Shown: piece after piece, positions 1 to 64,000 of the stretch
Layout of the letters: each line of letters opens with the position of its first letter
Position numbering within the stretch: the first letter of the stretch is position 1
From: Aminobacter sp. HY435
GTDB lineage: Bacteria; Pseudomonadota; Alphaproteobacteria; Rhizobiales; Rhizobiaceae
DNA: 64,000 bases
Direction of reading: 5' to 3'
Assembly: GCF_027568395.1 (NCBI RefSeq)
Contig: NZ_JANKZL010000005.1
Coordinates: 310,001 to 374,000, forward strand
Notes under the pieces: generated by a model
Told to the model about the DNA's origin: nothing
The model's database searches: none
What the model saw: the letters and a program-made list of their open reading frames with translations, nothing else
Translations under genes and position numbers: made by a program

Positions 1-509
1 CCGCAACCATCCGCGACGGCGAGTCGGTGATGCTCGACACCGGGACGACCACCAGCTACCTGGCGCGCGAACTGCTCGGCCATCGCCGGCTGACGGTCGT
101 CACCAACTCGTCCGACATCGCCCGCACGCTGGCCACCATCAACGGCAACAAGGTCTACATGGCGGGGGGCGAATTGCGCAGCGACAGTGGCGCCGCCTTC
201 GGCGTCTCGGCCATCGAATTCGTCAGCCGTTTCGCCGTCACCCATGCGGTAATCTCGGCGGGCGCGGTCGACCTTGCCAACGGCGTCATGGACTACAATC
301 TCGAGGAAGCGGAATTCGCCCGCGTCGTGCTGTCGCGCGGCCAGCGCGCGATCGTCGTCACCGATCATACCAAGTTCGGCCGCCAGGGACTGGTCCAGGT
401 CTGCGGTTTTGGCGGCTTCGGCGAGCTGTTCACCGACAGGCAGCCGTCGCCCGAACTGGCGCAGGCGTTGGCGGACGCCGCGACATCGCTCCACGTCGCC
501 GGCGCCTAA
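1..509 (+). CDS. DeoR-family transcriptional regulator, C-terminal part (5' truncated by window edge)
   Basis: The reading frame is open from the first bases and ends at a TAA at 507-509, so only the effector-binding part is present. The residues GESVMLDTGTTTSYLA near the start are the ligand-site signature of DeoR/GlpR C-terminal domains, which bind phosphorylated sugars. Further matches to the family are VTNSSDIA, YMAGGELR, and VTDHTKFGRQG near the end. The N-terminal helix-turn-helix lies outside the window. The regulated sugar pathway cannot be told from this fragment, and the genes downstream do not look like its targets. Confidence 0.85.
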   Translation, partial: ATIRDGESVMLDTGTTTSYLARELLGHRRLTVVTNSSDIARTLATINGNKVYMAGGELRSDSGAAFGVSAIEFVSRFAVTHAVISAGAVDLANGVMDYNLEEAEFARVVLSRGQRAIVVTDHTKFGRQGLVQVCGFGGFGELFTDRQPSPELAQALADAATSLHVAGA

Positions 510-705
510 GAGGTTTCAGGCCGCCGGGAAGACCAGCTTGAAGCCGGCACCCTTGTTTGCGCCGCGCGCCCGATCGACCAGACGCGCTCGACAGGCTTGA
601 CTTGGAGGTCACGCGTGTTGGACACACCTTCCGCAACATTCCTCCGGCCTCGGTTTACCGTATCGTCAGGATGAAACCGGCCAAGAGCTACGACTGGCGC
701 TTCGC

Positions 706-1347
706 ATGATCCCTTCCTTTCTCGGTTTCGGCCTTGTCGGCGCAGCCTGCCTCGCCTTCACCGAAAAGATCTCGCCGGTGCCGCCGTCGCATGTCCTGCT
801 GCTTTTCCTCGGCATGACTGTTGCGCCAGACGTTCCCACGCTCGTCCAGTTCATGGCGGCGACCACGGTCGGTTCGACGCTCGGCTCGATGATCTGGTAT
901 GCGGGTGGTACGCGGCTCGGCCACGAACGCGCCGACGCCTTCGTCAAGCGCTTCGGCCGCTACGTATTCCTTCGTCACGAAACCTATCAGCGGCTGGCCC
1001 AGGCCTATCGCCGCAACAATTTCCGCGCGTCGCTGGTGGCGCAGCTGGTGCCCGTCGCGCGCACCTACCTGGCACTCGAAGCCGGCGTTCTCCGGCTGTC
1101 GTTCCTACCCTTTGCGCTGGCAACGCTGATCGGCGCTTTCCTCTGGAGCGGCGCGTTTCTCATCGGTGGTTATCTGATGCGCGACGGCGACCACGACCCG
1201 GTGACGATTGGCTTCCGCATCGTCGCCATCGTCGTCGTCGCCGAAATCGTGTTCATTCTGGCACTGCGTCAAAGCGCCCGAAAGGCACCCGAAACGTCAG
1301 CCCCGAAACCGGACCAGGCTTTCGGGGAGCACGATGCGCAACCTTGA
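706..1347 (+). CDS. DedA/SNARE-associated-like integral membrane protein
   Basis: The 213-residue protein has about five hydrophobic segments and the DedA layout: an N-terminal re-entrant-type region (residues 1-30), a central amphipathic stretch, then FGRYVFLRHETYQRLAQAYR and LVPVARTYLALEAGV, which match the F-x-R-hP-x-x-R-T-x-x-x-x-x-AG core of the family. DedA proteins are inner-membrane proteins implicated in lipid (undecaprenyl phosphate) flipping and envelope homeostasis. The start is an ATG 196 bases after the DeoR gene, with no obvious operon partner. The C-terminal tail (about residues 190-213) is polar. Its specific role is unknown. Confidence 0.8.
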   Translation: MIPSFLGFGLVGAACLAFTEKISPVPPSHVLLLFLGMTVAPDVPTLVQFMAATTVGSTLGSMIWYAGGTRLGHERADAFVKRFGRYVFLRHETYQRLAQAYRRNNFRASLVAQLVPVARTYLALEAGVLRLSFLPFALATLIGAFLWSGAFLIGGYLMRDGDHDPVTIGFRIVAIVVVAEIVFILALRQSARKAPETSAPKPDQAFGEHDAQP

Positions 1348-1377
1348 CAGATCAGCGCGCCCTTCGGGCGGGCCTTG

Positions 1378-1695
1378 TCATTCGACGACGCGATAGATGT
1401 TCCAGTAGGACGAGCCGGACACGACGAACGGTTCGAGTTGCTTGCCCCATTTGGCATGGGCGTCGATCCTGGCGATCTTGGCGAACATGTCTTCCAACTG
1501 CGCCAGGCTCTCCACGGTGTGGTTCACTTCGATGGTGGCTTCCTTGGCGCCGATCGATCCGCTCAGGATCTGCATCGCCATCTTGTCGACTCCGGCCTGG
1601 GGGCCGATCTCACGTTCCCATTGGCGCATCAACTCGATAGCGCTCTGCTTGTGCCCGAAGCGGGCATCGATCTTCCACCGTGCCACGAACATCAT
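1378..1695 (-). CDS. Conserved hypothetical protein, predicted ferredoxin-like alpha/beta fold
   Basis: A 105-residue soluble protein beginning MMFVARWKIDARFG (two adjacent ATGs, GGGAGA just upstream). The alternation of beta strand, long amphipathic helix (HKQSAIELMRQWEREIG) and strands resembles the dimeric alpha/beta-barrel fold of NIPSNAP or Dabb proteins, but I recognise no catalytic motif. It lies 144 bases downstream of fdsD on the same strand. It could be a distal member of the formate dehydrogenase operon, though the spacing makes that uncertain. A short inverted repeat (CGCCC/GGGCG, 1358-1370) follows its stop codon and also the end of the convergent DedA gene. Confidence 0.55.
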   Translation of the reverse strand: MMFVARWKIDARFGHKQSAIELMRQWEREIGPQAGVDKMAMQILSGSIGAKEATIEVNHTVESLAQLEDMFAKIARIDAHAKWGKQLEPFVVSGSSYWNIYRVVE

Positions 1696-1839
1696 GCTCT
1701 CCCATCAGGGTTGCATGGCCTCCTGCGGCGCCATCATAATCCTCGCGCATGCGCTGCGACAGGGGCTGCATGGAAGCAAAACGGCGACGCCACGGGTTCG
1801 TGCGTCGCCGCTGGCATGGTGTGTCCGGGTGTCTGTGCC

Positions 1840-2094
1840 CTAGGCTGCGTCCTGCCTGGGCCGCCTGATGCTGGCCGAAGCCTCAATGACCGTCGGCTTC
1901 ATGCCTGCCCCGCCGGCGTCCACCATCTCGAAGAACTGGCGCCGCATGCGCGGATCCCAGAACTTGTTGATGTGTTCGGCAATGCCGGCCACGCCCTCGT
2001 CATGCGGCTTGGAATCGAAGAACGTCGCGATCTGGTTTGCCATGTAGACGAGCTTCTGCTTGGTGCTCATCCTGTCTTCATCGTCATGCGACAT
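1840..2094 (-). CDS. fdsD: Formate dehydrogenase subunit delta
   Basis: An 84-residue protein with the FdsD signature KLVYMANQIATFF, then a HINKFWDPRMRRQFF segment. FdsD is the small accessory subunit of cytoplasmic NAD-dependent, molybdenum-containing formate dehydrogenases and is needed for full activity. The chosen ATG overlaps the end of fdhD by 11 bases, which suggests translational coupling. An internal ATG at 2070 (MSTKQKL...) gives a protein closer to the usual length and cannot be excluded. This is the last clear gene of the fdsGBA-fdhD-fdsD operon. Confidence 0.88.
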   Translation of the reverse strand: MSHDDEDRMSTKQKLVYMANQIATFFDSKPHDEGVAGIAEHINKFWDPRMRRQFFEMVDAGGAGMKPTVIEASASIRRPRQDAA

Positions 2095-2911
2095 TTTTCG
2101 CGGCTCCGGTATTCACACGATCTGGATGGGTAAAGATGTCGAAATCGTCGCCGCGCACCAGCGCCACGAGCGTCATGCCGGCCTGCTCGGCAGTGCGGAC
2201 GGCCAAAGCCGTGGGTGCCGAGACAGCGATGATGAAGGGCGCACCGATGGCCGCCGTCTTTTGCACCATCTCGACCGAGACGCGGCTGGTCACCACGACA
2301 GCGCCCGAGCTGCCGTCGATGCCGGCCAGGCTGAGCGCCCCGGCCAGCTTGTCGAGGGCATTGTGGCGACCGACGTCCTCGCGCGCCGCGACCACGCCCT
2401 TGCCGGGTATGTAGAAGCCGGCGGCATGAACCGCACCCGTCTCGGCATGCAGCGGCTGCATCTTCGACAGCATCTTCACCGCCTGCACGATGTCGTCGGC
2501 GCAAAGGTGGAGCGTCGGCCGGTGCACGTCGCAGACCGAGCGCATCGCTTCCTCGATCGACTCGATGCCGCAGAGGCCGCAGCCCACCGGTCCGGCGAGG
2601 CGGCGCCTGCGCTGCTCGAAGCGCGTATTGGCCTTGTCGAGCAGCCTGATCTGGATGTCGATCCCGGCCTCGACGTCGAGCACCTCGATGGCCTCGATCT
2701 CGGCTGCCGAACCGACGATGCCTTCGGTCAGCGAGAAGCCGAGCGCGAAATCCTCGAAATCGGCCGGGCTCGCCATCATCACCGCATGCGTTGTGCCGCC
2801 GTAGGACAGCGCCACCGGCGTCTCCTCCGGCACCATGCGGTTGGCGACCGCCGTCCCGCTCGCCCGGCGGGCGAGGCGGGAAGTCTGGGTGATCGCGGGG
2901 CGGGCGGTCAC
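2084..2911 (-). CDS. fdhD: Formate dehydrogenase accessory sulfurtransferase FdhD (FdsC)
   Basis: A 275-residue FdhD/FdsC family protein. FdhD moves sulfur from IscS/NifS-type cysteine desulfurases to the bis-MGD molybdenum cofactor before it is inserted into the catalytic subunit. The family's loop cysteines are present in PVGCGLCGIESIEEA (about residues 109-123). EDVGRHNALDKLAG and SVEMVQKTAAIGAPFIIA are the other conserved blocks. The gene sits 7 bases after fdsA and overlaps fdsD, the normal fdsGBACD order, so it is dedicated to this enzyme. Confidence 0.93.
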   Translation of the reverse strand: MTARPAITQTSRLARRASGTAVANRMVPEETPVALSYGGTTHAVMMASPADFEDFALGFSLTEGIVGSAAEIEAIEVLDVEAGIDIQIRLLDKANTRFEQRRRRLAGPVGCGLCGIESIEEAMRSVCDVHRPTLHLCADDIVQAVKMLSKMQPLHAETGAVHAAGFYIPGKGVVAAREDVGRHNALDKLAGALSLAGIDGSSGAVVVTSRVSVEMVQKTAAIGAPFIIAVSAPTALAVRTAEQAGMTLVALVRGDDFDIFTHPDRVNTGAAKNVA

Positions 2912-2918
2912 TGCAGGG

Positions 2919-5798
2919 CTACTCCGCCGCTTCCAGCTGGCCGGCGATGCGGCGGCTCTGCTGTGCCTGCTCGTTGTACTCCTTCTGCCAGTCCGACGGA
3001 CCGTTGGAAGGCGATACCTGCACCGCCGTCACCTTGTACTCCGGACAGTTGGTCGCCCAGTCCGAGAAGTCGGTGGTGATGACGTTGGCCTGCGTGTCGG
3101 GGTGGTGGAAGGTGGTGTAGACCACGCCCGGCGAGACCTTGTCGGTGATCGTCGCGCGCAGGGTCGTTTCACCGGCGCGGCTGACCAGCCGCACCCAGTC
3201 GCCGTCGCGCAGGCCGCGATTTTCGGCGTCGTGCGGGTGGATCTCCAGCAGGTCCTCGTCATGCCAGGCGACGTTCTCGGTGCGCCGGGTCTGGGCACCG
3301 ACATTGTACTGGCTGAGGATGCGGCCGGTGGTCAGGAGCAGCGGGAAGCGCGGGCCGGTCTTTTCGTCCGTCGCCACATATTCGGTGCGGATGAACTTGC
3401 CCTTGCCGCGGACGAAGCCGTCGATGTGCATGATCGGCGTGCCTTCCGGCGCCTTTTCGTTGCACGGCCATTGCACCGAGCCCATTTTATCGAGCAGGTC
3501 GTAGGAAACCAGCGCGAAGGACGGCGTCGTCTGGGCGATTTCGTCCATGATCTCGGTCGGATGCCGGTAGGCCCAGGCAAGACCCATTTCCGTGGCGAGC
3601 AACTGCGTCACTTCCCAGTCGGCATAGCCATTCTTCGGCGACATCACCTTGCGCACGCGGTTGATGCGGCGTTCGGCGTTGGTGAAGGTACCGTCCTTCT
3701 CGAGGAAGGTCGAGCCCGGCAGGAAGACATGGGCGTAGTTGGCGGTCTCGTTCAGGAACAGGTCCTGCACCACCACGCACTCCATGGCGGCGAGACCGGC
3801 CGAGACGTGCTTGGTGTCGGGGTCGGACTGCAGGATGTCCTCGCCCTGGATGTAGATGCCCCTGAACGTGCCGTCGACGGCCGCGTCCAGCATATTCGGG
3901 ATGCGCATGCCCGGCTCGTCGTCGAGCTTGACGCCCCACAGGCTGTCATAGATGTCGCGCACCGCGTCGCCGGAGATGTGGCGATAGCCCGGCAGTTCGT
4001 GCGGGAACGAGCCCATGTCGCACGAGCCCTGTACGTTGTTCTGGCCGCGCAGCGGGTTCACGCCGACGCCCGGCCGGCCAATATTGCCGGTCAGCATGGC
4101 GAGGTTGGCGATGCCGATGACGGTCGTCGAGCCCTGGCTGTGCTCGGTCACGCCGAGGCCATAGTAGATCGCGCCGTTGCCGCCCGTGGCGTAGAGACGG
4201 GCCGCGCCACGGATGGTTTCCGCCGGAACGCCCGACAGCTTCTCGACTTCCTCGGGGCTGTGGCGCGGATCGGAGACGAACTCGGCGTAGTCCTGGAATT
4301 CCGACCAGTCACAACGGTCGCGGATGAACGCCTCGTCGAACAGGCCTTCGGTGACGATGACATGCGCCATCGCGGTGACGACGGCAACATTGGTGCCCGG
4401 CTTGAGCGCCAGGTGGTGCTCTGCCTGGATATGCGCAGACTTCACCATCTCGGTGCGGCGCGGATCGATGACGATCAGCTTGGCGCCGGCGCGCAGGCGC
4501 TTCTTGAGGCGCGAGGCAAAGACCGGGTGGGCCGAAGCCGGGTTGGCGCCGATGATCAGCGCGACGTCGGTGTGCTCGACCGAATCGAAGTCCTGCGTGC
4601 CCGCCGAAGTGCCGTAGGTCTGGCCGAGGCCGTAGCCGGTCGGCGAGTGGCAGACGCGGGCGCAGGTGTCGACGTTGTTATTGCGGAAGCCCTGGCGGAT
4701 CAGCTTCTGGACGAGGTAGGTCTCCTCGTTGGTGCAGCGCGACGAGGTGATGCCGCCGACCGAGGTGCGGCCGTACTGGTACTGGATACGGCGGAATTCC
4801 CTGGCGGTATGGGCGATCGCCTCTTCCCATGACACTTCGCGCCACGGGTCGGTGATCTTCTCGCGGATCATCGGGTTGAGGATGCGCTCCTTGTGCGTGG
4901 CGTAGCCATAGGCGAAGCGGCCCTTGACGCAGCTGTGGCCGCGGTTGGCCTTGCCGTCCTTCCACGGCACCATGCGCACCAGCTCTTCGCCGCGCATCTC
5001 GGCCTTGAACGAGCAGCCGACGCCGCAATAGGCGCAGGTGGTGACGACAGAGTGCTCGGGCTGGCCGATCTGGATGACCGACTTTTCGGTAAGCGTCGCC
5101 GTCGGGCACGCCTGCACGCAGGCGCCGCAGGATACGCATTCGCTGTCGAGGAACAGTTCGTGCGCGCCGGGCGAGACGCGGCTGCCGAAGCCGCGGCCCT
5201 CGATGGTCAGCGCGAAAGTGCCCTGCACCTCTTCGCAGGCCCGCACGCAGCGCGAGCAGACGATGCACTTGGACGGATCGTAGGTGAAGTAGGGGTTGGA
5301 CTCGTCCTTGGCCATCCACTTGAAGTTTTCGACGCCGTCATTCTTGGCGCGAACATGGTTGTCGCCGTCGTAGCCGTAGCGCACGTCGCGCAGGCCGACG
5401 GCACCGGCCATGTCCTGCAGTTCGCAGTCGCCATTGGCCGCACAAGTCAGGCAATCGAGCGGATGATCGGAGATGTAGAGCTCCATGACGCCCTTGCGGA
5501 TGTCCTTGAGCCGGCCGGTCTGTGTGTGGACCACCATGCCGGGCATGACCGGCGTGGTGCACGAGGACGGTGTGCCGTTGCGGCCCTCGATCTCCACCAG
5601 GCAGAGCCGGCAGGAGCCGAACGCGTCGACCATGTCGGTGGCGCAGAGTTTTGGAATGGCAATGCCCGCTTCCATCGAAGCGCGCATGATCGAGGTGCCC
5701 TCGGGCACGGTCACCTCGAAGCCGTCGACGGTCAGCGTGACCTGCTTTTCGGACCTGGAGGCAGGGGTGCCGAAGTCGATTTCGTGTACGAGACCCAT
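2919..5798 (-). CDS. fdsA: NAD-dependent formate dehydrogenase, catalytic alpha subunit
   Basis: A 959-residue molybdopterin oxidoreductase that oxidises formate to CO2. I chose the ATG at 5798 because GGAGA precedes it and the protein then begins at the expected NuoG-like domain; the open frame upstream overlaps fdsB and is not used. Cofactor ligands in order: [2Fe-2S] C52/C63/C66/C80; His-Cys3 [4Fe-4S] H112/C116/C119/C125; two ferredoxin clusters C178-C188 and C221-C231; the molybdenum-proximal cluster C255/C258/C262/C290; and the catalytic pair C383-H384 in RVCHSP. No selenocysteine is used. The gene follows fdsB by 11 bases. Confidence 0.96.
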   Translation of the reverse strand: MGLVHEIDFGTPASRSEKQVTLTVDGFEVTVPEGTSIMRASMEAGIAIPKLCATDMVDAFGSCRLCLVEIEGRNGTPSSCTTPVMPGMVVHTQTGRLKDIRKGVMELYISDHPLDCLTCAANGDCELQDMAGAVGLRDVRYGYDGDNHVRAKNDGVENFKWMAKDESNPYFTYDPSKCIVCSRCVRACEEVQGTFALTIEGRGFGSRVSPGAHELFLDSECVSCGACVQACPTATLTEKSVIQIGQPEHSVVTTCAYCGVGCSFKAEMRGEELVRMVPWKDGKANRGHSCVKGRFAYGYATHKERILNPMIREKITDPWREVSWEEAIAHTAREFRRIQYQYGRTSVGGITSSRCTNEETYLVQKLIRQGFRNNNVDTCARVCHSPTGYGLGQTYGTSAGTQDFDSVEHTDVALIIGANPASAHPVFASRLKKRLRAGAKLIVIDPRRTEMVKSAHIQAEHHLALKPGTNVAVVTAMAHVIVTEGLFDEAFIRDRCDWSEFQDYAEFVSDPRHSPEEVEKLSGVPAETIRGAARLYATGGNGAIYYGLGVTEHSQGSTTVIGIANLAMLTGNIGRPGVGVNPLRGQNNVQGSCDMGSFPHELPGYRHISGDAVRDIYDSLWGVKLDDEPGMRIPNMLDAAVDGTFRGIYIQGEDILQSDPDTKHVSAGLAAMECVVVQDLFLNETANYAHVFLPGSTFLEKDGTFTNAERRINRVRKVMSPKNGYADWEVTQLLATEMGLAWAYRHPTEIMDEIAQTTPSFALVSYDLLDKMGSVQWPCNEKAPEGTPIMHIDGFVRGKGKFIRTEYVATDEKTGPRFPLLLTTGRILSQYNVGAQTRRTENVAWHDEDLLEIHPHDAENRGLRDGDWVRLVSRAGETTLRATITDKVSPGVVYTTFHHPDTQANVITTDFSDWATNCPEYKVTAVQVSPSNGPSDWQKEYNEQAQQSRRIAGQLEAAE

Positions 5799-5809
5799 GA
5801 TGCTGTCTC

Positions 5810-7366
5810 CTATTCCGCTGCCTGGGCGACCGCTGCCGGCCGGAAATCTTCGGGGAAATGGTTGATGGCGCTCATGACAGGGTAGGGCGTGAAGCCGCCG
5901 AGCGCGCAGAGCGAACCAAACTTCATCGTGTTGCAGAGGTCGGTCACCAGCGCGAGCTGCTTTTCCGGCTCGATGTTCTGCTTGAGCTTGTCGAGCGTTT
6001 CGACACCGCGCGTCGAGCCGATGCGGCAGGGCGTGCACTTGCCGCAGCTTTCGATTGCGCAGAATTCCATGGCGAAGCGTGCCTGCTTCAGCATGTCGGC
6101 GCTGTCGTCGAACACGGTGATGCCGGCATGGCCGATCAGGCCGTCCTTGGCCGCGAAGGCTTCGTAGTCGAAGGGCGTGTCGAACAAAGCGCGCGGGAAG
6201 TAGGCGCCGAGCGGGCCGCCGACCTGCACCGCCTTGACCGGACGGCCGGTCGCGGTGCCGCCGCCGATCTCGTCGACGATCTCGCCCAGCGTCAGGCCGA
6301 AGGCCACTTCGAACAGGCCGCCATGCTTGACGTTGCCGGCGATCTGGATCGGGATGGTGCCGCGCGAGCGGCCCATGCCGAAGTCCTTGTAGTACTGTGC
6401 GCCCTTGTCCATCACGATCGGCACGGAAGCGAGCGAAATCACGTTGTTGATGACGGTCGGCTTGCCGAACAGGCCCTGGATTGCCGGCAGCGGCGGCTTT
6501 GCTCGCACAACGCCGCGCTTGCCTTCCAGGCTGTTGAGCAGCGAGGTTTCCTCGCCGCAGACATAGGCGCCGGCACCGGAGCGAATCTCTATGTCAAAGC
6601 CTTGGGAGGATCCGAGAACGCTCTTGCCCAGAATGCCGGCGCGGCGTGCGACCTTCACCGCCTTTTCCATCGCCGCGATGGCGTGCGGATACTCGGAGCG
6701 GATGTAGACGTAGCCCTTGGTCGCATGGGTCGCGAGGCCGGCGATCGCCATGCCTTCGATCAGCACGAAGGGGTCGCCCTCCATGATCATGCGGTCGGCG
6801 AAGGTCGCGGAGTCGCCTTCGTCGGCGTTGCAGACGATATACTTCTGCTCGCCCGGCGTATCGAGAACCGTTTTCCACTTGATGCCGGTCGGGAAGCCGG
6901 CGCCGCCACGGCCACGCAGGCCGGACTCGGTCACCTGCTTGACGATGTCGGCAGGCGCCATCGCGACCGCGTTGCGCAGGCCGGTCAGGCCGCCATGGGC
7001 CTCGTAATCGGCCAGCGACAGCGGGTCGGTGATGCCGCAGCGGGCGAAGGTAAGGCGCGTCTGCTTGGCGATGAAGGGAAGCTTTTCCGGATCGCCGAGC
7101 GAAAGCTTGTGCTGGCCGCCTGAGACGAGGCCTGCGTCGAACAGCGATGCGACGTCCTTGGCAGAGACCGGGCCGTAGGCAATGCGCCCGGCTTCGGTCG
7201 CAACTTCGACCATCGGCTCGAGCCAGTACAGGCCGCGCGAGCCGTTGCGCACGATCCTGGCGTCGATGCCGCGCGCGGCAATTTCTTTCTCCACCGCCTT
7301 GGCGACCTTTTCGGCGCCAAGCGAAAGCGAACCCGAATCGCCGGGAATGTAGATCGTCACGCTCAT
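5810..7366 (-). CDS. fdsB: NAD-dependent formate dehydrogenase, beta subunit (NuoF-like diaphorase)
   Basis: A 518-residue flavoprotein. An N-terminal thioredoxin-like [2Fe-2S]-type domain (residues 1-90) is fused to a NuoF domain. It binds FMN and NAD+ and passes electrons from formate to NAD+. The NADH/FMN glycine-rich loop GRGGAGFPTG is at residues 152-161. The N3-type [4Fe-4S] cluster ligands are C441, C444, C447 (ESCGKCTPC) and C487. The N-terminal domain lacks the cysteines of a functional [2Fe-2S] site, as is usual in FdsB. Its ATG overlaps the fdsG stop as ATGA. Confidence 0.95.
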   Translation of the reverse strand: MSVTIYIPGDSGSLSLGAEKVAKAVEKEIAARGIDARIVRNGSRGLYWLEPMVEVATEAGRIAYGPVSAKDVASLFDAGLVSGGQHKLSLGDPEKLPFIAKQTRLTFARCGITDPLSLADYEAHGGLTGLRNAVAMAPADIVKQVTESGLRGRGGAGFPTGIKWKTVLDTPGEQKYIVCNADEGDSATFADRMIMEGDPFVLIEGMAIAGLATHATKGYVYIRSEYPHAIAAMEKAVKVARRAGILGKSVLGSSQGFDIEIRSGAGAYVCGEETSLLNSLEGKRGVVRAKPPLPAIQGLFGKPTVINNVISLASVPIVMDKGAQYYKDFGMGRSRGTIPIQIAGNVKHGGLFEVAFGLTLGEIVDEIGGGTATGRPVKAVQVGGPLGAYFPRALFDTPFDYEAFAAKDGLIGHAGITVFDDSADMLKQARFAMEFCAIESCGKCTPCRIGSTRGVETLDKLKQNIEPEKQLALVTDLCNTMKFGSLCALGGFTPYPVMSAINHFPEDFRPAAVAQAAE

Positions 7367-7842
7367 GAGCGGATCTCCTCGGCGATTTCATCGATCTTGT
7401 CGGCGTCGAGACGGCCGATCACTTCGCCGTCGAGCATCGCGGCGGGCGCGCAGGCGCACAGGCCGAGGCAGTAGATCGGCTCCAGCGTCACCGCACCGTC
7501 CTTGCTCGTCTCGTGGAAACCGATGCCGAACTTCTGCTTGATCTGGGCGGCAATCGCGTCGCTGCCCATCGACTGGCAGGCTTCCGCCTGGCAGACCTTG
7601 AGGACATGACGGCCGGCCGGGTGGTGGCGGAAGTCGTGGTAAAAGGTGAAGACGCCGTGAACTTCGGCGCGCGACAGGTTCAGCGCCTCGGCGATGATCG
7701 GCAGGGTCTCCTGCGGAACGTAGCCGAACTCCTCCTGGATGCCATGAAGAATCGGGATCAGCGGACCCTCGAGGCTCTTCATTTCGCTGATCACTGCGGC
7801 GGTTTTCGCGGCAATTTCGGTACTTGCTGGCTGCATGACCAC
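7363..7842 (-). CDS. fdsG: NAD-dependent formate dehydrogenase, gamma subunit (NuoE-like)
   Basis: A 159-residue NuoE-type protein with one [2Fe-2S] cluster. The four ligands are visible: C84 and C89 (VCQAEAC) and C125 and C129 (YCLGLCAC). The PILHGIQEEFGYVP helix near residue 30 is typical. It is the first gene of the formate dehydrogenase operon and is translationally coupled to fdsB. Start codons at 7842 and 7836 are both possible. The 140-base region upstream (7843-7982) separates it from the LysR gene and holds the probable operator. Confidence 0.94.
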   Translation of the reverse strand: MVMQPASTEIAAKTAAVISEMKSLEGPLIPILHGIQEEFGYVPQETLPIIAEALNLSRAEVHGVFTFYHDFRHHPAGRHVLKVCQAEACQSMGSDAIAAQIKQKFGIGFHETSKDGAVTLEPIYCLGLCACAPAAMLDGEVIGRLDADKIDEIAEEIRS

Positions 7843-7937
7843 GCAGCGCCCTCCCTGACACTGGCGCCATCTTGGGCGCTATGACCCTATTGAACCCGAT
7901 CTGGACGACCTGAATCAATAAAGATGTTTCGTCACAT

Positions 7938-7954
7938 GATAAAAATTTTCTATC
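7938..7954. promoter_or_regulatory. Candidate LysR-type operator upstream of fdsG
   Basis: The AT-rich 17-mer GATAAAAATTTTCTATC is a near-palindrome (GATA at one end, TATC at the other, A/T-rich core) in an otherwise GC-rich background. It lies about 96 bases before the fdsG start codon and 29 bases after the end of the LysR gene. That is where a LysR regulator would bind to control fdsGBA. It contains T-N11-A arrangements as expected for this family. Assignment to the adjacent regulator is an inference. Confidence 0.45.
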
Positions 7955-7982
7955 GAGTGGACAAACAGGAGGTAATTGTAGC

Positions 7983-8882
7983 TCAGACCTTGCGGCGGAA
8001 ATCGCCTGCCAGCGCCATGGCTTCGTCAAGCAGCGCCTGCACCAGCGTCGTATTCGGATCGCGCCGCGCCACCACCAGGCCGACGGTGTGACTGGCATCC
8101 GGCTCGACGATCGGAATTGCCCGGATAGGCTCGGCGAAACCGAACGTTTCCGCGAGGTTCAGCGGCATGATCGACGACCATTTGCCGGTCCTGATGTGCG
8201 AGAACAGCACGATCATCGAGTTCGATTCGAGCGTCGGCCGCACCTGCACGCCGGCGTCTGCCAGGTGCTGGTCGATGATGCGGCGGTTCTGCATGTCGGG
8301 TGTCAGCAGGCACAGCGGCAGCGTGCTGACCTCTTCCCATGTCACTTTCTGACGATCGGAATATTCGTTCCCCACCGCCGTGATCAGCTGGTAGCGCTCG
8401 GCATAGAGCGGCACGCTGGTCACCCGACCAAGCGGCTCGTTGTCGAGATAGGTGATTCCAGCGTCGATCTCGAAATTACCGAGCAGCGACAAAACCTCGA
8501 TCGATGTGCGCGACAGGATCGAGAAGGTGATGCCGGGGTGCTTGTCGCGCATCGGCGTCGTCAGTTTCGGCACCATGGCCAGCGCGGTCGGAATGGCGGC
8601 GATCCGCATGCGTCCCGACAGGCCGTGGCGCGCGGCGCGCATTTCGTCGCGCATGGCGCGGGTGTCGCCGACGATCCGCCGCGCCCAGTCCAGCACCTGC
8701 CGTCCCTCGGGCGTCAGTCCCTGGAAACGCGAGCCGCGCTGCACCAGCATGACGCCCAGGATATCCTCGAGCTGCTTGATGCCGGCCGAAAGCGTCGGCT
8801 GGGTCACGCCGCATTCCTCGGCGGCGCGCCCGAAATGTTGTTGTCTGGCCAGTGCGATGAAGAATTCAAGCTTGTCGATCAT
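7983..8882 (-). CDS. LysR-type regulator, probable regulator of the fds operon
   Basis: A 299-residue protein with an N-terminal winged helix-turn-helix (residues 1-60; FGRAAEECGVTQPTLSAGIKQLE) and a LysR substrate-binding domain (about 90-290). It is transcribed in the same direction as fdsGBA and ends 140 bases before fdsG. LysR regulators in this position control formate dehydrogenase operons in other alpha- and betaproteobacteria. The ligand is unknown, with formate the natural candidate. An AT-rich palindrome lies between it and fdsG. Confidence 0.88.
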   Translation of the reverse strand: MIDKLEFFIALARQQHFGRAAEECGVTQPTLSAGIKQLEDILGVMLVQRGSRFQGLTPEGRQVLDWARRIVGDTRAMRDEMRAARHGLSGRMRIAAIPTALAMVPKLTTPMRDKHPGITFSILSRTSIEVLSLLGNFEIDAGITYLDNEPLGRVTSVPLYAERYQLITAVGNEYSDRQKVTWEEVSTLPLCLLTPDMQNRRIIDQHLADAGVQVRPTLESNSMIVLFSHIRTGKWSSIMPLNLAETFGFAEPIRAIPIVEPDASHTVGLVVARRDPNTTLVQALLDEAMALAGDFRRKV

Positions 8883-8948
8883 GCTGCGAAGCTATCTGCA
8901 GCCGCCAGCTTGCGCCAGACTGGTTTGCGCTGTGGGCGGAATGCTTCC

Positions 8949-9326
8949 CTACTGGTTGATCAGGCTCAGTATGTTCCCGTCGGGATCCTTGAACCAGGCC
9001 ACCCGCAACTCGCCGAAGACATGCACGTCGCCGTCGAGCTGGGTGTCGGGCATGTCGTAATGCTCGAAGGTCACGCCCCTGAGCTTCAGTTCCTTGACCA
9101 GCCTGGCGATGTCGCCGCCCACTGCCCAGGTAACGGCCGTTGCCTTGTTGGTGCCGGCGAAGTCGGAACGGTAGACGTTGACGAGCGAGCTGCCGCTCTT
9201 GAGCACCGCGACCTCTTCACCCATGGCCTCGACCTGCGTCAGGCCGAGCGTGCCGATGTAGAAGTTCTTGGCGCGGCCGAGGTCCTTGACCGCGATGTTG
9301 GCGATGGCATTGGTATGACCCAGCAT
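8949..9326 (-). CDS. VOC-fold (glyoxalase/bleomycin resistance) protein
   Basis: A 125-residue single-module VOC protein with two beta-alpha-beta-beta-beta halves. It begins LGHTNAIANIAVKDLGRAKNFYIGTLGL and ends AWFKDPDGNILSLINQ, the typical metal-ligand region of the second half. The VOC superfamily includes glyoxalases, dioxygenases and resistance proteins, and the substrate cannot be predicted here. It lies 72 bases downstream of an SRPBCC gene on the same strand. Confidence 0.85.
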   Translation of the reverse strand: MLGHTNAIANIAVKDLGRAKNFYIGTLGLTQVEAMGEEVAVLKSGSSLVNVYRSDFAGTNKATAVTWAVGGDIARLVKELKLRGVTFEHYDMPDTQLDGDVHVFGELRVAWFKDPDGNILSLINQ

Positions 9327-9398
9327 GGTGTCCTCCTTCGCAGGTTTAGACGGCGCCGGCGCAAGCGCCTCGTCCGCCGCGGCGTACGAGGCTGGCGT

Positions 9399-9935
9399 TC
9401 AGCCCCGCTCGGCGATGGCCTTGAGACTGGCAAGGCCCTTTTCGAAGTCCTTGCCGATCATCTTGTCGAAGTTCATGACGGTCTGCATCACTTTGGTCAT
9501 GAAAGGCGCGGGACCGCGCATCATCCAGTTCACGCGGCTCGCCTGGCCCTGCGGCAGAACCGTGAACTCGGCCACGTTGTGCGCCTCGAAAGGCCTGAAG
9601 AAATCGAGCTTGATGGCGACCTTGCTCGGGACGAAGGCCTCGACGATCTCCATGCGGCCCGAGCCGACTTTCTTGTTGCCGTCCCATTCGTAGACCGCGC
9701 CGCGGCCGCGTTCTGCGCCGCTCATCTTGCGCTTGAGGTCGGGGTCCAGCCCCTCCCATGGCGACCAGTCGCGCCATTTGTGGAAGTCGTCGATCAATGC
9801 GAACACCGTTTCCGGTGCGGCAGCGATGTCGGTGGAGCGCTGGACGACGAAGCTGTCTGGCCTGGAAGCGGCGAGCGCCAGAATGGCGAGTATCGCCAAG
9901 ACGATGATCCCGAGGATGATGGCGAGTATGGTCAT
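9399..9935 (-). CDS. SRPBCC/polyketide-cyclase-like protein with N-terminal membrane anchor
   Basis: A 178-residue protein. Residues 3-25 (ILAIILGIIVLAILAILAL) form a transmembrane segment or uncleaved signal, followed by an SRPBCC/START-like lipocalin-fold domain (RSTDIAAAPETVFALIDDF, FHKWRDWSPWEG, VNWMMRGPAPFMTKVM). Such domains bind hydrophobic ligands in a deep cavity. It sits between a DoxX-like gene and a VOC gene on the same strand with gaps of 23 and 72 bases, so the three are probably co-transcribed. Function unknown. Confidence 0.8.
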   Translation of the reverse strand: MTILAIILGIIVLAILAILALAASRPDSFVVQRSTDIAAAPETVFALIDDFHKWRDWSPWEGLDPDLKRKMSGAERGRGAVYEWDGNKKVGSGRMEIVEAFVPSKVAIKLDFFRPFEAHNVAEFTVLPQGQASRVNWMMRGPAPFMTKVMQTVMNFDKMIGKDFEKGLASLKAIAERG

Positions 9936-9958
9936 GTCAGTTCCTCACCGGACATACC

Positions 9959-10366
9959 TTAACGAACGAACGGGATCAGAGCCCGGACCCGATCGTCGCG
10001 CAAGTAGAGACCACCCCAGATCATCAGGCCGAGATAGACGCCGAACAGCGTGTGCGTGAACAGCGGATTGCCGATGCGCACATGGATGGCGATGGCGCCG
10101 CCGAGATATCCGGTCAGGAGGATGGCGCCAAGCACTGCGGTGCGCGGCCAGGCGTAGAGCGCCGTGCAGGCCAGCGTCAGCACGCCAAGCGTGCGGGCGA
10201 GTTCCGGCGGAAAGCCGAGCGCGGCGGTGGTGTCGAGCACCACCTGCAGCGGCACGAGCTTGATCGCCGCGTCGAAGATCAGGAAGGCGATGACCAGGCC
10301 GCTGAGCGCGCGACCTGTCCACAGGGCGGAATTGGATATGGCGGATGTTTCGATTGCCGAATGCAT
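9959..10366 (-). CDS. DoxX-like membrane protein
   Basis: A 135-residue protein with four hydrophobic segments in the DoxX-like pattern (GRALSGLVIAFLIFDAAIKL, GVLTLACTALYAWPRTAVLG, GAILLTGYLGGAIAIHV, FGVYLGLMIWGGLYL). I start it at the ATG at 10366 because an upstream extension in the same frame is basic and poorly conserved in style. DoxX-type proteins are found with SRPBCC and VOC genes in many rhizobia and have been linked to redox or detoxification functions, but no reaction is established for this subgroup. Confidence 0.78.
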   Translation of the reverse strand: MHSAIETSAISNSALWTGRALSGLVIAFLIFDAAIKLVPLQVVLDTTAALGFPPELARTLGVLTLACTALYAWPRTAVLGAILLTGYLGGAIAIHVRIGNPLFTHTLFGVYLGLMIWGGLYLRDDRVRALIPFVR

Positions 10367-10569
10367 GACGTCGTTGCCTCGTTGGTGTCTGCTCCAAGGA
10401 CGCTGCAGCCTGAACGGATCCGACATGCCGGTCGAAAAATCTTTGTCCTCTTGATAGATGGGGCGGCGATCCGCTTTGCCAACCGTCTGCTCCCTGCCTG
10501 TTCGGGTAGCTTGGTTCTTTTGCCGAACTGCATTATCTCAAGGCCAACAGGGAAAAGCAGGTTCGCCAA

Positions 10570-11739
10570 ATGACAGTCACCAAAGAAATCGTTGTGGAGC
10601 GTCTCAAGACGGTCAACGGTCCGGATTTCTCGGGCAACATCGTCGATCTCGGATTGGTCTCCGACATCTTCATCGCTGACGGCAAGGTGTTCTTCTCGAT
10701 CACCGTGCCCGCCGCGCGCGCCCAGGAGATGGAGCCGCTGCGCGCCGCAGCCGAGCGCGTCGTCAAGGCTATTCCCGGTGTCAACGGTGCCGTCGTGGCG
10801 CTGACTGCCGAGAAAAAGGGCGGCGGCATGGAAGCGCCGGTGCCGCAGCGCCCGGCACCTCCGCGCCCGGCAGCCGCGCCCGCAGCACGCCCCGCACCGC
10901 ATGCGCCCGCCTCGCAAAGCCAGGGCAAGCGCGGCGTGCCAGGCATCGCCTCGATCATCGCTGTTGCTTCCGGCAAGGGCGGCGTCGGCAAGTCGACGAC
11001 GGCAGTCAACATCGCGCTTGGCCTGGCCGCCAAAGGTCTCAAGGTCGGCGTGCTCGATGCAGACATCTACGGCCCGTCGATGCCCAAGCTGCTCGGCATC
11101 CACGGCCGGCCGGAAACGGTCGACGGCAAGATCCTCAAGCCGATGCAGAACTACGGTCTCAAGGTCATGTCGATGGGCTTCCTCGTCGACGAGGAGACGC
11201 CGATGATCTGGCGCGGCCCGATGGTCATGTCGGCGTTGACCCAGATGCTGCGTGAAGTCGAGTGGGGTCTGCTCGACGTGCTCATCGTCGACATGCCTCC
11301 CGGCACCGGCGACGCCCAGTTGACCATGGCCCAGCAGGTGCCGCTGGCCGGCGCCGTCATCGTCTCCACCCCGCAGGACCTGGCCCTGATCGACGCCCGC
11401 AAGGGGTTGAACATGTTCAAGAAGGTCGACGTGCCGCTGCTCGGCATCGTCGAGAACATGAGCTATTTCGTCGCCCCGGACACCGGCAAGCGCTACGATA
11501 TCTTTGGCCATGGCGGCGCGAAGAAGGAGGCCGAACGGCTGGGTGTGACCTTCCTCGGCGAAGTGCCGCTGGAAATGGGCATCCGTGAAAGCTCCGACGC
11601 AGGAGCGCCGGTCACGGTGGCCAGGCCCGACAGCGTCGAGGCGAAAACCTATCGCGACATCGCCACCAAGGTCTGGGAGCGGTTGCAGGAAGAAAAAGAC
11701 GCCTCGGAAGCTGCCACGCCGACCATCGTGTTCGAATAG
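10570..11739 (+). CDS. mrp: Mrp/NBP35-family Fe-S cluster carrier ATPase
   Basis: A 389-residue protein. An N-terminal MIP18/DUF59 domain (residues 1-80) is joined by a Pro/Ala-rich linker (about 88-122) to a deviant-Walker P-loop ATPase. The Walker motif GKGGVGKST is at residues 135-143, followed by LDADIYGPSMPKLLG and DMPPGTGDAQLT. Mrp/ApbC proteins carry [4Fe-4S] clusters to apo-enzymes. The CxxC that bridges the cluster in many members, just before the IFGHGG block, is replaced here by APDT in YFVAPDTGKRYDIFGHGG, so cluster binding may differ. Monocistronic. Confidence 0.92.
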   Translation: MTVTKEIVVERLKTVNGPDFSGNIVDLGLVSDIFIADGKVFFSITVPAARAQEMEPLRAAAERVVKAIPGVNGAVVALTAEKKGGGMEAPVPQRPAPPRPAAAPAARPAPHAPASQSQGKRGVPGIASIIAVASGKGGVGKSTTAVNIALGLAAKGLKVGVLDADIYGPSMPKLLGIHGRPETVDGKILKPMQNYGLKVMSMGFLVDEETPMIWRGPMVMSALTQMLREVEWGLLDVLIVDMPPGTGDAQLTMAQQVPLAGAVIVSTPQDLALIDARKGLNMFKKVDVPLLGIVENMSYFVAPDTGKRYDIFGHGGAKKEAERLGVTFLGEVPLEMGIRESSDAGAPVTVARPDSVEAKTYRDIATKVWERLQEEKDASEAATPTIVFE

Positions 11740-11812
11740 GAGAGGGGCCTACGGCTCCCAGCTCTCCTTCGGGGGCCATGGGTCTTTCTTTGAAAGGTAT
11801 CGCGGGAGCGGG

Positions 11813-12523
11813 TCAGGCCTCGCTGGCCAGATAGGCCGGCAGGTCGGCGATCGAATCGAGCACCACGTCAGCCATCGGCGTCAGCGATTCCCGCGTGCCG
11901 GTGCCTGACAGCACGGCGATCGCCAGACCCGCGCCGCCGGCCCGCGCCATTTCCAGATCGTGGCGGTTGTCGCCGACCATCGCGATCTCGGAAGGCTTTA
12001 GGCCGGTCAGGTCGGAGAAGGCGTGGATCGAATCGGGCGCCGGCTTTGGATTGGCCACCGCGTCGTAGCCATAGGCGGCGTCGAACATCTGGGCGACCCC
12101 GAGCGACAGCAGCGTCTTTTCCGCGCCGCTGGTCGAGTCGTTTGTGGCGACGCCAAGCCGGAAGCCGGCGCTGTGCAGGCTGGCCAGCGCATCCTTGCTG
12201 CCAGGCAGCGGCACGGCCTTGGCCGCACCTTCCTCTGCTGTCACCTGATCGAAATGCTTGACCATCGCCAGTCGCTCGTCCGCGCTGGCTTGGGGATACC
12301 AGAGCTCGACGATATCGGCGTTCGTGCCGGCGGCGAACACCGAGTCGGCTCGGAAGCAATGGGACTGGAAGTCGTAGCCGGCGGCGTCCATCAGCGCGTT
12401 GGCGCGCGCACGGTCGCCGTCGGCTGCCCGAAGCGCCATCAGGTCGCCGATGGCGAACCATGTCGCCTGGAAATCGACAAGTGTTCCGTCCTTGTCGAAA
12501 AGTATGCCTTTGATGCCCCGCAA
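11813..12523 (-). CDS. HAD-family hydrolase (phosphoglycolate-phosphatase-like)
   Basis: A 236-residue HAD-IA phosphatase. Motif I is FDKDGT, with the nucleophile D10 and the general acid D12; motif II is in ATNDST; motif III is K in NPKPAPDS; motif IV is MVGDNRHDLEMA. The C1 helical cap (residues about 20-90) fits subclass IA, such as phosphoglycolate phosphatase. The exact substrate is not predictable. It lies 97 bases downstream of pgi on the same strand and may be co-transcribed with it. Confidence 0.85.
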   Translation of the reverse strand: MRGIKGILFDKDGTLVDFQATWFAIGDLMALRAADGDRARANALMDAAGYDFQSHCFRADSVFAAGTNADIVELWYPQASADERLAMVKHFDQVTAEEGAAKAVPLPGSKDALASLHSAGFRLGVATNDSTSGAEKTLLSLGVAQMFDAAYGYDAVANPKPAPDSIHAFSDLTGLKPSEIAMVGDNRHDLEMARAGGAGLAIAVLSGTGTRESLTPMADVVLDSIADLPAYLASEA

Positions 12524-12620
12524 GATGCTCTTCCTTTTGCTCGCGCGCCCATTCAGTCAAACGCCGGCGGCGCGATGTGCAGACAATCGTATCCAGAGCG
12601 TCCCGCGTGTCCAGTTGGAG

Positions 12621-14261
12621 CTACTGCGCCCTTAGCCGGTGGATATGCTCCACGAGGCCGGCTGTCGAGGCGTCGCTGCGCGCGGCATTTTCGCGCCCTT
12701 CCACGACGGGCAACAGTCCGGTGGCAAGCTCCTTGCCGAGTTCCACGCCCCACTGGTCGAAGGCGTTGATGCCGAACAGCTGTGCCTCGACGAAGACGCG
12801 GTGCTCGTAGAGCGCAATCAGCCGGCCAAGCGTATGCGGGTCGAGCTTGCGGTACAGGATGGTCACGGACGGGCGATTGCCCGAGAAGACGCGGTGCGGC
12901 GCGATCTTGTCCACCTGCTCGGGTGCCATGCCCTTGGTCAGCATCTGGCGGCGCGCTTCTTCGAGCGTACGCCCCTTCATCAGCGCCTCCGACTGCGCCA
13001 GGCAATTGGCGAGCAGCAGGTCGTGATGCTCCTTGAGTTCGGGCTCGTGGCCTTCGGCGGCGGCCAGGAACTCGACGGGAATGACATCGGTGCCCTGGTG
13101 CAGCAGCTGGAAGAAGGCATGCTGGCCGTTGGTGCCGGGCTCGCCCCAGACCAGCGGCCCGGTCGGCGTCATCGCTGCCCCGCCTGACATCGTCACGCTC
13201 TTGCCGTTCGATTCCATGTCGAGCTGCTGCAGATAGGCCGGCAGGCGCGCGAGGCGCTGGTCGTAGGGGATGACGGCGCGCGCCGGATAGTTGCAGATCG
13301 CGCGATGCCAGTAGCCGACCAGCCCCATCACAACCGGAATGTTCCTGAGCAGCGGCGTTTCGACGAAATGCCGGTCCATGGCGTGTGCGCCGGCCAGGAA
13401 TTCGCGGAAATTGCCGGGTCCGACCGAAATCATGATTGGCAGCCCGATCGCCGACCATAGCGAATAGCGTCCGCCGACCCAGTCCCAGAAGCCGAACACC
13501 CTGTCGGGTTCGATGCCGAAGGCCGCGACCTTGTCGAGTGCGGTCGAAACCGCAGCGAAATGGCTGCCGACGGCATCGCGGCCGAGCGCTGCCTGCACCC
13601 ACTCCCTGGCGGTCTCGGCGTTGGTCATCGTCTCGACCGTTGTGAAGGTCTTCGACGCGATGATGAACAGCGTCGTTTCGGCGGACAGCCCTTCCAGCGT
13701 GTCGTGGATGTGGGCACCGTCGACATTCGAGACGTAGTGGGCGCGCGGGCCATCGTGATAGGGCGCCAGCGCCAGCGTCGCCATGGCCGGGCCGAGGTCG
13801 GAGCCGCCGATGCCGATGTTGACGATGTCGGTGATTTTCTTGCCGGTGGCGCCGGTCGCCTTGCCGGTGCGCACGGCGTCGGCGAATGCCGCCATAGCGT
13901 CGAGCACCGCATGCACGTCTGATGTCACGTCGTGGCCGTCGAGCATGACCGGCTCACCGCGCGGGTTGCGCAGCGCCGTGTGCAGCACCGCGCGGTTTTC
14001 GGTCACGTTGATTCGGTCTCCGCGGAACATTGCCGCGCGCTTGCCAGGCAGGTCGACCGCCAGCGCCAGCTTTTCAAGCAGCGTCATGGTCCCGATGTCC
14101 ACCGCGCATTTCGACCAGTCGAGCAGGAGGTCGCCGTCGCCGGCTGAAAATGTCTTGAATCGCTTGGGGTCGGAAGCAAACGCCGCCCGCATGTTCTTCG
14201 GGGCGTCGGCCAGATGATTGCGAAGCGCGGCGAGCGCCGCCTGGAAGGGTTGTTCGATCAC
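12621..14261 (-). CDS. pgi: Glucose-6-phosphate isomerase
   Basis: A 546-residue enzyme of normal bacterial length that interconverts glucose-6-phosphate and fructose-6-phosphate. Signatures present are GGSDLGPAM (phosphate binding), [41 protein letters not shown] and, near the C-terminus, [13 protein letters not shown]. In rhizobia lacking a complete Embden-Meyerhof route it serves gluconeogenesis and hexose recycling through the Entner-Doudoroff pathway. The start ATG at 14261 is followed by a typical N-terminus ([17 protein letters not shown]). Confidence 0.96.
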
Positions 14262-14481
14262 CTTGGAACTCCGGAAATGTGGTCTGCCCCTGTCGTCCTG
14301 CCGGGCATCCTAGCAGACCTCTGGATGTATTGAGAGAGTGTCGGCGGCGACTATCGCGCCAAATTTCAATCGATTCAATCGGGCGGTTTGCAACCGTCGC
14401 TGGAAAGGTTCACTGGCATAAATCTATAGGATTAGAAAAATTGATTGGTGCAACCGCTTGTGCCAAGGATAGCTTTCTATG

Positions 14482-14507
14482 GTCCAGCAAAGTCTAAAAG
14501 ACTGGAC
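14482..14507. promoter_or_regulatory. Inverted repeat upstream of the MocR-type regulator gene
   Basis: GTCCAG and CTGGAC arms are separated by 14 bases and end 17 bases before the regulator start codon. The half-site with its flank (GGTCCAGC) occurs again at 16199-16206, just before the MttB-family gene. MocR regulators bind paired half-sites near their own and their target promoters, so both could be operators. The match is short and the assignment tentative. Confidence 0.35.
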
Positions 14508-14524
14508 ATGCGGGAAAACGTCCT

Positions 14525-16018
14525 ATGCCACAGAGAAACGACACGGCGATATGGTCCGGGCTGTTCCGGATTTCAGCGGAATCGGGCCAGACCCTTCAGG
14601 CGCAGATTCGCCAGGCGATCGTCGCCGCCATTCTCGACCGCCAGATTGCCGCTTCGATGCCGCTGCCGTCCTGCCGAATCCTTGCCGAAAAGCTCGGCGT
14701 GGCGCGTGGCACGGTGGTTCTGGCTTTCCAGCAGCTTGTCGATCAGGGTTTTCTCGTAGCGCGCGAGCGCCGTGGCCACTTCGTCAATCCCGAAGTGCTG
14801 GCGACACCCGCCAAGCCGCAGCAAAAGGCGCCCGATCAGGCCAATGAAATCGATTGGAAGGCGCGCCGGCAGATCGCCGCCTCCGACATGCCGCCGCCGG
14901 CGAAGCTCGAGAACTGGATCAAGTCGTCCTATCCGTTCGTCTACGGCCAGTTCGACCCGACGCTGTTTCCGACCGCCGAGTGGCGCGAGTGCAACCGCAT
15001 GGCGCTTGCCGTGCTCGAAATCCGCAACTGGGCGGCCGACATGGTCGACCGCGACGACCCGCTGCTGATCGAGCAGATCCAGGCGCGTCTGCTGCCGCGC
15101 CGGGGCATTTTTGCCAATCCCGATGAGATCATCGTTACGCTCGGCGCCCAGAACGCGCTCTACATGCTCGCGTCGCTGCTGATGACCAAGGGCTCCAAGG
15201 TGGCAATGGAGGATCCGGGCTATCCCGACGCGCGCTCGATCTTCCGGCTGGCAGGGGCAGATATCGAGCCCGTCCCGGTCGACCATCAGGGCATCGTCAC
15301 CTCGGCGATCCCGTCGGATGCCGGCTTTGTCTTCGTCACGCCGAGCCACCAATGCCCGACCATGGTGCCGCTCAGCGCCGAGCGCCGTCAGGACCTGCTG
15401 ACGCGCGCCATGCGCAACAACCAGATCATCATCGAGGACGGCTATGACAGCCAGTTGCTTGACGATGCCCCGCAGCAGGCCCTGAAGAGCCTCGATCGCT
15501 CGGGCCGCGTCGTCTATGTCGGCTCGATGTCGAAGACGCTCGCGCCGGGCCTGCGCCTCGGCTACATCGTCGCCTCCGCTGGCCTGATCTCCGAGCTGCG
15601 CGCGCTGCGCCGCTTCATGCTGCGCCACCCGCCGGCCAACAACCAGCGCGCGGTTGCCCTGTTCCTGTCGCTCGGACATCACGAGGCGCTGGTGCGCCGG
15701 CTGTCGACGGCATTCGGCGAGAGGCGCAAACGATTGGTCCAGGCTATGTCAGCATTCCTGCCCGATTGGCAGGCGACGGATGCCGCCGGCGGGACCTCGC
15801 TGTGGCTCGAAGGGCCGCGCGGAACGGACTCGCGCGGGCTCGCGGCCGCAGCTGCGGCACGCTCGGTCATCATCGAGCCGGGCGAGCGCTTCTTTGAACA
15901 CTCTGAAAAGCCTACACGCTTCATGCGCCTAGGTATTTCGTCGATTGCGCTGCAGCACATCGAGCCCGGCATCCGCGAGCTCGCGACTGCTGCCGGACGC
16001 CGTCCGGCCGCTGCCTGA
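14525..16018 (+). CDS. MocR/PdxR-type regulator (GntR wHTH fused to fold-type I aminotransferase domain)
   Basis: A 497-residue protein. A GntR winged helix-turn-helix (about residues 15-85; SCRILAEKLGVARGTVVLAFQQL) is fused to an aminotransferase-like domain (about 130-485). The PLP-binding lysine region is YVGSMSKTLAPGLRLGYIVA, and the FVTPSHQCPTMVPLS block matches family members. MocR proteins sense an amine or amino acid through PLP. Family members control PLP, taurine, GABA or ectoine genes. The next gene on the same strand encodes an MttB-like methyltransferase, the most likely target. I cannot assign an effector. Confidence 0.88.
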   Translation: MPQRNDTAIWSGLFRISAESGQTLQAQIRQAIVAAILDRQIAASMPLPSCRILAEKLGVARGTVVLAFQQLVDQGFLVARERRGHFVNPEVLATPAKPQQKAPDQANEIDWKARRQIAASDMPPPAKLENWIKSSYPFVYGQFDPTLFPTAEWRECNRMALAVLEIRNWAADMVDRDDPLLIEQIQARLLPRRGIFANPDEIIVTLGAQNALYMLASLLMTKGSKVAMEDPGYPDARSIFRLAGADIEPVPVDHQGIVTSAIPSDAGFVFVTPSHQCPTMVPLSAERRQDLLTRAMRNNQIIIEDGYDSQLLDDAPQQALKSLDRSGRVVYVGSMSKTLAPGLRLGYIVASAGLISELRALRRFMLRHPPANNQRAVALFLSLGHHEALVRRLSTAFGERRKRLVQAMSAFLPDWQATDAAGGTSLWLEGPRGTDSRGLAAAAAARSVIIEPGERFFEHSEKPTRFMRLGISSIALQHIEPGIRELATAAGRRPAAA

Positions 16019-16230
16019 CCGCTTCCGGCGCTCGCCCCGCGGCGACCCTGCCTTGGCATGCCGGTGGCCTCTGGGGCCGCTGGCCAAAGGCTTCCTCTGG
16101 CATATTCGGCGAAATACGCTGGCCCATGGTCTGGGCCAACAGACGCTGCATAGTCTTGCAATGGGGACGAGGCGGAACGACGGTGGCATAATCACTGCGG
16201 TCCAGCTTCACAAAATTGCGGAGGACTTGC

Positions 16231-17820
16231 ATGTCGCTCGCCGTCGAGAATCACGATTCATCGGCAGATCAACGCTCGCGACGTTCCGGGGGGAGGGAAG
16301 CGCGACGAGCCTTGCGGTCGGCCCCCTTGGCAGATGACATCAGGCCGGTTCGCGCCGGACTGGAAGGCGGACGCTTCGCCCCCCTTTCGGCCAGCGATGT
16401 GGACCGCATCCATGAAGCGGTGCTGACCCTGCTCGAGACAGTCGGCTTCGCCAACGCCATTCCAAGCTGCATCGAGGCGCTGAAACGGGTCGGCGCAACC
16501 TATGGCGACGACGGTCGCATCCGCTTCCCGCGTGCACTCGTGCTGTCGACGATCAAGAACGCCGCACGAAATTTCACCCTGCACGGCCAGGATCCGAAGC
16601 ATGACATGCTGATCCAGGGCAAGCGCGTGCACTACGGCACGGCGGGTGCCGCCGTGCATCTGGTCGATGTCGAAAAGCGCGAGTATCGCGAAAGCCTGAT
16701 CCAGGACATCTACGACGCCGCCCGCCTCGTCGAGGGCCTCGACAACATTCATTTCTTCCAGCGCCCGATGGTGCCGCGCGATATTCCCGACCCGCTGGAG
16801 ATGGATCTCAACACGCTTTATGCCTGCGTCTCCGGCACCTCCAAGCATGTCGGTACCAGCTTCACCGTGCGCGAGAACGTCGCCCCGGCGCTGGAGATGC
16901 TCTACGAGATCGCAGGCGGTGAAGAGAATTTCCGCGCCCGACCGTTCGTTTCCAATTCCAACTGCTTCGTCGTACCGCCAATGAAGTTCGCCGAGGACGC
17001 TTGCGGCGTGCTCGAGGCCTGCGTCGACGGCGGCATTCCGATCCTCCTTCTCTCTGCCGGACAGGCCGGAGCAACGGCGCCAGCGGCAATCGCCGGCGCG
17101 GTCGTCCAGGCCGTCGCCGAAGTGCTCGCCGGCCTCGTCTACGTCAATGCGCTGAAGCCCGGCCATCCCGCGATCTTCGGCACCTGGCCGTTCGTTTCCG
17201 ATCTGCGCACCGGCGCCATGTCCGGCGGTTCGGCCGAGCAGGCGTTGCTGTCGGCGGCCTGCGCCCAGATGGCCCAGTACTATGACCTGCCTGGAGGTTC
17301 GGCGGCCGGCATGGCCGACTCCAAGCTGCCTGACATCCAGTCGGGCTACGAGAAGGGCATCACCAATGTCATGGCTGGGCTTTCCGGTCTCAATCTGGTC
17401 TACGAGTCCGCCGGCATGCATGCCTCGCTGCTCGGCTTCTGCCTCGAAAGCCTGATCATCGACAACGACATGCTGGGCCAATGCCTGCGCTGCGTGCGCG
17501 GCATCGAGGTCAGCGACGAGGCACTGTCGATAAACACCATCACCGAAGTCTGCCTCAACGGACCCGGTCACTATCTCGGCAACGAGCAGACGCTGAGGCT
17601 GATGCAGACCGAATATTTCTACCCCGCGGTGGCAGATCGCTTCTCGCCCAAGGAATGGAACGAGAAGGGCAAGCCTGATTTGCTCGGCAAGGCCATCGCC
17701 GAAAAGACGCGCGTGCTGTCGGAGCGTTTCCCGCGCCATATTCCGCGGGCGCTCGATGACAAGCTCCGCGCCCGGTTTGGCGACCTGATCAAGCTGCCGC
17801 GCAGCGGTATGGGCGGATAG
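16231..17820 (+). CDS. MttB-family (non-pyrrolysine) quaternary/tertiary amine methyltransferase
   Basis: A 529-residue protein of the trimethylamine methyltransferase (MttB) superfamily. The ATG at 16231 is chosen because GCGGAGGA lies 6-8 bases upstream; an earlier in-frame TTG at 16216 would overlap that site. No in-frame amber codon interrupts the frame, so it is of the MtgB-like, non-pyrrolysine type. Those demethylate betaines such as glycine betaine or carnitine, passing the methyl group to a corrinoid protein. No corrinoid protein gene is nearby. The N-terminal 30 residues are polar and basic. It follows a MocR regulator by 212 bases. Confidence 0.85.
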   Translation: MSLAVENHDSSADQRSRRSGGREARRALRSAPLADDIRPVRAGLEGGRFAPLSASDVDRIHEAVLTLLETVGFANAIPSCIEALKRVGATYGDDGRIRFPRALVLSTIKNAARNFTLHGQDPKHDMLIQGKRVHYGTAGAAVHLVDVEKREYRESLIQDIYDAARLVEGLDNIHFFQRPMVPRDIPDPLEMDLNTLYACVSGTSKHVGTSFTVRENVAPALEMLYEIAGGEENFRARPFVSNSNCFVVPPMKFAEDACGVLEACVDGGIPILLLSAGQAGATAPAAIAGAVVQAVAEVLAGLVYVNALKPGHPAIFGTWPFVSDLRTGAMSGGSAEQALLSAACAQMAQYYDLPGGSAAGMADSKLPDIQSGYEKGITNVMAGLSGLNLVYESAGMHASLLGFCLESLIIDNDMLGQCLRCVRGIEVSDEALSINTITEVCLNGPGHYLGNEQTLRLMQTEYFYPAVADRFSPKEWNEKGKPDLLGKAIAEKTRVLSERFPRHIPRALDDKLRARFGDLIKLPRSGMGG

Positions 17821-17826
17821 GCGGGG

Positions 17827-18231
17827 TCAGGACTGCTCGCTGCTCAGGCCGAAGCGGGCGACGACATCCGGGTTGATCAGCCTGGCGTGCAGCGTCAACA
17901 GCACGATCTGTGCGTCGAAGCTGTCGTCCGTATCCAGCGCGCTTTCGATCCGCCGTTCGACGTCGGTGGCGATGTCGCCGCCATTGGCTTGGGCGAACGC
18001 GTCCGAACCTGACACGCAATAGCCAAACAGCTGCGCCACGATCGGATAGGCATGGGCCGGCGGCTCGCCGGGGCTGTGGTCCTTCATCAGGTTGACGATC
18101 GTCAGCTTGACGCCTTCGGGCACCAGCGCGGGATGCAGGTCGACTGCCCGCAGCGCGGCATCCAGCTGGCGCAAGTCGCCCGAGCGGCCGAACATGCCCA
18201 GAAACCCCAGAGAAGAGCGCCGCCTTGTCAT
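17827..18231 (-). CDS. Conserved hypothetical protein
   Basis: A 134-residue soluble protein, starting at the ATG at 18231 (MTRRRSSLGFLGMFGRSG). A TTG-started extension of eight residues is possible but less likely. The sequence is mostly helical with a hydrophobic core block (IVAQLFGYCVSGSDAFA) and no motif I recognise. It converges with the MttB-family gene, their stop codons being 6 bases apart, and lies just downstream of the solute-binding protein gene on the same strand. Function unknown. Confidence 0.5.
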   Translation of the reverse strand: MTRRRSSLGFLGMFGRSGDLRQLDAALRAVDLHPALVPEGVKLTIVNLMKDHSPGEPPAHAYPIVAQLFGYCVSGSDAFAQANGGDIATDVERRIESALDTDDSFDAQIVLLTLHARLINPDVVARFGLSSEQS

Positions 18232-18301
18232 GCAATCGATCCCGTTTGCCTGCAATTAGGAGGTTTGCAAGGCGATTGCAAAGCCTGGCGGAGGCAACCC
18301 G

Positions 18302-19888
18302 CTATTCGTCGAGGCTGAGCCAGCGGGCGCGATGCACGTTGCGGACGTTGTTTTCGAAGCCGGAGAGCTTCGGCGACACCAGGTTCTTCGAAACCGACCA
18401 GGTCAGCGGAATGACCGCCGTTTCGTTGAGCGCGATCGCCTCCGCCTCGCGCAGCGATGTGGTGCGCGTGGCCGCGTCCTGTTCGGCGGCGGCCTTGTCC
18501 AGCAGGCTGTCGAAGGCGTCGTTGGAATAGCCGGGATAGTTGTTGGGGTGTCCGGACTTCAGCAGGTTGAGCGAATCCGCTGCGTCATCATAGTCGAGCA
18601 CCCAGCGGGCCGACCCGGCCGTGAAATCGTGATTGTTGAGCGCTGCCTGGTGCTGGGGGATTTCGGCCCTGACGAACTCGACCTCGGCGCCAATCTGTTT
18701 CCATGCCGCGGCGATGGCTTCGCTGACGGCGATCTGCGCCGGCAGCTTCGACGTCCGCAGCTGGAATTTCAGGGGCTTGTCCGGCCCGTGGCCGGCCGAC
18801 CGCATCAGCGCCGTCGCTTCGGCGATGCGCTGTTCGCTTGTCTTGACGCTCCAGTCGGGCATGTAGGCGGCGCTGTCGAAGCCCGGCACGCCGGGCGGCA
18901 CCATGCCGTAGGCGGCCAGTTGCCCGGTCCCGAGCAAGCCTGCACCGATCGCTTCGCGGTCGATGACCATCGACAGCGCACGCCGCACCATCGCGTCGTT
19001 GAATGGCGGTGTCTTCAAGTTGAGCACGTAGTACCAGATGCCCAGCGTCGGCACGATGCGCGCCTCGCCCGGCCGGCTGGCCTCCAGGGCGGCCAGTTCG
19101 CGCGCCGGGAACTGCGTGGCGATGTCGACGGCGCCGGCCTGGTAGGATGCGAGCGTGGCGGCTTCGTCGTCTGCGAAGTGGTAGATCACCTCGTCGAGCT
19201 TGACGTCCTTGGCGGCGCGGAAATTTGGGTTGCGCTCGGCCGTGAGCTGCGAGCCGGCCTTCCAGCCGGCGAGCCTGAAGGCGCCGTTGCTGACGATGTT
19301 TCCGGGCTTGGCCCAGTCCTGCCCGACCTTGTCGATGACGTGCTTGGGCGCCGGATAAGCGCCCGGCTGCACCAGCGCCTGGACAAAATAAGGCAGCGGC
19401 CGTTCGAGGGTGATGACAAGGGTGCGGGCGTCGGGCGCGGTGACGCCGAGCTGCGCGGGGTCGCTGATCTTGCCGGTGTTGTAGGCCTCGGCGTTCTTGA
19501 CCGGGTACTGGATGAAGGCGAACTCGGCCCGGTTCTTCGGATCGAGCAGGCGCTGGAAGGCCAGCACGAAATCGCCTGACGTCAACGGCTCGCCATCGCT
19601 CCATTTCAGGCCGCCGCGCAGCTTGAAGCGGTAGATCAGCCCGTCGGCCGAGACGGTCCATGTTTCGGCCTGCCCGGCGACGGGATTACCTGCCGCGTCC
19701 TCGGTCACCAGCCCCTCGAACAGGTCGCCGACGATCCAGTCCGACCAGTCGCCGCTCTGCATCTGCGGGTCGAGGTTTCCCGGCTCGGTTGCAATCTGCA
19801 CATCGAGCGTTGTGGCGAGCGTCGCTGTCGTGAGCAGCAGCCACGACAGGATGAACGCACTCAGCAAGGATACAAGGCGATTGGCCAT
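18302..19888 (-). CDS. ABC transporter substrate-binding protein, family 5 (oligopeptide type)
   Basis: A 528-residue periplasmic protein with an N-terminal signal peptide (residues 1-25, hydrophobic LLSAFILSWLLLTTATLA). The SBP_bac_5 domain follows: EPGNLDPQMQSGDWSDWIVGD at the mature N-terminus, then GLIYRFKLRGGLKWSDGEPLT and VRRALSMVIDREAI. These proteins bind oligopeptides or similar solutes for Opp/Dpp-type importers. No permease or ATPase genes are adjacent, so it is an orphan that must borrow another transporter. The overall sequence is closest in style to OppA rather than DppA. Confidence 0.87.
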   Translation of the reverse strand: MANRLVSLLSAFILSWLLLTTATLATTLDVQIATEPGNLDPQMQSGDWSDWIVGDLFEGLVTEDAAGNPVAGQAETWTVSADGLIYRFKLRGGLKWSDGEPLTSGDFVLAFQRLLDPKNRAEFAFIQYPVKNAEAYNTGKISDPAQLGVTAPDARTLVITLERPLPYFVQALVQPGAYPAPKHVIDKVGQDWAKPGNIVSNGAFRLAGWKAGSQLTAERNPNFRAAKDVKLDEVIYHFADDEAATLASYQAGAVDIATQFPARELAALEASRPGEARIVPTLGIWYYVLNLKTPPFNDAMVRRALSMVIDREAIGAGLLGTGQLAAYGMVPPGVPGFDSAAYMPDWSVKTSEQRIAEATALMRSAGHGPDKPLKFQLRTSKLPAQIAVSEAIAAAWKQIGAEVEFVRAEIPQHQAALNNHDFTAGSARWVLDYDDAADSLNLLKSGHPNNYPGYSNDAFDSLLDKAAAEQDAATRTTSLREAEAIALNETAVIPLTWSVSKNLVSPKLSGFENNVRNVHRARWLSLDE

Positions 19889-19997
19889 GGCCGTCGAGCT
19901 CCCCGGGTACGCTAGAATTACACTATGAAGTTGCGGGCGAGAAGCGGGCCATACCAGGTGCTTCCGGTTCCGGCTTGACGGCAGGTCGTCATGTCTA

Positions 19998-20035
19998 TAT
20001 TTAGCTTATTGGTTAATTAACGGACTTGCTAAATA
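19998..20035. promoter_or_regulatory. Nested palindromic operator abutting the ArsR start codon
   Basis: TATTTAGC (19998-20005) and GCTAAATA (20028-20035) are perfect 8-bp inverted arms, with a second perfect palindrome GTTAATTAAC (20012-20021) between them. The right arm ends one base before the ArsR ATG at 20037, so there is no room for a Shine-Dalgarno site. This indicates a leaderless or near-leaderless transcript and autorepression by occlusion of the start region. The function is inferred from position and symmetry. Confidence 0.6.
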
Positions 20036-20036
20036 A

Positions 20037-20396
20037 ATGGACGACGACCGCCTGAACGCAACCTTTGCAACGCTTGCCGATCCGACCCGGCGCGCCATCT
20101 TGGCCCGGCTGGCCTTGGGCGAGGCGACGGTCAACGAACTGGCCGAACCATTCGCCATGAGCCTGCCGGCCGTCTCGCGCCATCTCAAGGTGCTGGAGCG
20201 GGCGGGTCTCATCAGCCGGGGGCGCGAGGCACAGTGGCGTCCTTGCCGTCTGGAGGCTGCGCCGCTGCGCGAGGTGGCCGACTGGATCGAGCACTATCGC
20301 CGTTTCTGGGACGCCTCCTTCGATCGCATGGCCGACTATCTGAAGGAATTGCAGACTGCCAAACCCAATGGAGGGTCCGATGACCGCAAGAACTAG
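20037..20396 (+). CDS. ArsR-type helix-turn-helix repressor (ArsR-SRPBCC module 1)
   Basis: A 119-residue winged-helix protein of the ArsR family lacking the metal-binding ELCVC motif. It reads LNATFATLADPTRRAILARL, then the recognition region FAMSLPAVSRHLKVLERAGLI. This subgroup is encoded with SRPBCC/AHSA1 genes. Its stop codon overlaps the following SRPBCC frame by 17 bases. A nested palindrome directly adjoins its start codon. The effector is unknown. Confidence 0.85.
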   Translation: MDDDRLNATFATLADPTRRAILARLALGEATVNELAEPFAMSLPAVSRHLKVLERAGLISRGREAQWRPCRLEAAPLREVADWIEHYRRFWDASFDRMADYLKELQTAKPNGGSDDRKN

Positions 20397-20842
20397 CGTC
20401 GCCGCAGCCGAGCCGCTTATTCTCGAAATCTCGCGCCTCTTCGACGCCCCCCCCGGCTCTGGTCTTCAAGATGTGGTCAAGCCCCGAACACCTCGTGCGC
20501 TGGTGGGGCCCGAAAGGCTTTACGTCGACATGCAAAAGGCACGAGTTCCGCAACGGCGGGCGCTATCACCTGCTCATCCATGGCGATAGCGACAACGGCA
20601 TGGCCGGCACATTCCGCGAGATCGTCAATAACGAGAGGATCGTCTTTACCTTCGCCTGGGACCACGACCCGGCCTGGGAGACGCTGGTCACGGTGACGCT
20701 GAAGGCCGAAGGCGACGGCACGCGCCTGACCTTCCGCCAGGAACCCTTCCTCGACGCCGAAACGCGCGACTCCCACATGGGTGGCTGGGGCGAATGCCTC
20801 GATCGCCTGGACGACGCTCTCGCCGGCCGTCCTGTGATCTGA
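20380..20842 (+). pseudogene. SRPBCC/AHSA1-family protein, frameshifted in a C8 run
   Basis: The N-terminal part (MTARTSVAAAEPLILEISRL, from the ATG at 20380) and the remainder (from about 20455; KMWSSPEHLVRWWGPKGF to AGRPVI) are in different frames. Together they form one complete AHSA1-like domain of about 153 residues. The break is a run of eight C at 20447-20454; seven C would restore FDAPPALVFKMWSS, the normal family sequence. It is therefore either a sequencing error in a homopolymer, a phase-variable tract, or a recent pseudogene. It is translationally coupled to the upstream ArsR gene. Confidence 0.8.
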
Positions 20843-20950
20843 ACCTCCGCGAGCCAAGACGCGCGCTCGTTACGTGTTTGTTGAAACCAGCGCTTGCCGA
20901 AGATCGTCATCGATCTTCGGCCTGATGCGCCATGCCTGGGAGAATGGACG

Positions 20951-21399
20951 ATGTTGAAGACCTATCATGGCAGCTGCCATTGCGGGGCTGTGCATTTCGA
21001 ATGCCAGCTTGATCTCGCGCCTGCGGGCCAGCGCTCGAAGCCTGAACTCGACGGCGTCTGGTGGACATCGAGCTTCCGTTGCAATTGTTCCTGGTGCGCC
21101 AAGACGCGCTTCTGGAAGAATTTTGCGCGGCCGCCGGCTTTCGCGTGACCGAGGGCTCCGACATGCTGACCGAGTATCGCTTCGGCTCGTCGGCCATCCG
21201 CCACACCTTCTGCAGCCGCTGCGGTGTCCATCCCTTCGCCTCCGCCAGCTTCGACATCATGGGCGGCGACTTTCATGCGGTGAACATCGCGTGTCTCGAC
21301 GACATCTCGCCGGAGGAACTGGCCGCAGTGCCGATCATCTTTGAGGACGGCCGCAACGATGCGTGGGACCGGCCGCCAGCGGTGACGGGGTACTTGTAG
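20951..21399 (+). pseudogene. GFA-family (glutathione-dependent formaldehyde-activating-like) protein, frameshifted
   Basis: The first frame (MLKTYHGSCHCGAVHFE to ARPPAF) holds the zinc motifs CHC and CNCSWC. The second (RVTEGSDMLTEYRFGS, CSRCGVHPFASASF) holds the last CxxC motif. Read through, they make a single GFA domain of about 149 residues. The frames part near 21137-21142, where one extra C would restore ...AFRVTEG.... GFA proteins bind zinc through these cysteines; their substrates are mostly unproven. This is the second single-base frameshift within 700 bases. Confidence 0.75.
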
Positions 21400-21435
21400 G
21401 ACTGGATTTAGCGAGGGGCGGGCAAGATACCCACA

Positions 21436-22272
21436 CTACTCGTCCCCCGCCGGCTGATCGCCAGCAATGCCTTCGAGCTTTACCCGAACACCGCGCCCGC
21501 TTCTCGTCTTTGCGGGAACGTGCCTTTCCAGCCATTGCAACGCCCGGGCCGCCACCGACCACGCGTCGCCAAATTCCACCACATAGAGAACAGCTTCGTT
21601 CTGGTCGCCATAGCCGTAATAGACCGGTTGGCGCTTGGGCAGCTTCTTTCGACCAAGGAGATAGGCAGGAACATGAGCATTGCTAGCCATAGCGTCATCA
21701 AGTGCCTTGCGACTTTCCGCAGCATCACCCGAGCGGCGAAACGCAGCGAGAGCCAACGGCCAGGCCCACATCGCCATATCCTCCTCCGGATAGGCATCGC
21801 GAAGGTCGGTAATCGCCTTATGGTCGTCGGTCTCAGCTAGATGGGCAATCAGCGCATAGCGAACGCCCTGATTGTCGTTCGGGTTCAGCCGCAGCATGTC
21901 CTTGAGATGATCGGTCGCCTCATCGCGCAAGCCGCGCTGCCAAAGTGCCCGTGCCAGACCCTGCCGTGCGCGCATATACGGGCGGGTTTCCATCCAGCCC
22001 CAGAATTCCCCCACCATTTCCTCGAAGGAATCGCCGAGAGCCGATTTCCCAGCCTCGACCGCGCGGCGCCAGTATTCAAGCTCGTCATCGGAACCTGCTT
22101 CGGAAAGCTGGGCAAGGATGCCCCAGGCATCGGCGCAGAGCGGGCTGATCGCCAGCGCCTTCTCCGCCAGGGCGCGCCGCTTGGAAGGCGCGGTCGCATC
22201 CCACGCGTCGAAAGCAATGTCTTGAGCCCTGTCCAGGGCCTCCTGATCTTTCCGGGTCGGTTTCTTAGCCAT
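21436..22272 (-). CDS. Tetratricopeptide-repeat protein
   Basis: A 278-residue soluble protein made mainly of TPR-like helical pairs (for example KRRALAEKALAISPLCADAW and GLARALWQRGLRDEATDHL), followed by a C-terminal beta-rich segment (QPVYYGYGDQNEAVLYVVEFG) seen in rhizobial ST7/SEC-C-like TPR proteins. It probably mediates protein-protein contacts, and no enzymatic motif is seen. It converges with the GFA gene and lies 19 bases downstream of the IlvD-family gene on the same strand, though a functional link is doubtful. Confidence 0.65.
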   Translation of the reverse strand: MAKKPTRKDQEALDRAQDIAFDAWDATAPSKRRALAEKALAISPLCADAWGILAQLSEAGSDDELEYWRRAVEAGKSALGDSFEEMVGEFWGWMETRPYMRARQGLARALWQRGLRDEATDHLKDMLRLNPNDNQGVRYALIAHLAETDDHKAITDLRDAYPEEDMAMWAWPLALAAFRRSGDAAESRKALDDAMASNAHVPAYLLGRKKLPKRQPVYYGYGDQNEAVLYVVEFGDAWSVAARALQWLERHVPAKTRSGRGVRVKLEGIAGDQPAGDE

Positions 22273-22291
22273 AGTCCGGTCAGTTCCTCGA

Positions 22292-24097
22292 CTAGTGATT
22301 ATCCCTTGGAATGCCTTTGGTCTGGGCGACGCGCTGGTACTTCACCGCCGGCTTGAGCACCATTCCATCGGCCAATTGGTCGACGATCGAACGCTGGATC
22401 TCCTGCCACGGCGTCTGGTGATCAGGGAAATGATAGCCGCCATTGTTCTGCAGCTCGGCGCGGCGCCGCGTGATCTCGTCATCGCTGACCAGGATGTCGG
22501 CGGTGCCCTTCTTCAGGTCGATGCGCACCCGGTCGCCCGACTTCAGCAGCGCCAGCCCGCCGCCGACGGCGGCTTCCGGCGAGGCGTTGAGGATCGACGG
22601 TGAACCCGAGGTCCCCGACTGGCGGCCGTCGCCGATGCAGGGCAGCGAGTGGATGCCGCGCTTGAGCAGGTAGGCCGGAGGCTGCATGTTGACCACCTCG
22701 GCGCCGCCGGGGTAGCCGACGGGGCCCGCGCCGCGCATGAACAGCACCGTGTTCTCGTCGATGTTCTCGGCCGGGTCGTCGATGCGGGCGTGATAGTCCT
22801 CCGGCCCGTCGAACACTTTTGCGGTGCCTTCGAAGGCTTCGGGATCCCTTGGGTTTGACAAATACCGGTCGCGGAACTCAGGGGAGATCACGCTGGTCTT
22901 CATGATCGCGCTGTCGAACAGATTGCCCTTGAGATTGATGAAGCCGGCGTCCTTCTTCAGCGGGTCTGCGACCGACCGGATGACCTTGGGGTCCATGGTC
23001 TCGGCGGCGGCGCAGTTCTCGACCATGGTGCGGCCGTTGGCGGTGATCACGTTGGGGTGCGGCAGCAGGCCTGCCTTCATCAATTCGGCGACGACCGCCG
23101 GCACGCCGCCGGCATGGTGGTAGTCCTCGCCGAGATATTCGCCGGCCGGCTGCAGATTGACCAAGAGCGGCACATGGTGGCCGACCTTCTGCCAGTCGTC
23201 ATTGTCGAGCGGGACGCCGAGATGGCGGGCGATGGCGTTGAGATGGATCGGCGCGTTGGTCGAGCCGCCGATCGCCGAGTTGATGACGATGGCGTTCTCG
23301 AACGCTTCGCGGGTCATGATGTCGGACGGCTTCAGATCCTCGCGCACCATGTCGACGATGCGCTTGCCGGTTTCGTAGGAGATCTGGCCGCGCTCGCGAT
23401 AGGGCGCCGGGATTGCGGCAGCACCGGGCAGTTGCATGCCCAGCGCTTCGGCCAGGCTGTTCATCGTCGTTGCCGTGCCCATGGTGTTGCAGTAGCCGAC
23501 CGATGGCGCCGAGGAGGCGACGATGTCCATGAACTGGTCGTAGTCGATCTCGCCGGCCGACAGCTTTTCGCGCGACTTCCACACGATCGTGCCGGAGCCG
23601 GTGCGTTCGCCCTTGTGCCAGCCATTGAGCATGGGGCCGACCGACAGTGCGATCGCCGGGATGTTGACGGTGGCCGCCGCCATCAACAGCGCCGGCGTGG
23701 TCTTGTCGCAGCCGACGGTCAGCACCACGCCGTCGAGCGGATAGCCGTAGAGCACCTCGACGAGGCTGAGATAAGCGAGGTTGCGGTCGAGCGAGGCGGT
23801 CGGGCGCTTGCCGGTTTCCTGGATCGGGTGGCAGGGAAACTCGAACGGCACGCCGCCCGCGGCAACGATGCCGTCGCGCACGCGCTTGGCCAGCTCGATG
23901 TGATGGCGGTTGCACGGCGACAGGTCCGAACCCGTCTGGGCGATGCCGATCAGCGGCTTGCCAGACTGCAGCTCCTCGCGCGTCAGGCCGAAGTTCAGGT
24001 AGCGCTCGAGATAAAGCGCGGTCATGCCGGGATTGTCGGGATTGTCGAACCACTCCTGCGAACGGAGTTTCTTCGTCGTCTTCTGGCCGGCCATCAA
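22292..24097 (-). CDS. IlvD/Edd-family dehydratase (sugar-acid dehydratase type)
   Basis: A 601-residue Fe-S dehydratase. The three cluster cysteines are C62 (DLSPCNRHH), C130 ([10 protein letters not shown]) and C203 ([10 protein letters not shown]). At about 600 residues it is longer than a typical dihydroxy-acid dehydratase and resembles the L-arabinonate/D-xylonate dehydratases of rhizobia, which carry a [2Fe-2S] cluster. These convert a C5 aldonic acid to the 2-keto-3-deoxy acid. No other pentose-pathway gene adjoins it, so the sugar acid is not certain. The start could be either of two adjacent ATGs. Confidence 0.85.
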
Positions 24098-24277
24098 TTC
24101 CTCCCGAAATCCGGACCTGCATCGTTATGGCAAGGACCAAACCGCTGCAAGTACGGGGCGGCTGCAACTTTCGTTCTTTGGTTACGGCCTGGCCGGGTCT
24201 TCGGCTTTCGGCGCGATGGACAGGCGCCGGAGACTGCGTTACGCCTCCTATGGTGTGTTCTTCGGGAGGGATTTGCC

Positions 24278-24730
24278 ATGGCCTTGGTGATCGAAGGCGA
24301 GGAGAAGATTGCAGCGCCCATCGAGGCGGTGTGGAAGGCGCTCAACGATCCTGCAATCCTGAAAGAGAGCATCCCCGGATGCGAAAGCCTGGAGATGTCG
24401 TCGCCGACTGAGATGGCCGCCAAGGTGGTGCTGAAGATCGGCCCGATCAAGGCGACTTTCAACGGCGAGGTCACGCTCAAGAACCTCAACCCGCCGCACG
24501 CCTACACCATCGAGGGCGAAGGCAAGGGCGGCATCGCCGGCTTTGCCAAGGGCGGCGCCGACGTGACGCTGACCGAGGACGGCCCCAATTCGACGATCCT
24601 CAAATACGCCGCCAAGGCCGATGTCGGAGGCAAGATCGCCCAGCTCGGCAGCCGCCTGATCACCTCGACCTCGAAGAAGCTGGCCGGCCAGTTCTTCTCG
24701 ACCTTTGGCGAGAAGGTGGGCGGGGCCTAG
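24278..24730 (+). CDS. CoxG-like SRPBCC protein
   Basis: A 150-residue SRPBCC protein of the CO-dehydrogenase subunit G (CoxG) family, preceded by GGGAGGG 7 bases before its ATG. Typical segments are IEGEEKIAAPIEAVWKALND, IPGCESLE, and GGKIAQLGSRLITSTSKKLAGQF. CoxG proteins anchor or help mature molybdenum hydroxylases, yet many stand alone. No cox genes are nearby here, so its partner is unknown. It is divergent from the IlvD-family gene. Confidence 0.85.
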   Translation: MALVIEGEEKIAAPIEAVWKALNDPAILKESIPGCESLEMSSPTEMAAKVVLKIGPIKATFNGEVTLKNLNPPHAYTIEGEGKGGIAGFAKGGADVTLTEDGPNSTILKYAAKADVGGKIAQLGSRLITSTSKKLAGQFFSTFGEKVGGA

Positions 24731-24860
24731 CAGGCGAGACCACCGGCCGTTCGTGGCAGCAGGCGACCGGGCGCGCGCGGAAGTGTGGAACCAAGCGGAT
24801 GCCTGCCCATTTCGGAAGGGGCGGGGCGCAACTCTGGCGCTGTAGCAAAAGGAGTGTCCA

Positions 24861-25340
24861 ATGCCTGTTGCCAAGAACACAATCTGCGTGTGGTACGATA
24901 AGGAAGCCGAGGCTGCCGCCCGCTTCTATGCCGAGGTCTTTCCTGACAGCAAGGTAACTGCGGTGCATCGTGCGCCAGGCGACTATCCGTCGGGCAAGGC
25001 GGGCGACGTGCTGACGGTCGATTTCATCGTTGCCGGCATTCCGTGCATTGGACTGAACGGCGGGCCTGCGTTCAAGCACAGCGAAGCCTTCTCGTTCCAG
25101 ATCGCCACCGACGACCAGGAGGAGACCGACCGCTACTGGAACGCCATCGTCGGCAATGGCGGGCAGGAAAGCGCCTGCGGCTGGTGCAAGGACAAATGGG
25201 GCGTCAACTGGCAGATCACGCCGCGCGTGCTGACCGACGCCATGGCGGCTGGCGGCGCCGAGGCAAAGCGCGCCTTCGAAGCGATGATGGACATGAAGAA
25301 GATCGACGTCGCCGCAATCGAGGCGGCGCGGCGGGGATGA
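24861..25340 (+). CDS. VOC-family protein (PhnB / 3-demethylubiquinone methyltransferase-like fold)
   Basis: A 159-residue VOC protein of the PhnB-like subgroup: NTICVWYDKEAEAAARFYAEVF at the start, FQIATDDQEETDRYWNAI in the middle, CGWCKDKWGVNWQITPRVL near the end. The fold is recognised, but the subgroup has no agreed function. AAAAGGAG precedes its ATG. In many rhizobia such a gene is followed by a DUF1801 gene; here only a decayed DUF1801 fragment lies downstream (25372-25424). Confidence 0.85.
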   Translation: MPVAKNTICVWYDKEAEAAARFYAEVFPDSKVTAVHRAPGDYPSGKAGDVLTVDFIVAGIPCIGLNGGPAFKHSEAFSFQIATDDQEETDRYWNAIVGNGGQESACGWCKDKWGVNWQITPRVLTDAMAAGGAEAKRAFEAMMDMKKIDVAAIEAARRG

Positions 25341-25371
25341 CGGTCCTGGATTGCACGGACCGTCTCGAATG

Positions 25372-25424
25372 CTTTCGCCAGGCAGCGCTTGCCTGCTCGA
25401 CCCAGTCGGGGAACTGCCGATCGT
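25372..25424 (-). pseudogene. Remnant of a DUF1801 gene 3' end
   Basis: On the minus strand this stretch encodes HDRQFPDWVEQAS and then, after a frame change, ALPGES. It matches the C-terminus DERQFSDWVRQASALPGEKM of the intact DUF1801 gene at 27127-27543. At DNA level about 43 of 53 aligned positions agree with 27136-27188. Similarity stops abruptly at 25425. The rest of the gene is missing, and the amidohydrolase gene now lies on that side. I read it as a truncated, diverged copy. Confidence 0.6.
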
Positions 25425-25608
25425 GGCGTCAGCTTTCGATTCCATAGGCAAGGTTTTCGGATTGCGCCACAAACGTCTGCTCGGTTCCAACTGGTGACGA
25501 CCCCATTTGCCAAAACCATGATCGGGAACGTGGGTTGACGGTCATGTCGTGGACGCTACAAACAGTTCTTGCGTAACGATCACTCCTTCCCGACGGAGAA
25601 AAACCGCC

Positions 25609-27033
25609 ATGTACCAGAGATCTTTCCGGCCACAGGGAGTGATCGATGTTGTGTCTCATGCCGTGCCCCGCGCGGCAGTAGTACTCGCTCTTGTCCGCAC
25701 AGCTTTCAAGACGGCCCTCTCGGGCAGAAATCGACTTGCCGCAGCTCTCGTGCTCGGATTTTGCGCGACTGCCAGTGCCGATGACATCCTCTTCGAAAAC
25801 GTCCGCATCTTCGACGGAAAAGGTGCTGCTCTTTCCGCGCCGTCGAATGTGCTGGTCAAGGGCAATGTGATCGCAACAATCTCGACAAATCCCATCGAGG
25901 CCGCGGACGCGGAGCGGATCGCCGGCAACGGGCGCACGCTGATGCCGGGCCTGATCGACGCGCACTGGCACACGATGCTTATCGCGGCCTCCGTGGCGGA
26001 CACGATGAACGACATCGGCTTCGCCAACATCGCCGCCGGCGACGAGGCGACGGATACGCTGATGCGCGGCTTCACCACCGTTCGCGACGTCGGCGGGCCG
26101 GCGTTCGGCCTCAAGCGCGCGATCGATCAGGGCATCATCGAGGGGCCGCGCATCTATCCGTCCGGCGCCATGATGACCGTGACCAGCGGCCACGGCGATT
26201 TCCGCCAGCTGAGCGACCTGCCCAGAACGGTCGGCGAGTTCACCCCGATGGAGCACAATGGCGGCAGCATCGTCGTGGACAGCCCCGACGAAGTGCGGCT
26301 GCGCGCGCGCGAGCAGTTCATGCAAGGGGCCGTGCAACTGAAGCTGACGGCAGGCGGCGGCGTCTCTTCGCCCTTCAGCCCGCTCGACGTCACCACCTTC
26401 ACCTTGCCGGAATTGCGCGCCGCCGTTGAAATCGCCGAGAATTGGGGCACCTACGTCGCCGCGCATGCCTTCACGCCGGAAGCGATCGAAATGGCCATCG
26501 CGGCCGGCGTGAAATCCATCGAGCATGGCTTCCTGATGAACGAGGACGATGCCAAGCTGATTGCGGAAAAGGGCATCTGGCTGAGCCTGCAGCCGCTTCC
26601 CGAGATGCTGAGGCAGGGCTTTCGGGAGGGGTCCGTCGAGCGCGCCAAGGCGGACGAGGTGTGGCCGGGCATCGAAAGGACCTACGAACTGGCGAAGAAA
26701 TACAAGATAAAGACCGCGTGGGGCACCGACGTGCTGTTTTCCCGTGAACTTGCGCGGCAGCAAGGCGCAATCCTTGCCTCGCTCAAGCGTTGGTACACGC
26801 CCGCCGAAGCGCTTGCCATGGCGACCGGAACCAACGCCGAATTGCTGGCGCTGTCCGGCAAGCGCAATCCCTATCCGGGAAAGCTCGGCGTCGTCGAGGA
26901 AGGCGCGCTCGCAGACCTCCTGCTCGTCGAAGGCAATCCGCTGGAGAACCTCGACCTGGTGGCCGACCCCGCCAACAACTTCAAGATCATCATGAAGGAC
27001 GGCGTCATCTACAAGAATACGCTGGCGGAGTGA
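25609..27033 (+). CDS. Secreted metal-dependent amidohydrolase
   Basis: A 474-residue amidohydrolase-superfamily protein. I use the ATG at 25609, preceded by CGGAGAAA. An internal signal-peptide-like stretch (RNRLAAALVLGFCATASADD, about residues 38-57) suggests that export begins there and that the first 37 residues may be mis-annotated. Metal ligands are seen as DAHWH, LTAGGG (carbamylated-lysine region), HAFTPEA, EHG and WGTDV. Such imidazolonepropionase/prolidase-like enzymes cleave amide or cyclic bonds. The gene is flanked by direct repeats of a DUF1801 gene end, suggesting that it was inserted. Confidence 0.85.
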   Translation: MYQRSFRPQGVIDVVSHAVPRAAVVLALVRTAFKTALSGRNRLAAALVLGFCATASADDILFENVRIFDGKGAALSAPSNVLVKGNVIATISTNPIEAADAERIAGNGRTLMPGLIDAHWHTMLIAASVADTMNDIGFANIAAGDEATDTLMRGFTTVRDVGGPAFGLKRAIDQGIIEGPRIYPSGAMMTVTSGHGDFRQLSDLPRTVGEFTPMEHNGGSIVVDSPDEVRLRAREQFMQGAVQLKLTAGGGVSSPFSPLDVTTFTLPELRAAVEIAENWGTYVAAHAFTPEAIEMAIAAGVKSIEHGFLMNEDDAKLIAEKGIWLSLQPLPEMLRQGFREGSVERAKADEVWPGIERTYELAKKYKIKTAWGTDVLFSRELARQQGAILASLKRWYTPAEALAMATGTNAELLALSGKRNPYPGKLGVVEEGALADLLLVEGNPLENLDLVADPANNFKIIMKDGVIYKNTLAE

Positions 27034-27126
27034 GCAATACCCGACCCCCGGCATTCCTCGCCAACCGACGCAACGCGAAAGTCCGAGGCGGCGTCGCAGG
27101 GCTGGACATGCCCAGGATGGGGCGGT

Positions 27127-27543
27127 TCACATCTTCTCGCCGGGCAAGGCGCTGGCCTGCCTGACCCAGTCGGAGAACTGGCGTTCGTCGAACGGGCGAT
27201 CCTCATAGATGTCGAGATAGCGCACGTCGGCCTGCTTCGACGTGCCTGACGGCAGCGGGGTGAGGTGCGCGCCCTTGAAGAACGCGACCTTGACGTACTT
27301 CGTCAGACAGTGGAAGCCGAGGAACCAGAGGTCCTTCTCCATGCCGTAGAAGGGCGAGTTCCATTTCACCGCCTTGACCACGTCGGGGATCACCTCGGTG
27401 ATAAGCGCGTCGAGGCGGCGGCCGATGCCCTTTTTCCAGCCGGGCATGGCGTCGATGTAGGACTGGACGACGGCGTCGCCATAACCCTTCGCAATCTGCG
27501 GATTGCCGCCGGACAGCAGCTTGGGAGCTGCGTCCTTGGCCAT
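27127..27543 (-). CDS. DUF1801 (YdhG/YjbR-like fold) protein
   Basis: A 138-residue DUF1801 protein: DAVVQSYIDAMPGWKKGIGRRLDALI, then VKWNSPFYGMEKDLWFLGF and VKVAFFKGAHLTPLPSG, the two conserved blocks of the family. Its ATG overlaps the stop of the upstream small membrane gene (TGATG), so it is translationally coupled to it. Genes of this type recur beside ArsR-SRPBCC pairs in rhizobia; no function is proven. Its 3' end is duplicated at 25372-25424. Confidence 0.8.
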   Translation of the reverse strand: MAKDAAPKLLSGGNPQIAKGYGDAVVQSYIDAMPGWKKGIGRRLDALITEVIPDVVKAVKWNSPFYGMEKDLWFLGFHCLTKYVKVAFFKGAHLTPLPSGTSKQADVRYLDIYEDRPFDERQFSDWVRQASALPGEKM

Positions 27544-27767
27544 CAGGCACGGCCCTTGGCAGCCGGCAGCGCGTCCTGCCCGCTGCTGAAATAGGGCACG
27601 AAGAACATATAGATGCCGGTCGGGATCAGCACGAACAGCGGCGGCAGCGGCAGGTAGTAGAACCACTCGGGCAGGGTGGTGAGGGCCATGCCGGCAAAGA
27701 TCGAGGCGACGATCAGGCTGAAGATCAGCGAGGTCCAGCGATGGATGATGCGGATCACTTGGTACAT
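27543..27767 (-). CDS. Small two-helix membrane protein
   Basis: A 74-residue protein (MYQVIRIIHRWTSL...) with two hydrophobic segments, SLIFSLIVASIFAGMAL and FYYLPLPPLFVLIPTGIYMFF, and a polar tail. I place the start at the ATG at 27767; a longer in-frame extension runs through the SRPBCC gene and is not credible. It lies between the SRPBCC gene (35-base gap) and DUF1801 (1-base overlap), so it belongs to the ArsR-SRPBCC-TM-DUF1801 operon. Unknown function. Confidence 0.7.
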   Translation of the reverse strand: MYQVIRIIHRWTSLIFSLIVASIFAGMALTTLPEWFYYLPLPPLFVLIPTGIYMFFVPYFSSGQDALPAAKGRA

Positions 27768-27802
27768 TGCAATACTCCCTGAAATCGATGGCGTCGCTGC
27801 GG

Positions 27803-28213
27803 TCAGGCGAGCTTGGCGACGACGTTGCCGAGCTGGTCGAAGAAGCGCGGCCAGCCGACCGATGCGCCCTGGAAGTAGGCCTTCTGGGCGGTCGTGAAGC
27901 CGCGCTGCTCCATGCGCAGGCTGGTGCCTGAGGCAGTCGGCGCAAGCGTCCAGGTGACGATGCTCCTGAGGTCCTTGGTGTCCCAGCGATAGGATAGCGC
28001 GCGGTGCTCCTCGACCGTCTCGACCTCGCAATCGACCTGGCCCCAGTCCGCGGAGAGCGTGAAGCGGCGGCCGGCCGTGGGGCTGAAGTCGTTGTTCATC
28101 AGCCATTCGGCGATGAGATGCGGCTGGGTGAGTGCGCGCCACAGCTTTTCCGGCGGATAGGGAAAATCGCGCTCGACCACGACTGAGCGCGTGGTTTCCA
28201 TCGTTTCGGTCAT
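27803..28213 (-). CDS. SRPBCC/AHSA1-family protein (ArsR-SRPBCC module 2)
   Basis: A 136-residue AHSA1-like protein: VERDFPYPPEKLWRALTQPHLIAEWLMNNDF at the N-terminus and MEQRGFTTAQKAYFQGASVGW near the C-terminus. The domain forms a hydrophobic cavity and resembles activator-of-Hsp90 folds. Partners encoded with ArsR repressors may be ligand sensors or detoxifying factors. The ATG overlaps the ArsR stop by 4 bases. Confidence 0.85.
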   Translation of the reverse strand: MTETMETTRSVVVERDFPYPPEKLWRALTQPHLIAEWLMNNDFSPTAGRRFTLSADWGQVDCEVETVEEHRALSYRWDTKDLRSIVTWTLAPTASGTSLRMEQRGFTTAQKAYFQGASVGWPRFFDQLGNVVAKLA

Positions 28214-28536
28214 TGGTCCATCCTCTTGAGCAAATTGTCGAGATCGTCGAAGCGGTCGTTCCAGAAGCCGGACATCTCGGTCGTCCAGTCGACCAGTGTC
28301 CGCAGCGCATCGCGCTCGGCGCTGTAATAGGTATAGCGGCCCTCGTGCCGGTCACGCACCAGCCCGGCCGATTTCAGGATTTTCAGGTGCTTGGAGACCA
28401 CCGGCTGCGACACGCCCGCCTCCGCCAGCAGGCCGACGACCGTGATGTCGCCCTCGCGGCAGAGCCGCTCGAACAGCCCGCGGCGCGTGGGATCGGAAAG
28501 CGCGCGAAAGATCGCATCCTGGAGGTTTGACATCAT
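28210..28536 (-). CDS. ArsR-type repressor (ArsR-SRPBCC module 2)
   Basis: A 108-residue ArsR-family winged helix protein: IFRALSDPTRRGLFERLCREG, then LLAEAGVSQPVVSKHLKILKSAGLV. Metal-site cysteines are absent. It is the first gene of a four-gene unit (ArsR, SRPBCC, small membrane protein, DUF1801). A 10-bp inverted repeat starts two bases upstream of its first possible ATG, the expected place for autorepression. Confidence 0.87.
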   Translation of the reverse strand: MMSNLQDAIFRALSDPTRRGLFERLCREGDITVVGLLAEAGVSQPVVSKHLKILKSAGLVRDRHEGRYTYYSAERDALRTLVDWTTEMSGFWNDRFDDLDNLLKRMDQ

Positions 28537-28537
28537 T

Positions 28538-28581
28538 CATACCCAAATGACTATGGGTCGATAGATAGCCGTTTGGGTATG
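28538..28581. promoter_or_regulatory. Candidate ArsR operator of module 2
   Basis: CATACCCAAA (28538-28547) and TTTGGGTATG (28572-28581) are perfect 10-bp inverted arms 24 bases apart, directly upstream of the ArsR gene. A third TGGGT copy lies between them at 28554-28558. The spacing would place the arms on either side of the promoter. Binding by the adjacent ArsR is inferred from position. Confidence 0.55.
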
Positions 28582-28702
28582 GCATTGTCAATGCGGGATC
28601 GTCAGCCAACGGACAGGCTTTGGGAGGCGTGCAGGACGATGAATGTTCGTGTCGAACAGACCGGCTGAGCAGAAACAGGGCCATCGCCGCCGCTCCGCAA
28701 GC

Positions 28703-28737
28703 AAATCGGCCACCGCGAAGGGCTCCGCGGTGGCCGA
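28703..28737 (-). terminator. Rho-independent terminator of fadD
   Basis: TCGGCCACCGCG (28706-28717) and CGCGGTGGCCGA (28726-28737) form a perfect 12-bp stem with an 8-base loop. On the minus strand it is followed by ATTTGCTT. It begins 27 bases after the fadD stop codon. Confidence 0.75.
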
Positions 28738-28763
28738 CAAATGCTCTCAACTGCCTGAAGGGT

Positions 28764-30986
28764 TCAGCCCCTCAGTTCGCGCCGCAGAATCTTGCCGACG
28801 TTGGTCTTCGGCAGTTCGGTGCGAAACTCGATATAGCGCGGACGCTTGTAGCCAGTGAGGTTTTCGCGGCAATAGGCGATCAGCGTCTCGACGGTCAATT
28901 CCGGGTCCTTGCGCACCACGAACAGCTTGGGCACTTCGCCCGAATGCTCGTCCGGCACGCCGATGGCTGCGACTTCCAGCACGCCCGGGTGCTGGGCGAC
29001 GACGTCCTCGAGCTCATTGGGATAGACGTTGAAGCCCGAGACCAGGATCATGTCCTTCTTGCGGTCGACGATCTTGGTGAAACCGGCCTCGTCCATGAAG
29101 CCCATGTCGCCTGACTTGAAGTAGCCGTCCGGCGTCATCACCTTGGCGGTCTCGTCGTCGCGGTTCCAGTAGCCGGCCATCACCTGCGGGCCCCTGATGC
29201 AGATCTCGCCGACCTCGCCGAGCGGCAGGTCGTTGCCATCCTCGTCGCGGATGGCGATCGAGGTCGAGGGCAGGGGCAGGCCGATCGTGCCGGTGAAGTC
29301 GGGCGACGAGCACTTGTTGGCGGTCGCCACCGGAGAGGTTTCCGACAGGCCGTAGCCTTCGGTGATGTGGTTGCCGGTGAGTTTCTTCCAGCGCTCGGCC
29401 ACGGCGCGCTGCACTGCCATGCCACCGCCCAAGCTAAGGATCAGGCCGCTGAAGTCGAGTTTGCGGAAGTCCTCGTTGTTGCACAGCGCGTTGAACAGCG
29501 TGTTCAGGCCGGGGAATATGTTGAAGTTGAACTTCTTCAGCTCCTTGACGAAGCCGGGAATGTCGCGCGGATTGGGGATCAGCACGTTTAGCGCACCCTG
29601 CTGCATGCCCATCAACGCGTTCACCGTCAGAGCGAAGATGTGATAGAGCGGCAGGGCGCACACGAAGGTCAGATGCGCAGGCTTGGGCCGCACGGCGTAG
29701 GCATCCTCCACCCACAGCGCCAGTTGGGCGACATTGGCCAGCACGTTGGAGTGGATCAGCATCGCGCCCTTGGAGACACCGGTCGTGCCGCCGGTGTATT
29801 GCAGGAAGGCGATGTCGTCCGCCTTGACCTCGACCGGCTTAAGGCTGAGGCTCGCGCCCTGCTTCAACGCGGACATGAAGCTGACATGGCCGGGCAGCGA
29901 CCAGGTCGGCACGAGCTTCTTGACCTTGCGCACGACCAGATTGACCAGGATGCCCTTGACGCCGAGCATCTCGCCCATCGAGGCGACGACGACATGCTTG
30001 ACCCTTGTATTGGCGATGACGGCCTGCAGCGTGGTGGCGAAGTTTTCGAGGATGACGATCGCTTCGGCGCCCGAATCCCTGAGCTGATGCTCGAGTTCGC
30101 GCGGCGTGTAGAGCGGGTTGACGTTGACCACGGTGTAGCCGGCGCGCAGCACTGCCATCATCGCGACGGGATACTGCAGCACGTTGGGCATCATGATCGC
30201 CACGCGCGCGCCCTTGGCCAGTCCCTTCGACTGCAGCCAGGCGGCAAACGCCGTCGACATGCGGTCGAGCTCGCCATAGGTCAGTGACTTGCCCATGCAC
30301 GAAAATGCGGGCCGGCCGGCATATTGGTGGCAGGCGGCGGCAAGCAGGTCGCCGATTGACTGATGGACGAGCGGTGCGATCTCCGTCGGCATGTTGGCCG
30401 GATAGCTCTTGAGCCACGGGCGAGCGTCTGCCTTGGCGGCGGGCTTGACGATCTCGATGGCGGCTGCGGCGGCAACGACTTCCGCCTTGGCGGCTGGGGC
30501 TGCGATCGCCGGCTTGGTGGTCTTCGCCACGGTCGGCTTCGTGGCTTTTGCAACATTCGCCGGCTTGGCTGCCGTCGCCTTTGCCGGCATAGCCCTTGCA
30601 GCAGCGGGCTTGGCGGCTGTGGCCTTCGCTGGCGCGCTCTTCGTGGCGCCGGGCTTGGCTGCAACCTTTGGCGCCGCCGTCTTGGCCGCCTGTTTTGCCG
30701 CAGACGCCTTGGTCTCGGGCATTGCCGTTGGCTTGGCTGCCGCCTTGGCCGGCGTTTTCGCCGGTGCGCTCTTCGGTGTGACAGGCTTCGCCGCTGCCGG
30801 CTTGTCTTTCGCGGCCGCGGGCTTGACTGGCGCCGGTTTCGTTGCGGTGGCTCCCTTCGGAGCTGCCGGTTTGGCCGTCTTGGCTGCGGTTGCCTTTGGC
30901 GGGGCAGAGGCTGTCTTAGCGTCGGCTGGCTTGGCTTTGCCCGATGCCGCTTTTGCCGTGGTCGCCTTGCCGGTGGATTTGGCCAA
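28764..30986 (-). CDS. fadD: Long-chain acyl-CoA synthetase with histone-H1-like N-terminal tail
   Basis: The start is taken as the TTG at 30986 because GGGAGG lies five bases upstream; the product is then 740 residues. Residues 1 to about 155 are almost wholly Ala, Lys, Pro and Thr (AAKPAAPKG-like repeats), like histone H1 or bacterial AKP-rich tails. An Ala-rich linker follows to about 187. The rest is a full AMP-forming ligase: YTGGTTGVSKGAM P-loop, GYGLSETSP, the KSGDMGFMDEAGF hinge region, and PKTNVGKILRREL with the catalytic lysine. It activates fatty acids to acyl-CoA at the inner membrane. The tail is atypical, since ordinary FadD is about 560 residues. Confidence 0.88.
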   Translation of the reverse strand: MAKSTGKATTAKAASGKAKPADAKTASAPPKATAAKTAKPAAPKGATATKPAPVKPAAAKDKPAAAKPVTPKSAPAKTPAKAAAKPTAMPETKASAAKQAAKTAAPKVAAKPGATKSAPAKATAAKPAAARAMPAKATAAKPANVAKATKPTVAKTTKPAIAAPAAKAEVVAAAAAIEIVKPAAKADARPWLKSYPANMPTEIAPLVHQSIGDLLAAACHQYAGRPAFSCMGKSLTYGELDRMSTAFAAWLQSKGLAKGARVAIMMPNVLQYPVAMMAVLRAGYTVVNVNPLYTPRELEHQLRDSGAEAIVILENFATTLQAVIANTRVKHVVVASMGEMLGVKGILVNLVVRKVKKLVPTWSLPGHVSFMSALKQGASLSLKPVEVKADDIAFLQYTGGTTGVSKGAMLIHSNVLANVAQLALWVEDAYAVRPKPAHLTFVCALPLYHIFALTVNALMGMQQGALNVLIPNPRDIPGFVKELKKFNFNIFPGLNTLFNALCNNEDFRKLDFSGLILSLGGGMAVQRAVAERWKKLTGNHITEGYGLSETSPVATANKCSSPDFTGTIGLPLPSTSIAIRDEDGNDLPLGEVGEICIRGPQVMAGYWNRDDETAKVMTPDGYFKSGDMGFMDEAGFTKIVDRKKDMILVSGFNVYPNELEDVVAQHPGVLEVAAIGVPDEHSGEVPKLFVVRKDPELTVETLIAYCRENLTGYKRPRYIEFRTELPKTNVGKILRRELRG

Positions 30987-31470
30987 TAGTGCCTCCCAGG
31001 TTGTTCTTTGTCGCCGGCTTGATGGTCCGCCGGCTTTCGCCCTCGACTTCAATCGCTGCGCCGCAAGAACAGTGCCGCGTCGGGGCATGTTGTAGTTGTT
31101 TGTATTGCCACCTGACGTTAACGGCAAGTATGGCCCAGATCACCCAGCGTCAGTTCAATCGAGGCTTTGCGGGAATTTTCAGGCGGCAGGCTTTGCGATT
31201 GGCTTCAGGTGCCTCGCGTCGTGGCTGGGCTCTTCGATGTCGTAGCTGAAGCTGAACAAGCGGTTTCTCATATGCGGCGCTGGAAGTCCAAATGGTCCAT
31301 CATCCAATGGAAGACGGAAATATCCGCCTGTCTACAAGTGATCTGTGGGTAAATTATCCTGCTTACCAAAGGGCAAGTAGGCGGGGAGTTCCAAAGCGGG
31401 AAAAACGGTGCTTATATGCGCGCCTGCGAGCCTGACAACTCGGGGCTTGGGAAATCATAGGGAGTGTTCA
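30987..31470. other. Intergenic region between divergent fadD and dppA
   Basis: This 484-base region holds no convincing gene. It carries the fadD translation signal (GGGAGG before the TTG), a LiuR-like palindrome at 31113-31126, and, at its right end, the dppA Shine-Dalgarno (AGGGAGTG). GC content falls noticeably between about 31260 and 31380, consistent with promoters. I see no terminator or repeat. Confidence 0.6.
31113..31126. promoter_or_regulatory. LiuR/MerR-type palindrome upstream of fadD
   Basis: TGACGTTAACGGCA fits the palindromic pattern TKMCGTWAACGKMA that also occurs before the nitronate monooxygenase gene (48446-48459) and before the LiuR-like MerR gene (63266-63279). It lies about 130 bases upstream of the fadD start. 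LiuR-type regulators are known to control branched-chain amino acid and fatty acid catabolism, so a site here makes sense. Binding is not shown. Confidence 0.5.
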
Positions 31471-33066
31471 ATGTTCAAAAAAACGACCTTTGCGGCCGCG
31501 TTGCTGGCTGCAACCGTCCTCAGCGGCGCAGCGAGCGCAAAGACGTTCGTGTACTGCTCGGAAGGTTCGCCGGAAGGCTTTGATCCGGGTCTCTACACCG
31601 CCGGAACGACCTTCGACGCTGCTGCACATACCGTCTACAACCGCCTGCTCGAATTCAAGCCGGGCACCACTGAGCCGATCCCCGGTCTCGCCGAAAGCTG
31701 GACGATCTCCGATGACGGCCTGGAGTACACCTTCAAGCTGCGTCCTGGCGTCAAGTTCCAGACCACCGAGTTCTTCACGCCGACCCGCGGGCTGAATGCC
31801 GACGACGTCGTCTTCTCCTACGAGCGTCAGCTCAAGGCCGACAATCCCTGGAACAAGTATGTTCCCGGCGGTTCGTGGGAATATGCCGCTGGCATGGGCT
31901 TCCCGGAAGTGATCAAGTCGGTCGAAAAGGTCGATGACCAGACCGTCAAGTTCACGCTGACCCGCAAGGAAGCTCCGTTCCTCGCCAATATCGCGATGCC
32001 GTTCGCTTCGATCATGTCGAAGGAATATGCCGACAAGCTGCAGGCCGATGGCAAGATGAACCAGCTGAACCAGATGCCGCTCGGCACTGGCCCCTACAGC
32101 TTCGTCGCCTATCAGCAGGACGCCATCATCCGCTACAAGGCCAACCCGGACTACTGGGGCGGCAAGCAGAAGATCGACGACCTGGTGTTCGCCATCACCC
32201 CGGACGCATCGGTTCGCTTCCAGAAGCTGAAGGCCGGCGAATGCCACCTGATGCCTTTCCCGAACGCCGCTGACGTCGCTGCGATGAAGGCTGATCCGAA
32301 CCTGAAGGTGGTCGAGCAGGAAGGCCTGAACGTCTCGTACCTGGCCTACAACACCACCCAGGCTCCGTTCGACAAGGTCGAAGTCCGCAAGGCGCTGAAC
32401 AAGGCCATCAACAAGCAGGCCATCGTCGACGCCGTGTTCCAGGGTGCCGCTTCGGTCGCCAAGAACCCGATCCCGCCGACGATGTGGTCCTATAACAATG
32501 CCGTTGAGGACGACACCTACGATCCGGATGCAGCCAAGAAGATGCTCGACGAAGCTGGCGTCAAGGATCTTTCGATGAAGATCTGGGCGATGCCGGTGTC
32601 GCGTCCCTACATGCTCAACGCGCGCCGCGCGGCCGAGCTGATGCAGGCGGACCTGGCTAAGGTCGGCGTCAAGGCCGAGATCGTTTCCTACGAGTGGGCC
32701 GAGTATCTCGACCGCTCGAAGGCCAAGGATCGCGACGGCGCCGTCATCCTCGGCTGGACCGGCGACAATGGCGATCCGGACAACTTCCTCGACACCCTGC
32801 TTGGTTGCGACGCCGTCGGCGGCAACAACCGCGCGCAGTGGTGCAACAAGGAGTTCGACGATCTGGTGACCAAGGCCAAGGAGACGACCGACCTGGCCGA
32901 GCGCACCAAGCTCTACGAGCAGGCGCAGGTGATCTTCAAGAAGGATGCTCCCTGGGCAACGATCGATCACTCTTTGTCGATCGTCCCGATGCGCAAGGGC
33001 GTCGAAGGCTTCGTTCAGAGCCCGCTCGGCGACTTCGCCTTTGAAGGTGTTGACATCGTCGAGTAA
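31471..33066 (+). CDS. dppA: Dipeptide ABC transporter, periplasmic binding protein
   Basis: A 531-residue SBP_bac_5 protein with a clear signal peptide ending ASA at about residue 24. The mature start KTFVYCSEGSPEGFDPGLYT and later blocks such as PIPPTMWSYN, WAMPVSRPY and GWTGDNGDPDNF are very close to enterobacterial DppA. The disulfide cysteines of DppA are present. It binds dipeptides (DppA can also bind haem in Escherichia coli) and delivers them to DppBCDF encoded next. The ATG at 31471 follows AGGGAGTG. A strong hairpin separates it from dppB. Confidence 0.93.
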   Translation: MFKKTTFAAALLAATVLSGAASAKTFVYCSEGSPEGFDPGLYTAGTTFDAAAHTVYNRLLEFKPGTTEPIPGLAESWTISDDGLEYTFKLRPGVKFQTTEFFTPTRGLNADDVVFSYERQLKADNPWNKYVPGGSWEYAAGMGFPEVIKSVEKVDDQTVKFTLTRKEAPFLANIAMPFASIMSKEYADKLQADGKMNQLNQMPLGTGPYSFVAYQQDAIIRYKANPDYWGGKQKIDDLVFAITPDASVRFQKLKAGECHLMPFPNAADVAAMKADPNLKVVEQEGLNVSYLAYNTTQAPFDKVEVRKALNKAINKQAIVDAVFQGAASVAKNPIPPTMWSYNNAVEDDTYDPDAAKKMLDEAGVKDLSMKIWAMPVSRPYMLNARRAAELMQADLAKVGVKAEIVSYEWAEYLDRSKAKDRDGAVILGWTGDNGDPDNFLDTLLGCDAVGGNNRAQWCNKEFDDLVTKAKETTDLAERTKLYEQAQVIFKKDAPWATIDHSLSIVPMRKGVEGFVQSPLGDFAFEGVDIVE

Positions 33067-33094
33067 GGGCGCTTAGACACGCTCAACCTTATGT

Positions 33095-33119
33095 GGGGCG
33101 CTTGTATCACAAGCGCCCC
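33095..33119 (+). terminator. Stem-loop between dppA and dppB (attenuator or mRNA stabiliser)
   Basis: GGGGCGCTTGT and ACAAGCGCCCC make a perfect 11-bp stem with a 3-base loop, 28 bases after the dppA stop. There is no run of T afterwards, so it is not a canonical terminator. Such hairpins after binding-protein genes commonly protect the upstream mRNA and lower permease expression. Confidence 0.55.
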
Positions 33120-33178
33120 ATCGCACATTATGTGCTATCCTCCCGACCTCTCGGACATTCACTCAAAAAAGGTCTGAC

Positions 33179-34183
33179 ATGCTCCGGTACCTGTTGGGAC
33201 GGCTTGCCGTCCTTATCCCGACTTTCATCGGGGTATCCATCATCGCATTCTCCTTCATCCGGCTCTTGCCCGGCGATCCTGTAGCCCTCCTGTCGGGCGA
33301 ACGCGTCATGTCGCCAGAGCGCCACGCGGAAATTTCCGCAGCACTCGGTTATGACCGTCCCATCATCATCCAGTATTTCGATTATCTGGGTGGTGTGCTG
33401 ACCGGCAATTTCGGCACCTCGATCGTCACCAAGCAGCCGATCATCGACCAGTTCTTCGTCCTGTTCCCGGCGACGATGGAACTTGCGACCTGCGCCATGA
33501 TCTTCGCGGTCGTGCTCGGCATTCCCGCCGGCATCATCGCAGCGATCAAGCGCGGCTCGTTCTTCGACCAGTCGATCATGGGGGCGGCCCTTGTCGGCTA
33601 TTCGATGCCGATCTTCTGGTGGGGCCTGCTGCTCATCATCCTGTTCTCCGGCGTGCTGCAGTGGACGCCCGTCTCGGGCCGCATCTCGCTGATGTACTAT
33701 TTCCCGCCCGTGACCGGCTTCATGCTGATCGACTCGCTGCTTTCGGGGCAGGCCGGCGCCTTCAAGTCGGCTGTCAGCCACCTGATCCTGCCGACCATCG
33801 TGCTTGGCACCATCCCGCTTGCGGTGATCGCGCGCCAGACACGCTCGGCCATGCTCGAGGTGCTCGGCGAGGACTATGTCCGCACCGCCCGCGCCAAGGG
33901 CTTGTCGCCGTTCCGTGTCATTGGCGTGCATGCGCTGCGCAATGCGATGATCCCGGTCATCACCACGATCGGCCTGCAGGTCGGCTTGCTTCTGGCCGGC
34001 GCCATCCTGACCGAGACGATCTTCTCCTGGCCGGGCATCGGCAAGTGGATGGTCGATTCCGTCTTCCGGCGCGACTATCCGGTCATCCAGAGCGGACTGC
34101 TCATCATCGCCGGTATCATCATGCTCGTTAATCTGTTGGTTGATCTGATGTACGGCCTGATCAATCCGCGCATCCGGCACTGA
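33179..34183 (+). CDS. dppB: Dipeptide ABC transporter permease
   Basis: A 334-residue inner-membrane permease with six predicted transmembrane helices. The N-terminal LLGRLAVLIPTFIGVSIIAFSFIRLLPGDP is typical of DppB. The EAA loop that docks to the ATPases is EDYVRTARAKGLSPFRVIGVHALRNAM. It pairs with DppC to form the translocation channel. It starts 112 bases after dppA and is followed 10 bases later by dppC. Confidence 0.94.
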   Translation: MLRYLLGRLAVLIPTFIGVSIIAFSFIRLLPGDPVALLSGERVMSPERHAEISAALGYDRPIIIQYFDYLGGVLTGNFGTSIVTKQPIIDQFFVLFPATMELATCAMIFAVVLGIPAGIIAAIKRGSFFDQSIMGAALVGYSMPIFWWGLLLIILFSGVLQWTPVSGRISLMYYFPPVTGFMLIDSLLSGQAGAFKSAVSHLILPTIVLGTIPLAVIARQTRSAMLEVLGEDYVRTARAKGLSPFRVIGVHALRNAMIPVITTIGLQVGLLLAGAILTETIFSWPGIGKWMVDSVFRRDYPVIQSGLLIIAGIIMLVNLLVDLMYGLINPRIRH

Positions 34184-34193
34184 GGAGAGCGCA

Positions 34194-35102
34194 ATGGCTG
34201 AAATTACCGCGACTGGTGGCCTGTCCACCGACCCTTCGCTCCGCCGCCGTCTGGCCGAGTTCTGGTACTATTTCTCCGAGAACCGCGGTGCGGTCCTGGG
34301 TCTCATCGTCTTCGTGCTGCTGGTGATCGTTGCGCTGTTTGCGCCGCTGATCGCCCCGCACGCAGCTGACATGCAGTACCGCGATGCGGTGCTGCTGCCG
34401 CCCGCATGGGACGCCGGGGGCAACACGAGCTTCCTGCTCGGCACCGATCCTGTCGGCCGCGACCTGCTTTCGCGCCTGATCTACGGCGCACGCTACTCGC
34501 TGTTCATCGGCGTGGTCGTCACCACGGTGGCCGTTATCGGCGGTGTTCTGGTCGGCGTCATCGCCGGCTACTACCGCGGTTGGGTCGACACCGTGATCAT
34601 GCGCGTCATGGACATCATCCTGGCGTTCCCGTCGCTGCTTCTGGCCCTGGTGCTGGTGGCGGTGCTTGGACCTGGCCTCACCAATGCGATGATCGCCATC
34701 GCGCTTGTCATGCAGCCGCACTTCGTGCGCCTGACCCGTGCTGCGGTGATGACAGAAAAGACCCGCGACTATGTCACGGCGGTGAAAGTCGCCGGCGCCA
34801 GTCCGTTTCGCCTGATGTTCAAGACCATCCTGCCGAATTGCATGGCGCCGCTGATCGTTCAGGCGACGCTGTCGTTCTCCAACGCCATCCTCGACGCGGC
34901 CGCTCTCGGCTTCCTCGGCATGGGCGCCCAGCCGCCGACGCCGGAATGGGGCACCATGCTTGCCGAGTCGCGCGAGTTCATCCTGCGCGCCTGGTGGGTC
35001 GTGACCTTCCCCGGTCTTGCCATCCTGATCACCGTGCTTGCCATCAACCTCATGGGTGACGGCCTGCGCGATGCGCTCGATCCCAAGCTGAAGAGGTCGT
35101 GA
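34194..35102 (+). CDS. dppC: Dipeptide ABC transporter permease
   Basis: A 302-residue permease. A cytoplasmic N-terminus leads to the first helix (GAVLGLIVFVLLVIVALFAPLI). The LLGTDPVGRDLLSRLIYGAR block and the EAA loop RDYVTAVKVAGASPFRLMFK are DppC hallmarks. GGAGAGCGCA just before the ATG supplies the ribosome binding site. It partners DppB, and its stop codon is 2 bases before the preferred dppD ATG. Confidence 0.94.
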   Translation: MAEITATGGLSTDPSLRRRLAEFWYYFSENRGAVLGLIVFVLLVIVALFAPLIAPHAADMQYRDAVLLPPAWDAGGNTSFLLGTDPVGRDLLSRLIYGARYSLFIGVVVTTVAVIGGVLVGVIAGYYRGWVDTVIMRVMDIILAFPSLLLALVLVAVLGPGLTNAMIAIALVMQPHFVRLTRAAVMTEKTRDYVTAVKVAGASPFRLMFKTILPNCMAPLIVQATLSFSNAILDAAALGFLGMGAQPPTPEWGTMLAESREFILRAWWVVTFPGLAILITVLAINLMGDGLRDALDPKLKRS

Positions 35103-35104
35103 CG

Positions 35105-35956
35105 ATGGCCCTGCTCGAAATAGAAAACCTCGTCGTCGAGTTCGAAACCTCAACCGGCCCGTTCCGCGCGGTCGATGGGGTTTCGATCAAGGTCGACAAA
35201 AGCGAAGTGCTGGCCATCGTCGGCGAAAGCGGTTCCGGCAAGTCGGTCTCGATGCTCGCCTGCATGGGGCTGCTGCCCTGGACGGCGAAGGTCACGGCCG
35301 ACAAGATGCTGTTCGACGGTCGCGACCTGCTGAAGCTCAGCGACAGCGAACGCCGCAAGATCATTGGCAAAGAGATCTCGATGATCTTCCAGGAGCCGGT
35401 GGCCAGCCTCAATCCGTGCTTCACCGTCGGCTTCCAGCTCGAGGAAGTCCTGCGCGTGCATATGGGCATGGACCGCACGCAGCGGCGTGCCCGCGCCATC
35501 GAGCTGCTGACGCTGGTCGGCATCCCCGAGCCGGAAGAGCGCCTGCGCTCCTACCCGCACCAGATGTCGGGCGGCCAGTGCCAGCGCGTGATGATCGCCA
35601 TCGCCATTGCCTGCAATCCCAAGCTTCTGATTGCCGACGAGCCGACGACTGCGCTCGACGTCACGATCCAGAAGCAGATCCTCGACCTGCTGGTCGGGCT
35701 GCAGGACAAGTACGGCATGGGCCTGATCATGATCACCCACAACATGGGTGTCGTGGCTGAAACCGCCGACCGTGTCGTGGTCCAGTACAAGGGCCGCAAG
35801 ATGGAGGAAGCCGACGTGCTGTCGCTCTTTGAATCGCCGAAGAGCAACTACACGCGCGCGCTGCTGTCCGCCTTGCCGGACAACGCCACGGGCGACCGCC
35901 TGCCGACCGTCTCCGACATGATGTTTGAACCGGCACCATCAGGAGCCGCCGAATGA
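35105..35956 (+). CDS. dppD: Dipeptide ABC transporter ATP-binding protein
   Basis: A 283-residue ATPase: Walker [10 protein letters not shown]-loop [10 protein letters not shown], signature LSGGQ-equivalent [12 protein letters not shown], Walker [13 protein letters not shown], and an H-loop ITHN. The oligopeptide/dipeptide C-terminal extension is short and lacks the usual cysteine cluster that binds Fe-S in some DppD proteins. A GTG at 35099 overlapping the dppC stop is an alternative start. It pairs with DppF. Confidence 0.92.
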
Positions 35957-36786
35957 CCAAGGTTCTCGAAGCCAAGAATATCGTCCGCGACTATCACGTG
36001 CCCGGCGGCATGTTCCGCCCGGCGCGTACGGTGCATGCCGTCAAGGGCGTCAGCTTCTCCGTCGATCGCGGCAAGACGCTGGCCATCGTCGGCGAAAGCG
36101 GCTGCGGCAAGTCGACCCTTGCCCGGATCGTCACCATGATCGACGCGGCGACCGCCGGTGACCTTTTGATCGACGGCAACAAGGTCGACATCGCCAAGGA
36201 AAAGCTGACATCCGAGATGCGCCGCAAGGTCCAGATCGTGTTCCAGAATCCCTACGGCTCGCTCAACCCGCGCCAGAAGATCGGCGACGTGCTGGCCGAG
36301 CCGCTGCTCATCAACACCGACGTTCCGGTCTCCGAGCGGCGCGACCGCGCCATGACGATGCTCAAGAAGGTCGGCCTGGAAGAAAAGCACTTCAATCGCT
36401 ACCCGCACATGTTCTCGGGCGGCCAGCGCCAGCGCATCGCCATTGCGCGCGCGCTGATGCTCAACCCGAGCCTTCTGGTGCTCGACGAACCGGTTTCGGC
36501 GCTCGACCTTTCGGTGCAGGCACAGGTGCTCAACCTGCTCGCCGACCTGCAGGACGAGTTCCAGCTGACCTACGTCTTCATCAGCCACGATCTCAGCGTC
36601 GTGCGCTACATCGCCGACGATGTGATGGTGATGTATTTCGGCGAGGCGGTGGAATACGGCAGCCGCGACGAGGTGTTCTCCAACCCGCAGCACAGCTACA
36701 CCAAGACGCTGTTTGCCGCGACGCCGCGCGCCGACGTCGAAAGCATCCGCGCTCGCATCGCCAGGAAGCAGGCAGCCGCGGCTTAA
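35953..36786 (+). CDS. dppF: Dipeptide ABC transporter ATP-binding protein
   Basis: A 277-residue ATPase with Walker A GESGCGKST, Q-loop FQNPYGSLNPRQ, signature FSGGQRQRIAIARAL, Walker B LLVLDEPVSALD and H-loop ISHD. It overlaps dppD by 4 bases (ATGA). It is the last gene of dppABCDF: a strong terminator follows at 36840-36873. The opening KNIVRDYHVPGGMFR is usual for DppF. Confidence 0.93.
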   Translation: MTKVLEAKNIVRDYHVPGGMFRPARTVHAVKGVSFSVDRGKTLAIVGESGCGKSTLARIVTMIDAATAGDLLIDGNKVDIAKEKLTSEMRRKVQIVFQNPYGSLNPRQKIGDVLAEPLLINTDVPVSERRDRAMTMLKKVGLEEKHFNRYPHMFSGGQRQRIAIARALMLNPSLLVLDEPVSALDLSVQAQVLNLLADLQDEFQLTYVFISHDLSVVRYIADDVMVMYFGEAVEYGSRDEVFSNPQHSYTKTLFAATPRADVESIRARIARKQAAAA

Positions 36787-36839
36787 GACGCAGTCGAATC
36801 CGGACGCGTTTCGGATTTGTCTTTGTGGAACAGTCCATT

Positions 36840-36873
36840 GGGGCATGACGGCTCAGCTCGTCATGCCCCTTTT
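36840..36873 (+). terminator. Rho-independent terminator after dppF
   Basis: GGGGCATGACG (36840-36850) and CGTCATGCCCC (36859-36869) form a perfect 11-bp stem with an 8-base loop, followed by TTTT. It lies 53 bases after the dppF stop and separates the two ABC transporter operons. Confidence 0.9.
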
Positions 36874-37009
36874 GAGTTCGCAGCGAGCACAATGTTTTGG
36901 GCCACGGGCCGTAAACGCCAATTTCGTCTCTCGCAAAACGTCTGTCGACGATCATAATCCTCCCATCATTTTGACTTTGGCCGGCGGGACGCGGGCAAGG
37001 AGGCTGATT

Positions 37010-38617
37010 ATGGCGGGTTTCGAAATTTCGCGGCGCAAGGTGCTGGCCGGGTCGGCGTTCCTTCTGGCATCCACCGCGCTGCCGTCGTTCGGCTGGACGC
37101 AGGAGAAGAAGGGTGGCCGTCTGGTCGTCGCAGCCGATTCCGAGCCGCGCAACCTCAATCCGGCGATCGTCGCGTCCAATGGTGTCTTCTTCATTTCCAG
37201 CAAGGTGGTCGAGCCGCTGGCCGAAGCCTCATTCGACGGCAAGGACGGGCTTGCTCCGCGCCTTGCGACGTCGTGGGAGGGCTCGGATGACGGCCTATCG
37301 GTAACCTTCAAGCTGCGCGAAGGGGTGACTTGGCACGACGGCAAGCCGTTCACCTCGGCCGACGTCGCCTACTCGGCGCTCAGCGTCTGGAAGCCGCTAC
37401 AGAATCTCGGCCGCGTCGTGTTCAAGGATCTGGAGGCCGTCGAGACGCCCGATGACCACACCGCGGTCTTCAAGTTCTCCAGGCCGACGCCGTTCCAGTT
37501 GATCCGCAACGCGCTGCCGGCACTGACTTCGGTGGTGCCCAAGCACATTTACGAAGGCACCGACATTGCCGCGAACCCGGCCAACAATGCGCCTGTCGGC
37601 ACAGGGCCGTTCAAGTTCGCCGAACACAAGCCGGGTGAATATTACCGGCTCGAGCGCAACGACAACTACTGGGGCGAGGGCGAGCCGCAGCTTGACGAGA
37701 TCATCTATCGCGTGCTGCCCGACCGGGCGGCGGCGGCCGGTGCGCTCGAGGCCGAGGAAATCCAGCTGGCCGCATTCTCCGCCGTTCCGCTGGCCGACCT
37801 CGACCGAATTTCCAAGGTTCCGGGCATCAAGGTCATTCCCGAGGGTTATGAGGCACTGACCTATCAGCTTGTGGTCGAGATCAACCATCGCCGCAAGGAA
37901 CTGGCCGATGCCAAGGTGCGCCAGGCCATCGCTCATGCCATCGACAGGGACTTTGTCGTCAAGACGATTTTCCTCGGCTACGCCAAGCCGTCGACCGGGC
38001 CAGTGCCGCAAAACGACAAGCAGTTCTACACCGCCGATGTGGCGACCTACGCTTTCGACGTGGCCAAGGCCAACGCGCTGCTCGACGAAGCCGGCTATCC
38101 GCGCGGCGACAACGGCAAGCGCTTCAGCCTCAAGCTGCTGCCGGCACCCTATTTCAACGAGACCAGGCAGTTCGGCGACTACCTGCGCCAGGCGCTGGCC
38201 GAGGTCGGCATCGACGCCGAACTGGTCAACAACGATTCCGCCGCGCACCAAAAGGCCGTCTACACCGACCATGCCTTCGACCTGGCCGTCGCGCCGCCGG
38301 TGTTCCGTGGCGACCCGGCGATCTCGACGACCATCCTGGTCCAATCGGGCATCGCCGACGGTGTGCCGTTCTCCAACCAGGGCGGCTACAAGAACGCCGA
38401 CCTCGACGCGCTGATCGCCAAGGCAGCCGAGACCATCGATCCGGCAGCGCGCATCGGACTCTACAAGGACTTCCAGAAAAAGGTCACGGAAGACCTGCCG
38501 CTGATCAACGTCGCGGAGTGGGGCTTCATCACGGTTGCTCGCGACAACGTCAAGAATGTCGCAAACAACCCGCGCTGGGCGGTTTCGAACTGGGCGGACA
38601 CCTATGTCGAAACGTGA
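37010..38617 (+). CDS. ABC transporter substrate-binding protein, family 5, Tat-type signal
   Basis: A 535-residue periplasmic binding protein. The start ATG at 37010 is preceded by AAGGAGG. The N-terminus has a twin-arginine motif (SRRKVL) before a hydrophobic core (AGSAFLLASTALPSFG), suggesting Tat export. The family-5 domain follows: DSEPRNLNPAIVASNGVFF, then FKLREGVTWHDGKPFTSADV. It resembles binding proteins of D-Ala-D-Ala/glutathione-like importers but is not DppA. It heads a five-component transporter operon ending in an ATC-hydrolase-like gene. Confidence 0.88.
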   Translation: MAGFEISRRKVLAGSAFLLASTALPSFGWTQEKKGGRLVVAADSEPRNLNPAIVASNGVFFISSKVVEPLAEASFDGKDGLAPRLATSWEGSDDGLSVTFKLREGVTWHDGKPFTSADVAYSALSVWKPLQNLGRVVFKDLEAVETPDDHTAVFKFSRPTPFQLIRNALPALTSVVPKHIYEGTDIAANPANNAPVGTGPFKFAEHKPGEYYRLERNDNYWGEGEPQLDEIIYRVLPDRAAAAGALEAEEIQLAAFSAVPLADLDRISKVPGIKVIPEGYEALTYQLVVEINHRRKELADAKVRQAIAHAIDRDFVVKTIFLGYAKPSTGPVPQNDKQFYTADVATYAFDVAKANALLDEAGYPRGDNGKRFSLKLLPAPYFNETRQFGDYLRQALAEVGIDAELVNNDSAAHQKAVYTDHAFDLAVAPPVFRGDPAISTTILVQSGIADGVPFSNQGGYKNADLDALIAKAAETIDPAARIGLYKDFQKKVTEDLPLINVAEWGFITVARDNVKNVANNPRWAVSNWADTYVET

Positions 38618-38685
38618 CATCATCGCCCCACCCTGGACGATGATCAGTTCGTAAGAATGCTCCTGGAAATTGCAGTGCCTGAATG

Positions 38686-38725
38686 CGCCCCACCGCTGAC
38701 CCCTCCCCACGCAAGCGGGGAGGGT
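38686..38725. repeat. Partial copy of the palindromic repeat, overlapping the permease ribosome binding site
   Basis: CCCTCCCC (38701-38708) and GGGGAGGG (38717-38724) form an 8-bp stem. With its flanks (GACCCCTCCCC ... GGGGAGGGTAAG) it matches one end of the larger repeat found inside the helicase gene (54653-54677). It ends 6 bases before the permease ATG, and the GGGGAGGG arm is the only good Shine-Dalgarno for that gene. Confidence 0.6.
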
Positions 38726-38730
38726 AAGTC

Positions 38731-39717
38731 ATGAACCGCGCCTTTCGCCTTCTCCGGCGCCGGCTGGTCGGCAGCGTTCCGGTATTGCTGGTCGTTGTCG
38801 TTGGCTCTTTTCTGTTGCTGGAGGCAGCCCCTGGCGACGCTGTCGACGCCTATGTCGTGTCGGTCGGCGGCGACGCCGGCATGATCGAGGCATTGCGCCA
38901 GAGCTGGGGACTCGACGCCTCGCCGATGACCCGGCTCGCCGCCTATCTCTGGGCGCTGCTGCATCTCGACCTCGGCCATTCGGTCGCCTTTTCGCGGCCG
39001 GTGCTCTCGGTCGTGCTGGAACGGCTGCCCAACACGCTTCTGCTGATGGGCTGCGCCACCGCACTGTCGTTCTTCCTCGGCTCCGCGCTCGGCATCGTCG
39101 CTGGCGCGCGTCCCGGCAGCTTCCGCGACCGCTTCCTGTCGATAGGGTCGCTGGCGCTCTACGCCATCCCAGGCTTCTGGCTGGCGCTGGTGCTGACCAT
39201 CGTGTTTTCGGTGGAGCTGCGCTGGCTGCCCCTGTCGGGCATGGAAACCATCGCATCGGGCAAGACCGGGCCTGCCCGTGCGCTCGACATCGCCAGGCAT
39301 CTGGTGCTGCCGGTGACGAGCCTCGGGCTGATCTACCTGGCGCTGTACCTGCGCATAATGCGGGCCGGCATGGCCGAGGTCTGGCGCATGGATTTTGCCC
39401 TTGCCGCACGCGCGCGCGGGATTTCGCGGCGGCGCATCGTGTGGCGGCATGTCGCCCGCAATGCGCTGTTGCCGCTCGTGACCATGCTCGGCCTGCAGTC
39501 GGCGGCGATGCTCGGCGGCAGTGTCGTCATTGAGAGCGTGTTCTCGATTCCCGGTTTGGGTCGGCTGGCGCAGGAGGCGGTGGGCGCGCGCGACACGCCG
39601 CTGCTGATCGGGATCATACTGGTCAGCGCCGTTCTGGTGGTCGCCATCAATCTGCTTGTCGACATCGCCTATGCCTCGCTTGATCCGCGCGTCGGCGCCA
39701 GCGAGGCCGGCGCATGA
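38731..39717 (+). CDS. ABC transporter permease (DppB/OppB type)
   Basis: A 328-residue permease with six predicted helices. The N-terminus is LLRRRLVGSVPVLLVVVVGSF, followed by LLLEAAPGDAVDAYVV. The EAA loop is FALAARARGISRRRIVWRH. It forms the channel with the next gene product, which overlaps it by 4 bases. Its Shine-Dalgarno lies within a repeat-derived stem-loop. Confidence 0.9.
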   Translation: MNRAFRLLRRRLVGSVPVLLVVVVGSFLLLEAAPGDAVDAYVVSVGGDAGMIEALRQSWGLDASPMTRLAAYLWALLHLDLGHSVAFSRPVLSVVLERLPNTLLLMGCATALSFFLGSALGIVAGARPGSFRDRFLSIGSLALYAIPGFWLALVLTIVFSVELRWLPLSGMETIASGKTGPARALDIARHLVLPVTSLGLIYLALYLRIMRAGMAEVWRMDFALAARARGISRRRIVWRHVARNALLPLVTMLGLQSAAMLGGSVVIESVFSIPGLGRLAQEAVGARDTPLLIGIILVSAVLVVAINLLVDIAYASLDPRVGASEAGA

Positions 39718-40541
39718 GGCTGGTTCGGCTGTTCCGGTCTCCCGAAGCCATCTCGGGCCTCGTCATTCTGGGGCTGCTCGGGGCGATGGCGCTGGCTGCG
39801 CCCTGGCTGTTTCCGCGCGACCCGCTGTCGATTGCCGGGCCGCCTTTGCTGCGGCCATTCCAGGATTGGGCGTTGCCGCTGGGCACGGACAGGCTGGGTC
39901 GCGACGTTGTGGCAGGCCTGTTTCATGGTGCCCGAACCTCGCTTGCTGTCGGTCTCGCGGCCGCGGCCGCCTCCATCCTCGTCGGCAGCGTGGTCGGCAC
40001 AGCCGCCGGTTTTGCCGGAGGTTTCGTCGACGAAGTGCTGATGCGCATTACCGATGCCTTCCAGACGGTGCCGGGGTTCCTGTTGTCGCTCGCGCTGGTC
40101 AGCGTCATTGGCCCGTCGCTCGGCGTCGTTGTCGTTGCCATTGCACTCAGTTCGTGGACCGGGCCGGCGCGCATAGCCCGCGCCGAGGTGCTGTCGATCC
40201 GCGAGCGCGACTATGTCGCGAGTGCGCGCGTCATCGGCATGCATCCGGTGGAGATCGCGCTTCGCGAGGTGCTGCCCAATGCCCTGCCGCCGGTGCTGGC
40301 GTTGTCGTCGGTGATCGTCGCCGCCGCGATCCTCACGGAGGCCGCGCTGTCCTTCCTCGGCCTCGGCGACCCCAACCGCGTCACCTGGGGCGGCATGATA
40401 TCAGAGGGCAGGGCGGTGCTGCGCTCGGCCCCGTTTCTGTCGATCATCCCCGGCATCGCCCTGGTGCTCGCCGTGCTCGGTGTCTACCTGGCGGGAGAAG
40501 GCGTCGTCGAAAGCTCGGCTGCGCGGGAGGGGCAGGCGTGA
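39714..40541 (+). CDS. ABC transporter permease (DppC/OppC type)
   Basis: A 275-residue permease: LPLGTDRLGRDVVAGLFHGAR is the DppC-type conserved block and RDYVASARVIGMHPVEIALR the EAA loop. The N-terminal cytoplasmic region is short, so the first helix begins near residue 14. It overlaps the upstream permease (ATGA) and the downstream ATPase (GTGA), indicating tight coupling of all the transporter genes. Confidence 0.9.
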   Translation: MRLVRLFRSPEAISGLVILGLLGAMALAAPWLFPRDPLSIAGPPLLRPFQDWALPLGTDRLGRDVVAGLFHGARTSLAVGLAAAAASILVGSVVGTAAGFAGGFVDEVLMRITDAFQTVPGFLLSLALVSVIGPSLGVVVVAIALSSWTGPARIARAEVLSIRERDYVASARVIGMHPVEIALREVLPNALPPVLALSSVIVAAAILTEAALSFLGLGDPNRVTWGGMISEGRAVLRSAPFLSIIPGIALVLAVLGVYLAGEGVVESSAAREGQA

Positions 40542-41320
40542 GGCCGTTGCTTTCAATACGCAGCCTTGGCGTCCACTACGTCAGCTACGGCAGCGAGGTC
40601 CATGCCCTTGGCGATGTGGACCTCGATCTGCAAGCCGGCGAACGACTTGCGATCATCGGCGAAAGCGGCTCGGGCAAGAGCACACTGGCCCGAGCCATTG
40701 CAGGCCTGCTCCCGCCCTCGGTGCGGCTCGACGGCAGCGTCGATTGGCCCGGATTGGGCCACCAGGCGCAGAACGGGCGCGACATCGGCTTCGTGTTCCA
40801 GGATCCGGCTTCCAGCCTCGACCCGGTCATGTCGGTCGGCGACCAGGTCGCCGAAGTCGCGCACGCCAATCTCGACATGGAGTGGCCGGCGGCGCGAAAG
40901 CTTGCCATCGAGTTGCTCGACCGTGTCAGGCTGCCGGAACCATCGGCGTTGGCAACGAGCTACCCGCACCAGCTTTCCGGCGGGCAAAAGCAGCGCGTGG
41001 CGATAGCCGCGGCGATTGCAGGGCGGCCGAAGCTGCTGATCGCCGACGAGGCGACGAGCGCGCTCGATACCATCGTCCAGGCCGAGATCGTCGCCCTGAT
41101 CCGGCAACTGGTGGCCGACGATGGCATGGCGCTGCTGTTTGTCAGTCACGACATCGCGCTGGCGGTCAACCTCGCCGACCGCATCGCCGTGTTCCGGCAC
41201 GGCCGCCTGGTCGAGGTGGCGGCGACGGACGAACTGATAAGTGCGCCGCAAAGCACTTATGCAAAAGCACTGCTTGCAGCACATCTCGGTCTCGATACGC
41301 GCCTGGAGGCCGAGCCATGA
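40538..41320 (+). CDS. ABC transporter ATP-binding protein (DppD type)
   Basis: A 260-residue ATPase starting at GTG 40538 (GTGA overlap with the permease). Walker A is [10 protein letters not shown]-loop FQDPASSLDP, signature LSGGQKQRVAIAAAI, Walker B LLIADEATSALD, H-loop SHD. It ends soon after the core domain and lacks the long C-terminal peptide-transporter extension. Encoded in the second ABC operon. Confidence 0.9.
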   Translation: MRPLLSIRSLGVHYVSYGSEVHALGDVDLDLQAGERLAIIGESGSGKSTLARAIAGLLPPSVRLDGSVDWPGLGHQAQNGRDIGFVFQDPASSLDPVMSVGDQVAEVAHANLDMEWPAARKLAIELLDRVRLPEPSALATSYPHQLSGGQKQRVAIAAAIAGRPKLLIADEATSALDTIVQAEIVALIRQLVADDGMALLFVSHDIALAVNLADRIAVFRHGRLVEVAATDELISAPQSTYAKALLAAHLGLDTRLEAEP

Positions 41321-42108
41321 GCGCGCCGCTGCTTGAAGTCGAGGGCCTGACCAAGCGTTTCAGGCGTGGCGGCAGGGAGTTCGCCGCAGTCGATGGCGTG
41401 AGCTTTTCGATGGCGCAAGGCGAAACGCTGGCGCTGGTCGGGCCGTCGGGCTCCGGCAAGTCGACGGTGGGGCGTCTGCTGCTGCGGCTGACGGAGGCCG
41501 ATGCCGGCAGCGTTCGCTTCGGCCGGGCCGATCTGCTGCAGCTTCGCGGTGCTGCGCTGCGCTCGGTGCGGACGAAATTGCAGATGGTGTTCCAGGACCC
41601 GCTCGCAGCCTTCAATCCGCGCGCCACCGTGGCGAGGCTGCTCGACGATCCTTTGCGCGTCAATGGCGTCGTCGCCAGGGGCCGACGTTCCATGGCCATC
41701 GCCGAGCTGCTCGAACGTGTCGGCCTGTCTTCGGCTCTCGCGAGCCGCGGGGTGCACGAAATTTCCGGCGGCCAGCGCCAGCGCGTCGCGATTGCCCGGG
41801 CGCTGGCGACCGGTCCGTCGCTGATTGTCCTCGACGAGGCGGTGGCGGCGCTCGACGTGCTGGTGCGCGCCGACATCTTGCGTTTGCTGCGCGACCTGCA
41901 GCGGCAAGAACGGATCAGCTACCTGTTCATCTCGCATGACCTGGGAGCCGTGCGCAGCATCGCGCACCGCATCGCAATCATGGACGCCGGCCACATCGTC
42001 GAACAGGGCGATACCGCGGCGGTGATCGCCAATCCGCAGTCGAAAACCGGCAAGGCGCTGGTCGCCGCAACGCCCGAACTGCCGCATGCCAGGGAGAATG
42101 TATCGTGA
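41317..42108 (+). CDS. ABC transporter ATP-binding protein (DppF type)
   Basis: A 263-residue ATPase with Walker A GPSGSGKST, Q-loop FQDPLAAFNPRA, signature ISGGQRQRVAIARAL, Walker B LIVLDEAVAALD and H-loop ISHD. The usual Pro after DE in Walker B of transporter ATPases is Ala in both ATPases of this operon. It overlaps the preceding ATPase gene by 4 bases and the hydrolase gene after it by 4 bases. Confidence 0.9.
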   Translation: MSAPLLEVEGLTKRFRRGGREFAAVDGVSFSMAQGETLALVGPSGSGKSTVGRLLLRLTEADAGSVRFGRADLLQLRGAALRSVRTKLQMVFQDPLAAFNPRATVARLLDDPLRVNGVVARGRRSMAIAELLERVGLSSALASRGVHEISGGQRQRVAIARALATGPSLIVLDEAVAALDVLVRADILRLLRDLQRQERISYLFISHDLGAVRSIAHRIAIMDAGHIVEQGDTAAVIANPQSKTGKALVAATPELPHARENVS

Positions 42109-42608
42109 CCGATCCTGCCGCGAGGGCCGACAAGCTTGCCGCCGAACTGGATGCGGCGTTTCGCAACCGCGCCGATCTCTATCGCCTCATGCTCGACGAA
42201 TTGTCCGCCGAACTGGGCGACGACAAGGCTGAGGCGATACTGGTTCGGGCGATTGAAAAGCGCGGCCGCGAGGTGGCCGAAGTGGCGTTCGCGCGGTTCG
42301 GCCCCAACGACGCACGCGCCATTGGCGAAGCCTTCCTGGCCGTCAGCCCGGATGACGGGCGCATGTATCCCACCGACATCGAGCGCAGCGACAGCCACAT
42401 CGCCTTCAAGGTGAAGCGCTGCCCGCTCAAGGATGCCTGGGTTGGCGCCGGCGTCGGCGACCAGAAGCTGGCCACGCTGTGCCGTATTGCCGGCGCGTTC
42501 GACCGCGGCCTGTTCGAGGCGACGGGCGTCCGCTTCGACAACATTACCTGGACGCCTGGCCACGGCTCGGGTTGTTGCCATATCTGCCTGACCGACCGGG
42601 ACGCCTGA
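42105..42608 (+). CDS. L-2-amino-thiazoline-4-carboxylic acid hydrolase family protein
   Basis: A 167-residue protein starting at a GTG that overlaps the stop of the ATPase gene (GTGA). It resembles the ATC-hydrolase family: helical N-terminus (YRLMLDELSAELGDDKAEAI), then FKVKRCPLKDAW and a C-terminal GHGSGCCHICL cysteine motif. The founding enzyme in Pseudomonas opens the thiazoline ring of L-ATC to N-carbamoyl-L-cysteine, but most homologues are untested. Its coupling to a five-part importer suggests that it acts on the imported compound. Confidence 0.72.
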   Translation: MTDPAARADKLAAELDAAFRNRADLYRLMLDELSAELGDDKAEAILVRAIEKRGREVAEVAFARFGPNDARAIGEAFLAVSPDDGRMYPTDIERSDSHIAFKVKRCPLKDAWVGAGVGDQKLATLCRIAGAFDRGLFEATGVRFDNITWTPGHGSGCCHICLTDRDA

Positions 42609-42725
42609 TCTCGCGCGCCCCGTGCTGCCGCCAGGCTCCTGCAACCGCGATGGACTTGTGCCGGGCGCTTGTGCGACGATTCCGTACCGGCGTGAGTCGT
42701 GGTGCCGGCAACATGAGGCGAGGCG

Positions 42726-42914
42726 ATGTACAAATTCGAGGTCTACAAGGACAAGGGCGGCGAGTTTCGCTTCCGTTTCCGTGCGTCCAACGGCGAGGTG
42801 ATGTTCAGCTCTGAAGGTTATGCCGCCAAGGCGTCCGCGCTGAAGGCGATCGAATCGATCAAGAAAAACACCCCGGCAGCCGCAGTCGAGGACCAGACCA
42901 CAGCCGTAGCCTGA
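42726..42914 (+). CDS. YegP-like (DUF1508) small protein
   Basis: A 62-residue protein with a single DUF1508 module: MYKFEVYKDKGGEFRFRFRA, NGEVMFSSEGYAAKASALKA and IESIKKN. Escherichia coli YegP has two such repeats; single-repeat versions are common in rhizobia. Function unknown. GAGGCG precedes the ATG. Monocistronic. Confidence 0.85.
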   Translation: MYKFEVYKDKGGEFRFRFRASNGEVMFSSEGYAAKASALKAIESIKKNTPAAAVEDQTTAVA

Positions 42915-43024
42915 TGCTGAAGGGGCGCGTGCCGCCGGTTCGCGCCCGACGTCTTTGAAGCTGCGCAGCGTTGTCCGGAAACCTGTCGGGCTTGGTCCGC
43001 TGCGCGACAACCAGGAGAGGGTAC

Positions 43025-43279
43025 ATGGGTATCGAAAGCCTTATCATTTTCCTCATTGTCGGCGCTGTCGCCGGCTGGCTCGCCGGGCAGTTGGTCAAGG
43101 GCTACGGTTTCGGATTGATCGGCAACATCGTCGTCGGTATTGTCGGTGCGCTGATCGCCGGCTGGCTGTTCCCGACGATCGGCATCAACCTCGGCTCCGG
43201 CATGGTCTCGGCCATCATCAACGCCACCATCGGCGCAGTGATCCTGCTTGTCCTGCTCAGGGTGGTGAAGCAGAGTTGA
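43025..43279 (+). CDS. GlsB/YeaQ/YmgE-family membrane protein
   Basis: An 84-residue protein with three hydrophobic segments and many glycines (FLIVGAVAGWLAGQLVKGYGFGLIGN, GIVGALIAGWLFPTIG, ATIGAVILLVLLRVV), the transglycosylase-associated protein family induced by stress in several bacteria. I use the ATG at 43025 after GGAGAGGGTAC. Its biochemical role is unknown. Confidence 0.88.
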   Translation: MGIESLIIFLIVGAVAGWLAGQLVKGYGFGLIGNIVVGIVGALIAGWLFPTIGINLGSGMVSAIINATIGAVILLVLLRVVKQS

Positions 43280-43318
43280 CGACGGCCTGAAATTCGTCGC
43301 CGGCAGGTCTTTCCAAAA

Positions 43319-43338
43319 AGTTTCCGTTGACGGAAACT
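43319..43338. promoter_or_regulatory. ArsR-type operator, distal copy
   Basis: AGTTTCC-GTTGAC-GGAAACT: perfect 7-bp arms with a 6-base spacer, and symmetry extends to 11-bp arms (43317-43327 and 43330-43340). The half-sites and spacing are identical to those of the copy at 43368-43387. The centres are 49 bases apart. Confidence 0.6.
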
Positions 43339-43359
43339 TTCCATTGCGCTGGCTGGAAT

Positions 43360-43395
43360 GCTCTAATAGTTTCCAAGCAAGGAAACTATTAGAGC
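43360..43395. promoter_or_regulatory. ArsR-type operator, proximal copy (15-bp perfect inverted repeat)
   Basis: GCTCTAATAGTTTCC and GGAAACTATTAGAGC are perfect 15-bp arms around AAGCAA. The core AGTTTCC-N6-GGAAACT repeats the upstream site. It ends 9 bases before the GST start codon, so it also covers the probable transcript start. The ArsR gene two positions downstream in the same operon is the likely binder. Confidence 0.65.
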
Positions 43396-43404
43396 AGGAA
43401 CGTT

Positions 43405-44091
43405 ATGTCGCTGACGCTGTACATTCACCCCCTGGCCTCGTTCTGCCACAAGGTGCTGATCGCGCTGTATGAGAACGAGGTGCCTTTCACGGCGATGACT
43501 ATCGATCTTGCCGATCCTGGCTCGGCCTCTGTGCTGCTGGAGAAGTGGCCGGTCGGCAAGATACCTGTGCTGCATGACAGCGCGCGCGAGCGCACCGTCG
43601 CCGAAACATCCATCATCGTCGAATACCTCCAGCAACATTATCCCGGCCCGGTAGCGATGTTGCCGCAAGACGCCGACGCAGCGCTCGACGTGCGCCTGTG
43701 GGATCGCTTCTTCGACCTTTATGTCAGCGTGCCGATGCAAAAGATCGTGCTCGACCGCATCAGGCCCGAGGATGGCCGCGACCCCATCGGCGTGGCCGAG
43801 GCGCGCCGGTCGCTGGATACGGCCTACGCCATGATCGACGCCCAGCTTGCGCGTCGCCTGTGGGCAGCTGGCGACGACTTCACCATGGCCGATTGCGCTG
43901 CCGCGCCTGGGCTGTTCTTCGCCTCCATCGTGCACCCGTTTGCCGCAGGACAGCCAAATCTGGCAGGCTATCTCGAGCGACTGCTTGCGCGCCCCTCCAT
44001 CCGTCGCACGCTCGACGAGGCGCGGCCTTATTTTGCGATGTTTCCCTATCGTGACGCCATGCCCGAGAGGTTTCTGAACGATGCGGCGTAA
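43405..44091 (+). CDS. Glutathione S-transferase family protein
   Basis: A 228-residue GST. The thioredoxin-like N-terminal domain begins LTLYIHPLASFCHKVLIALYE, with the active-site region SFCHK. KIPVLHD contains the cis-proline and ETSIIVEYL the glutathione-binding acidic/serine turn. An all-helical C-terminal domain follows (RRLWAAGDDFTMADCAAAPG, the N-capping box). It conjugates or reduces substrates with glutathione. It is the first gene of a GST-ArsR-SRPBCC operon, suggesting detoxification under ArsR control. Confidence 0.9.
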   Translation: MSLTLYIHPLASFCHKVLIALYENEVPFTAMTIDLADPGSASVLLEKWPVGKIPVLHDSARERTVAETSIIVEYLQQHYPGPVAMLPQDADAALDVRLWDRFFDLYVSVPMQKIVLDRIRPEDGRDPIGVAEARRSLDTAYAMIDAQLARRLWAAGDDFTMADCAAAPGLFFASIVHPFAAGQPNLAGYLERLLARPSIRRTLDEARPYFAMFPYRDAMPERFLNDAA

Positions 44092-44097
44092 CCTGTG

Positions 44098-44454
44098 ATG
44101 AGCCAGTTCCAGACGATGGAGCCGCAACAGCTGGACCGCATCTTCATTGCGCTGTCCGATGCCGGCAGGCGCGGCATGGTGGAACGGCTGAGCCTCGGGC
44201 CGGCAACGGTCAAGCAACTGGCCGAACCGCACCAAATGGGATTGCCGTCGGCGCTGAAGCATTTGCGCGTGCTTGAGGATGGCGGCATCGTCGTGTCCAG
44301 CAAGGCCGGGCGAACCAGGACCTACACCATGCGGCCGGGCGCCCTGTCCGCCATCGACCAGTGGGTGCGCCAGCGCGAAGCCGCCCTGAACAGCGCGTTC
44401 GACAGGCTGGTTTCGGTCATCGCCGAGACGCCTGAAGAGGAGGACATCCGTTGA
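44098..44454 (+). CDS. ArsR-type repressor (ArsR-SRPBCC module 3)
   Basis: A 118-residue winged-helix repressor: DRIFIALSDAGRRGMVERLSLG, then MGLPSALKHLRVLEDGGIV. A GTG three bases earlier is an alternative start. No metal-binding cysteines are present. It lies 6 bases after the GST gene and overlaps the next SRPBCC gene by 4 bases. It probably binds the two AGTTTCC-N6-GGAAACT sites upstream of the operon. Confidence 0.87.
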   Translation: MSQFQTMEPQQLDRIFIALSDAGRRGMVERLSLGPATVKQLAEPHQMGLPSALKHLRVLEDGGIVVSSKAGRTRTYTMRPGALSAIDQWVRQREAALNSAFDRLVSVIAETPEEEDIR

Positions 44455-44921
44455 GCCTGGCCGAGCACAGAACCCTCGTCATCGAACGCCAGCTGGCCGC
44501 AAGCGCCAGGCATGCCTTCCGCTTCTGGTCGGACGCCGCACTGAAAGAGCGCTGGAACGCCTGTCATCCCGACTGGCGTGTCGTTGAAGACGCGTTCGAC
44601 TTCCGCGTCGGTGGCGCCGAAACCAAGCGCTGGCTGACCTCCGACGGCTCCGAACAGACATTTGGTGCCCGGTATTTCGATATCGTCCCCGACCGCCGCA
44701 TCATCTATGGCTTCGAGATGAGCTTTGGCGGCCAGCGCGTGTCGGTGTCGCTGGCGACCATCGAGCTTATCTCCGAGGGAGCGACGACCCGGATGAAATA
44801 CACCGAGCAGCTGTCCTTTCTCGGCGGCTCGGACGCGCTGAGCCAGCGCCTGTCCGGCACGGAATGGGGCTTCGACAGGCTGGTCGAGGTGATCGCTGCC
44901 GACGGCGCCGTCAGGCACTGA
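44451..44921 (+). CDS. SRPBCC/AHSA1-family protein (ArsR-SRPBCC module 3)
   Basis: A 156-residue AHSA1-like protein: LVIERQLAASARHAFRFWSDAALKERW at the N-terminus and QLSFLGGSDALSQRLSGTEWGF near the end. It begins at a TTG that overlaps the ArsR stop (TTGA), with GAGGAGG 7 bases upstream. No earlier ATG fits, so the TTG seems genuine. It is the last gene of the GST-ArsR-SRPBCC operon. Confidence 0.82.
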   Translation: MSLAEHRTLVIERQLAASARHAFRFWSDAALKERWNACHPDWRVVEDAFDFRVGGAETKRWLTSDGSEQTFGARYFDIVPDRRIIYGFEMSFGGQRVSVSLATIELISEGATTRMKYTEQLSFLGGSDALSQRLSGTEWGFDRLVEVIAADGAVRH

Positions 44922-45011
44922 TCCGCTGCGAGGCGCTTGCCGACGGCGTGGACATGGACGGCGTGCTCTCCCTCGAAATCGATTCCGATTTCCGGGGGCA
45001 TGCGCTAGCAT

Positions 45012-45037
45012 TCCTCCAGAATTAGCAGACTGGAGGA
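45012..45037 (+). promoter_or_regulatory. Stem-loop masking the ribosome binding site of the downstream gene
   Basis: TCCTCCAG (45012-45019) pairs perfectly with CTGGAGGA (45030-45037), an 8-bp stem with a 10-base loop. The second arm contains most of the GGAGGAGG Shine-Dalgarno of the gene starting at 45045. Translation would therefore depend on opening this hairpin. It could also be coincidence, since an anti-SD sequence is easy to find in GC-rich DNA. Confidence 0.4.
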
Positions 45038-45044
45038 GGATGCG

Positions 45045-45353
45045 ATGCAAGAGCCCGACCGCTGGCGCAACATGGCGAGCGCGCCGAAAGACGGCAGCCG
45101 CATCCTGGTGACGGTTCGTCCCGTCGAACAGGGGCCAGCCGAAGTCGATGTCGCCTACTGGTCGCGGCCCGATCAATTCGGCATCGAAGGTTGGCGCGCG
45201 GCCGATTCCTATCCTGGCTGCATCATTGGCTACGCCGAACCCGAGCTGAAATGCTGGATGCCGCTGCCGCAGGCGAACCTCGGCAAGAACGCAGCCGCCA
45301 TGCCCACGCCGTGGCAGGGTGACGAGATCGAGGTGGACGGATCCGGAATCTGA
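45045..45353 (+). CDS. Small conserved hypothetical protein
   Basis: A 102-residue protein beginning MQEPDRWRNMASAPKDGSRILV, a pattern (W-x-x-M-x-x-APKDG) seen in small phage-like or DUF551-type proteins. The CWMPLPQ segment further on matches the same group. GGAGGAGG lies 6-13 bases upstream of the ATG. No function is known, and no other phage-like gene is nearby. Confidence 0.65.
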   Translation: MQEPDRWRNMASAPKDGSRILVTVRPVEQGPAEVDVAYWSRPDQFGIEGWRAADSYPGCIIGYAEPELKCWMPLPQANLGKNAAAMPTPWQGDEIEVDGSGI

Positions 45354-45401
45354 TCCGTCCTGTCTGGCCTCTCGCAAATCCGGCAGGGACTCGGCAGAGA
45401 C

Positions 45402-46639
45402 TCAACGCGGCTGGCCGAGGCCAGCCGCGTTGCCGGTTGAGCGGCTGCGCAGCCATATTGCAAAGCCAGCCATTGCGGACGCTATTGCCATGCTGCCGGC
45501 CAATGCGGCGGCGGCCGCGAACAGGCCGTCGTAGCCATGGCTTGTTGTCAGCGGCGTGCTGGCCAGCGGCGAGCAGAACTGTCCGATGAAGATCGAGGCG
45601 GTGAGCACGCCTCCGCCCAGTTCCCGGCGCGACGCTGGCGCCAGGTTGAGCGCAAGTCCCACGAAGCTCGGCGAAACCAGCGCGTAGCCCGCGCCGATCA
45701 TTGCAGCCGCGGCAAGCAGGGGCAGCGTCTGGTCGGCGTAGCCCAGGGACGCGAAACCAACCGCCATCGCCGCGTAGCCGAGCAGGAAGATGCCGGCGTA
45801 GCCCGTCGCGCGCTGGATGCGGGGATAGGCGAGCGCCAGGACCCCGCCCGAGAGCATCAGCGTGCCGAGGACCGAACCCGTCATGATGGCGCTGTCATAG
45901 CCGCTTGCCTCGAGGAAGAACGATATCTGCGTCGGCATGATGAAGAAGATCATGTTGGTCAGCGCCTGCAGCAGAACCAGAAACGCCAGGGGCAAGATCC
46001 AGGACGCTCCAGCCGCGCCTGCCGGGTTGGCGGGCCGGGCGCGCACGCGCCGCGGTGGATCGACGATGATCTTCCATATCAAGGGCAGGAAGGCCGCGGC
46101 CAGCCCGTAGATGGCGAAGGGAAGGCGCGGCGACAGCGTCGCCATCCAGCCGGCCAGCGAGATGAACGCCAGTCCGCCGAAGTTGCGCGCCGAAATCTGC
46201 AGCCCGGTCAGGGCGTTTCGGTCGTCGCCGCTGAAATAATCGCCGATCAGGGCGGTTTGCGCCGTCATGATCAGCGCGACGGCGACGCCTAGGGCGAGCC
46301 GGCTTGCGAAAATTGCGGGCAGGTTCGGCAGGTATAGCCCGGCGCAGCCCGCAACGACGAACAGCATCACGCCGAAAGCAACAACAAACGTCGTCCGAAC
46401 CGGTCGACCGCCAGCCCGGCCAAAGGCGCGCAGACGGCGACCGCGAGCGATGGCGCCGGCACCAGCAGGCGTGTCAACAGCGCTGTGTTCGGATCGTCGG
46501 CGAACAGGCGCTCAAGTCCCGGCAGCGCCGGGCTGATCGTCGCATTCGCCATCGTGGTGAGCGACGCAGCCAGCAGCAGCGCCACCGCGCGTCCATCCTG
46601 CCAGACTGGCCTTCGTGTTGTGTTTTGGGTCGTGTCCAC
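45402..46639 (-). pseudogene. MFS drug/solute exporter, single-base frameshift
   Basis: The N-terminal part (GTG at 46639; DTTQNTTRRPVWQDG through DRFGRRLLLL) and the C-terminal part (from VMLFVVAGCAGLYL) lie in different minus-strand frames but join into one 12-helix MFS protein of about 412 residues. The break is at 46375-46377, where one extra T on the coding strand (CTTTTCGG for CTTTCGG) restores LLLLFGVMLFVV. The MFS motif A is present in GLAVDRFGRR. It is divergent from a MerR regulator and has a MerR-type promoter. Either a pseudogene or a sequence error. Confidence 0.8.
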
Positions 46640-46674
46640 GGCTTTTCCTCTTGCGCGAAGTGGCTGTTCGGAAG

Positions 46675-46705
46675 AGCCTACGAATTCAAGTCAACTTGAG
46701 GTCAA
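46675..46705 (-). promoter_or_regulatory. MerR/SoxR-type promoter of the MFS gene with 19-bp spacer
   Basis: On the minus strand TTGACC (-35; 46700-46705) and TAGGCT (-10; 46675-46680) are separated by 19 bases. The spacer contains the palindrome TCAAGTTGACTTGA (plus strand 46686-46699). An overlong 19-bp spacer with a centred dyad is the hallmark of promoters activated by DNA distortion by MerR-family proteins. The divergent MerR gene starts two bases from the -35. Confidence 0.65.
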
Positions 46706-46706
46706 T

Positions 46707-47153
46707 ATGCAATTTCTGGATATCGGTGAAGTCGCCGCGCGCACGGGCGTCCCGCCATCGACCCTGCGCTATTACGAAGAGATCGGGCTGATTGCCGCGC
46801 TCGGCAGGCATGGTCTCAGGCGCCAGTTCGACAACGACGTCCTGCTGCGTCTGGCGCTGATCGGCCTTGGCAAGGCGGCCGGCTTCTCGCTGACCGACAT
46901 CGCGGGCATGTTCGGACGCGACGGCAGGCCGGACATTCCCCGCCAGCTGCTGCACGCCAGGGCCGACGAGTTGGAACGGCAGATGCGCGATCTGCGCCTG
47001 CTTCGCGACGCACTGCGCCATGTTGCCGATTGTCCGGCGCCGTCGCATCTGGAATGCGCAAGTTTCCGCCAGCTGCTGAAGTCGGCGACGCACGGCAGCG
47101 TGGCCGCGCGCAGCCGCACCGCGACCGGGCTCAAGCGACCGAGTCGAGGCTGA
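46707..47153 (+). CDS. MerR-family regulator of the divergent MFS gene
   Basis: A 148-residue MerR protein: FLDIGEVAARTGVPPSTLRYYEEIGLI is the winged helix-turn-helix and about residues 80-110 form the dimerisation coiled coil. The C-terminal part carries CPAPSHLEC, which is not the SoxR [2Fe-2S] motif. Its start is beside a SoxR-like dyad in the 67-base divergent region, so it probably activates the MFS gene and represses itself. Inducer unknown. Confidence 0.88.
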   Translation: MQFLDIGEVAARTGVPPSTLRYYEEIGLIAALGRHGLRRQFDNDVLLRLALIGLGKAAGFSLTDIAGMFGRDGRPDIPRQLLHARADELERQMRDLRLLRDALRHVADCPAPSHLECASFRQLLKSATHGSVAARSRTATGLKRPSRG

Positions 47154-47185
47154 CAGGCGTGAATGGGTGCGCTGCTGAGGAGGAC

Positions 47186-47261
47186 TGGTGCCGCTTGCGT
47201 GACTCGAACACGCGACCCCATCATTACGAATGATGTGCTCTACCAACTGAGCTAAAGCGGC
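47186..47261 (-). tRNA. tRNA-Thr (anticodon CGT)
   Basis: The minus-strand cloverleaf is complete: acceptor arms GCCGCTT and AAGCGGC, D-arm GCTCAGTTGGTAGAGC, anticodon stem CATCA/TGATG with loop TTCGTAA (anticodon CGT, reading ACG codons), T-arm GCGTG-TTCGAGT-CACGC, discriminator A and encoded CCA. Length 76. It follows the MerR gene convergently, with no integrase or attachment-site duplication nearby. Confidence 0.95.
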
Positions 47262-47466
47262 CTCCGGGTTTCGCGACCCAAGGGTCACGAGACATGAGTG
47301 CCTGATAGCTTCATTGCGCAGCGATTTCAAGACGCCTTTGACGTGTTTTATCAGGCTACGAACAACTGGGTAAATGCCGGCGTGCGGTTTGCATGTCGGT
47401 GCGATGGATCGGCCGGCCGCGCGATAGCGAGGCGCGGCGATGCGCCCCGTCATGCGCTCAAGCGGA

Positions 47467-48420
47467 TCAGGCGAGGCGGGCCTTTGCCGCTGCATACTCG
47501 CTGGCCAGGCGCTCGACCAGTTCGGCCGCCGGCACCACCTTGCCGACGGCGCCGATGCCCTGGCCGCAGCCCCAGATGTCCTTCCAGGCCTTGTATTTGT
47601 TGTCGCCGTCGAAATCCATGTGGCTCGGATCGGAGACGGCGAGGTTGTCGGGGTCCATGCCGGCGGCGCGGACCGAGCCCTTCAGGTAGTTGCCGTGGAT
47701 GCCGGTGAAGAGGTTGGAATAGACAATGTCGGCTGCCTTGGACTCGACGATCATCTGCTTGTAGGCGTCGGCCGCGCGGGCTTCTTCGGTGGCGATGAAG
47801 GGCGAGCCGATATAGGCGAGATCGGCGCCCATGGCCTGTGCCGCGAGCACCGCGCCGCCATTGGCGATGGCGCCTGACAGCAGCAGCGGTCCGTCGAACC
47901 ACTGGCGGATTTCCTGGATCAGCGCGAATGGCGACAGCGTGCCGGCATGGCCGCCGGCGCCGGCGGCCACCGCGATCAGCCCGTCGGCGCCCATCTTGAT
48001 CGCCTTGCGCGCGTGGCGGTCGTGGATGATGTCGTGCAAGACGATGCCGCCATAGGAGTGCACGGCCTGGTTGACCTCCTCGACCGCGCCGAGCGACGAG
48101 ATAACGATCGGCACCTTGTACTTCACGCACAGGCGCAAATCGTGCTCGAGGCGTGTGTTCGAGCGGTGGACGATCTGGTTGACGGCGAAGGGTGCCGCCG
48201 GCTGGCCAGGATTGGCGGCGTCGTGAGCGGCGAGTTCTTCGGTGACCTGAGCCAGCCATTCGTCGAGCTGCGCCTCGGGGCGGGCGTTCAGCGCCGGGAA
48301 CGAGCCGACGATGCCGGCCTTGCATTGCGCCAGCACCAGCGGCGGGTGCGAGATGATGAACAGCGGCGCGCCGACAACGGGAATGCGCAGGTTCTTTTTC
48401 AGGACATCAGGCAGCGCCAC
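47467..48420 (-). CDS. Nitronate monooxygenase (2-nitropropane dioxygenase-like)
   Basis: A 317-residue FMN-dependent TIM-barrel protein. The start is a GTG at 48420 preceded by GGGAGAA. Motifs are IPVVGAPLFIISHPPLVLAQ, VNQIVHR, the flavin phosphate loop AAGAGGHAG, and LSGAIANGGAVLAAQAMGADL. Nitronate monooxygenases oxidise alkyl nitronates such as propionate-3-nitronate, and homologues also act in fatty-acid-like metabolism. A LiuR-like palindrome lies 26-39 bases upstream of its start. It is divergent from a hypothetical membrane protein gene. Confidence 0.88.
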   Translation of the reverse strand: MALPDVLKKNLRIPVVGAPLFIISHPPLVLAQCKAGIVGSFPALNARPEAQLDEWLAQVTEELAAHDAANPGQPAAPFAVNQIVHRSNTRLEHDLRLCVKYKVPIVISSLGAVEEVNQAVHSYGGIVLHDIIHDRHARKAIKMGADGLIAVAAGAGGHAGTLSPFALIQEIRQWFDGPLLLSGAIANGGAVLAAQAMGADLAYIGSPFIATEEARAADAYKQMIVESKAADIVYSNLFTGIHGNYLKGSVRAAGMDPDNLAVSDPSHMDFDGDNKYKAWKDIWGCGQGIGAVGKVVPAAELVERLASEYAAAKARLA

Positions 48421-48445
48421 GCTATTCTCCCACGAATTTTGACGT

Positions 48446-48459
48446 TTCCGTAAACGTCA
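48446..48459. promoter_or_regulatory. LiuR/MerR-type palindrome before the nitronate monooxygenase gene
   Basis: TTCCGTAAACGTCA fits TKMCGTWAACGKMA, as do the sites before fadD and before the LiuR-like gene. It is part of a longer perfect dyad, TGACGTTT-CCGT-AAACGTCA (48440-48459). It lies in the divergent region, 26 bases from the monooxygenase start, and could also affect the gene at 48579. Confidence 0.55.
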
Positions 48460-48578
48460 TATCTATACCAGATGCCGCCTCGACGGCAATGCAGGCTGAT
48501 CGCGGCGATTCGCCGGCTCCATGGCAAAGATGCGGTCCTCATCGACGCTATTGTATCGGCTTTGGCGACAAAACGCTG

Positions 48579-49757
48579 ATGTCGCCGTTGATTGATGCCT
48601 TTTCTGCCGCTAACCATCTGGCAACACAGGCGCGTTGCGAGGAATACCGGTTGGATTCGATCGAAAAGGCGATCCGGAACGCATTCGAAAAAGGCGATCC
48701 CGAGAACCGCGAATTTCGCGAAAAGGTCTACCGCGCGGCTTTCGCCGCGCTTGACCGTGCGTTGAAGTCAAATCCGAACATGACAGTCGAGGTGGCGATC
48801 AACCGTCGCAAGGCATTGCAGGCCACGATCACCGAGATCGAGTCGGAATTCATTCCGGCGGCGCCAGCAGTCCCGCCAGTCGCTTCCGACAATTCGTTGG
48901 CGCCCGAGATTTCGCTCAACGGCAACGCCACGCGTGCCGCGCCAACCGTTTCGATTTCGCCAGCCGGCGAGGCGCGCGCCAGGGGCGTTACACCAGTCGT
49001 GCCCGACATCATGCCCGACGGGCCGATGCCCCCGCCGGTGGCGGTCAAGGAAAAGCGCAGCCGGGCCGAACGCCGCGCTGCCGACCGCGCCGCCCGGCGC
49101 GCCGAGCGCCGCAGCCCGTTCGCAGCGATGTTCTTTGTCGTGACCCTGCTGACCATGGGCGGTATCGGCGCATGGTGGGCCGTGCAGACAGGCCTGTTCA
49201 GGTCTCCCGAAGAGATCGACACCTCGGTGCGCAACCCGCCCAAGACGCTCGAAAGCGAGGACTTTTCGCCGACCGCAGTCGGCTCCGGCCCCGCCCGTCC
49301 CGGCGAGGTCGACGCCGGGCGCAACTGGATCACGGTGTTTTCGCCGTCCGATCCCTCCGATGTCAGCGCACCGTCGGGCACGGTCGCCGAAGTCAGCAAG
49401 GACGACACCGGAAGCTTCCTGCGCATTCGTTCGGGCGACAGCGGTTCCGCCGTCAGCTTCGATGTCGGCAAGGGCGTGCTCGAGCAGATCGCGGGCAAGC
49501 ATGCCGTGTTCGACATCATCGCCCGTGCCGAAGACGGCAAGGAAACGCAGATGGCCGTTGCCTGCAACTTCGGCGAGCTCGGAGATTGCGGCCGCAAGCG
49601 CTACCTCGTTGGCTACCAGCGCGGCGAATACCTGTTCGAGATGGACGTGCCTGACAAGGATCCGGGCGCTGCCGGCTCGATCGCCATCAACGCCGACATC
49701 GACAACGATGGCAAGTCGGTCGACATCTACGAGATCAGGGTTTCGGTGACCGAATAA
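48579..49757 (+). CDS. Single-span membrane protein of unknown function
   Basis: A 392-residue protein. The N-terminal cytoplasmic domain (residues 1-95) is helical with a conserved-looking block (SIEKAIRNAFEKGDPENREFREKVYRA shortened here to its core EKAIRNAFEKG). A low-complexity Ala/Pro region (95-160), an Arg/Ala-rich basic stretch (158-178) and one transmembrane helix (180-203) follow. The periplasmic C-terminal domain (about 270-392) is beta-rich and resembles a carbohydrate-binding-type sandwich. I recognise no catalytic motif. The ATG at 48579 is chosen over an upstream alternative that overlaps the promoter region. Confidence 0.7.
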   Translation: MSPLIDAFSAANHLATQARCEEYRLDSIEKAIRNAFEKGDPENREFREKVYRAAFAALDRALKSNPNMTVEVAINRRKALQATITEIESEFIPAAPAVPPVASDNSLAPEISLNGNATRAAPTVSISPAGEARARGVTPVVPDIMPDGPMPPPVAVKEKRSRAERRAADRAARRAERRSPFAAMFFVVTLLTMGGIGAWWAVQTGLFRSPEEIDTSVRNPPKTLESEDFSPTAVGSGPARPGEVDAGRNWITVFSPSDPSDVSAPSGTVAEVSKDDTGSFLRIRSGDSGSAVSFDVGKGVLEQIAGKHAVFDIIARAEDGKETQMAVACNFGELGDCGRKRYLVGYQRGEYLFEMDVPDKDPGAAGSIAINADIDNDGKSVDIYEIRVSVTE

Positions 49758-49767
49758 ACTCTCGGCT

Positions 49768-51366
49768 TCAGTCGAGCAGCGCCTGCAGCGTCTCGATGCG
49801 GTCGGCTTCGGCCGGCGGCTTGTCCCAGCGCAGCCGGGAAATGCGCGGAAAGCGCATGGCGACGCCCGACTTGTGGCGGGTCGAGCGGTTCAGCCCTTCG
49901 AACGCGACCTCCAGCACCAGGCCGTTGGCCCGGTCGGCGCGCACCGAGCGTACCGGGCCGAAGCGCTCGATGGTGTTGTCGCGCACGAACTTGTCGATCT
50001 GCCTGAGTTCCTCGTCGGTGAAGCCGAAATAGGCTTTTCCCACCGGCACCAGCTCTTCCGCCCCCTCCGTGCCCGACCAGACGCCGAAGGTGTAGTCGGA
50101 ATAGAAGCTCGAGCGCTTGCCGTGGCCGCGCTGGGCATACATCAGCACGGCATCGACGGTGTGCGGATCGCGCTTCCACTTGAACCATGGGCCCTTGGGC
50201 CGGCCGGCGAGATAGCACGAATCCAGCCGCTTCAGCATGACGCCCTCGATGATCGGGTGCGGTGGCTCTTTCCGCATTGCCTCCAGCTGTTCCCAGCTGT
50301 CGAAGGCGACCAGCGGCGAGAGGTCAAAGCGGTCGGGATCGAGCGTGGCGATGAAGACCTCAAGACGCGCGCGGCGTTCGGTGAAGGGCAGCGCGCGCAA
50401 ATCCTCGCCGCCGAATTGCAACAGGTCGTAGCAGCGCACGAAGGCGGGATAGCGCTCCTGCATCCTGGCCGAGACGGTCTTGCGGTTAAGCCGCTGCTGC
50501 AGGTCGGAGAAGGTGCCGGTCGCCTCGCGCGGTACGCCGACGAGCAGCTCGCCGTCGAGCGCGCCGTCGAAGTCCATCGCCGCCACCACATCGGGGAAGG
50601 CGCCGGATACGTTGTCGCCGGTGCGCGAATAGAGCCGGCGGATGCCGCCTTCCGACACCGCCTGGACGCGGATGCCGTCCCATTTCCATTCGGCGGCGTA
50701 GTCGGCGGGTGCGAGCTTTTCGAGATCGCCGTCGGCTATGGGGTTGGACAGCATGACCGGCCGGAACAGGGCTTGCACAGTCTTTTCCGGCTTCGGCGCC
50801 GTCCCCTCCAGCCAGGCGAAGACATTGGCATAGGGTGGCGCCAGTCCGTGCCACAGTTCCTCGATCTCCGACACGTCGACGGAACCGAGGTCGGCCAGCG
50901 CCTGCTTGGCGAGGCGGGCCGAGACGCCGATCCGCAGGCCGCCGGTGACGAGCTTGATGATGGCGAAGCGGGCCGACGTGCCGGCCTGGTCGAGCAGGCG
51001 GGCGAGCACCGCCGGCCCGTCGGAGCGGCTGGCCGATTGCAGCTTGTGCACCACCTCGGCGAGCGTGATGTCGTGGTTGGGCCGGCTGCCCGGTGCCTGC
51101 GGCCAGACCAGCGAGACGGTCTCGGCGAGGTCGCCGACATAATCGTAGGAATAGCCGAACAGCACAGGGTCCATGCGCTCGGAGACGAGCTGGCGCAACA
51201 TCGCCGGCTTGACCGAGGCGATATCGAGTTCGCCGGTCAGCGCCGCGAGCGCCAGCCCGCGGTCGGGATCCTCGACCACGCGGAAGTAGTCGGTGATGAG
51301 CTTGAGCTTGCCAATGCGCGACGGCGTCAGCACCAGACGGTCGAGGAGCTCGGCGAAGCGGTTCAT
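49768..51366 (-). CDS. ATP-dependent DNA ligase of the ligase-helicase-exonuclease-PdeM repair set
   Basis: A 532-residue ATP-dependent ligase. An N-terminal DNA-binding helical domain (1-200) is followed by the nucleotidyltransferase core, with the adenylated lysine K228 in EWKWDGIRVQ, motif III (DGELLVG) and motif V (PWFKWKRDP), and then an OB domain. It seals nicks during DNA damage repair and is distinct from the NAD-dependent LigA. Homologues are annotated as cisplatin-damage-response ligases. The partner exonuclease gene is upstream on the same strand, separated by a repeat element; the helicase and PdeM are 2.5-5 kb away on the plus strand. Confidence 0.92.
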   Translation of the reverse strand: MNRFAELLDRLVLTPSRIGKLKLITDYFRVVEDPDRGLALAALTGELDIASVKPAMLRQLVSERMDPVLFGYSYDYVGDLAETVSLVWPQAPGSRPNHDITLAEVVHKLQSASRSDGPAVLARLLDQAGTSARFAIIKLVTGGLRIGVSARLAKQALADLGSVDVSEIEELWHGLAPPYANVFAWLEGTAPKPEKTVQALFRPVMLSNPIADGDLEKLAPADYAAEWKWDGIRVQAVSEGGIRRLYSRTGDNVSGAFPDVVAAMDFDGALDGELLVGVPREATGTFSDLQQRLNRKTVSARMQERYPAFVRCYDLLQFGGEDLRALPFTERRARLEVFIATLDPDRFDLSPLVAFDSWEQLEAMRKEPPHPIIEGVMLKRLDSCYLAGRPKGPWFKWKRDPHTVDAVLMYAQRGHGKRSSFYSDYTFGVWSGTEGAEELVPVGKAYFGFTDEELRQIDKFVRDNTIERFGPVRSVRADRANGLVLEVAFEGLNRSTRHKSGVAMRFPRISRLRWDKPPAEADRIETLQALLD

Positions 51367-51375
51367 GGCTTGTTC

Positions 51376-51502
51376 GCCCCCTCATCCGGCCCTTCGGGCC
51401 ACCTTCTCCCCGTTGGGGAGAAGAGGTTGGCGGCGACCGTTGCTGATCCTCTCCCCGGCTGGGAGAGGGTGGCCGAGCGAAGCGGAGGCCGGGTGAGGGG
51501 GC
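51376..51502. repeat. Rhizobial palindromic intergenic repeat
   Basis: A 127-base element whose ends are inverted (GCCCCCTCATCCGGCC at the left, GGCCGGGTGAGGGGGC at the right, one mismatch). It contains two internal hairpins (for example CTCCCCGTTGGGGAG). Such mosaic palindromes occur in many copies between rhizobial genes. It sits between the exonuclease stop and the ligase start, so it becomes part of their shared mRNA if they are co-transcribed. Confidence 0.8.
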
Positions 51503-51518
51503 AGGGCAGCAATCATCC

Positions 51519-52529
51519 TCAATCGCCCTCGTCTTCGTAGCCGACGAGGTGCAACGGTCGCGCTGATATCCCGTTGAGTTCGCACCAGCGCACCAGCGCC
51601 TCCTCGCGGCCATGGGTGACCCAGACTTCGCCGGCGCCAGTCTGTTTGATGGTGGCGGTCAGTTCGTCCCAATCGGAATGGTCGGAGATGACGAGCGGCA
51701 GTTCGACGCCGCCCTGCCTGGCGCGTTGGCGGATGCGCATCCAGCCCGAGGCGAAGGCGGCAAGCGGGTCGGGGAAGCGGCGTGCCCAGCGGTCGGCGAA
51801 GGTGGAAGAGGGGGCGACGATGATGGCACCAGCGAAGTCGGCCTTGTCGCCGTCTTCGACTGTCGCCGGCCGGAGGTCGCCAAGGTTGATGCCCTGGTCT
51901 TGATAATATTCGCTCAGGCGGGAGATGGCGCCGTGGATGTAGATCGGCTTGTCGTAGCCGTTGTCGCGCAACAGGCGGATGACGCGCTGTGCCTTGCCGA
52001 GCGCATAAGCGCCGACAAGATGGGCACGCTCCGGAAATTGCCGGGTCGACTTGATCAGCTTGAGGATTTCGCCCGAGGCGTCGGGATGGCGGAAGACAGG
52101 CAGGGCGAAGGTCGCCTCTGTGATGAAGACGTCGCAGGGCACGACCTCGAAGGCGACACAGGTGGGGTCCTGGGCGCGTTTGTAGTCGCCGGAGGCGACG
52201 ATGCGCATGCCGTTTTGCTCGACCGCGATCTGCGCCGAGCCGAGCACATGGCCAGCGGGATGGAACGACACGATGACGTCGCCGAGCCTGATCTTTTCGC
52301 CGAGTGGCATCGCCTGGCTGGCGCCTGCGAAATCCGTGCCGCAGCGGATTGCCATGATGTCCAGCGTCTCGCGCGTCGCCAGGACCTTGGCGTGGCCGGG
52401 CCGCGCGTGGTCGGAATGGCCGTGTGTGATGAGCGCCCGTTCGACCGGCCGCACCGGATCGATGTAGAAATCGCCTGGCGGGCAGTAGAGCCCTTCGGGC
52501 CGGGGATGGAGAAGGTCGCTGGGCCGCAT
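51519..52529 (-). CDS. Ligase-associated MBL-fold DNA exonuclease
   Basis: A 336-residue metallo-beta-lactamase/beta-CASP-type protein. The metal motif THGHSDH spans residues 35-41. Further ligands are seen in HPAGHVLGSAQI, ASGDYKR and ISDHSDWDEL. It belongs to the exonuclease family encoded with ATP-dependent ligases and Lhr-type helicases, whose members digest DNA ends during repair. The ATG at 52529 faces the divergent methyltransferase gene across 75 bases. Confidence 0.9.
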   Translation of the reverse strand: MRPSDLLHPRPEGLYCPPGDFYIDPVRPVERALITHGHSDHARPGHAKVLATRETLDIMAIRCGTDFAGASQAMPLGEKIRLGDVIVSFHPAGHVLGSAQIAVEQNGMRIVASGDYKRAQDPTCVAFEVVPCDVFITEATFALPVFRHPDASGEILKLIKSTRQFPERAHLVGAYALGKAQRVIRLLRDNGYDKPIYIHGAISRLSEYYQDQGINLGDLRPATVEDGDKADFAGAIIVAPSSTFADRWARRFPDPLAAFASGWMRIRQRARQGGVELPLVISDHSDWDELTATIKQTGAGEVWVTHGREEALVRWCELNGISARPLHLVGYEDEGD

Positions 52530-52604
52530 TCTCTCAAGATAGGCATTTGGCGCTTGCGTGAAAGGGCGGTTTGGCAGTAATGCGCGCCACTTCCCTCATT
52601 CTGG

Positions 52605-53525
52605 ATGCCGCGCTTGACGCCGTTGCAGCTCTCTTCCAACGACCTGCTTGCCGACCGGCGGGCGGACTATGCCGAAATGCTCTTTGGGTCCGGCGACCAT
52701 GCCGCCGCCGCCGAGTTGATGCTCGGCGCGCTGGAGATCGCGCCGCAATGGGCCATGGGCTGGTTTCGGCTCGGCGAGATCCAGGAGGCCGCAGGCGCGT
52801 TTGAGGCGGCGGCCGAAGCCTGGCGCATGTCGCTGAAGCTTGAACCGGCAGACCGGCCGGGCGCCGCGCTCAAGCTGCAACTGATCGGCGCCGAACCCGC
52901 CGCCGACAGTCCGCCCAGCGCCTTTGTCGAGATGCTGTTCGACCAGTATGCGGAAAAATTCGACCACGCGCTGGTCGAGACGCTGCATTACCGCGTGCCG
53001 GAACTCCTGACGGCGGCGATCGCCGCCACCGGGCGCGGGCAGTTCGATCATGCCGTTGATCTCGGCTGCGGCACCGGGCTGATGGGCGTGAAGCTCAGGC
53101 CGGTGACGAAACGCCTCGACGGCTACGACATCTCTGCCGAAATGCTGCGCAAGGCGCGCGACAAGGGCGTCTACGACCGGCTGATCAAGGCCGACCTGCA
53201 GGAGATGGAGCCGGAGGGCCGGACCGCCGACCTCGTCACCGCCGCCGACGTTTTCATGTATCTGGGCGCGCTCGACCGCGTGTTCGCGAGCGTCATCAAG
53301 ATGCTGGCGCCTGGCGGGCTGTTTGCCTTTTCGGTCGAACGCCTGGCCGGCGAGGGTGTCTTCGAGCTGCAGGAATCGCGCCGCTATGCTCATTCCGAGG
53401 CCTGTGTGCACGGGCTGATTGCGGCGGCCGGCCTGCGGTTGGTGTCGCTGGAACACGCCGTGATCCGCCAGGACCGCCGCGAGCCTGTCGAGGGGCTGAT
53501 CGTGGTGACGGAGCGGGCGATTTAG
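52605..53525 (+). CDS. TPR-containing class I SAM-dependent methyltransferase (COG4976 type)
   Basis: A 306-residue protein. Residues 18-85 form two TPR-like helical pairs (DYAEMLFGSGDHAAAAELML, WRMSLKLEPADRPGAA). FVEMLFDQYAEKFDHALVETLHYRVP links to a Rossmann methyltransferase with motif I VDLGCGTG at 151-158 and FAFSVERLAGEG near the end. The substrate is unknown. It is divergent from the repair exonuclease and lies between the two arms of the repair set, which makes a functional link possible but unproven. Confidence 0.85.
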   Translation: MPRLTPLQLSSNDLLADRRADYAEMLFGSGDHAAAAELMLGALEIAPQWAMGWFRLGEIQEAAGAFEAAAEAWRMSLKLEPADRPGAALKLQLIGAEPAADSPPSAFVEMLFDQYAEKFDHALVETLHYRVPELLTAAIAATGRGQFDHAVDLGCGTGLMGVKLRPVTKRLDGYDISAEMLRKARDKGVYDRLIKADLQEMEPEGRTADLVTAADVFMYLGALDRVFASVIKMLAPGGLFAFSVERLAGEGVFELQESRRYAHSEACVHGLIAAAGLRLVSLEHAVIRQDRREPVEGLIVVTERAI

Positions 53526-53695
53526 CGCTGACTGCTGCTTGGGCTGCCGAACATGCCGCGCGAGCGCAGCGGCTTTTCGGCCGGCTTGGCGGTGATGCCT
53601 GCCTGCTTCTGCAATTGCTCTATTTGGGCCTGAAGCTCGCGAACGAGCTTTTCCAGCGTCGCGATGCGGGCTTCGTGGGAGGCGGTGTCGGTCAT
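53522..53695 (-). CDS. Small SlyX-like coiled-coil protein
   Basis: A 57-residue protein, MTDTASHEARIATLEKLVRE then LQAQIEQLQKQAG, a short coiled coil with a basic tail (PLRSRGMFGSPSSSQR). The ATG at 53695 is chosen over an upstream extension without coiled-coil character. It converges with the methyltransferase gene, their stop codons overlapping by 4 bases. It resembles SlyX or other small coiled-coil proteins; function unknown. Confidence 0.65.
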   Translation of the reverse strand: MTDTASHEARIATLEKLVRELQAQIEQLQKQAGITAKPAEKPLRSRGMFGSPSSSQR

Positions 53696-53895
53696 GGCGC
53701 TTGGCTCTGAGTTTGATGGGGCCATTTGATACGGCGGCATTGGGGACGCAAGTCACTTAGGTTTCGTTCCTTCCGACAGGCCAGTGCGGGTGAGACGGAA
53801 TGCGATCTCGCAAGTTGGTTGCGGCATGTTCTCTTGATCCCTTTTTGTTCCAGATTTCGCTTGGCGCGGCACGATCCCCGCGCTAGGCATGGGGC

Positions 53896-56556
53896 GTGAC
53901 GAGCCAAGCGCGACTGGAGCCGAATTCGACTGCCGCCATGCTGCCGGAACCATTCGTGCGATGGTTCGCCGAGCGCGGCTGGTCGCCGCGCACCCACCAG
54001 CTCGACCTGCTCGCCAGCGCGCAGCGGGGAAACTCGGTGCTGCTGATCGCGCCGACCGGTGCCGGCAAGACGCTGGCCGGTTTCCTGCCGGCGCTGACGG
54101 ATCTTGCGGTCAGGCCGAAGAAACGGCCGGGGGAGGCGCATCGCGGCGTTCACACGCTCTACATCTCGCCGCTCAAGGCGCTGGCCGTCGACATCGAGCG
54201 CAATCTCGGCAAGCCGGTCGCCGAGATCGGCCTGCCCATCACGATGGAGACGCGCACCGGCGACACGCCACAGCACAAGCGTGCGCGCCAGAAGCTCGTG
54301 CCGCCCGACATCCTGCTGACGACGCCGGAGCAACTGGCGCTGCTGATCGCGTCCGCCGACGCCGAGCGCTTCTTTTCGGATCTGCGCTACATCGTTCTCG
54401 ACGAACTGCATTCGTTGGTCACCTCGAAGCGGGGGCACCTGCTCGCTCTTGGCCTGGCCCGTCTGCGCAAGTTCGTACCCGATCTCCAGGCCATCGGCCT
54501 GTCGGCGACGGTGGCCGATCCGGACGAGTTGCGGCACTGGTTGGTGAGGCAGAGCAGTTTACCCTCCCCCCTGTGGGGAGGGTCGATCCGCGAAGCGGGG
54601 CGGGGTGGGGGTGACGGTCAGGCTTCACCCCCCACCCCGACGCTGCGCGTCGACCCTCCCCACAAGGGGGAGGGTAATGCCAACATGGCCGATGTCATCA
54701 CCGTCACCGGTGGGGCAAAGCCTGAGATCACGATCCTCGACTCCGAGGAACACGTGCCATGGGCAGGGCATTCCGCCCGCTACGCCATCCCCGACATTTA
54801 CGAAGCCGTGCGCAGGCACCGAACGACGCTGTTGTTCGTCAACACCCGCAGCCAAGCCGAATTGCTGTTCCAGGAGCTGTGGCGGATCAATGAGGATACG
54901 CTGCCGATAGCCTTGCACCATGGTTCGCTCGATGTGGGCCAGCGCCGGCGCGTCGAAAAGGCGATGGCCGACAATGCGCTGAGGGCGGTGGTTGCCACCT
55001 CGACGCTCGACCTGGGCATCGACTGGGGCGATGTCGATCTTGTCATCCATGTCGGCGCGCCAAAGGGGGCAAGCCGGCTCGCGCAGCGCATCGGCCGCGC
55101 CAACCACCGCATGGACGAGCCGAGCCGTGCCATCCTGGTGCCAGCCAATCGTTTCGAGGTTCTGGAGTGCCGGGCAGCGCTCGAGGCCAACTATCTCGGT
55201 GCGCAGGACACGCCGCCGCTGCTCGCTGGCGCGCTTGACGTGCTGGCCCAGCACGTGCTCGGCTGCGCCTGCGCAGCACCCTTCGACGCCGACGAACTTT
55301 ATGCCGAGGTCAAGGGTGCGGCGCCATACGCATCGCTCGACCGCGACCATTTCGACCGCATCGTCGATTTCGTCGCCACTGGCGGCTATGCCCTGCGCAG
55401 CTATGAGCGCTACGCCCGCATCCGCAAGACCAGGGACGGCAGGTGGCGCGTGTCCAATCCACGCATCGCCCAGCAATACCGGCTGAATGTCGGCACCATC
55501 ATCGAGGCGCCGATGCTCAACGTCCGCTACACGCGAACGAAGGGCAAGGCAGGTGCGGGCAATGCCGGATCGGTCGCGCTGCGCGGCGGCTCAGTGCTAG
55601 GCAAGATCGAGGAGTATTTCGTCGAGACGCTGTCGGTCGGCGACATGTTCCTGTTCGCCGGCAAGGTGTTGCGCTTCGAGGGCATCCGCGAAAACGAGTG
55701 CTATGTCTCGACGGGCGGCGGCGGTAACGTGCTGGTGCCGTCCTATGCTGGCGGCAAGTTTCCGCTGTCGACCTACCTCGCCGACCAGGTGCGCGGCATG
55801 CTGGCCGATTCCACGCGGTGGAAGGCGTTGCCCGACCAGGTCTCGGACTGGCTGCGTCTCCAGCAGCAAAAGTCGGTTCTGCCGCGCAAGGAAGACCTCC
55901 TGGTCGAGACGTTTCCGCGCGGCGAGCGCTTCTACATGGTCGCCTATCCGTTCGAGGGCCGGCTGGCGCACCAGACGCTCGGCATGCTCCTGACCCGCCG
56001 ACTGGAACGGATGGGCGCGCATCCGCTCGGTTTTGTGGCCACCGATTATTCGCTGGGCGTGTGGGCGCTGGGCGACCTCGGCCGGATGTTCGAGTCGAAG
56101 AAGCCGTCACTCGCGGAGCTCTTCGACGAGGACATGCTCGGCGACGATCTCGAGGCGTGGCTTGCCGACAGCTGGCTGCTCAAGCGCACCTTCCGCAACT
56201 GCGCCGTTATCGCTGGCTTGATCGAAAAGCGCTTTCCCGGACAGGAAAAGAACGGCCGCCAGGTGACCGTTTCGGCCGACCTCATTTATGACGTCTTGCG
56301 CAGCCATGAACCGGATCACATCCTGCTCGAAGCGACCAGGGTGGATGCTGCGAGCGGGCTGCTCGATGTCAGGAGACTGGCCGACATGCTCTCGCGCATC
56401 CGCGGCAGAATCGTTCATAAGGATCTTGATCAGATATCGCCGCTGGCGGTTCCGATCATGCTGGAAATCGGCAAGGAGCCGGTCAATGGCGAGGCCAACG
56501 ATAGGCTGTTGCTCGAGGCGGCTGACCTGATCGAAGAGGCTATGGCAAGCGCATGA
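53896..56556 (+). CDS. Ligase-associated DEXH-box helicase (Lhr-type core)
   Basis: An 886-residue superfamily 2 helicase with a GTG start at 53896 (an in-frame ATG at 53938 is possible). Walker A is APTGAGKT (residues 52-59), the DEXH box DELH is at 169-172, SAT at 203-205, and motif VI region QRIGRANHR near residue 400. The C-terminal WH and Lhr-type domains follow. These helicases unwind RNA:DNA or DNA 3'-5' and act with the ligase, exonuclease and PdeM. Uniquely here, residues 222-261 are encoded by a palindromic repeat inserted in frame. Confidence 0.93.
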   Translation: MTSQARLEPNSTAAMLPEPFVRWFAERGWSPRTHQLDLLASAQRGNSVLLIAPTGAGKTLAGFLPALTDLAVRPKKRPGEAHRGVHTLYISPLKALAVDIERNLGKPVAEIGLPITMETRTGDTPQHKRARQKLVPPDILLTTPEQLALLIASADAERFFSDLRYIVLDELHSLVTSKRGHLLALGLARLRKFVPDLQAIGLSATVADPDELRHWLVRQSSLPSPLWGGSIREAGRGGGDGQASPPTPTLRVDPPHKGEGNANMADVITVTGGAKPEITILDSEEHVPWAGHSARYAIPDIYEAVRRHRTTLLFVNTRSQAELLFQELWRINEDTLPIALHHGSLDVGQRRRVEKAMADNALRAVVATSTLDLGIDWGDVDLVIHVGAPKGASRLAQRIGRANHRMDEPSRAILVPANRFEVLECRAALEANYLGAQDTPPLLAGALDVLAQHVLGCACAAPFDADELYAEVKGAAPYASLDRDHFDRIVDFVATGGYALRSYERYARIRKTRDGRWRVSNPRIAQQYRLNVGTIIEAPMLNVRYTRTKGKAGAGNAGSVALRGGSVLGKIEEYFVETLSVGDMFLFAGKVLRFEGIRENECYVSTGGGGNVLVPSYAGGKFPLSTYLADQVRGMLADSTRWKALPDQVSDWLRLQQQKSVLPRKEDLLVETFPRGERFYMVAYPFEGRLAHQTLGMLLTRRLERMGAHPLGFVATDYSLGVWALGDLGRMFESKKPSLAELFDEDMLGDDLEAWLADSWLLKRTFRNCAVIAGLIEKRFPGQEKNGRQVTVSADLIYDVLRSHEPDHILLEATRVDAASGLLDVRRLADMLSRIRGRIVHKDLDQISPLAVPIMLEIGKEPVNGEANDRLLLEAADLIEEAMASA
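54559..54677. repeat. 119-bp palindromic repeat element inserted in the helicase coding sequence
   Basis: TTACCCTCCCCC (54559-54570) and GGGGGAGGGTAA (54666-54677) are perfect 12-bp terminal inverted repeats. Between them are more inverted G/C tracts, including CCTCCCC-type hairpins. The right end (54653-54677) matches the partial copy at 38686-38725. The translated segment (SPLWGGSIREAGRGGG, then PTLRVDPPHKGEG) is low-complexity and keeps the helicase frame open. Confidence 0.85.
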
Positions 56557-57266
56557 ACATCGCTGCGCGCGAAGTGACGGGGGATGGCAGTGCGACGATC
56601 GGCATCGCCGGCGTGCGCGCAGTCTGCGACCGGCGCGCGGCGCTGTACTTCCCGGATCTCAGCCTTCTGGCGGTGTCGGACCTGCATCTCGAAAAGGGGT
56701 CGTCCTTCGCCCGTCGCGGCCGGCTTTTGCCGCCCTACGATTCGGCCGCTACGCTCGCCCGGCTGGCGGCTGTCGTCGACGACTATGCTCCGAAATTCGT
56801 CGTCAGCCTCGGCGACAGTTTCCACGACGGCGAGGGTGCGGCGCGCCTGGCCGATCCGTTCCGCGCCAGCCTGACCGCCATGATGCGCGGGCGCGACTGG
56901 TTCTGGGTCGCCGGCAATCACGATCCGGATGCGCCGGCCGATCTGCCGGGCGAAACCGTCCAGGAACTCGCTGTCGGAGGTCTTGTCTTCCGTCACGAGC
57001 CGTCGAAGGGCCACGCCGAAGGCGAGATCGCCGGGCACCTGCACCCATGCGCGCGCATCGTCCAGCGCGCCCGCTCGGTGCGTTGCCGCTGCTTTGCCAG
57101 CGACGGCGAACGGCTAGTCATGCCGGCCTTCGGCGCGTTCACCGGCTCGCTCAACGTTCTCGACAAGGCTTACAAGGGGCTGTTCCGCACCGGAGCGCCA
57201 ACTGCCTACATGATCGGCACAAGCGGGGTCTACCCGATCGCCGGGTCGTTGCTGCGGCCGGGCTAG
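56553..57266 (+). CDS. pdeM: Ligase-associated phosphodiesterase PdeM
   Basis: A 237-residue calcineurin-like phosphoesterase. Metal motifs are VSDLHLEKGS (D43, H45), LGDSFHD, AGNHDPD and GHLHPCAR. PdeM-family proteins are single-strand endonucleases/phosphodiesterases coded beside the ligase-associated helicase. Its ATG overlaps the helicase stop (ATGA), so the two are translationally coupled. A palindromic repeat follows immediately. Confidence 0.9.
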   Translation: MNIAAREVTGDGSATIGIAGVRAVCDRRAALYFPDLSLLAVSDLHLEKGSSFARRGRLLPPYDSAATLARLAAVVDDYAPKFVVSLGDSFHDGEGAARLADPFRASLTAMMRGRDWFWVAGNHDPDAPADLPGETVQELAVGGLVFRHEPSKGHAEGEIAGHLHPCARIVQRARSVRCRCFASDGERLVMPAFGAFTGSLNVLDKAYKGLFRTGAPTAYMIGTSGVYPIAGSLLRPG

Positions 57267-57312
57267 CGCATCGGCCCGAAAATCGGACCCGATTTTCGGA
57301 AAGCACGATGCG
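57267..57312. repeat. Short rhizobial palindromic repeat
   Basis: A 46-base element with outer arms CGCATC and GATGCG and an inner dyad CCGAAAATCGG/CGATTTTCGG. Elements of this form (GCATCG...GAAAATCGG...CGATGC) are abundant between genes of Mesorhizobium and related genera. It starts one base after the pdeM stop codon. Confidence 0.8.
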
Positions 57313-57339
57313 CCAACTCAATAAGTTGGAGCGTCCTTT

Positions 57340-57359
57340 GTGCGTCCATCCGGACGCAC
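57340..57359. terminator. Hairpin between convergent pdeM and TIGR02186 genes
   Basis: GTGCGTCC and GGACGCAC form a perfect 8-bp stem with a 4-base loop. A T-run is missing on either side, so termination would be weak or Rho-assisted. Its position between two convergent genes supports a bidirectional terminator. Confidence 0.4.
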
Positions 57360-57391
57360 GGCGGGCACGAGGCGCGGCATGCCGCCAGCCC

Positions 57392-58177
57392 TCAATCCTT
57401 GCGGAAGATGATCCTGCCCAGCCAGCCGGTGAACATCGCCAGCCCGATGGCGAAAAGGCCGTAGCCGAAGCCGTGGTCGGTGGCGAAGCGGTAGATGGTC
57501 TGTTCGAAGCCCGACTTGACGATGGCCAACTGGGTCGAGGTTTCCTTGACGAACAGGCCGTTGCGAAACAGGAAGGCCCGCGCCTTGTGCGTGCCGACCG
57601 GCACGTTTGGCGCAAGATGCAGCGTCGCCCGGAACAGGTTCTGCGACAGGAACTGCACGCCGCCGATATTGTCCGAGTAGAGGCCAAGCGCTTCCTTGCG
57701 GTCGCGCAGCGCATCGGTGAATTCCTGGATGGTGATCGGGCTGTCGCGCTTTTCCTCGGGCTCGAGGTAGATGTTGGGAATGCCCAGCGACAGCTGCTTG
57801 TAGCTGTTGGGGGTGGTGATGTCCTGCGGCGGTCGCGTCGTCGCCATCGAGTAAGACACCGGTACGTTGATGAAGGTCTCGGAGCGGGTGTTGATCCACA
57901 TGCCAAGGATCCGATCCTTGCGGCGCACCACGACCGAGCGCGCCGGCCCTTCCAGCACGACGACGACGTCGTAGCGGCCCTGGCGGTTGACCTGCGGATC
58001 GGTGTTTTCCAGCGCACCGAAGATGGTGAGATCGGCGCCAGAGAAGTCGGCCGTGATCGAGACGCGATCGGTGGACAAGCCGATCTGGATGTTTTCGGTC
58101 GGCGCGCCGTCCTTGATCTGGGCGCGCGCCGGCGCTGCCGCGGCGAGCAGGGCTAGGGCGAGCGCCGCAATCCTCAT
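57392..58177 (-). CDS. TIGR02186-family membrane-anchored periplasmic protein
   Basis: A 261-residue protein with a signal peptide (1-19, ending APARA), a large periplasmic beta-rich domain and a C-terminal transmembrane helix (about 233-255, GYGLFAIGLAMFTGWLGRII). Features such as IGLSTDRVSITADFSGADLTIFG and RSVVVRRKDRILGMWINT match the TIGR02186 family, which is almost always next to a TauE/SafE transporter. Its ATG overlaps the upstream transporter gene's stop by 4 bases, so the two probably form a complex. Function unproven. Confidence 0.85.
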   Translation of the reverse strand: MRIAALALALLAAAAPARAQIKDGAPTENIQIGLSTDRVSITADFSGADLTIFGALENTDPQVNRQGRYDVVVVLEGPARSVVVRRKDRILGMWINTRSETFINVPVSYSMATTRPPQDITTPNSYKQLSLGIPNIYLEPEEKRDSPITIQEFTDALRDRKEALGLYSDNIGGVQFLSQNLFRATLHLAPNVPVGTHKARAFLFRNGLFVKETSTQLAIVKSGFEQTIYRFATDHGFGYGLFAIGLAMFTGWLGRIIFRKD

Positions 58178-59103
58178 AGCGAAAGCCCGCTGACGCTGGT
58201 CAGCGAATAGAGGTTCTGCGGCTTGACGAAAAGGTCGAAGCCAAGGCGCAGGGCAACCGCTAGGACCAGCAGGGCCAGCAGCGCGCGCAACTGTTCGCCG
58301 CGCAGTTTCTGGCCGGCCTTGGCGCCGTATTGCGCGCCGGCAACGCCGCCCAGCATCAGCACGAGCGCCAGCACGATGTCGACGGTCTGGTTGGTCGTCG
58401 AATGCACCAGGGTGGTGAAGGCCGAGACGACGACGATCTGGAACAGCGAGGTGCCAACGACGACGTTGGTCGGCACCTTGAGCAGGTAGATCAGCGCCGG
58501 AACCATGATGAAGCCACCGCCGACGCCCATGATCGCCGACAGGAAGCCGATGCCCGCGCCGATGCCCAGCACCGGGATGACCGAGACGAACAGTTTCGAG
58601 GTGCGGAAGCGCATCTTGAACGGCAGGCGGTGGATCCAGTTGTGCTGGCCGGACTTCTTCAGCGCCGGCGGCACCCCGCCCTTGGTCAGGCGCAGCGCAT
58701 TGACGCTTTCAATCAGCATCAGGCCGCCGACCGTGCCGAGCAAGACGACGTAGAGCAGTGAGATGAACAGATCGAGCTGGCCGATGGCGCGCAGCAGGGC
58801 GAAGACGAAGCCGCCGGCGGCCGAGCCGGCGATGCCCCCGATCAGGAGCACCGTGCCGAGCTTGAAGTCGAGCGTGCCGCGCTTGAGATGGGCGAGAGCG
58901 CCGGAGAACGACGAGGCGATGACCTGGTTGGCGCCGGTGGCGACAGCGATCGCAGGAGGAATGTTGTAGAAGATCAGAAGCGGCGTGATCAGGAACCCGC
59001 CGCCGACGCCGAACATGCCCGACAGGAAGCCGACCGCCGCGCCCATTGCCAGGAGCACGAACGCATTGACAGACATTTCTGCAATCGGGAGATAGATGCC
59101 CAC
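58174..59103 (-). CDS. TauE/SafE-family sulfite/organosulfonate exporter
   Basis: A 309-residue membrane protein with eight predicted helices in two repeats. Each repeat has the GxxxGxxxGxGGGF/ITPL pattern (VGFLSGMFGVGGGFLITPLL near residue 22, GFLSAIMGVGGGFIMVPALI near 185). Family members export sulfite, sulfoacetate or related anions. The pairing with TIGR02186 is typical. No sulfonate catabolic genes adjoin it, so the anion is uncertain. Confidence 0.88.
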   Translation of the reverse strand: MGIYLPIAEMSVNAFVLLAMGAAVGFLSGMFGVGGGFLITPLLIFYNIPPAIAVATGANQVIASSFSGALAHLKRGTLDFKLGTVLLIGGIAGSAAGGFVFALLRAIGQLDLFISLLYVVLLGTVGGLMLIESVNALRLTKGGVPPALKKSGQHNWIHRLPFKMRFRTSKLFVSVIPVLGIGAGIGFLSAIMGVGGGFIMVPALIYLLKVPTNVVVGTSLFQIVVVSAFTTLVHSTTNQTVDIVLALVLMLGGVAGAQYGAKAGQKLRGEQLRALLALLVLAVALRLGFDLFVKPQNLYSLTSVSGLSL

Positions 59104-59245
59104 CCGTCAGTCTCTGCAATAGGAGTTATGCCGTCGCCCGTTTCCGGGTGCCGGTTAGCTAGCGGTTACTTGCGCCGACATTGCGGCGAAGTCAAACGCA
59201 CTGCGCTCGAAACGGAAAATAACTCAATCAGTTAACCGCCAGGTA

Positions 59246-59274
59246 AAGACGGCGGCGGGAAATGACGCCGTCTT
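59246..59274 (-). terminator. Terminator of the PodJ-like gene
   Basis: AAGACGGCG (59246-59254) and CGCCGTCTT (59266-59274) are perfect 9-bp arms, 5 bases after the stop codon on the minus strand. The second arm runs into TTTACC, a weak T-tract. Confidence 0.65.
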
Positions 59275-59279
59275 CGCGC

Positions 59280-62200
59280 TCATTTGCGCGCAATCAGTGC
59301 TTCGACGACGGCGGTGTCGATCTCGCCGGTCGAGGCAAGACCGTTGTCCTTCTGGAAGGCGGCGATCGCGTCCTTGGTCTTCTGGCCCATCATTCCGTCG
59401 GCCTTGCCGGCCTCGTAGCCATTCTTGTTGAGGATGGCCTGGACGTTCTGGATGGCCTTTTTCATATCGACGCCGGCCGCCGGGGCGTCCTGCCAGTTGG
59501 CCGGAACGTCGATCGAATTGGAGGCCGGATCGAGCGCCTTGGCCTGCCACAGTTCGGTCGCCGCCTTGGCGCGCTTGAGCTGCTCGGGGTTGAGCGCCTT
59601 GGCGATCTCGTCACGCTTGGAGGCGGCGTCTGCGTCGCCCTGCTTGGCAACCAGTGCGAACCACTTGTAGGACTCTTCCAGGTCCTGCTGCATGCCGACG
59701 CCCTTGGCGGCGAGGATGCCGAGATTGAACTGGCTGTCCTTGACGCCGAGTTCGGCAGCGCTGACGAACCACCGCGTTGCGGTGTCGTTGTCGACGGTGC
59801 CGTCGGCGCCCATGGCCAGCAGCACCGCGAGATTGTGCATGGCGCTGGCGTTGCCCTGCGCGGCTGCAAGCTGGTACCAGGTCTTGGCCTTGGCCACGTC
59901 GCGGTCAACGCCGTTGCCCTTTTCATACATGTTGCCAATGCGATACTGCGCCGGCGCGAAACCAAGCTCGGCGGACCTTTCGTACCAGGCTGCCGCCGTC
60001 TTGACGTTTGCGTTTAGCCCGCGCGCCTCGGCATAGCGCGAGCCGATCTCGAACAGCGCCTTGGCGTCGCCGCCATTGGCCGCGTCGCGCAGTGCCGAAG
60101 GCACCGCGTCTGGCACTGACAGCGCTGCAGCTTCGATGGCTTCACCAGCTGGGCGAATGGTCTCGTCTACCGCCATCCTTGCAGGGATGGACTGCGTGCT
60201 GGCGTGGTCGAGCGCGACTTCGACGGGAACGGAAACCTGCATCTCGTCCGTGGAGCTTGCTTCCGAAGCGATATCGTCAACCGTTGCCGGCGCGTCGACA
60301 TTGCGAACCGTGGCGGCAGCTTCATCGAGAGGCTTGGCTGCGGCAATCCTGGCCGGCTCGGTGGCGGGCGGCAGGGTGACCGAAGCCGTCTCGACCGGGT
60401 CGTTGAGGAAAGCCTTGCCGAGCTGCATGCCGGCGAGCGCCAACATCACCGCTCCCGCGGCCATCAACACCGACTTGCGGCGCGCCTTCAGCAGGTCGCC
60501 GATGCGCAATGCGCGCACGGGTCCCTTGAGGTCGGATGTCCGCTTCAGTGTGTCGGCCTCGGCCGCAGCCGCCTGTGCGGCGCGCCGGGCGGCGGCGATG
60601 AAGTCCGCCTTGGCGGCGTCGCCTTCGGTTGCGCGCGCCGGCTGGCCGCGCTCGTCGCGAACGCGGCGCATGATGGCGTTGAGGTCGGGTGCTCCAGAGC
60701 CGGGTTCGAGCGGGCGGTTGGCGATCTTGGGGTCGAGCGGCGCATCGAGCGCCACGGCAGGCACCTCGACTTCGACCGTCGGCTCGACCACGTCGATCAC
60801 TTGTGCCTGGGGCTTCTTCGCAAAGGCACGGGCAAGGCCGCCGAGCATCGACGGCTTGGCGGGCTTCTGGTCCTTCTTGTCGGCGCGTACGCCTTCCAGC
60901 GCGGCGACCGCGGCGGCGGCTTCCGACGCTGCCTGCGCAGGGCTGCGCGAGTGGCGGTCGCTCTGGTCGACCGGTTCGCCGCGACGGCCAAAATGGGCGT
61001 GGGCTTCGGGCAGCGGCGCAGGTTCATCCGGAACCAGCGACGGCGTGTCGCTCAACGCCAGCTTGGTTTCGGCGGCCGCAGGAGCGAGCAGTTCGGCGAC
61101 CGAGGCCGGAGGGGCGTCGGACGACGAGGGATCGTAGCGTTCGAGCGAGCCCAGGCGGTCGACGATCTTGAGCAAGGTGTCATGGATCGCCTCGAAGGTC
61201 TTGCCGTTGCGTTCGTCCGAGCGGCGGGTCAGCGTCTCCAGCGCCTTGAGGTCCTGCGCCAGTCCTTCGACTGCGCTCGAGTCGCTTGCGCCGGAACCGC
61301 TCAGGGAATGCACGGCGTTCTCGGCCGCCTGGCGGGCGGCTTCCAGGATCGCCTGATGGTTGCTGGCGATCGAACGTTCGATGTCGTCGAGGCGCGGACG
61401 GACGTCTTCAAGCTCGGGCAGCGGCGAAGCCGGGTGCGCGAGATGGTTGGACAGCCCACTGACCTGCGCTTCAAGGCTGCGGATCAGATCCGGATCGATG
61501 CCCGACACCTGAGCCGCCGACATTTCGAGGCGGCTGGAAATGTCTTCGAGACGCGCTTCGAGGCCGCGCATCGCCGTTTCGGTGGCGGGATCGGCGCGAT
61601 TGGATTCGAGACGCTGGGCGAAGGCGGTGAAACGGGCGTCGATCGCCTCCATGATGCCCGACTGGTCGGCCGCAGGCTGGTTTGCCTGGCGGTCAAGGCG
61701 GTCGCCCAGCTCTTCCAGGCGGCGTTCGAGATCGCGGAACAGAGCGTTGCCGTGCTCGACGGCATCGCCCTGGCGACGCTGGAAAACGTCGGCAAGCGCG
61801 TCGAACCGCTGCTCGATGCCCTGGAAAATGAGGTTGGCGTCCGGTGTTGAGGGCGTGCGTTCGATCTTGTCGGCGATCAGCGATATCTGGCGGCCGAGGC
61901 GTTCGATCGCCTGATCTGGGACATCGGAGCGCGCGGCGATATGGTCGACACGGTCCGACAGCATGTTGAGCCGTTCGATGATCTCGACGGACGGCTGATC
62001 GGCGGTGACTTCCTCGATCTGCAGGGCAAGTGCTGCGATGCGCAGTTCGATGCGCTCGAACGGCGCCGGGTCGAAATGCGGTGTCTGCGCTGCGACCGTC
62101 GAGGCGACGATGGCGCGCGAGATTTCGTCGAGCCGCTCGTCGATCAGGCCGAACATCTCGTCACTATGGCCGTCGCGCTGGCGCACGAATTGTTCGACCG

Positions 62201-62981
62201 CGCCCGAAAGCGTGCGGACCTTGTCTTCGATCGAGCGCAAGGACAGCGATTCCGGCAGGCCGTTGACCGCGTCGTTGATCTGCTCGAGGCGGGCTGCAAG
62301 CGCTGCAAGAGCAGGGTCTTCGCCACGCTGGTTCTGGCTGGTTGCCATGTGGGCGGTGAAATCCGTCCAGCGGCGGTCGAAATCGTCCCAGCGGCGGTCG
62401 ACCGAGCGCAGCGTGTCTTCGCGGGCAAGGCTGGCGAGCGAACCGCGAACCTGTTCGAGTTCGAGACGCAGCATGTTGACGCTCTTGTCGTCGCTGCGTT
62501 CGGCAAGCGAATGGATGGCGCCGGACAGGCGTTCGAGCTCGTGTCCAAGTTCGGCGGCTTCGGCACCGGCCGCGCCTGCTTGTGCGACACGGCCAAGGTC
62601 CTTGCGCAACATGTCGAATTCGCGCTGCAGACCAGCCGTCATCTGGTGACGCATCTCCTCGCGCAGCGCGCGCAATTCGCCGGCGATCTTGCCTACCGCT
62701 GCCACGCCGTCTTCCTGCCCGCGCATGCGGTCGATGTCGCGCGCGATCGTCTGGTAGGGACGCTCGTAGGGTGCGCTGCGGCCGTATTCGCCGCGCGGCG
62801 CGTAACCGGGGGCGGGCGCCTGGCGCTGTGCGGGGCGATAGGGATCCGCCGGTTCGTCGCGCCTGCGTTCAAGCCGTGCTTCGAGGTTTTCGAGCGAGCG
62901 GTTGAGCTCGTCGAGCGACGCATGCGGGCGGCGCTGCCTGCCGTCGTTGAGGGTGTCGAGATAAGACCGCTTGCTGTTCAT
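59280..62981 (-). CDS. podJ: PodJ-like polar localisation factor with Sel1 repeats and peptidoglycan-binding domain
   Basis: A 1233-residue protein. Residues 1-700 are mainly coiled coil (for example SLENLEARLERRRDEP and many LE..L/R repeats). A Pro/Ala-rich linker leads to one transmembrane helix (about 833-855, VLMAAGAVMLALAGMQLG). The periplasmic part has Sel1-like repeats (about 968-1130; ALFEIGSRYAEARG, APAQYRIGNMYEKGNG) and a C-terminal peptidoglycan-binding domain (1173-1233; DGMMGQKTKDAIAAFQKDNG). This architecture is that of PodJ, which marks the new pole and recruits cell-cycle and envelope factors in alphaproteobacteria. A terminator follows. Confidence 0.85.
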   Translation of the reverse strand: MNSKRSYLDTLNDGRQRRPHASLDELNRSLENLEARLERRRDEPADPYRPAQRQAPAPGYAPRGEYGRSAPYERPYQTIARDIDRMRGQEDGVAAVGKIAGELRALREEMRHQMTAGLQREFDMLRKDLGRVAQAGAAGAEAAELGHELERLSGAIHSLAERSDDKSVNMLRLELEQVRGSLASLAREDTLRSVDRRWDDFDRRWTDFTAHMATSQNQRGEDPALAALAARLEQINDAVNGLPESLSLRSIEDKVRTLSGAVEQFVRQRDGHSDEMFGLIDERLDEISRAIVASTVAAQTPHFDPAPFERIELRIAALALQIEEVTADQPSVEIIERLNMLSDRVDHIAARSDVPDQAIERLGRQISLIADKIERTPSTPDANLIFQGIEQRFDALADVFQRRQGDAVEHGNALFRDLERRLEELGDRLDRQANQPAADQSGIMEAIDARFTAFAQRLESNRADPATETAMRGLEARLEDISSRLEMSAAQVSGIDPDLIRSLEAQVSGLSNHLAHPASPLPELEDVRPRLDDIERSIASNHQAILEAARQAAENAVHSLSGSGASDSSAVEGLAQDLKALETLTRRSDERNGKTFEAIHDTLLKIVDRLGSLERYDPSSSDAPPASVAELLAPAAAETKLALSDTPSLVPDEPAPLPEAHAHFGRRGEPVDQSDRHSRSPAQAASEAAAAVAALEGVRADKKDQKPAKPSMLGGLARAFAKKPQAQVIDVVEPTVEVEVPAVALDAPLDPKIANRPLEPGSGAPDLNAIMRRVRDERGQPARATEGDAAKADFIAAARRAAQAAAAEADTLKRTSDLKGPVRALRIGDLLKARRKSVLMAAGAVMLALAGMQLGKAFLNDPVETASVTLPPATEPARIAAAKPLDEAAATVRNVDAPATVDDIASEASSTDEMQVSVPVEVALDHASTQSIPARMAVDETIRPAGEAIEAAALSVPDAVPSALRDAANGGDAKALFEIGSRYAEARGLNANVKTAAAWYERSAELGFAPAQYRIGNMYEKGNGVDRDVAKAKTWYQLAAAQGNASAMHNLAVLLAMGADGTVDNDTATRWFVSAAELGVKDSQFNLGILAAKGVGMQQDLEESYKWFALVAKQGDADAASKRDEIAKALNPEQLKRAKAATELWQAKALDPASNSIDVPANWQDAPAAGVDMKKAIQNVQAILNKNGYEAGKADGMMGQKTKDAIAAFQKDNGLASTGEIDTAVVEALIARK

Positions 62982-63178
62982 CGAAACGCCCGTTGGTCGG
63001 AGTGCTGGTCGGGTCCAGAGATCTCAAAGCCTTGCCGGGATCAGAAGTAGCGATGCGCCTCATGGAAAGCCTGGCTTCCGGGCACTTCGCCGCCCTCCGG
63101 AACCGTGAACAATTCAATACTTGATGACCACGGTGGAACCGACATGCGCACATTTCCCCGAACGTGGTAAACAAGCCC

Positions 63179-63192
63179 TTAACCAAACTTAA
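63179..63192. promoter_or_regulatory. CtrA-like site upstream of podJ
   Basis: TTAACCAAACTTAA has two TTAA half-sites spaced by 6, one short of the CtrA consensus TTAA-N7-TTAA, though TTAACC matches the strong half-site. podJ is cell-cycle controlled in Caulobacter, so such a site would be expected. The spacing deviation keeps confidence low. Confidence 0.3.
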
Positions 63193-63265
63193 GAATGTGC
63201 GACGTTCTGTTACCCTTTTGCCAGTCGATTTCCCTTGCGTAGGGTGGGCGTCATCGCTATAGCAT

Positions 63266-63279
63266 TTACGTAAACGTAA
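63266..63279. promoter_or_regulatory. LiuR/MerR-type palindrome before the LiuR-like gene
   Basis: TTACGTAAACGTAA is an inverted repeat (TTACG-N4-CGTAA) and fits TKMCGTWAACGKMA, the pattern shared with the sites before fadD and the nitronate monooxygenase gene. It lies about 130 bases before the regulator start, consistent with autoregulation. Confidence 0.55.
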
Positions 63280-63410
63280 GACGTGCGCAGAACCGGCGTC
63301 TTGAGTGCATTTACACAGAAACCATGATCGCAGGCCCGCCCCCCTTCGGCCTTGGATCAGAGCACTGCAGGCCCAGCCGCCGTGCTCGCAATTGGGGATA
63401 TCGGAAGTAG

Positions 63411-63866
63411 ATGATGAAGCTTGTTTCGGTCGCCGATGCTGCGGCCAATGAAAACAATCTGGCTGGTGACGATTATGTACGCATCGGCGAGATGGCGAAG
63501 AAGTTTGGCGTCACGCTGAGGACGCTGCGCTTTTATGAAGACAAGGGGTTGCTCAACCCCAAGCGCGAGGGGTCGACCCGCCTGTACACGCGGCGCGACC
63601 GTGCCCGCCTGAAGCTGATCCTGCTCGGCCGCAAGGTTGGTTTTTCGCTGCGCGACGTCAAGCAGATGATCGATCTGTACGATCCGACCGGCACCAACGC
63701 CAAGCAGCTGCGCCTGACCATCGACAAGTCGGAAAAGCAGCTCGGCCGCCTGCAGAAGCAGCGTCAGCTGCTCGACGATGCGATCGGTGAACTGAACGAG
63801 CATCTGGCCATTGTGCGCCGCTTGCTTGCCGACCGCACCACGTCGCCGGCGACGGCTGCGGGCTAA
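63411..63866 (+). CDS. LiuR-type MerR-family regulator
   Basis: A 151-residue MerR protein. A short N-terminal extension (1-20) precedes VRIGEMAKKFGVTLRTLRFYEDKGLLNPKR (wHTH), then LYTRRDRARLKLILLGRKVGFS and a C-terminal coiled coil (KSEKQLGRLQKQRQLLDDAI). The RLKLIL-G-K-x-GFSL-x-(D/E)-(V/I) segment is characteristic of the LiuR/AtuR group, which controls branched-chain amino acid, terpene or fatty acid catabolism. No such pathway genes adjoin it, but matching palindromes lie before fadD and the nitronate monooxygenase gene. Two adjacent ATGs are possible starts. Confidence 0.85.
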   Translation: MMKLVSVADAAANENNLAGDDYVRIGEMAKKFGVTLRTLRFYEDKGLLNPKREGSTRLYTRRDRARLKLILLGRKVGFSLRDVKQMIDLYDPTGTNAKQLRLTIDKSEKQLGRLQKQRQLLDDAIGELNEHLAIVRRLLADRTTSPATAAG

Positions 63867-63888
63867 GTCCCGATTGCCAGTTGAATGC

Positions 63889-63924
63889 AACGGCCCGGCG
63901 CGGGAGACTGCGCCGGGCCGTTTT
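63889..63924 (+). terminator. Rho-independent terminator of the LiuR-like gene
   Basis: AACGGCCCGGCGC (63889-63901) and GCGCCGGGCCGTT (63910-63922) form a perfect 13-bp stem with an 8-base loop, followed by TT and overlapping a TTTT run. It lies 23 bases after the stop codon. The remaining 76 bases of the window show no feature. Confidence 0.9.
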
Positions 63925-64000
63925 GCGTCTGGAACCTGCCCAAGGACGAGGGCTGCTTGCTACGTCGCGAGCGACAAAATCGCTCAAGAAATCCACTGCT

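Follow-up and report, generated by a model that had tools for sequence, protein, structure and literature searches.

A candidate LiuR-type fatty-acid-oxidation regulon in Aminobacter sp. HY435 with a nitronate monooxygenase-family gene among its predicted members

A palindromic DNA motif of Aminobacter sp. HY435 precedes genes for activation and uptake (fadD and a FadL-like porin gene), the oxidation spiral, ETF-ubiquinone oxidoreductase, SCP2, mdh-sucC-sucD, a nitronate monooxygenase (NMO)-family flavoprotein, a DUF2147 protein, and two MerR proteins. Sequence comparisons make it highly probable that these sites are the operators of a LiuR-class MerR regulator, which most likely represses fatty-acid beta-oxidation and the reactions draining its products. 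The genes concerned probably form a LiuR-type fatty-acid-oxidation regulon that is kept under repression. Five of the placements recur through the genus, and the sites of fadE and NMO through much of the family. The original prediction had described a three-site regulon in the 64-kb stretch of DNA analyzed here (the window; Table 1). Instead, 11 predicted operators were accepted, eight of which are located outside the window.

Table 1. Predicted operators, putative promoter elements, and genes, with coordinates in the window unless stated otherwise.
Feature	Position	Strand	Evidence
Predicted fadD operator, reading TGCCGTTAACGTCA along the strand of the gene	31113..31126	-	Pattern match, matrix, conservation
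Putative −10 box (TACAAA) of the fadD promoter, with a 17-bp spacing to TTGCCG	31099..31104	-	Consensus scan
fadD, long-chain-fatty-acid-CoA ligase	28764..30986	-	NF005463 1025.5 bits (cut-off 869); PF00501, PF13193
Predicted operator before the NMO gene, 20-bp palindrome TGACGTTTACGGAAACGTCA	48440..48459	-	Pattern, matrix, conservation
Putative −10 box (TATAGA) of the NMO promoter	48462..48467	-	Consensus scan
Nitronate monooxygenase/FabK-like FMN enzyme, GTG start after GGGAG	47467..48420	-	PF03060 72.6 bits (cut-off 28)
Predicted operator before the MerR gene, TTACGTAAACGTAA	63266..63279	+	Pattern, matrix rank 1, conservation
Possible −10 box (TATAGC) of the merR_A promoter	63258..63263	+	Read by eye
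LiuR-like MerR regulator type A (merR_A), 151 aa	63411..63866	+	PF13411, PF00376, PF09278; tree; synteny with fadE
LiuR-like MerR regulator type B (merR_B), mgtE-linked, outside the window	C11:444497-444880		

The three 14-mers of the original prediction are real and not due to chance. Exact matches to the pattern TKMCGTWAACGKMA are found at the fadD and MerR sites of Table 1 and at 48446–48459 within the NMO site, but nowhere else in the window and not once in 100 dinucleotide shuffles of it. The whole 4.6-Mb genome contains the pattern at seven places (10 strand-matches), compared to none for the reversed pattern used as a control. With one mismatch allowed, the 14-mer showed no enrichment in the genome (31 strand-matches versus 39 in the reversed control). 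The better motif is TKACGTWWACGTMA, which in some cases lies inside a 20-bp palindrome. It gave 109 matches over 41 genomes versus 13 in the control, and the 20-mer with at most one mismatch gave 130 matches over 121 genomes of the family versus none.

A weight matrix was built from 139 sites of relatives (55 distinct), including their NMO and MerR sites and leaving out those of fadD. In the window, the MerR site ranked first (score 28.4), the NMO site second and third in two registers (25.4/21.1), and the fadD site fourth (15.4); in 100 first-order shuffles of the window, the maximum averaged 9.0 and reached 17.6 at most. The fadD score taken alone is therefore no higher than what the most extreme shuffle attains, and the support for this operator comes from its conservation rather than from the matrix. 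A fourth, weaker site proposed at 36908 (actual place 36907–36920, one base off) is at chance level, with two mismatches, a score of 3.8, and rank 12. The palindrome at 43322–43335 (TTCCGTTGACGGAA, score 15.0, rank 5) upstream of a GST gene was not accepted; its arms are GTTTCC/GGAAAC, and a second such palindrome follows. Two one-mismatch places of the genome (C11:511542 and C28:132812) were rejected as located inside called genes, and four further ones (C11:337509, C24:405814, C25:403420, and C27:229211) were not accepted as operators.

Both fadD and the NMO gene had been named as targets, and the comparison of their loci supports this. The fadD operator is identical in all nine loci of the genus (L176–L184, own locus counted), while seven of 13 other fadD loci of the family have no site. 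Its left arm is part of a putative −35 box (TTGCCG, 31122–31127). The start codon of fadD is probably the TTG at 30986, which is preceded by GGGAGG; an ATG at 31089 was rejected because it is out of frame. The gene product carries an N-terminal tail rich in Ala, Lys, and Pro. In the case of NMO, 19 of 23 loci have a site with at most two mismatches near the start; loci L077–L083 (identity of at most 45%) had been left out of this count. The two arms of this operator (48440–48447 and 48452–48459, 8 nt each) are complementary throughout and form a longer unit than the 14-mer described before. A putative −35 box, TTGCCG at 48484–48489, is separated by a 16-bp spacer from the −10 box, and the operator is located just downstream of the latter. 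The closest solved chains to the encoded protein are FabK enzymes (5gvj, E 2.7e-18). Membership of the NMO gene in the predicted, site-defined regulon is well supported by this conservation. No paper joining LiuR with nitronate monooxygenase was found in the open-access library searched.

The third site of the window precedes a MerR gene, and the description of this gene as LiuR-like and preceded by an operator is supported by its Pfam domains, a tree, and the exact site. All three domains score above their cut-offs, which identifies the product as a MerR-family DNA-binding protein. An exact site is located 130–132 bp upstream of the merR_A ortholog in seven of nine other genomes of the genus, and the type A regulator may thus control its own expression via this operator. 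A possible −35 box (TTGCGT, 63235–63240) stands at a 17-bp spacing from the possible −10 box, but the pair is not the best-scoring one in the consensus scan, which was run without a null model and places the best pair upstream of the operator. The fadE gene begins 248 bp past the merR_A stop codon, outside the window.

The operators predicted outside the window precede the fadE-acdH-fadA-fadB cluster, mdh-sucCD, a second acyl-CoA dehydrogenase gene with an enoyl-CoA hydratase gene, the ETF-ubiquinone oxidoreductase gene, the SCP2 gene, the FadL-like porin gene, the DUF2147 gene, and merR_B. Genes around the genome-wide sites were called with a codon-usage picker, as picking the longest reading frames was misled by frames on the opposite strand, and targets were identified by Pfam and NCBIfam profiles. 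The sites gather before acyl-CoA genes, which is the test that the original prediction had set for itself. A role in branched-chain amino acid catabolism was not substantiated: none of the genes adjoining the 11 operators is named for this pathway, although the substrates of the acyl-CoA dehydrogenases are not resolved by the profiles. Four operators (fadE, DUF2147, fadL, and merR_B) are one-mismatch places, a class without genome-wide enrichment; those of fadE and merR_B are backed by conservation comparisons, and those of fadL and DUF2147 are candidate operators. A gene whose product matches NF011933 (branched-chain amino acid ABC binding protein) under the cut-off starts about 1.07 kb away from the DUF2147 site.

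Nine other genomes of the genus together contain 46 exact sites, 41 of which are located upstream of orthologs of five regulon genes (SCP2 9, mdh 9, ETF-ubiquinone oxidoreductase 8, acyl-CoA dehydrogenase 8, merR_A 7); the distances are alike among the sites of one group. Five exact sites in the genus lie at an SQS_PSY/FA_hydroxylase locus. The operators in the genus loci are more conserved (identity 0.95–1.00) than their flanks (0.56–0.83), but the comparison is biased by the selection of loci by the exact pattern, and more weight is therefore put on NMO, fadD, and fadE, whose loci were picked by protein. The fadE site is kept in all 20 loci of the family with at least 69% identity (L262–L265, below 50%, were left out of the scoring). 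Six fadE loci were compared at the level of the order: the site directly precedes fadE in one of them, precedes the neighboring MerR gene in four, and is missing from the last. The Paracoccus locus has no site even with up to two mismatches. In seven of the 41 genomes, three of them reduced (1.1–2.0 Mb) and four of 3.0–5.1 Mb, neither type A nor type B nor a fadD-linked relative was found, and these seven have no exact sites.

Two MerR proteins are candidate readers of the sites. The 41 genomes searched include 25 of the family; the type B gene is present in 23 of these and absent only from two genomes of at most 2.0 Mb. In 11 of the 23 genomes with type B, two of them assemblies of 81 and 85% completeness, no type A relative was found, and yet these genomes contain 31 exact sites; the fadE operator is kept in all eight with a fadE ortholog of at least 69% identity and the NMO operator in all seven with an NMO ortholog of at least 75%. 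The assignment of the sites to the window's MerR is thus unsupported. In a survey of 121 genomes of the family, in which types were labeled by E-value cuts and match counts rather than by trees, the 20-mer occurred in 31 of 44 genomes judged B-only. By this measure, type A is evidently not required for the sites, and the 20-mer is present in only seven of 19 genomes with a remote A-like protein; because of the B-only genomes the second LiuR-like MerR may read them as well. It is accordingly quite conceivable, if somewhat short of probable, that type B is the main reader across the family and that the window's MerR, as a lineage-specific paralog, plays an accessory or modulating part. This reading has to contend with the frequency of the 20-mer in genomes with a strong type A (51 of 52), with five order-level genomes (G030, G031, G034, G036, and G038) that contain exact sites and type A without type B, and with the site of the type B gene itself, a variant (TGACTT...) with T where the other operators have G. 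Furthermore, type A is mostly a neighbor of fadE in the loci examined, and in most cases both genes are preceded by a site. This neighborhood, the 51 of 52 genomes, and the variant site of type B would favor the window's MerR as the only reader, as in the original prediction, with type B in charge of a small regulon of its own; this is rather unlikely, as the sites of the 31 B-only genomes would be left without a known reader.

According to the consensus scan, 10 of the 11 operators overlap or abut the −35 or −10 box of the top-scoring promoter pair, although the fadL start used was a guess (the sequence points to approximately L044:4969) and its distance in the scan is wrong. A MerR dimer sitting on the −35/spacer or the −10/start region would block RNA polymerase. 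The repression might be lifted by an acyl-CoA or related intermediate, and the regulator would cap its own level. That there is no common regulator and the recurring words are promoter elements or CpG-rich palindromes that arose by chance, as the coincidence of the left arm with the best-scoring −35 box in six of 11 operators and the lack of one-mismatch enrichment could suggest, is very improbable given the reversed controls, the recurrence before the same genes, their functional coherence, and the conservation of the NMO operator, which is not a −35 box.

LiuR orthologs of alphaproteobacteria reportedly control fatty-acid degradation, as Kazakov et al. are said to have described in J Bacteriol in 2009. 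Aminobacter shares the bacterial class, regulator family, and pathway with these systems, and operators before beta-oxidation genes and the regulator's own gene match this definition. The fat-breakdown genes are very likely switched off through the sites, which is a known kind of regulation that here would extend to a poorly understood flavin enzyme. In Shewanella, the MerR-family LiuR is described as a repressor and controls operons for branched-chain amino acids (ldh, liu, ivd, and bkd; PMC3223726). LiuR of gamma- and betaproteobacteria and the Aminobacter system have the MerR family and acyl-CoA catabolic genes in common, whereas no gene of the branched-chain kind was identified behind the Aminobacter sites. 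The palindrome resembles one in Sphaerotilus, where the same 20-mer stands beside a MerR gene whose product is 39% identical: TGACGTTTACGTAAACGTAA is located just after this gene and a one-mismatch site just upstream of it. Thiolase and acyl-CoA dehydrogenase genes are its neighbors, and the locus looks like a LiuR locus. AtuR, originally mentioned together with LiuR, is a TetR-family protein, and the pairing is thus doubtful. FadR, PsrA, and FadP also control fatty-acid degradation (PMC5343134); their metabolic role is alike, but they are GntR or TetR proteins, whereas the regulator genes adjoining the Aminobacter sites encode MerR proteins. The accessible parts of PMC9611204, PMC8637051, and PMC3562072 contain nothing on alphaproteobacterial LiuR.

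For Aminobacter, it is less certain that the two paralogs share one operator set. Tentatively, type A (with the fadE operon) and type B (with mgtE, a magnesium transporter gene) may read the same operators, so that fatty-acid oxidation in Rhizobiaceae would answer two signals, and the NMO/FabK-like flavoenzyme may be a core beta-oxidation gene of this family. If so, the enzyme perhaps handles unusual or toxic acyl-CoA, for example, a nitronate. The obvious neighboring regulator may not be the sole reader of its sites. The predicted regulon can be tested in Aminobacter and much of its family, and through conserved regulation it would connect fatty-acid oxidation with an orphan flavoenzyme that carries the annotation nitronate monooxygenase.

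The original prediction had placed three 14-mer palindromes before fadD, the nitronate monooxygenase (NMO, FabK-like) gene and a LiuR-like MerR gene (merR_A, type A). All three positions were borne out, with no further exact match inside the window and none in 100 shuffles. The exact pattern is not at random frequency in the whole genome (4,597,216 bases, 29 contigs), where it was found at seven places and the backward-read pattern at none. With one mismatch allowed, the 14-mer was not enriched in this genome (31 strand-matches versus 39 for the control); the relaxed pattern being indistinguishable from the control, weight was placed only on exact or conserved sites. Eleven candidate operators were accepted, seven exact and four with one mismatch, those of fadL and DUF2147 solely on position and motif. 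Side-by-side alignment of the places gave TKACGTWWACGTMA as the motif, doubled at some places into a palindrome of 20 bp (TGACGTTTnCGnAAACGTMA). Three places in the genome carry the 16-bp core of this palindrome without mismatch: the NMO, fadE and DUF2147 sites. Downstream of the fadE-like gene, on the same strand, lie genes for another acyl-CoA dehydrogenase, for a thiolase (NF006090 at 735.8 bits, cut-off 514) and for a FadB/FadJ-like protein of 739 amino acids (best match NF008363, 584.8 bits, under the cut-off of 869).

Candidate operators and other features (bare positions, window; C, contigs of the genome, the window being C24:310001-374000; L, fetched locus; last column, exact TKACGTWWACGTMA sites at orthologs in nine further genomes of the genus, G001-G009)
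Feature	Position	Strand	Remark	Ortholog sites (distance upstream)
Site upstream of mdh, sucC, sucD	C27:122075		exact	9 (mdh, 173-175 bp)
Site upstream of acyl-CoA dehydrogenase, enoyl-CoA hydratase	C28:53152		exact	8 (acyl-CoA dehydrogenase, 86-98 bp)
Site upstream of ETF-ubiquinone oxidoreductase (ETF-QO)	C28:237763		exact	8 (139-146 bp)
Site upstream of SCP2-domain protein	C29:104719		exact	9 (105-191 bp)
Site upstream of fadD	inside window		exact	
Site upstream of NMO	48440-48459		exact	
Site upstream of merR_A	inside window		exact	7 (130-132 bp)
Site upstream of fadE-like acyl-CoA dehydrogenase	C24:374009-374028		one mismatch	
Site between valS and FadL-like porin gene	C22:55093		one mismatch	
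Site upstream of DUF2147 gene	C28:244206-244225		one mismatch, 43 bp upstream	
Site upstream of second MerR gene (merR_B, type B)	C11:445019		one mismatch	
FadD N-terminal tail	30423-30986	-		
GTTTCC/GGAAAC palindrome	43322-43335			
Further MerR-family gene	46707-47153	+		
Sel1-repeat protein gene	59280-62981	-		
Tandem MerR genes, Paracoccus ferrooxidans	L269:3504-4426			

The closest named relatives of the window's MerR protein belong to Aminobacter species (L113-L118, 86-89% identity), from which the genus is taken as Aminobacter. All 46 exact places were fetched from the nine further genomes, and 41 stand upstream of orthologs of five genes. The other five represent one further locus in five genomes (L277, L279, L287, L292, L305). 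In the loci tested (L277, L279, L305), a squalene/phytoene synthase and/or FA_hydroxylase-family gene adjoins the exact site; the ORF layout of L287 and L292 resembles theirs.

At fadD, TGCCGTTAACGTCA is present in 9/9 genus loci. Six of 13 other family loci carry the site with at most one mismatch (L188-L191, L194, L195; distance in L188 139 bp, recomputed from an incomplete flank), and seven have no upstream site even at up to two mismatches. In this genus FadD has an N-terminal tail rich in Ala, Lys and Pro; it comprises about 188 residues here, varies in length among relatives and is short in several other genera. The fadE site was found upstream with at most one mismatch in all 20 family loci of at least 69% identity. 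Among six order-level loci, it lies directly upstream of fadE in one and upstream of the adjoining MerR gene in four, and is absent from one.

For NMO (L054-L076), 19 of 23 loci (75-100% identity) have a site with at most two mismatches no more than about 65 bp from the matched start, and the four loci at 51-72% identity have none. S. meliloti Ak57 has TTGACGTTTACGAGAACGTCAA upstream of its NMO gene, with two mismatches per 14-mer. The protein matches Pfam NMO (72.6 bits, cut-off 28) and falls far under the NCBIfam FabK cut-off (68.6 versus 453.1); the nearest solved structure is FabK (5gvj, E 2.7e-18), PA1024 being more distant (5.9e-8). What ties it to fatty-acid oxidation is only its predicted regulation. 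The further MerR-family gene close to NMO is no more than a distant relative of the LiuR-like regulators (identity 34%, E 4e-9). The GTTTCC/GGAAAC palindrome, followed by another such, lies upstream of a glutathione S-transferase gene and is possibly the operator of a different regulator.

Type A adjoins fadE in most loci examined. The gene divergent from merR_A, which adjoins it in many loci of Aminobacter and Mesorhizobium, encodes a 1233-amino-acid protein that combines Sel1 repeats with a peptidoglycan-binding domain at the C-terminus and presumably resembles PodJ. The type B paralog is 35% identical to the window's MerR, adjoins mgtE and occurs in 23 of 25 family genomes searched, being absent only from the two of at most 2.0 Mb. 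A tree separates type A, type B and a fadD-linked set, its root and several long branches being unsure. By hand count, 109 exact sites were distributed over 41 genomes (reversed control 13 over all 41): 64 in 13 genomes with A and B, 31 in 11 with B only, 12 in six with A only, two in four with the fadD-linked group only and none in seven lacking all three. Since B-only genomes keep sites, the operators do not require type A. The 20-mer, with up to one mismatch, occurs at 130 places in 89 of 121 family genomes (reversed control 0), and its best predictor is a strong type A (51/52 genomes), compared with remote A-like proteins (7/19), B only (31/44) and no MerR of these types (0/6, all at most 2.0 Mb). 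Upstream of type B itself, 22 of 24 loci carry a variant site of TGACTT or TTACTT type, which reads TGACTTTTACGTAA or TTACTTTTACGTAA in 16 of the 22; the exceptions are L228, with the standard form, and L229, with no site. The tandem MerR genes of P. ferrooxidans stand upstream of a beta-oxidation operon (acyl-CoA dehydrogenase, thiolase and 3-hydroxyacyl-CoA dehydrogenase genes), in a stretch having no site at up to two mismatches.

Promoters were scanned with a weak consensus score that has no null model. The operator's left arm coincides with the best-scoring −35 box at six of 11 sites (fadD, fadE, acyl-CoA dehydrogenase, SCP2, fadL, merR_B). The NMO operator begins right downstream of the predicted −10 box, and at mdh, ETF-QO and DUF2147 the predicted −10 box or spacer overlaps or abuts it. 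For merR_A, the best-scoring pair lies upstream of the operator; another, picked by eye, would abut it. The site of a MerR activator is expected within a 19-20 bp spacer. The predicted placements are compatible with repression by occlusion.

Kazakov et al. in 2009 reportedly gave LiuR orthologs a fatty-acid degradation role in alphaproteobacteria, and from this and the LiuR literature the regulon is assigned to an already known kind. LiuR is listed for 103 genomes from 15 taxa as a MerR-type regulator that governs the use of branched-chain amino acids (PMC5343134), and is described as a repressor (PMC3223726). An open-library search for LiuR with nitronate monooxygenase returned no paper; the link may already be published elsewhere. 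In the proposed mechanism, the regulator bound to its operator would occlude the promoter and thereby repress transcription, and we infer that the effector may be an acyl-CoA.
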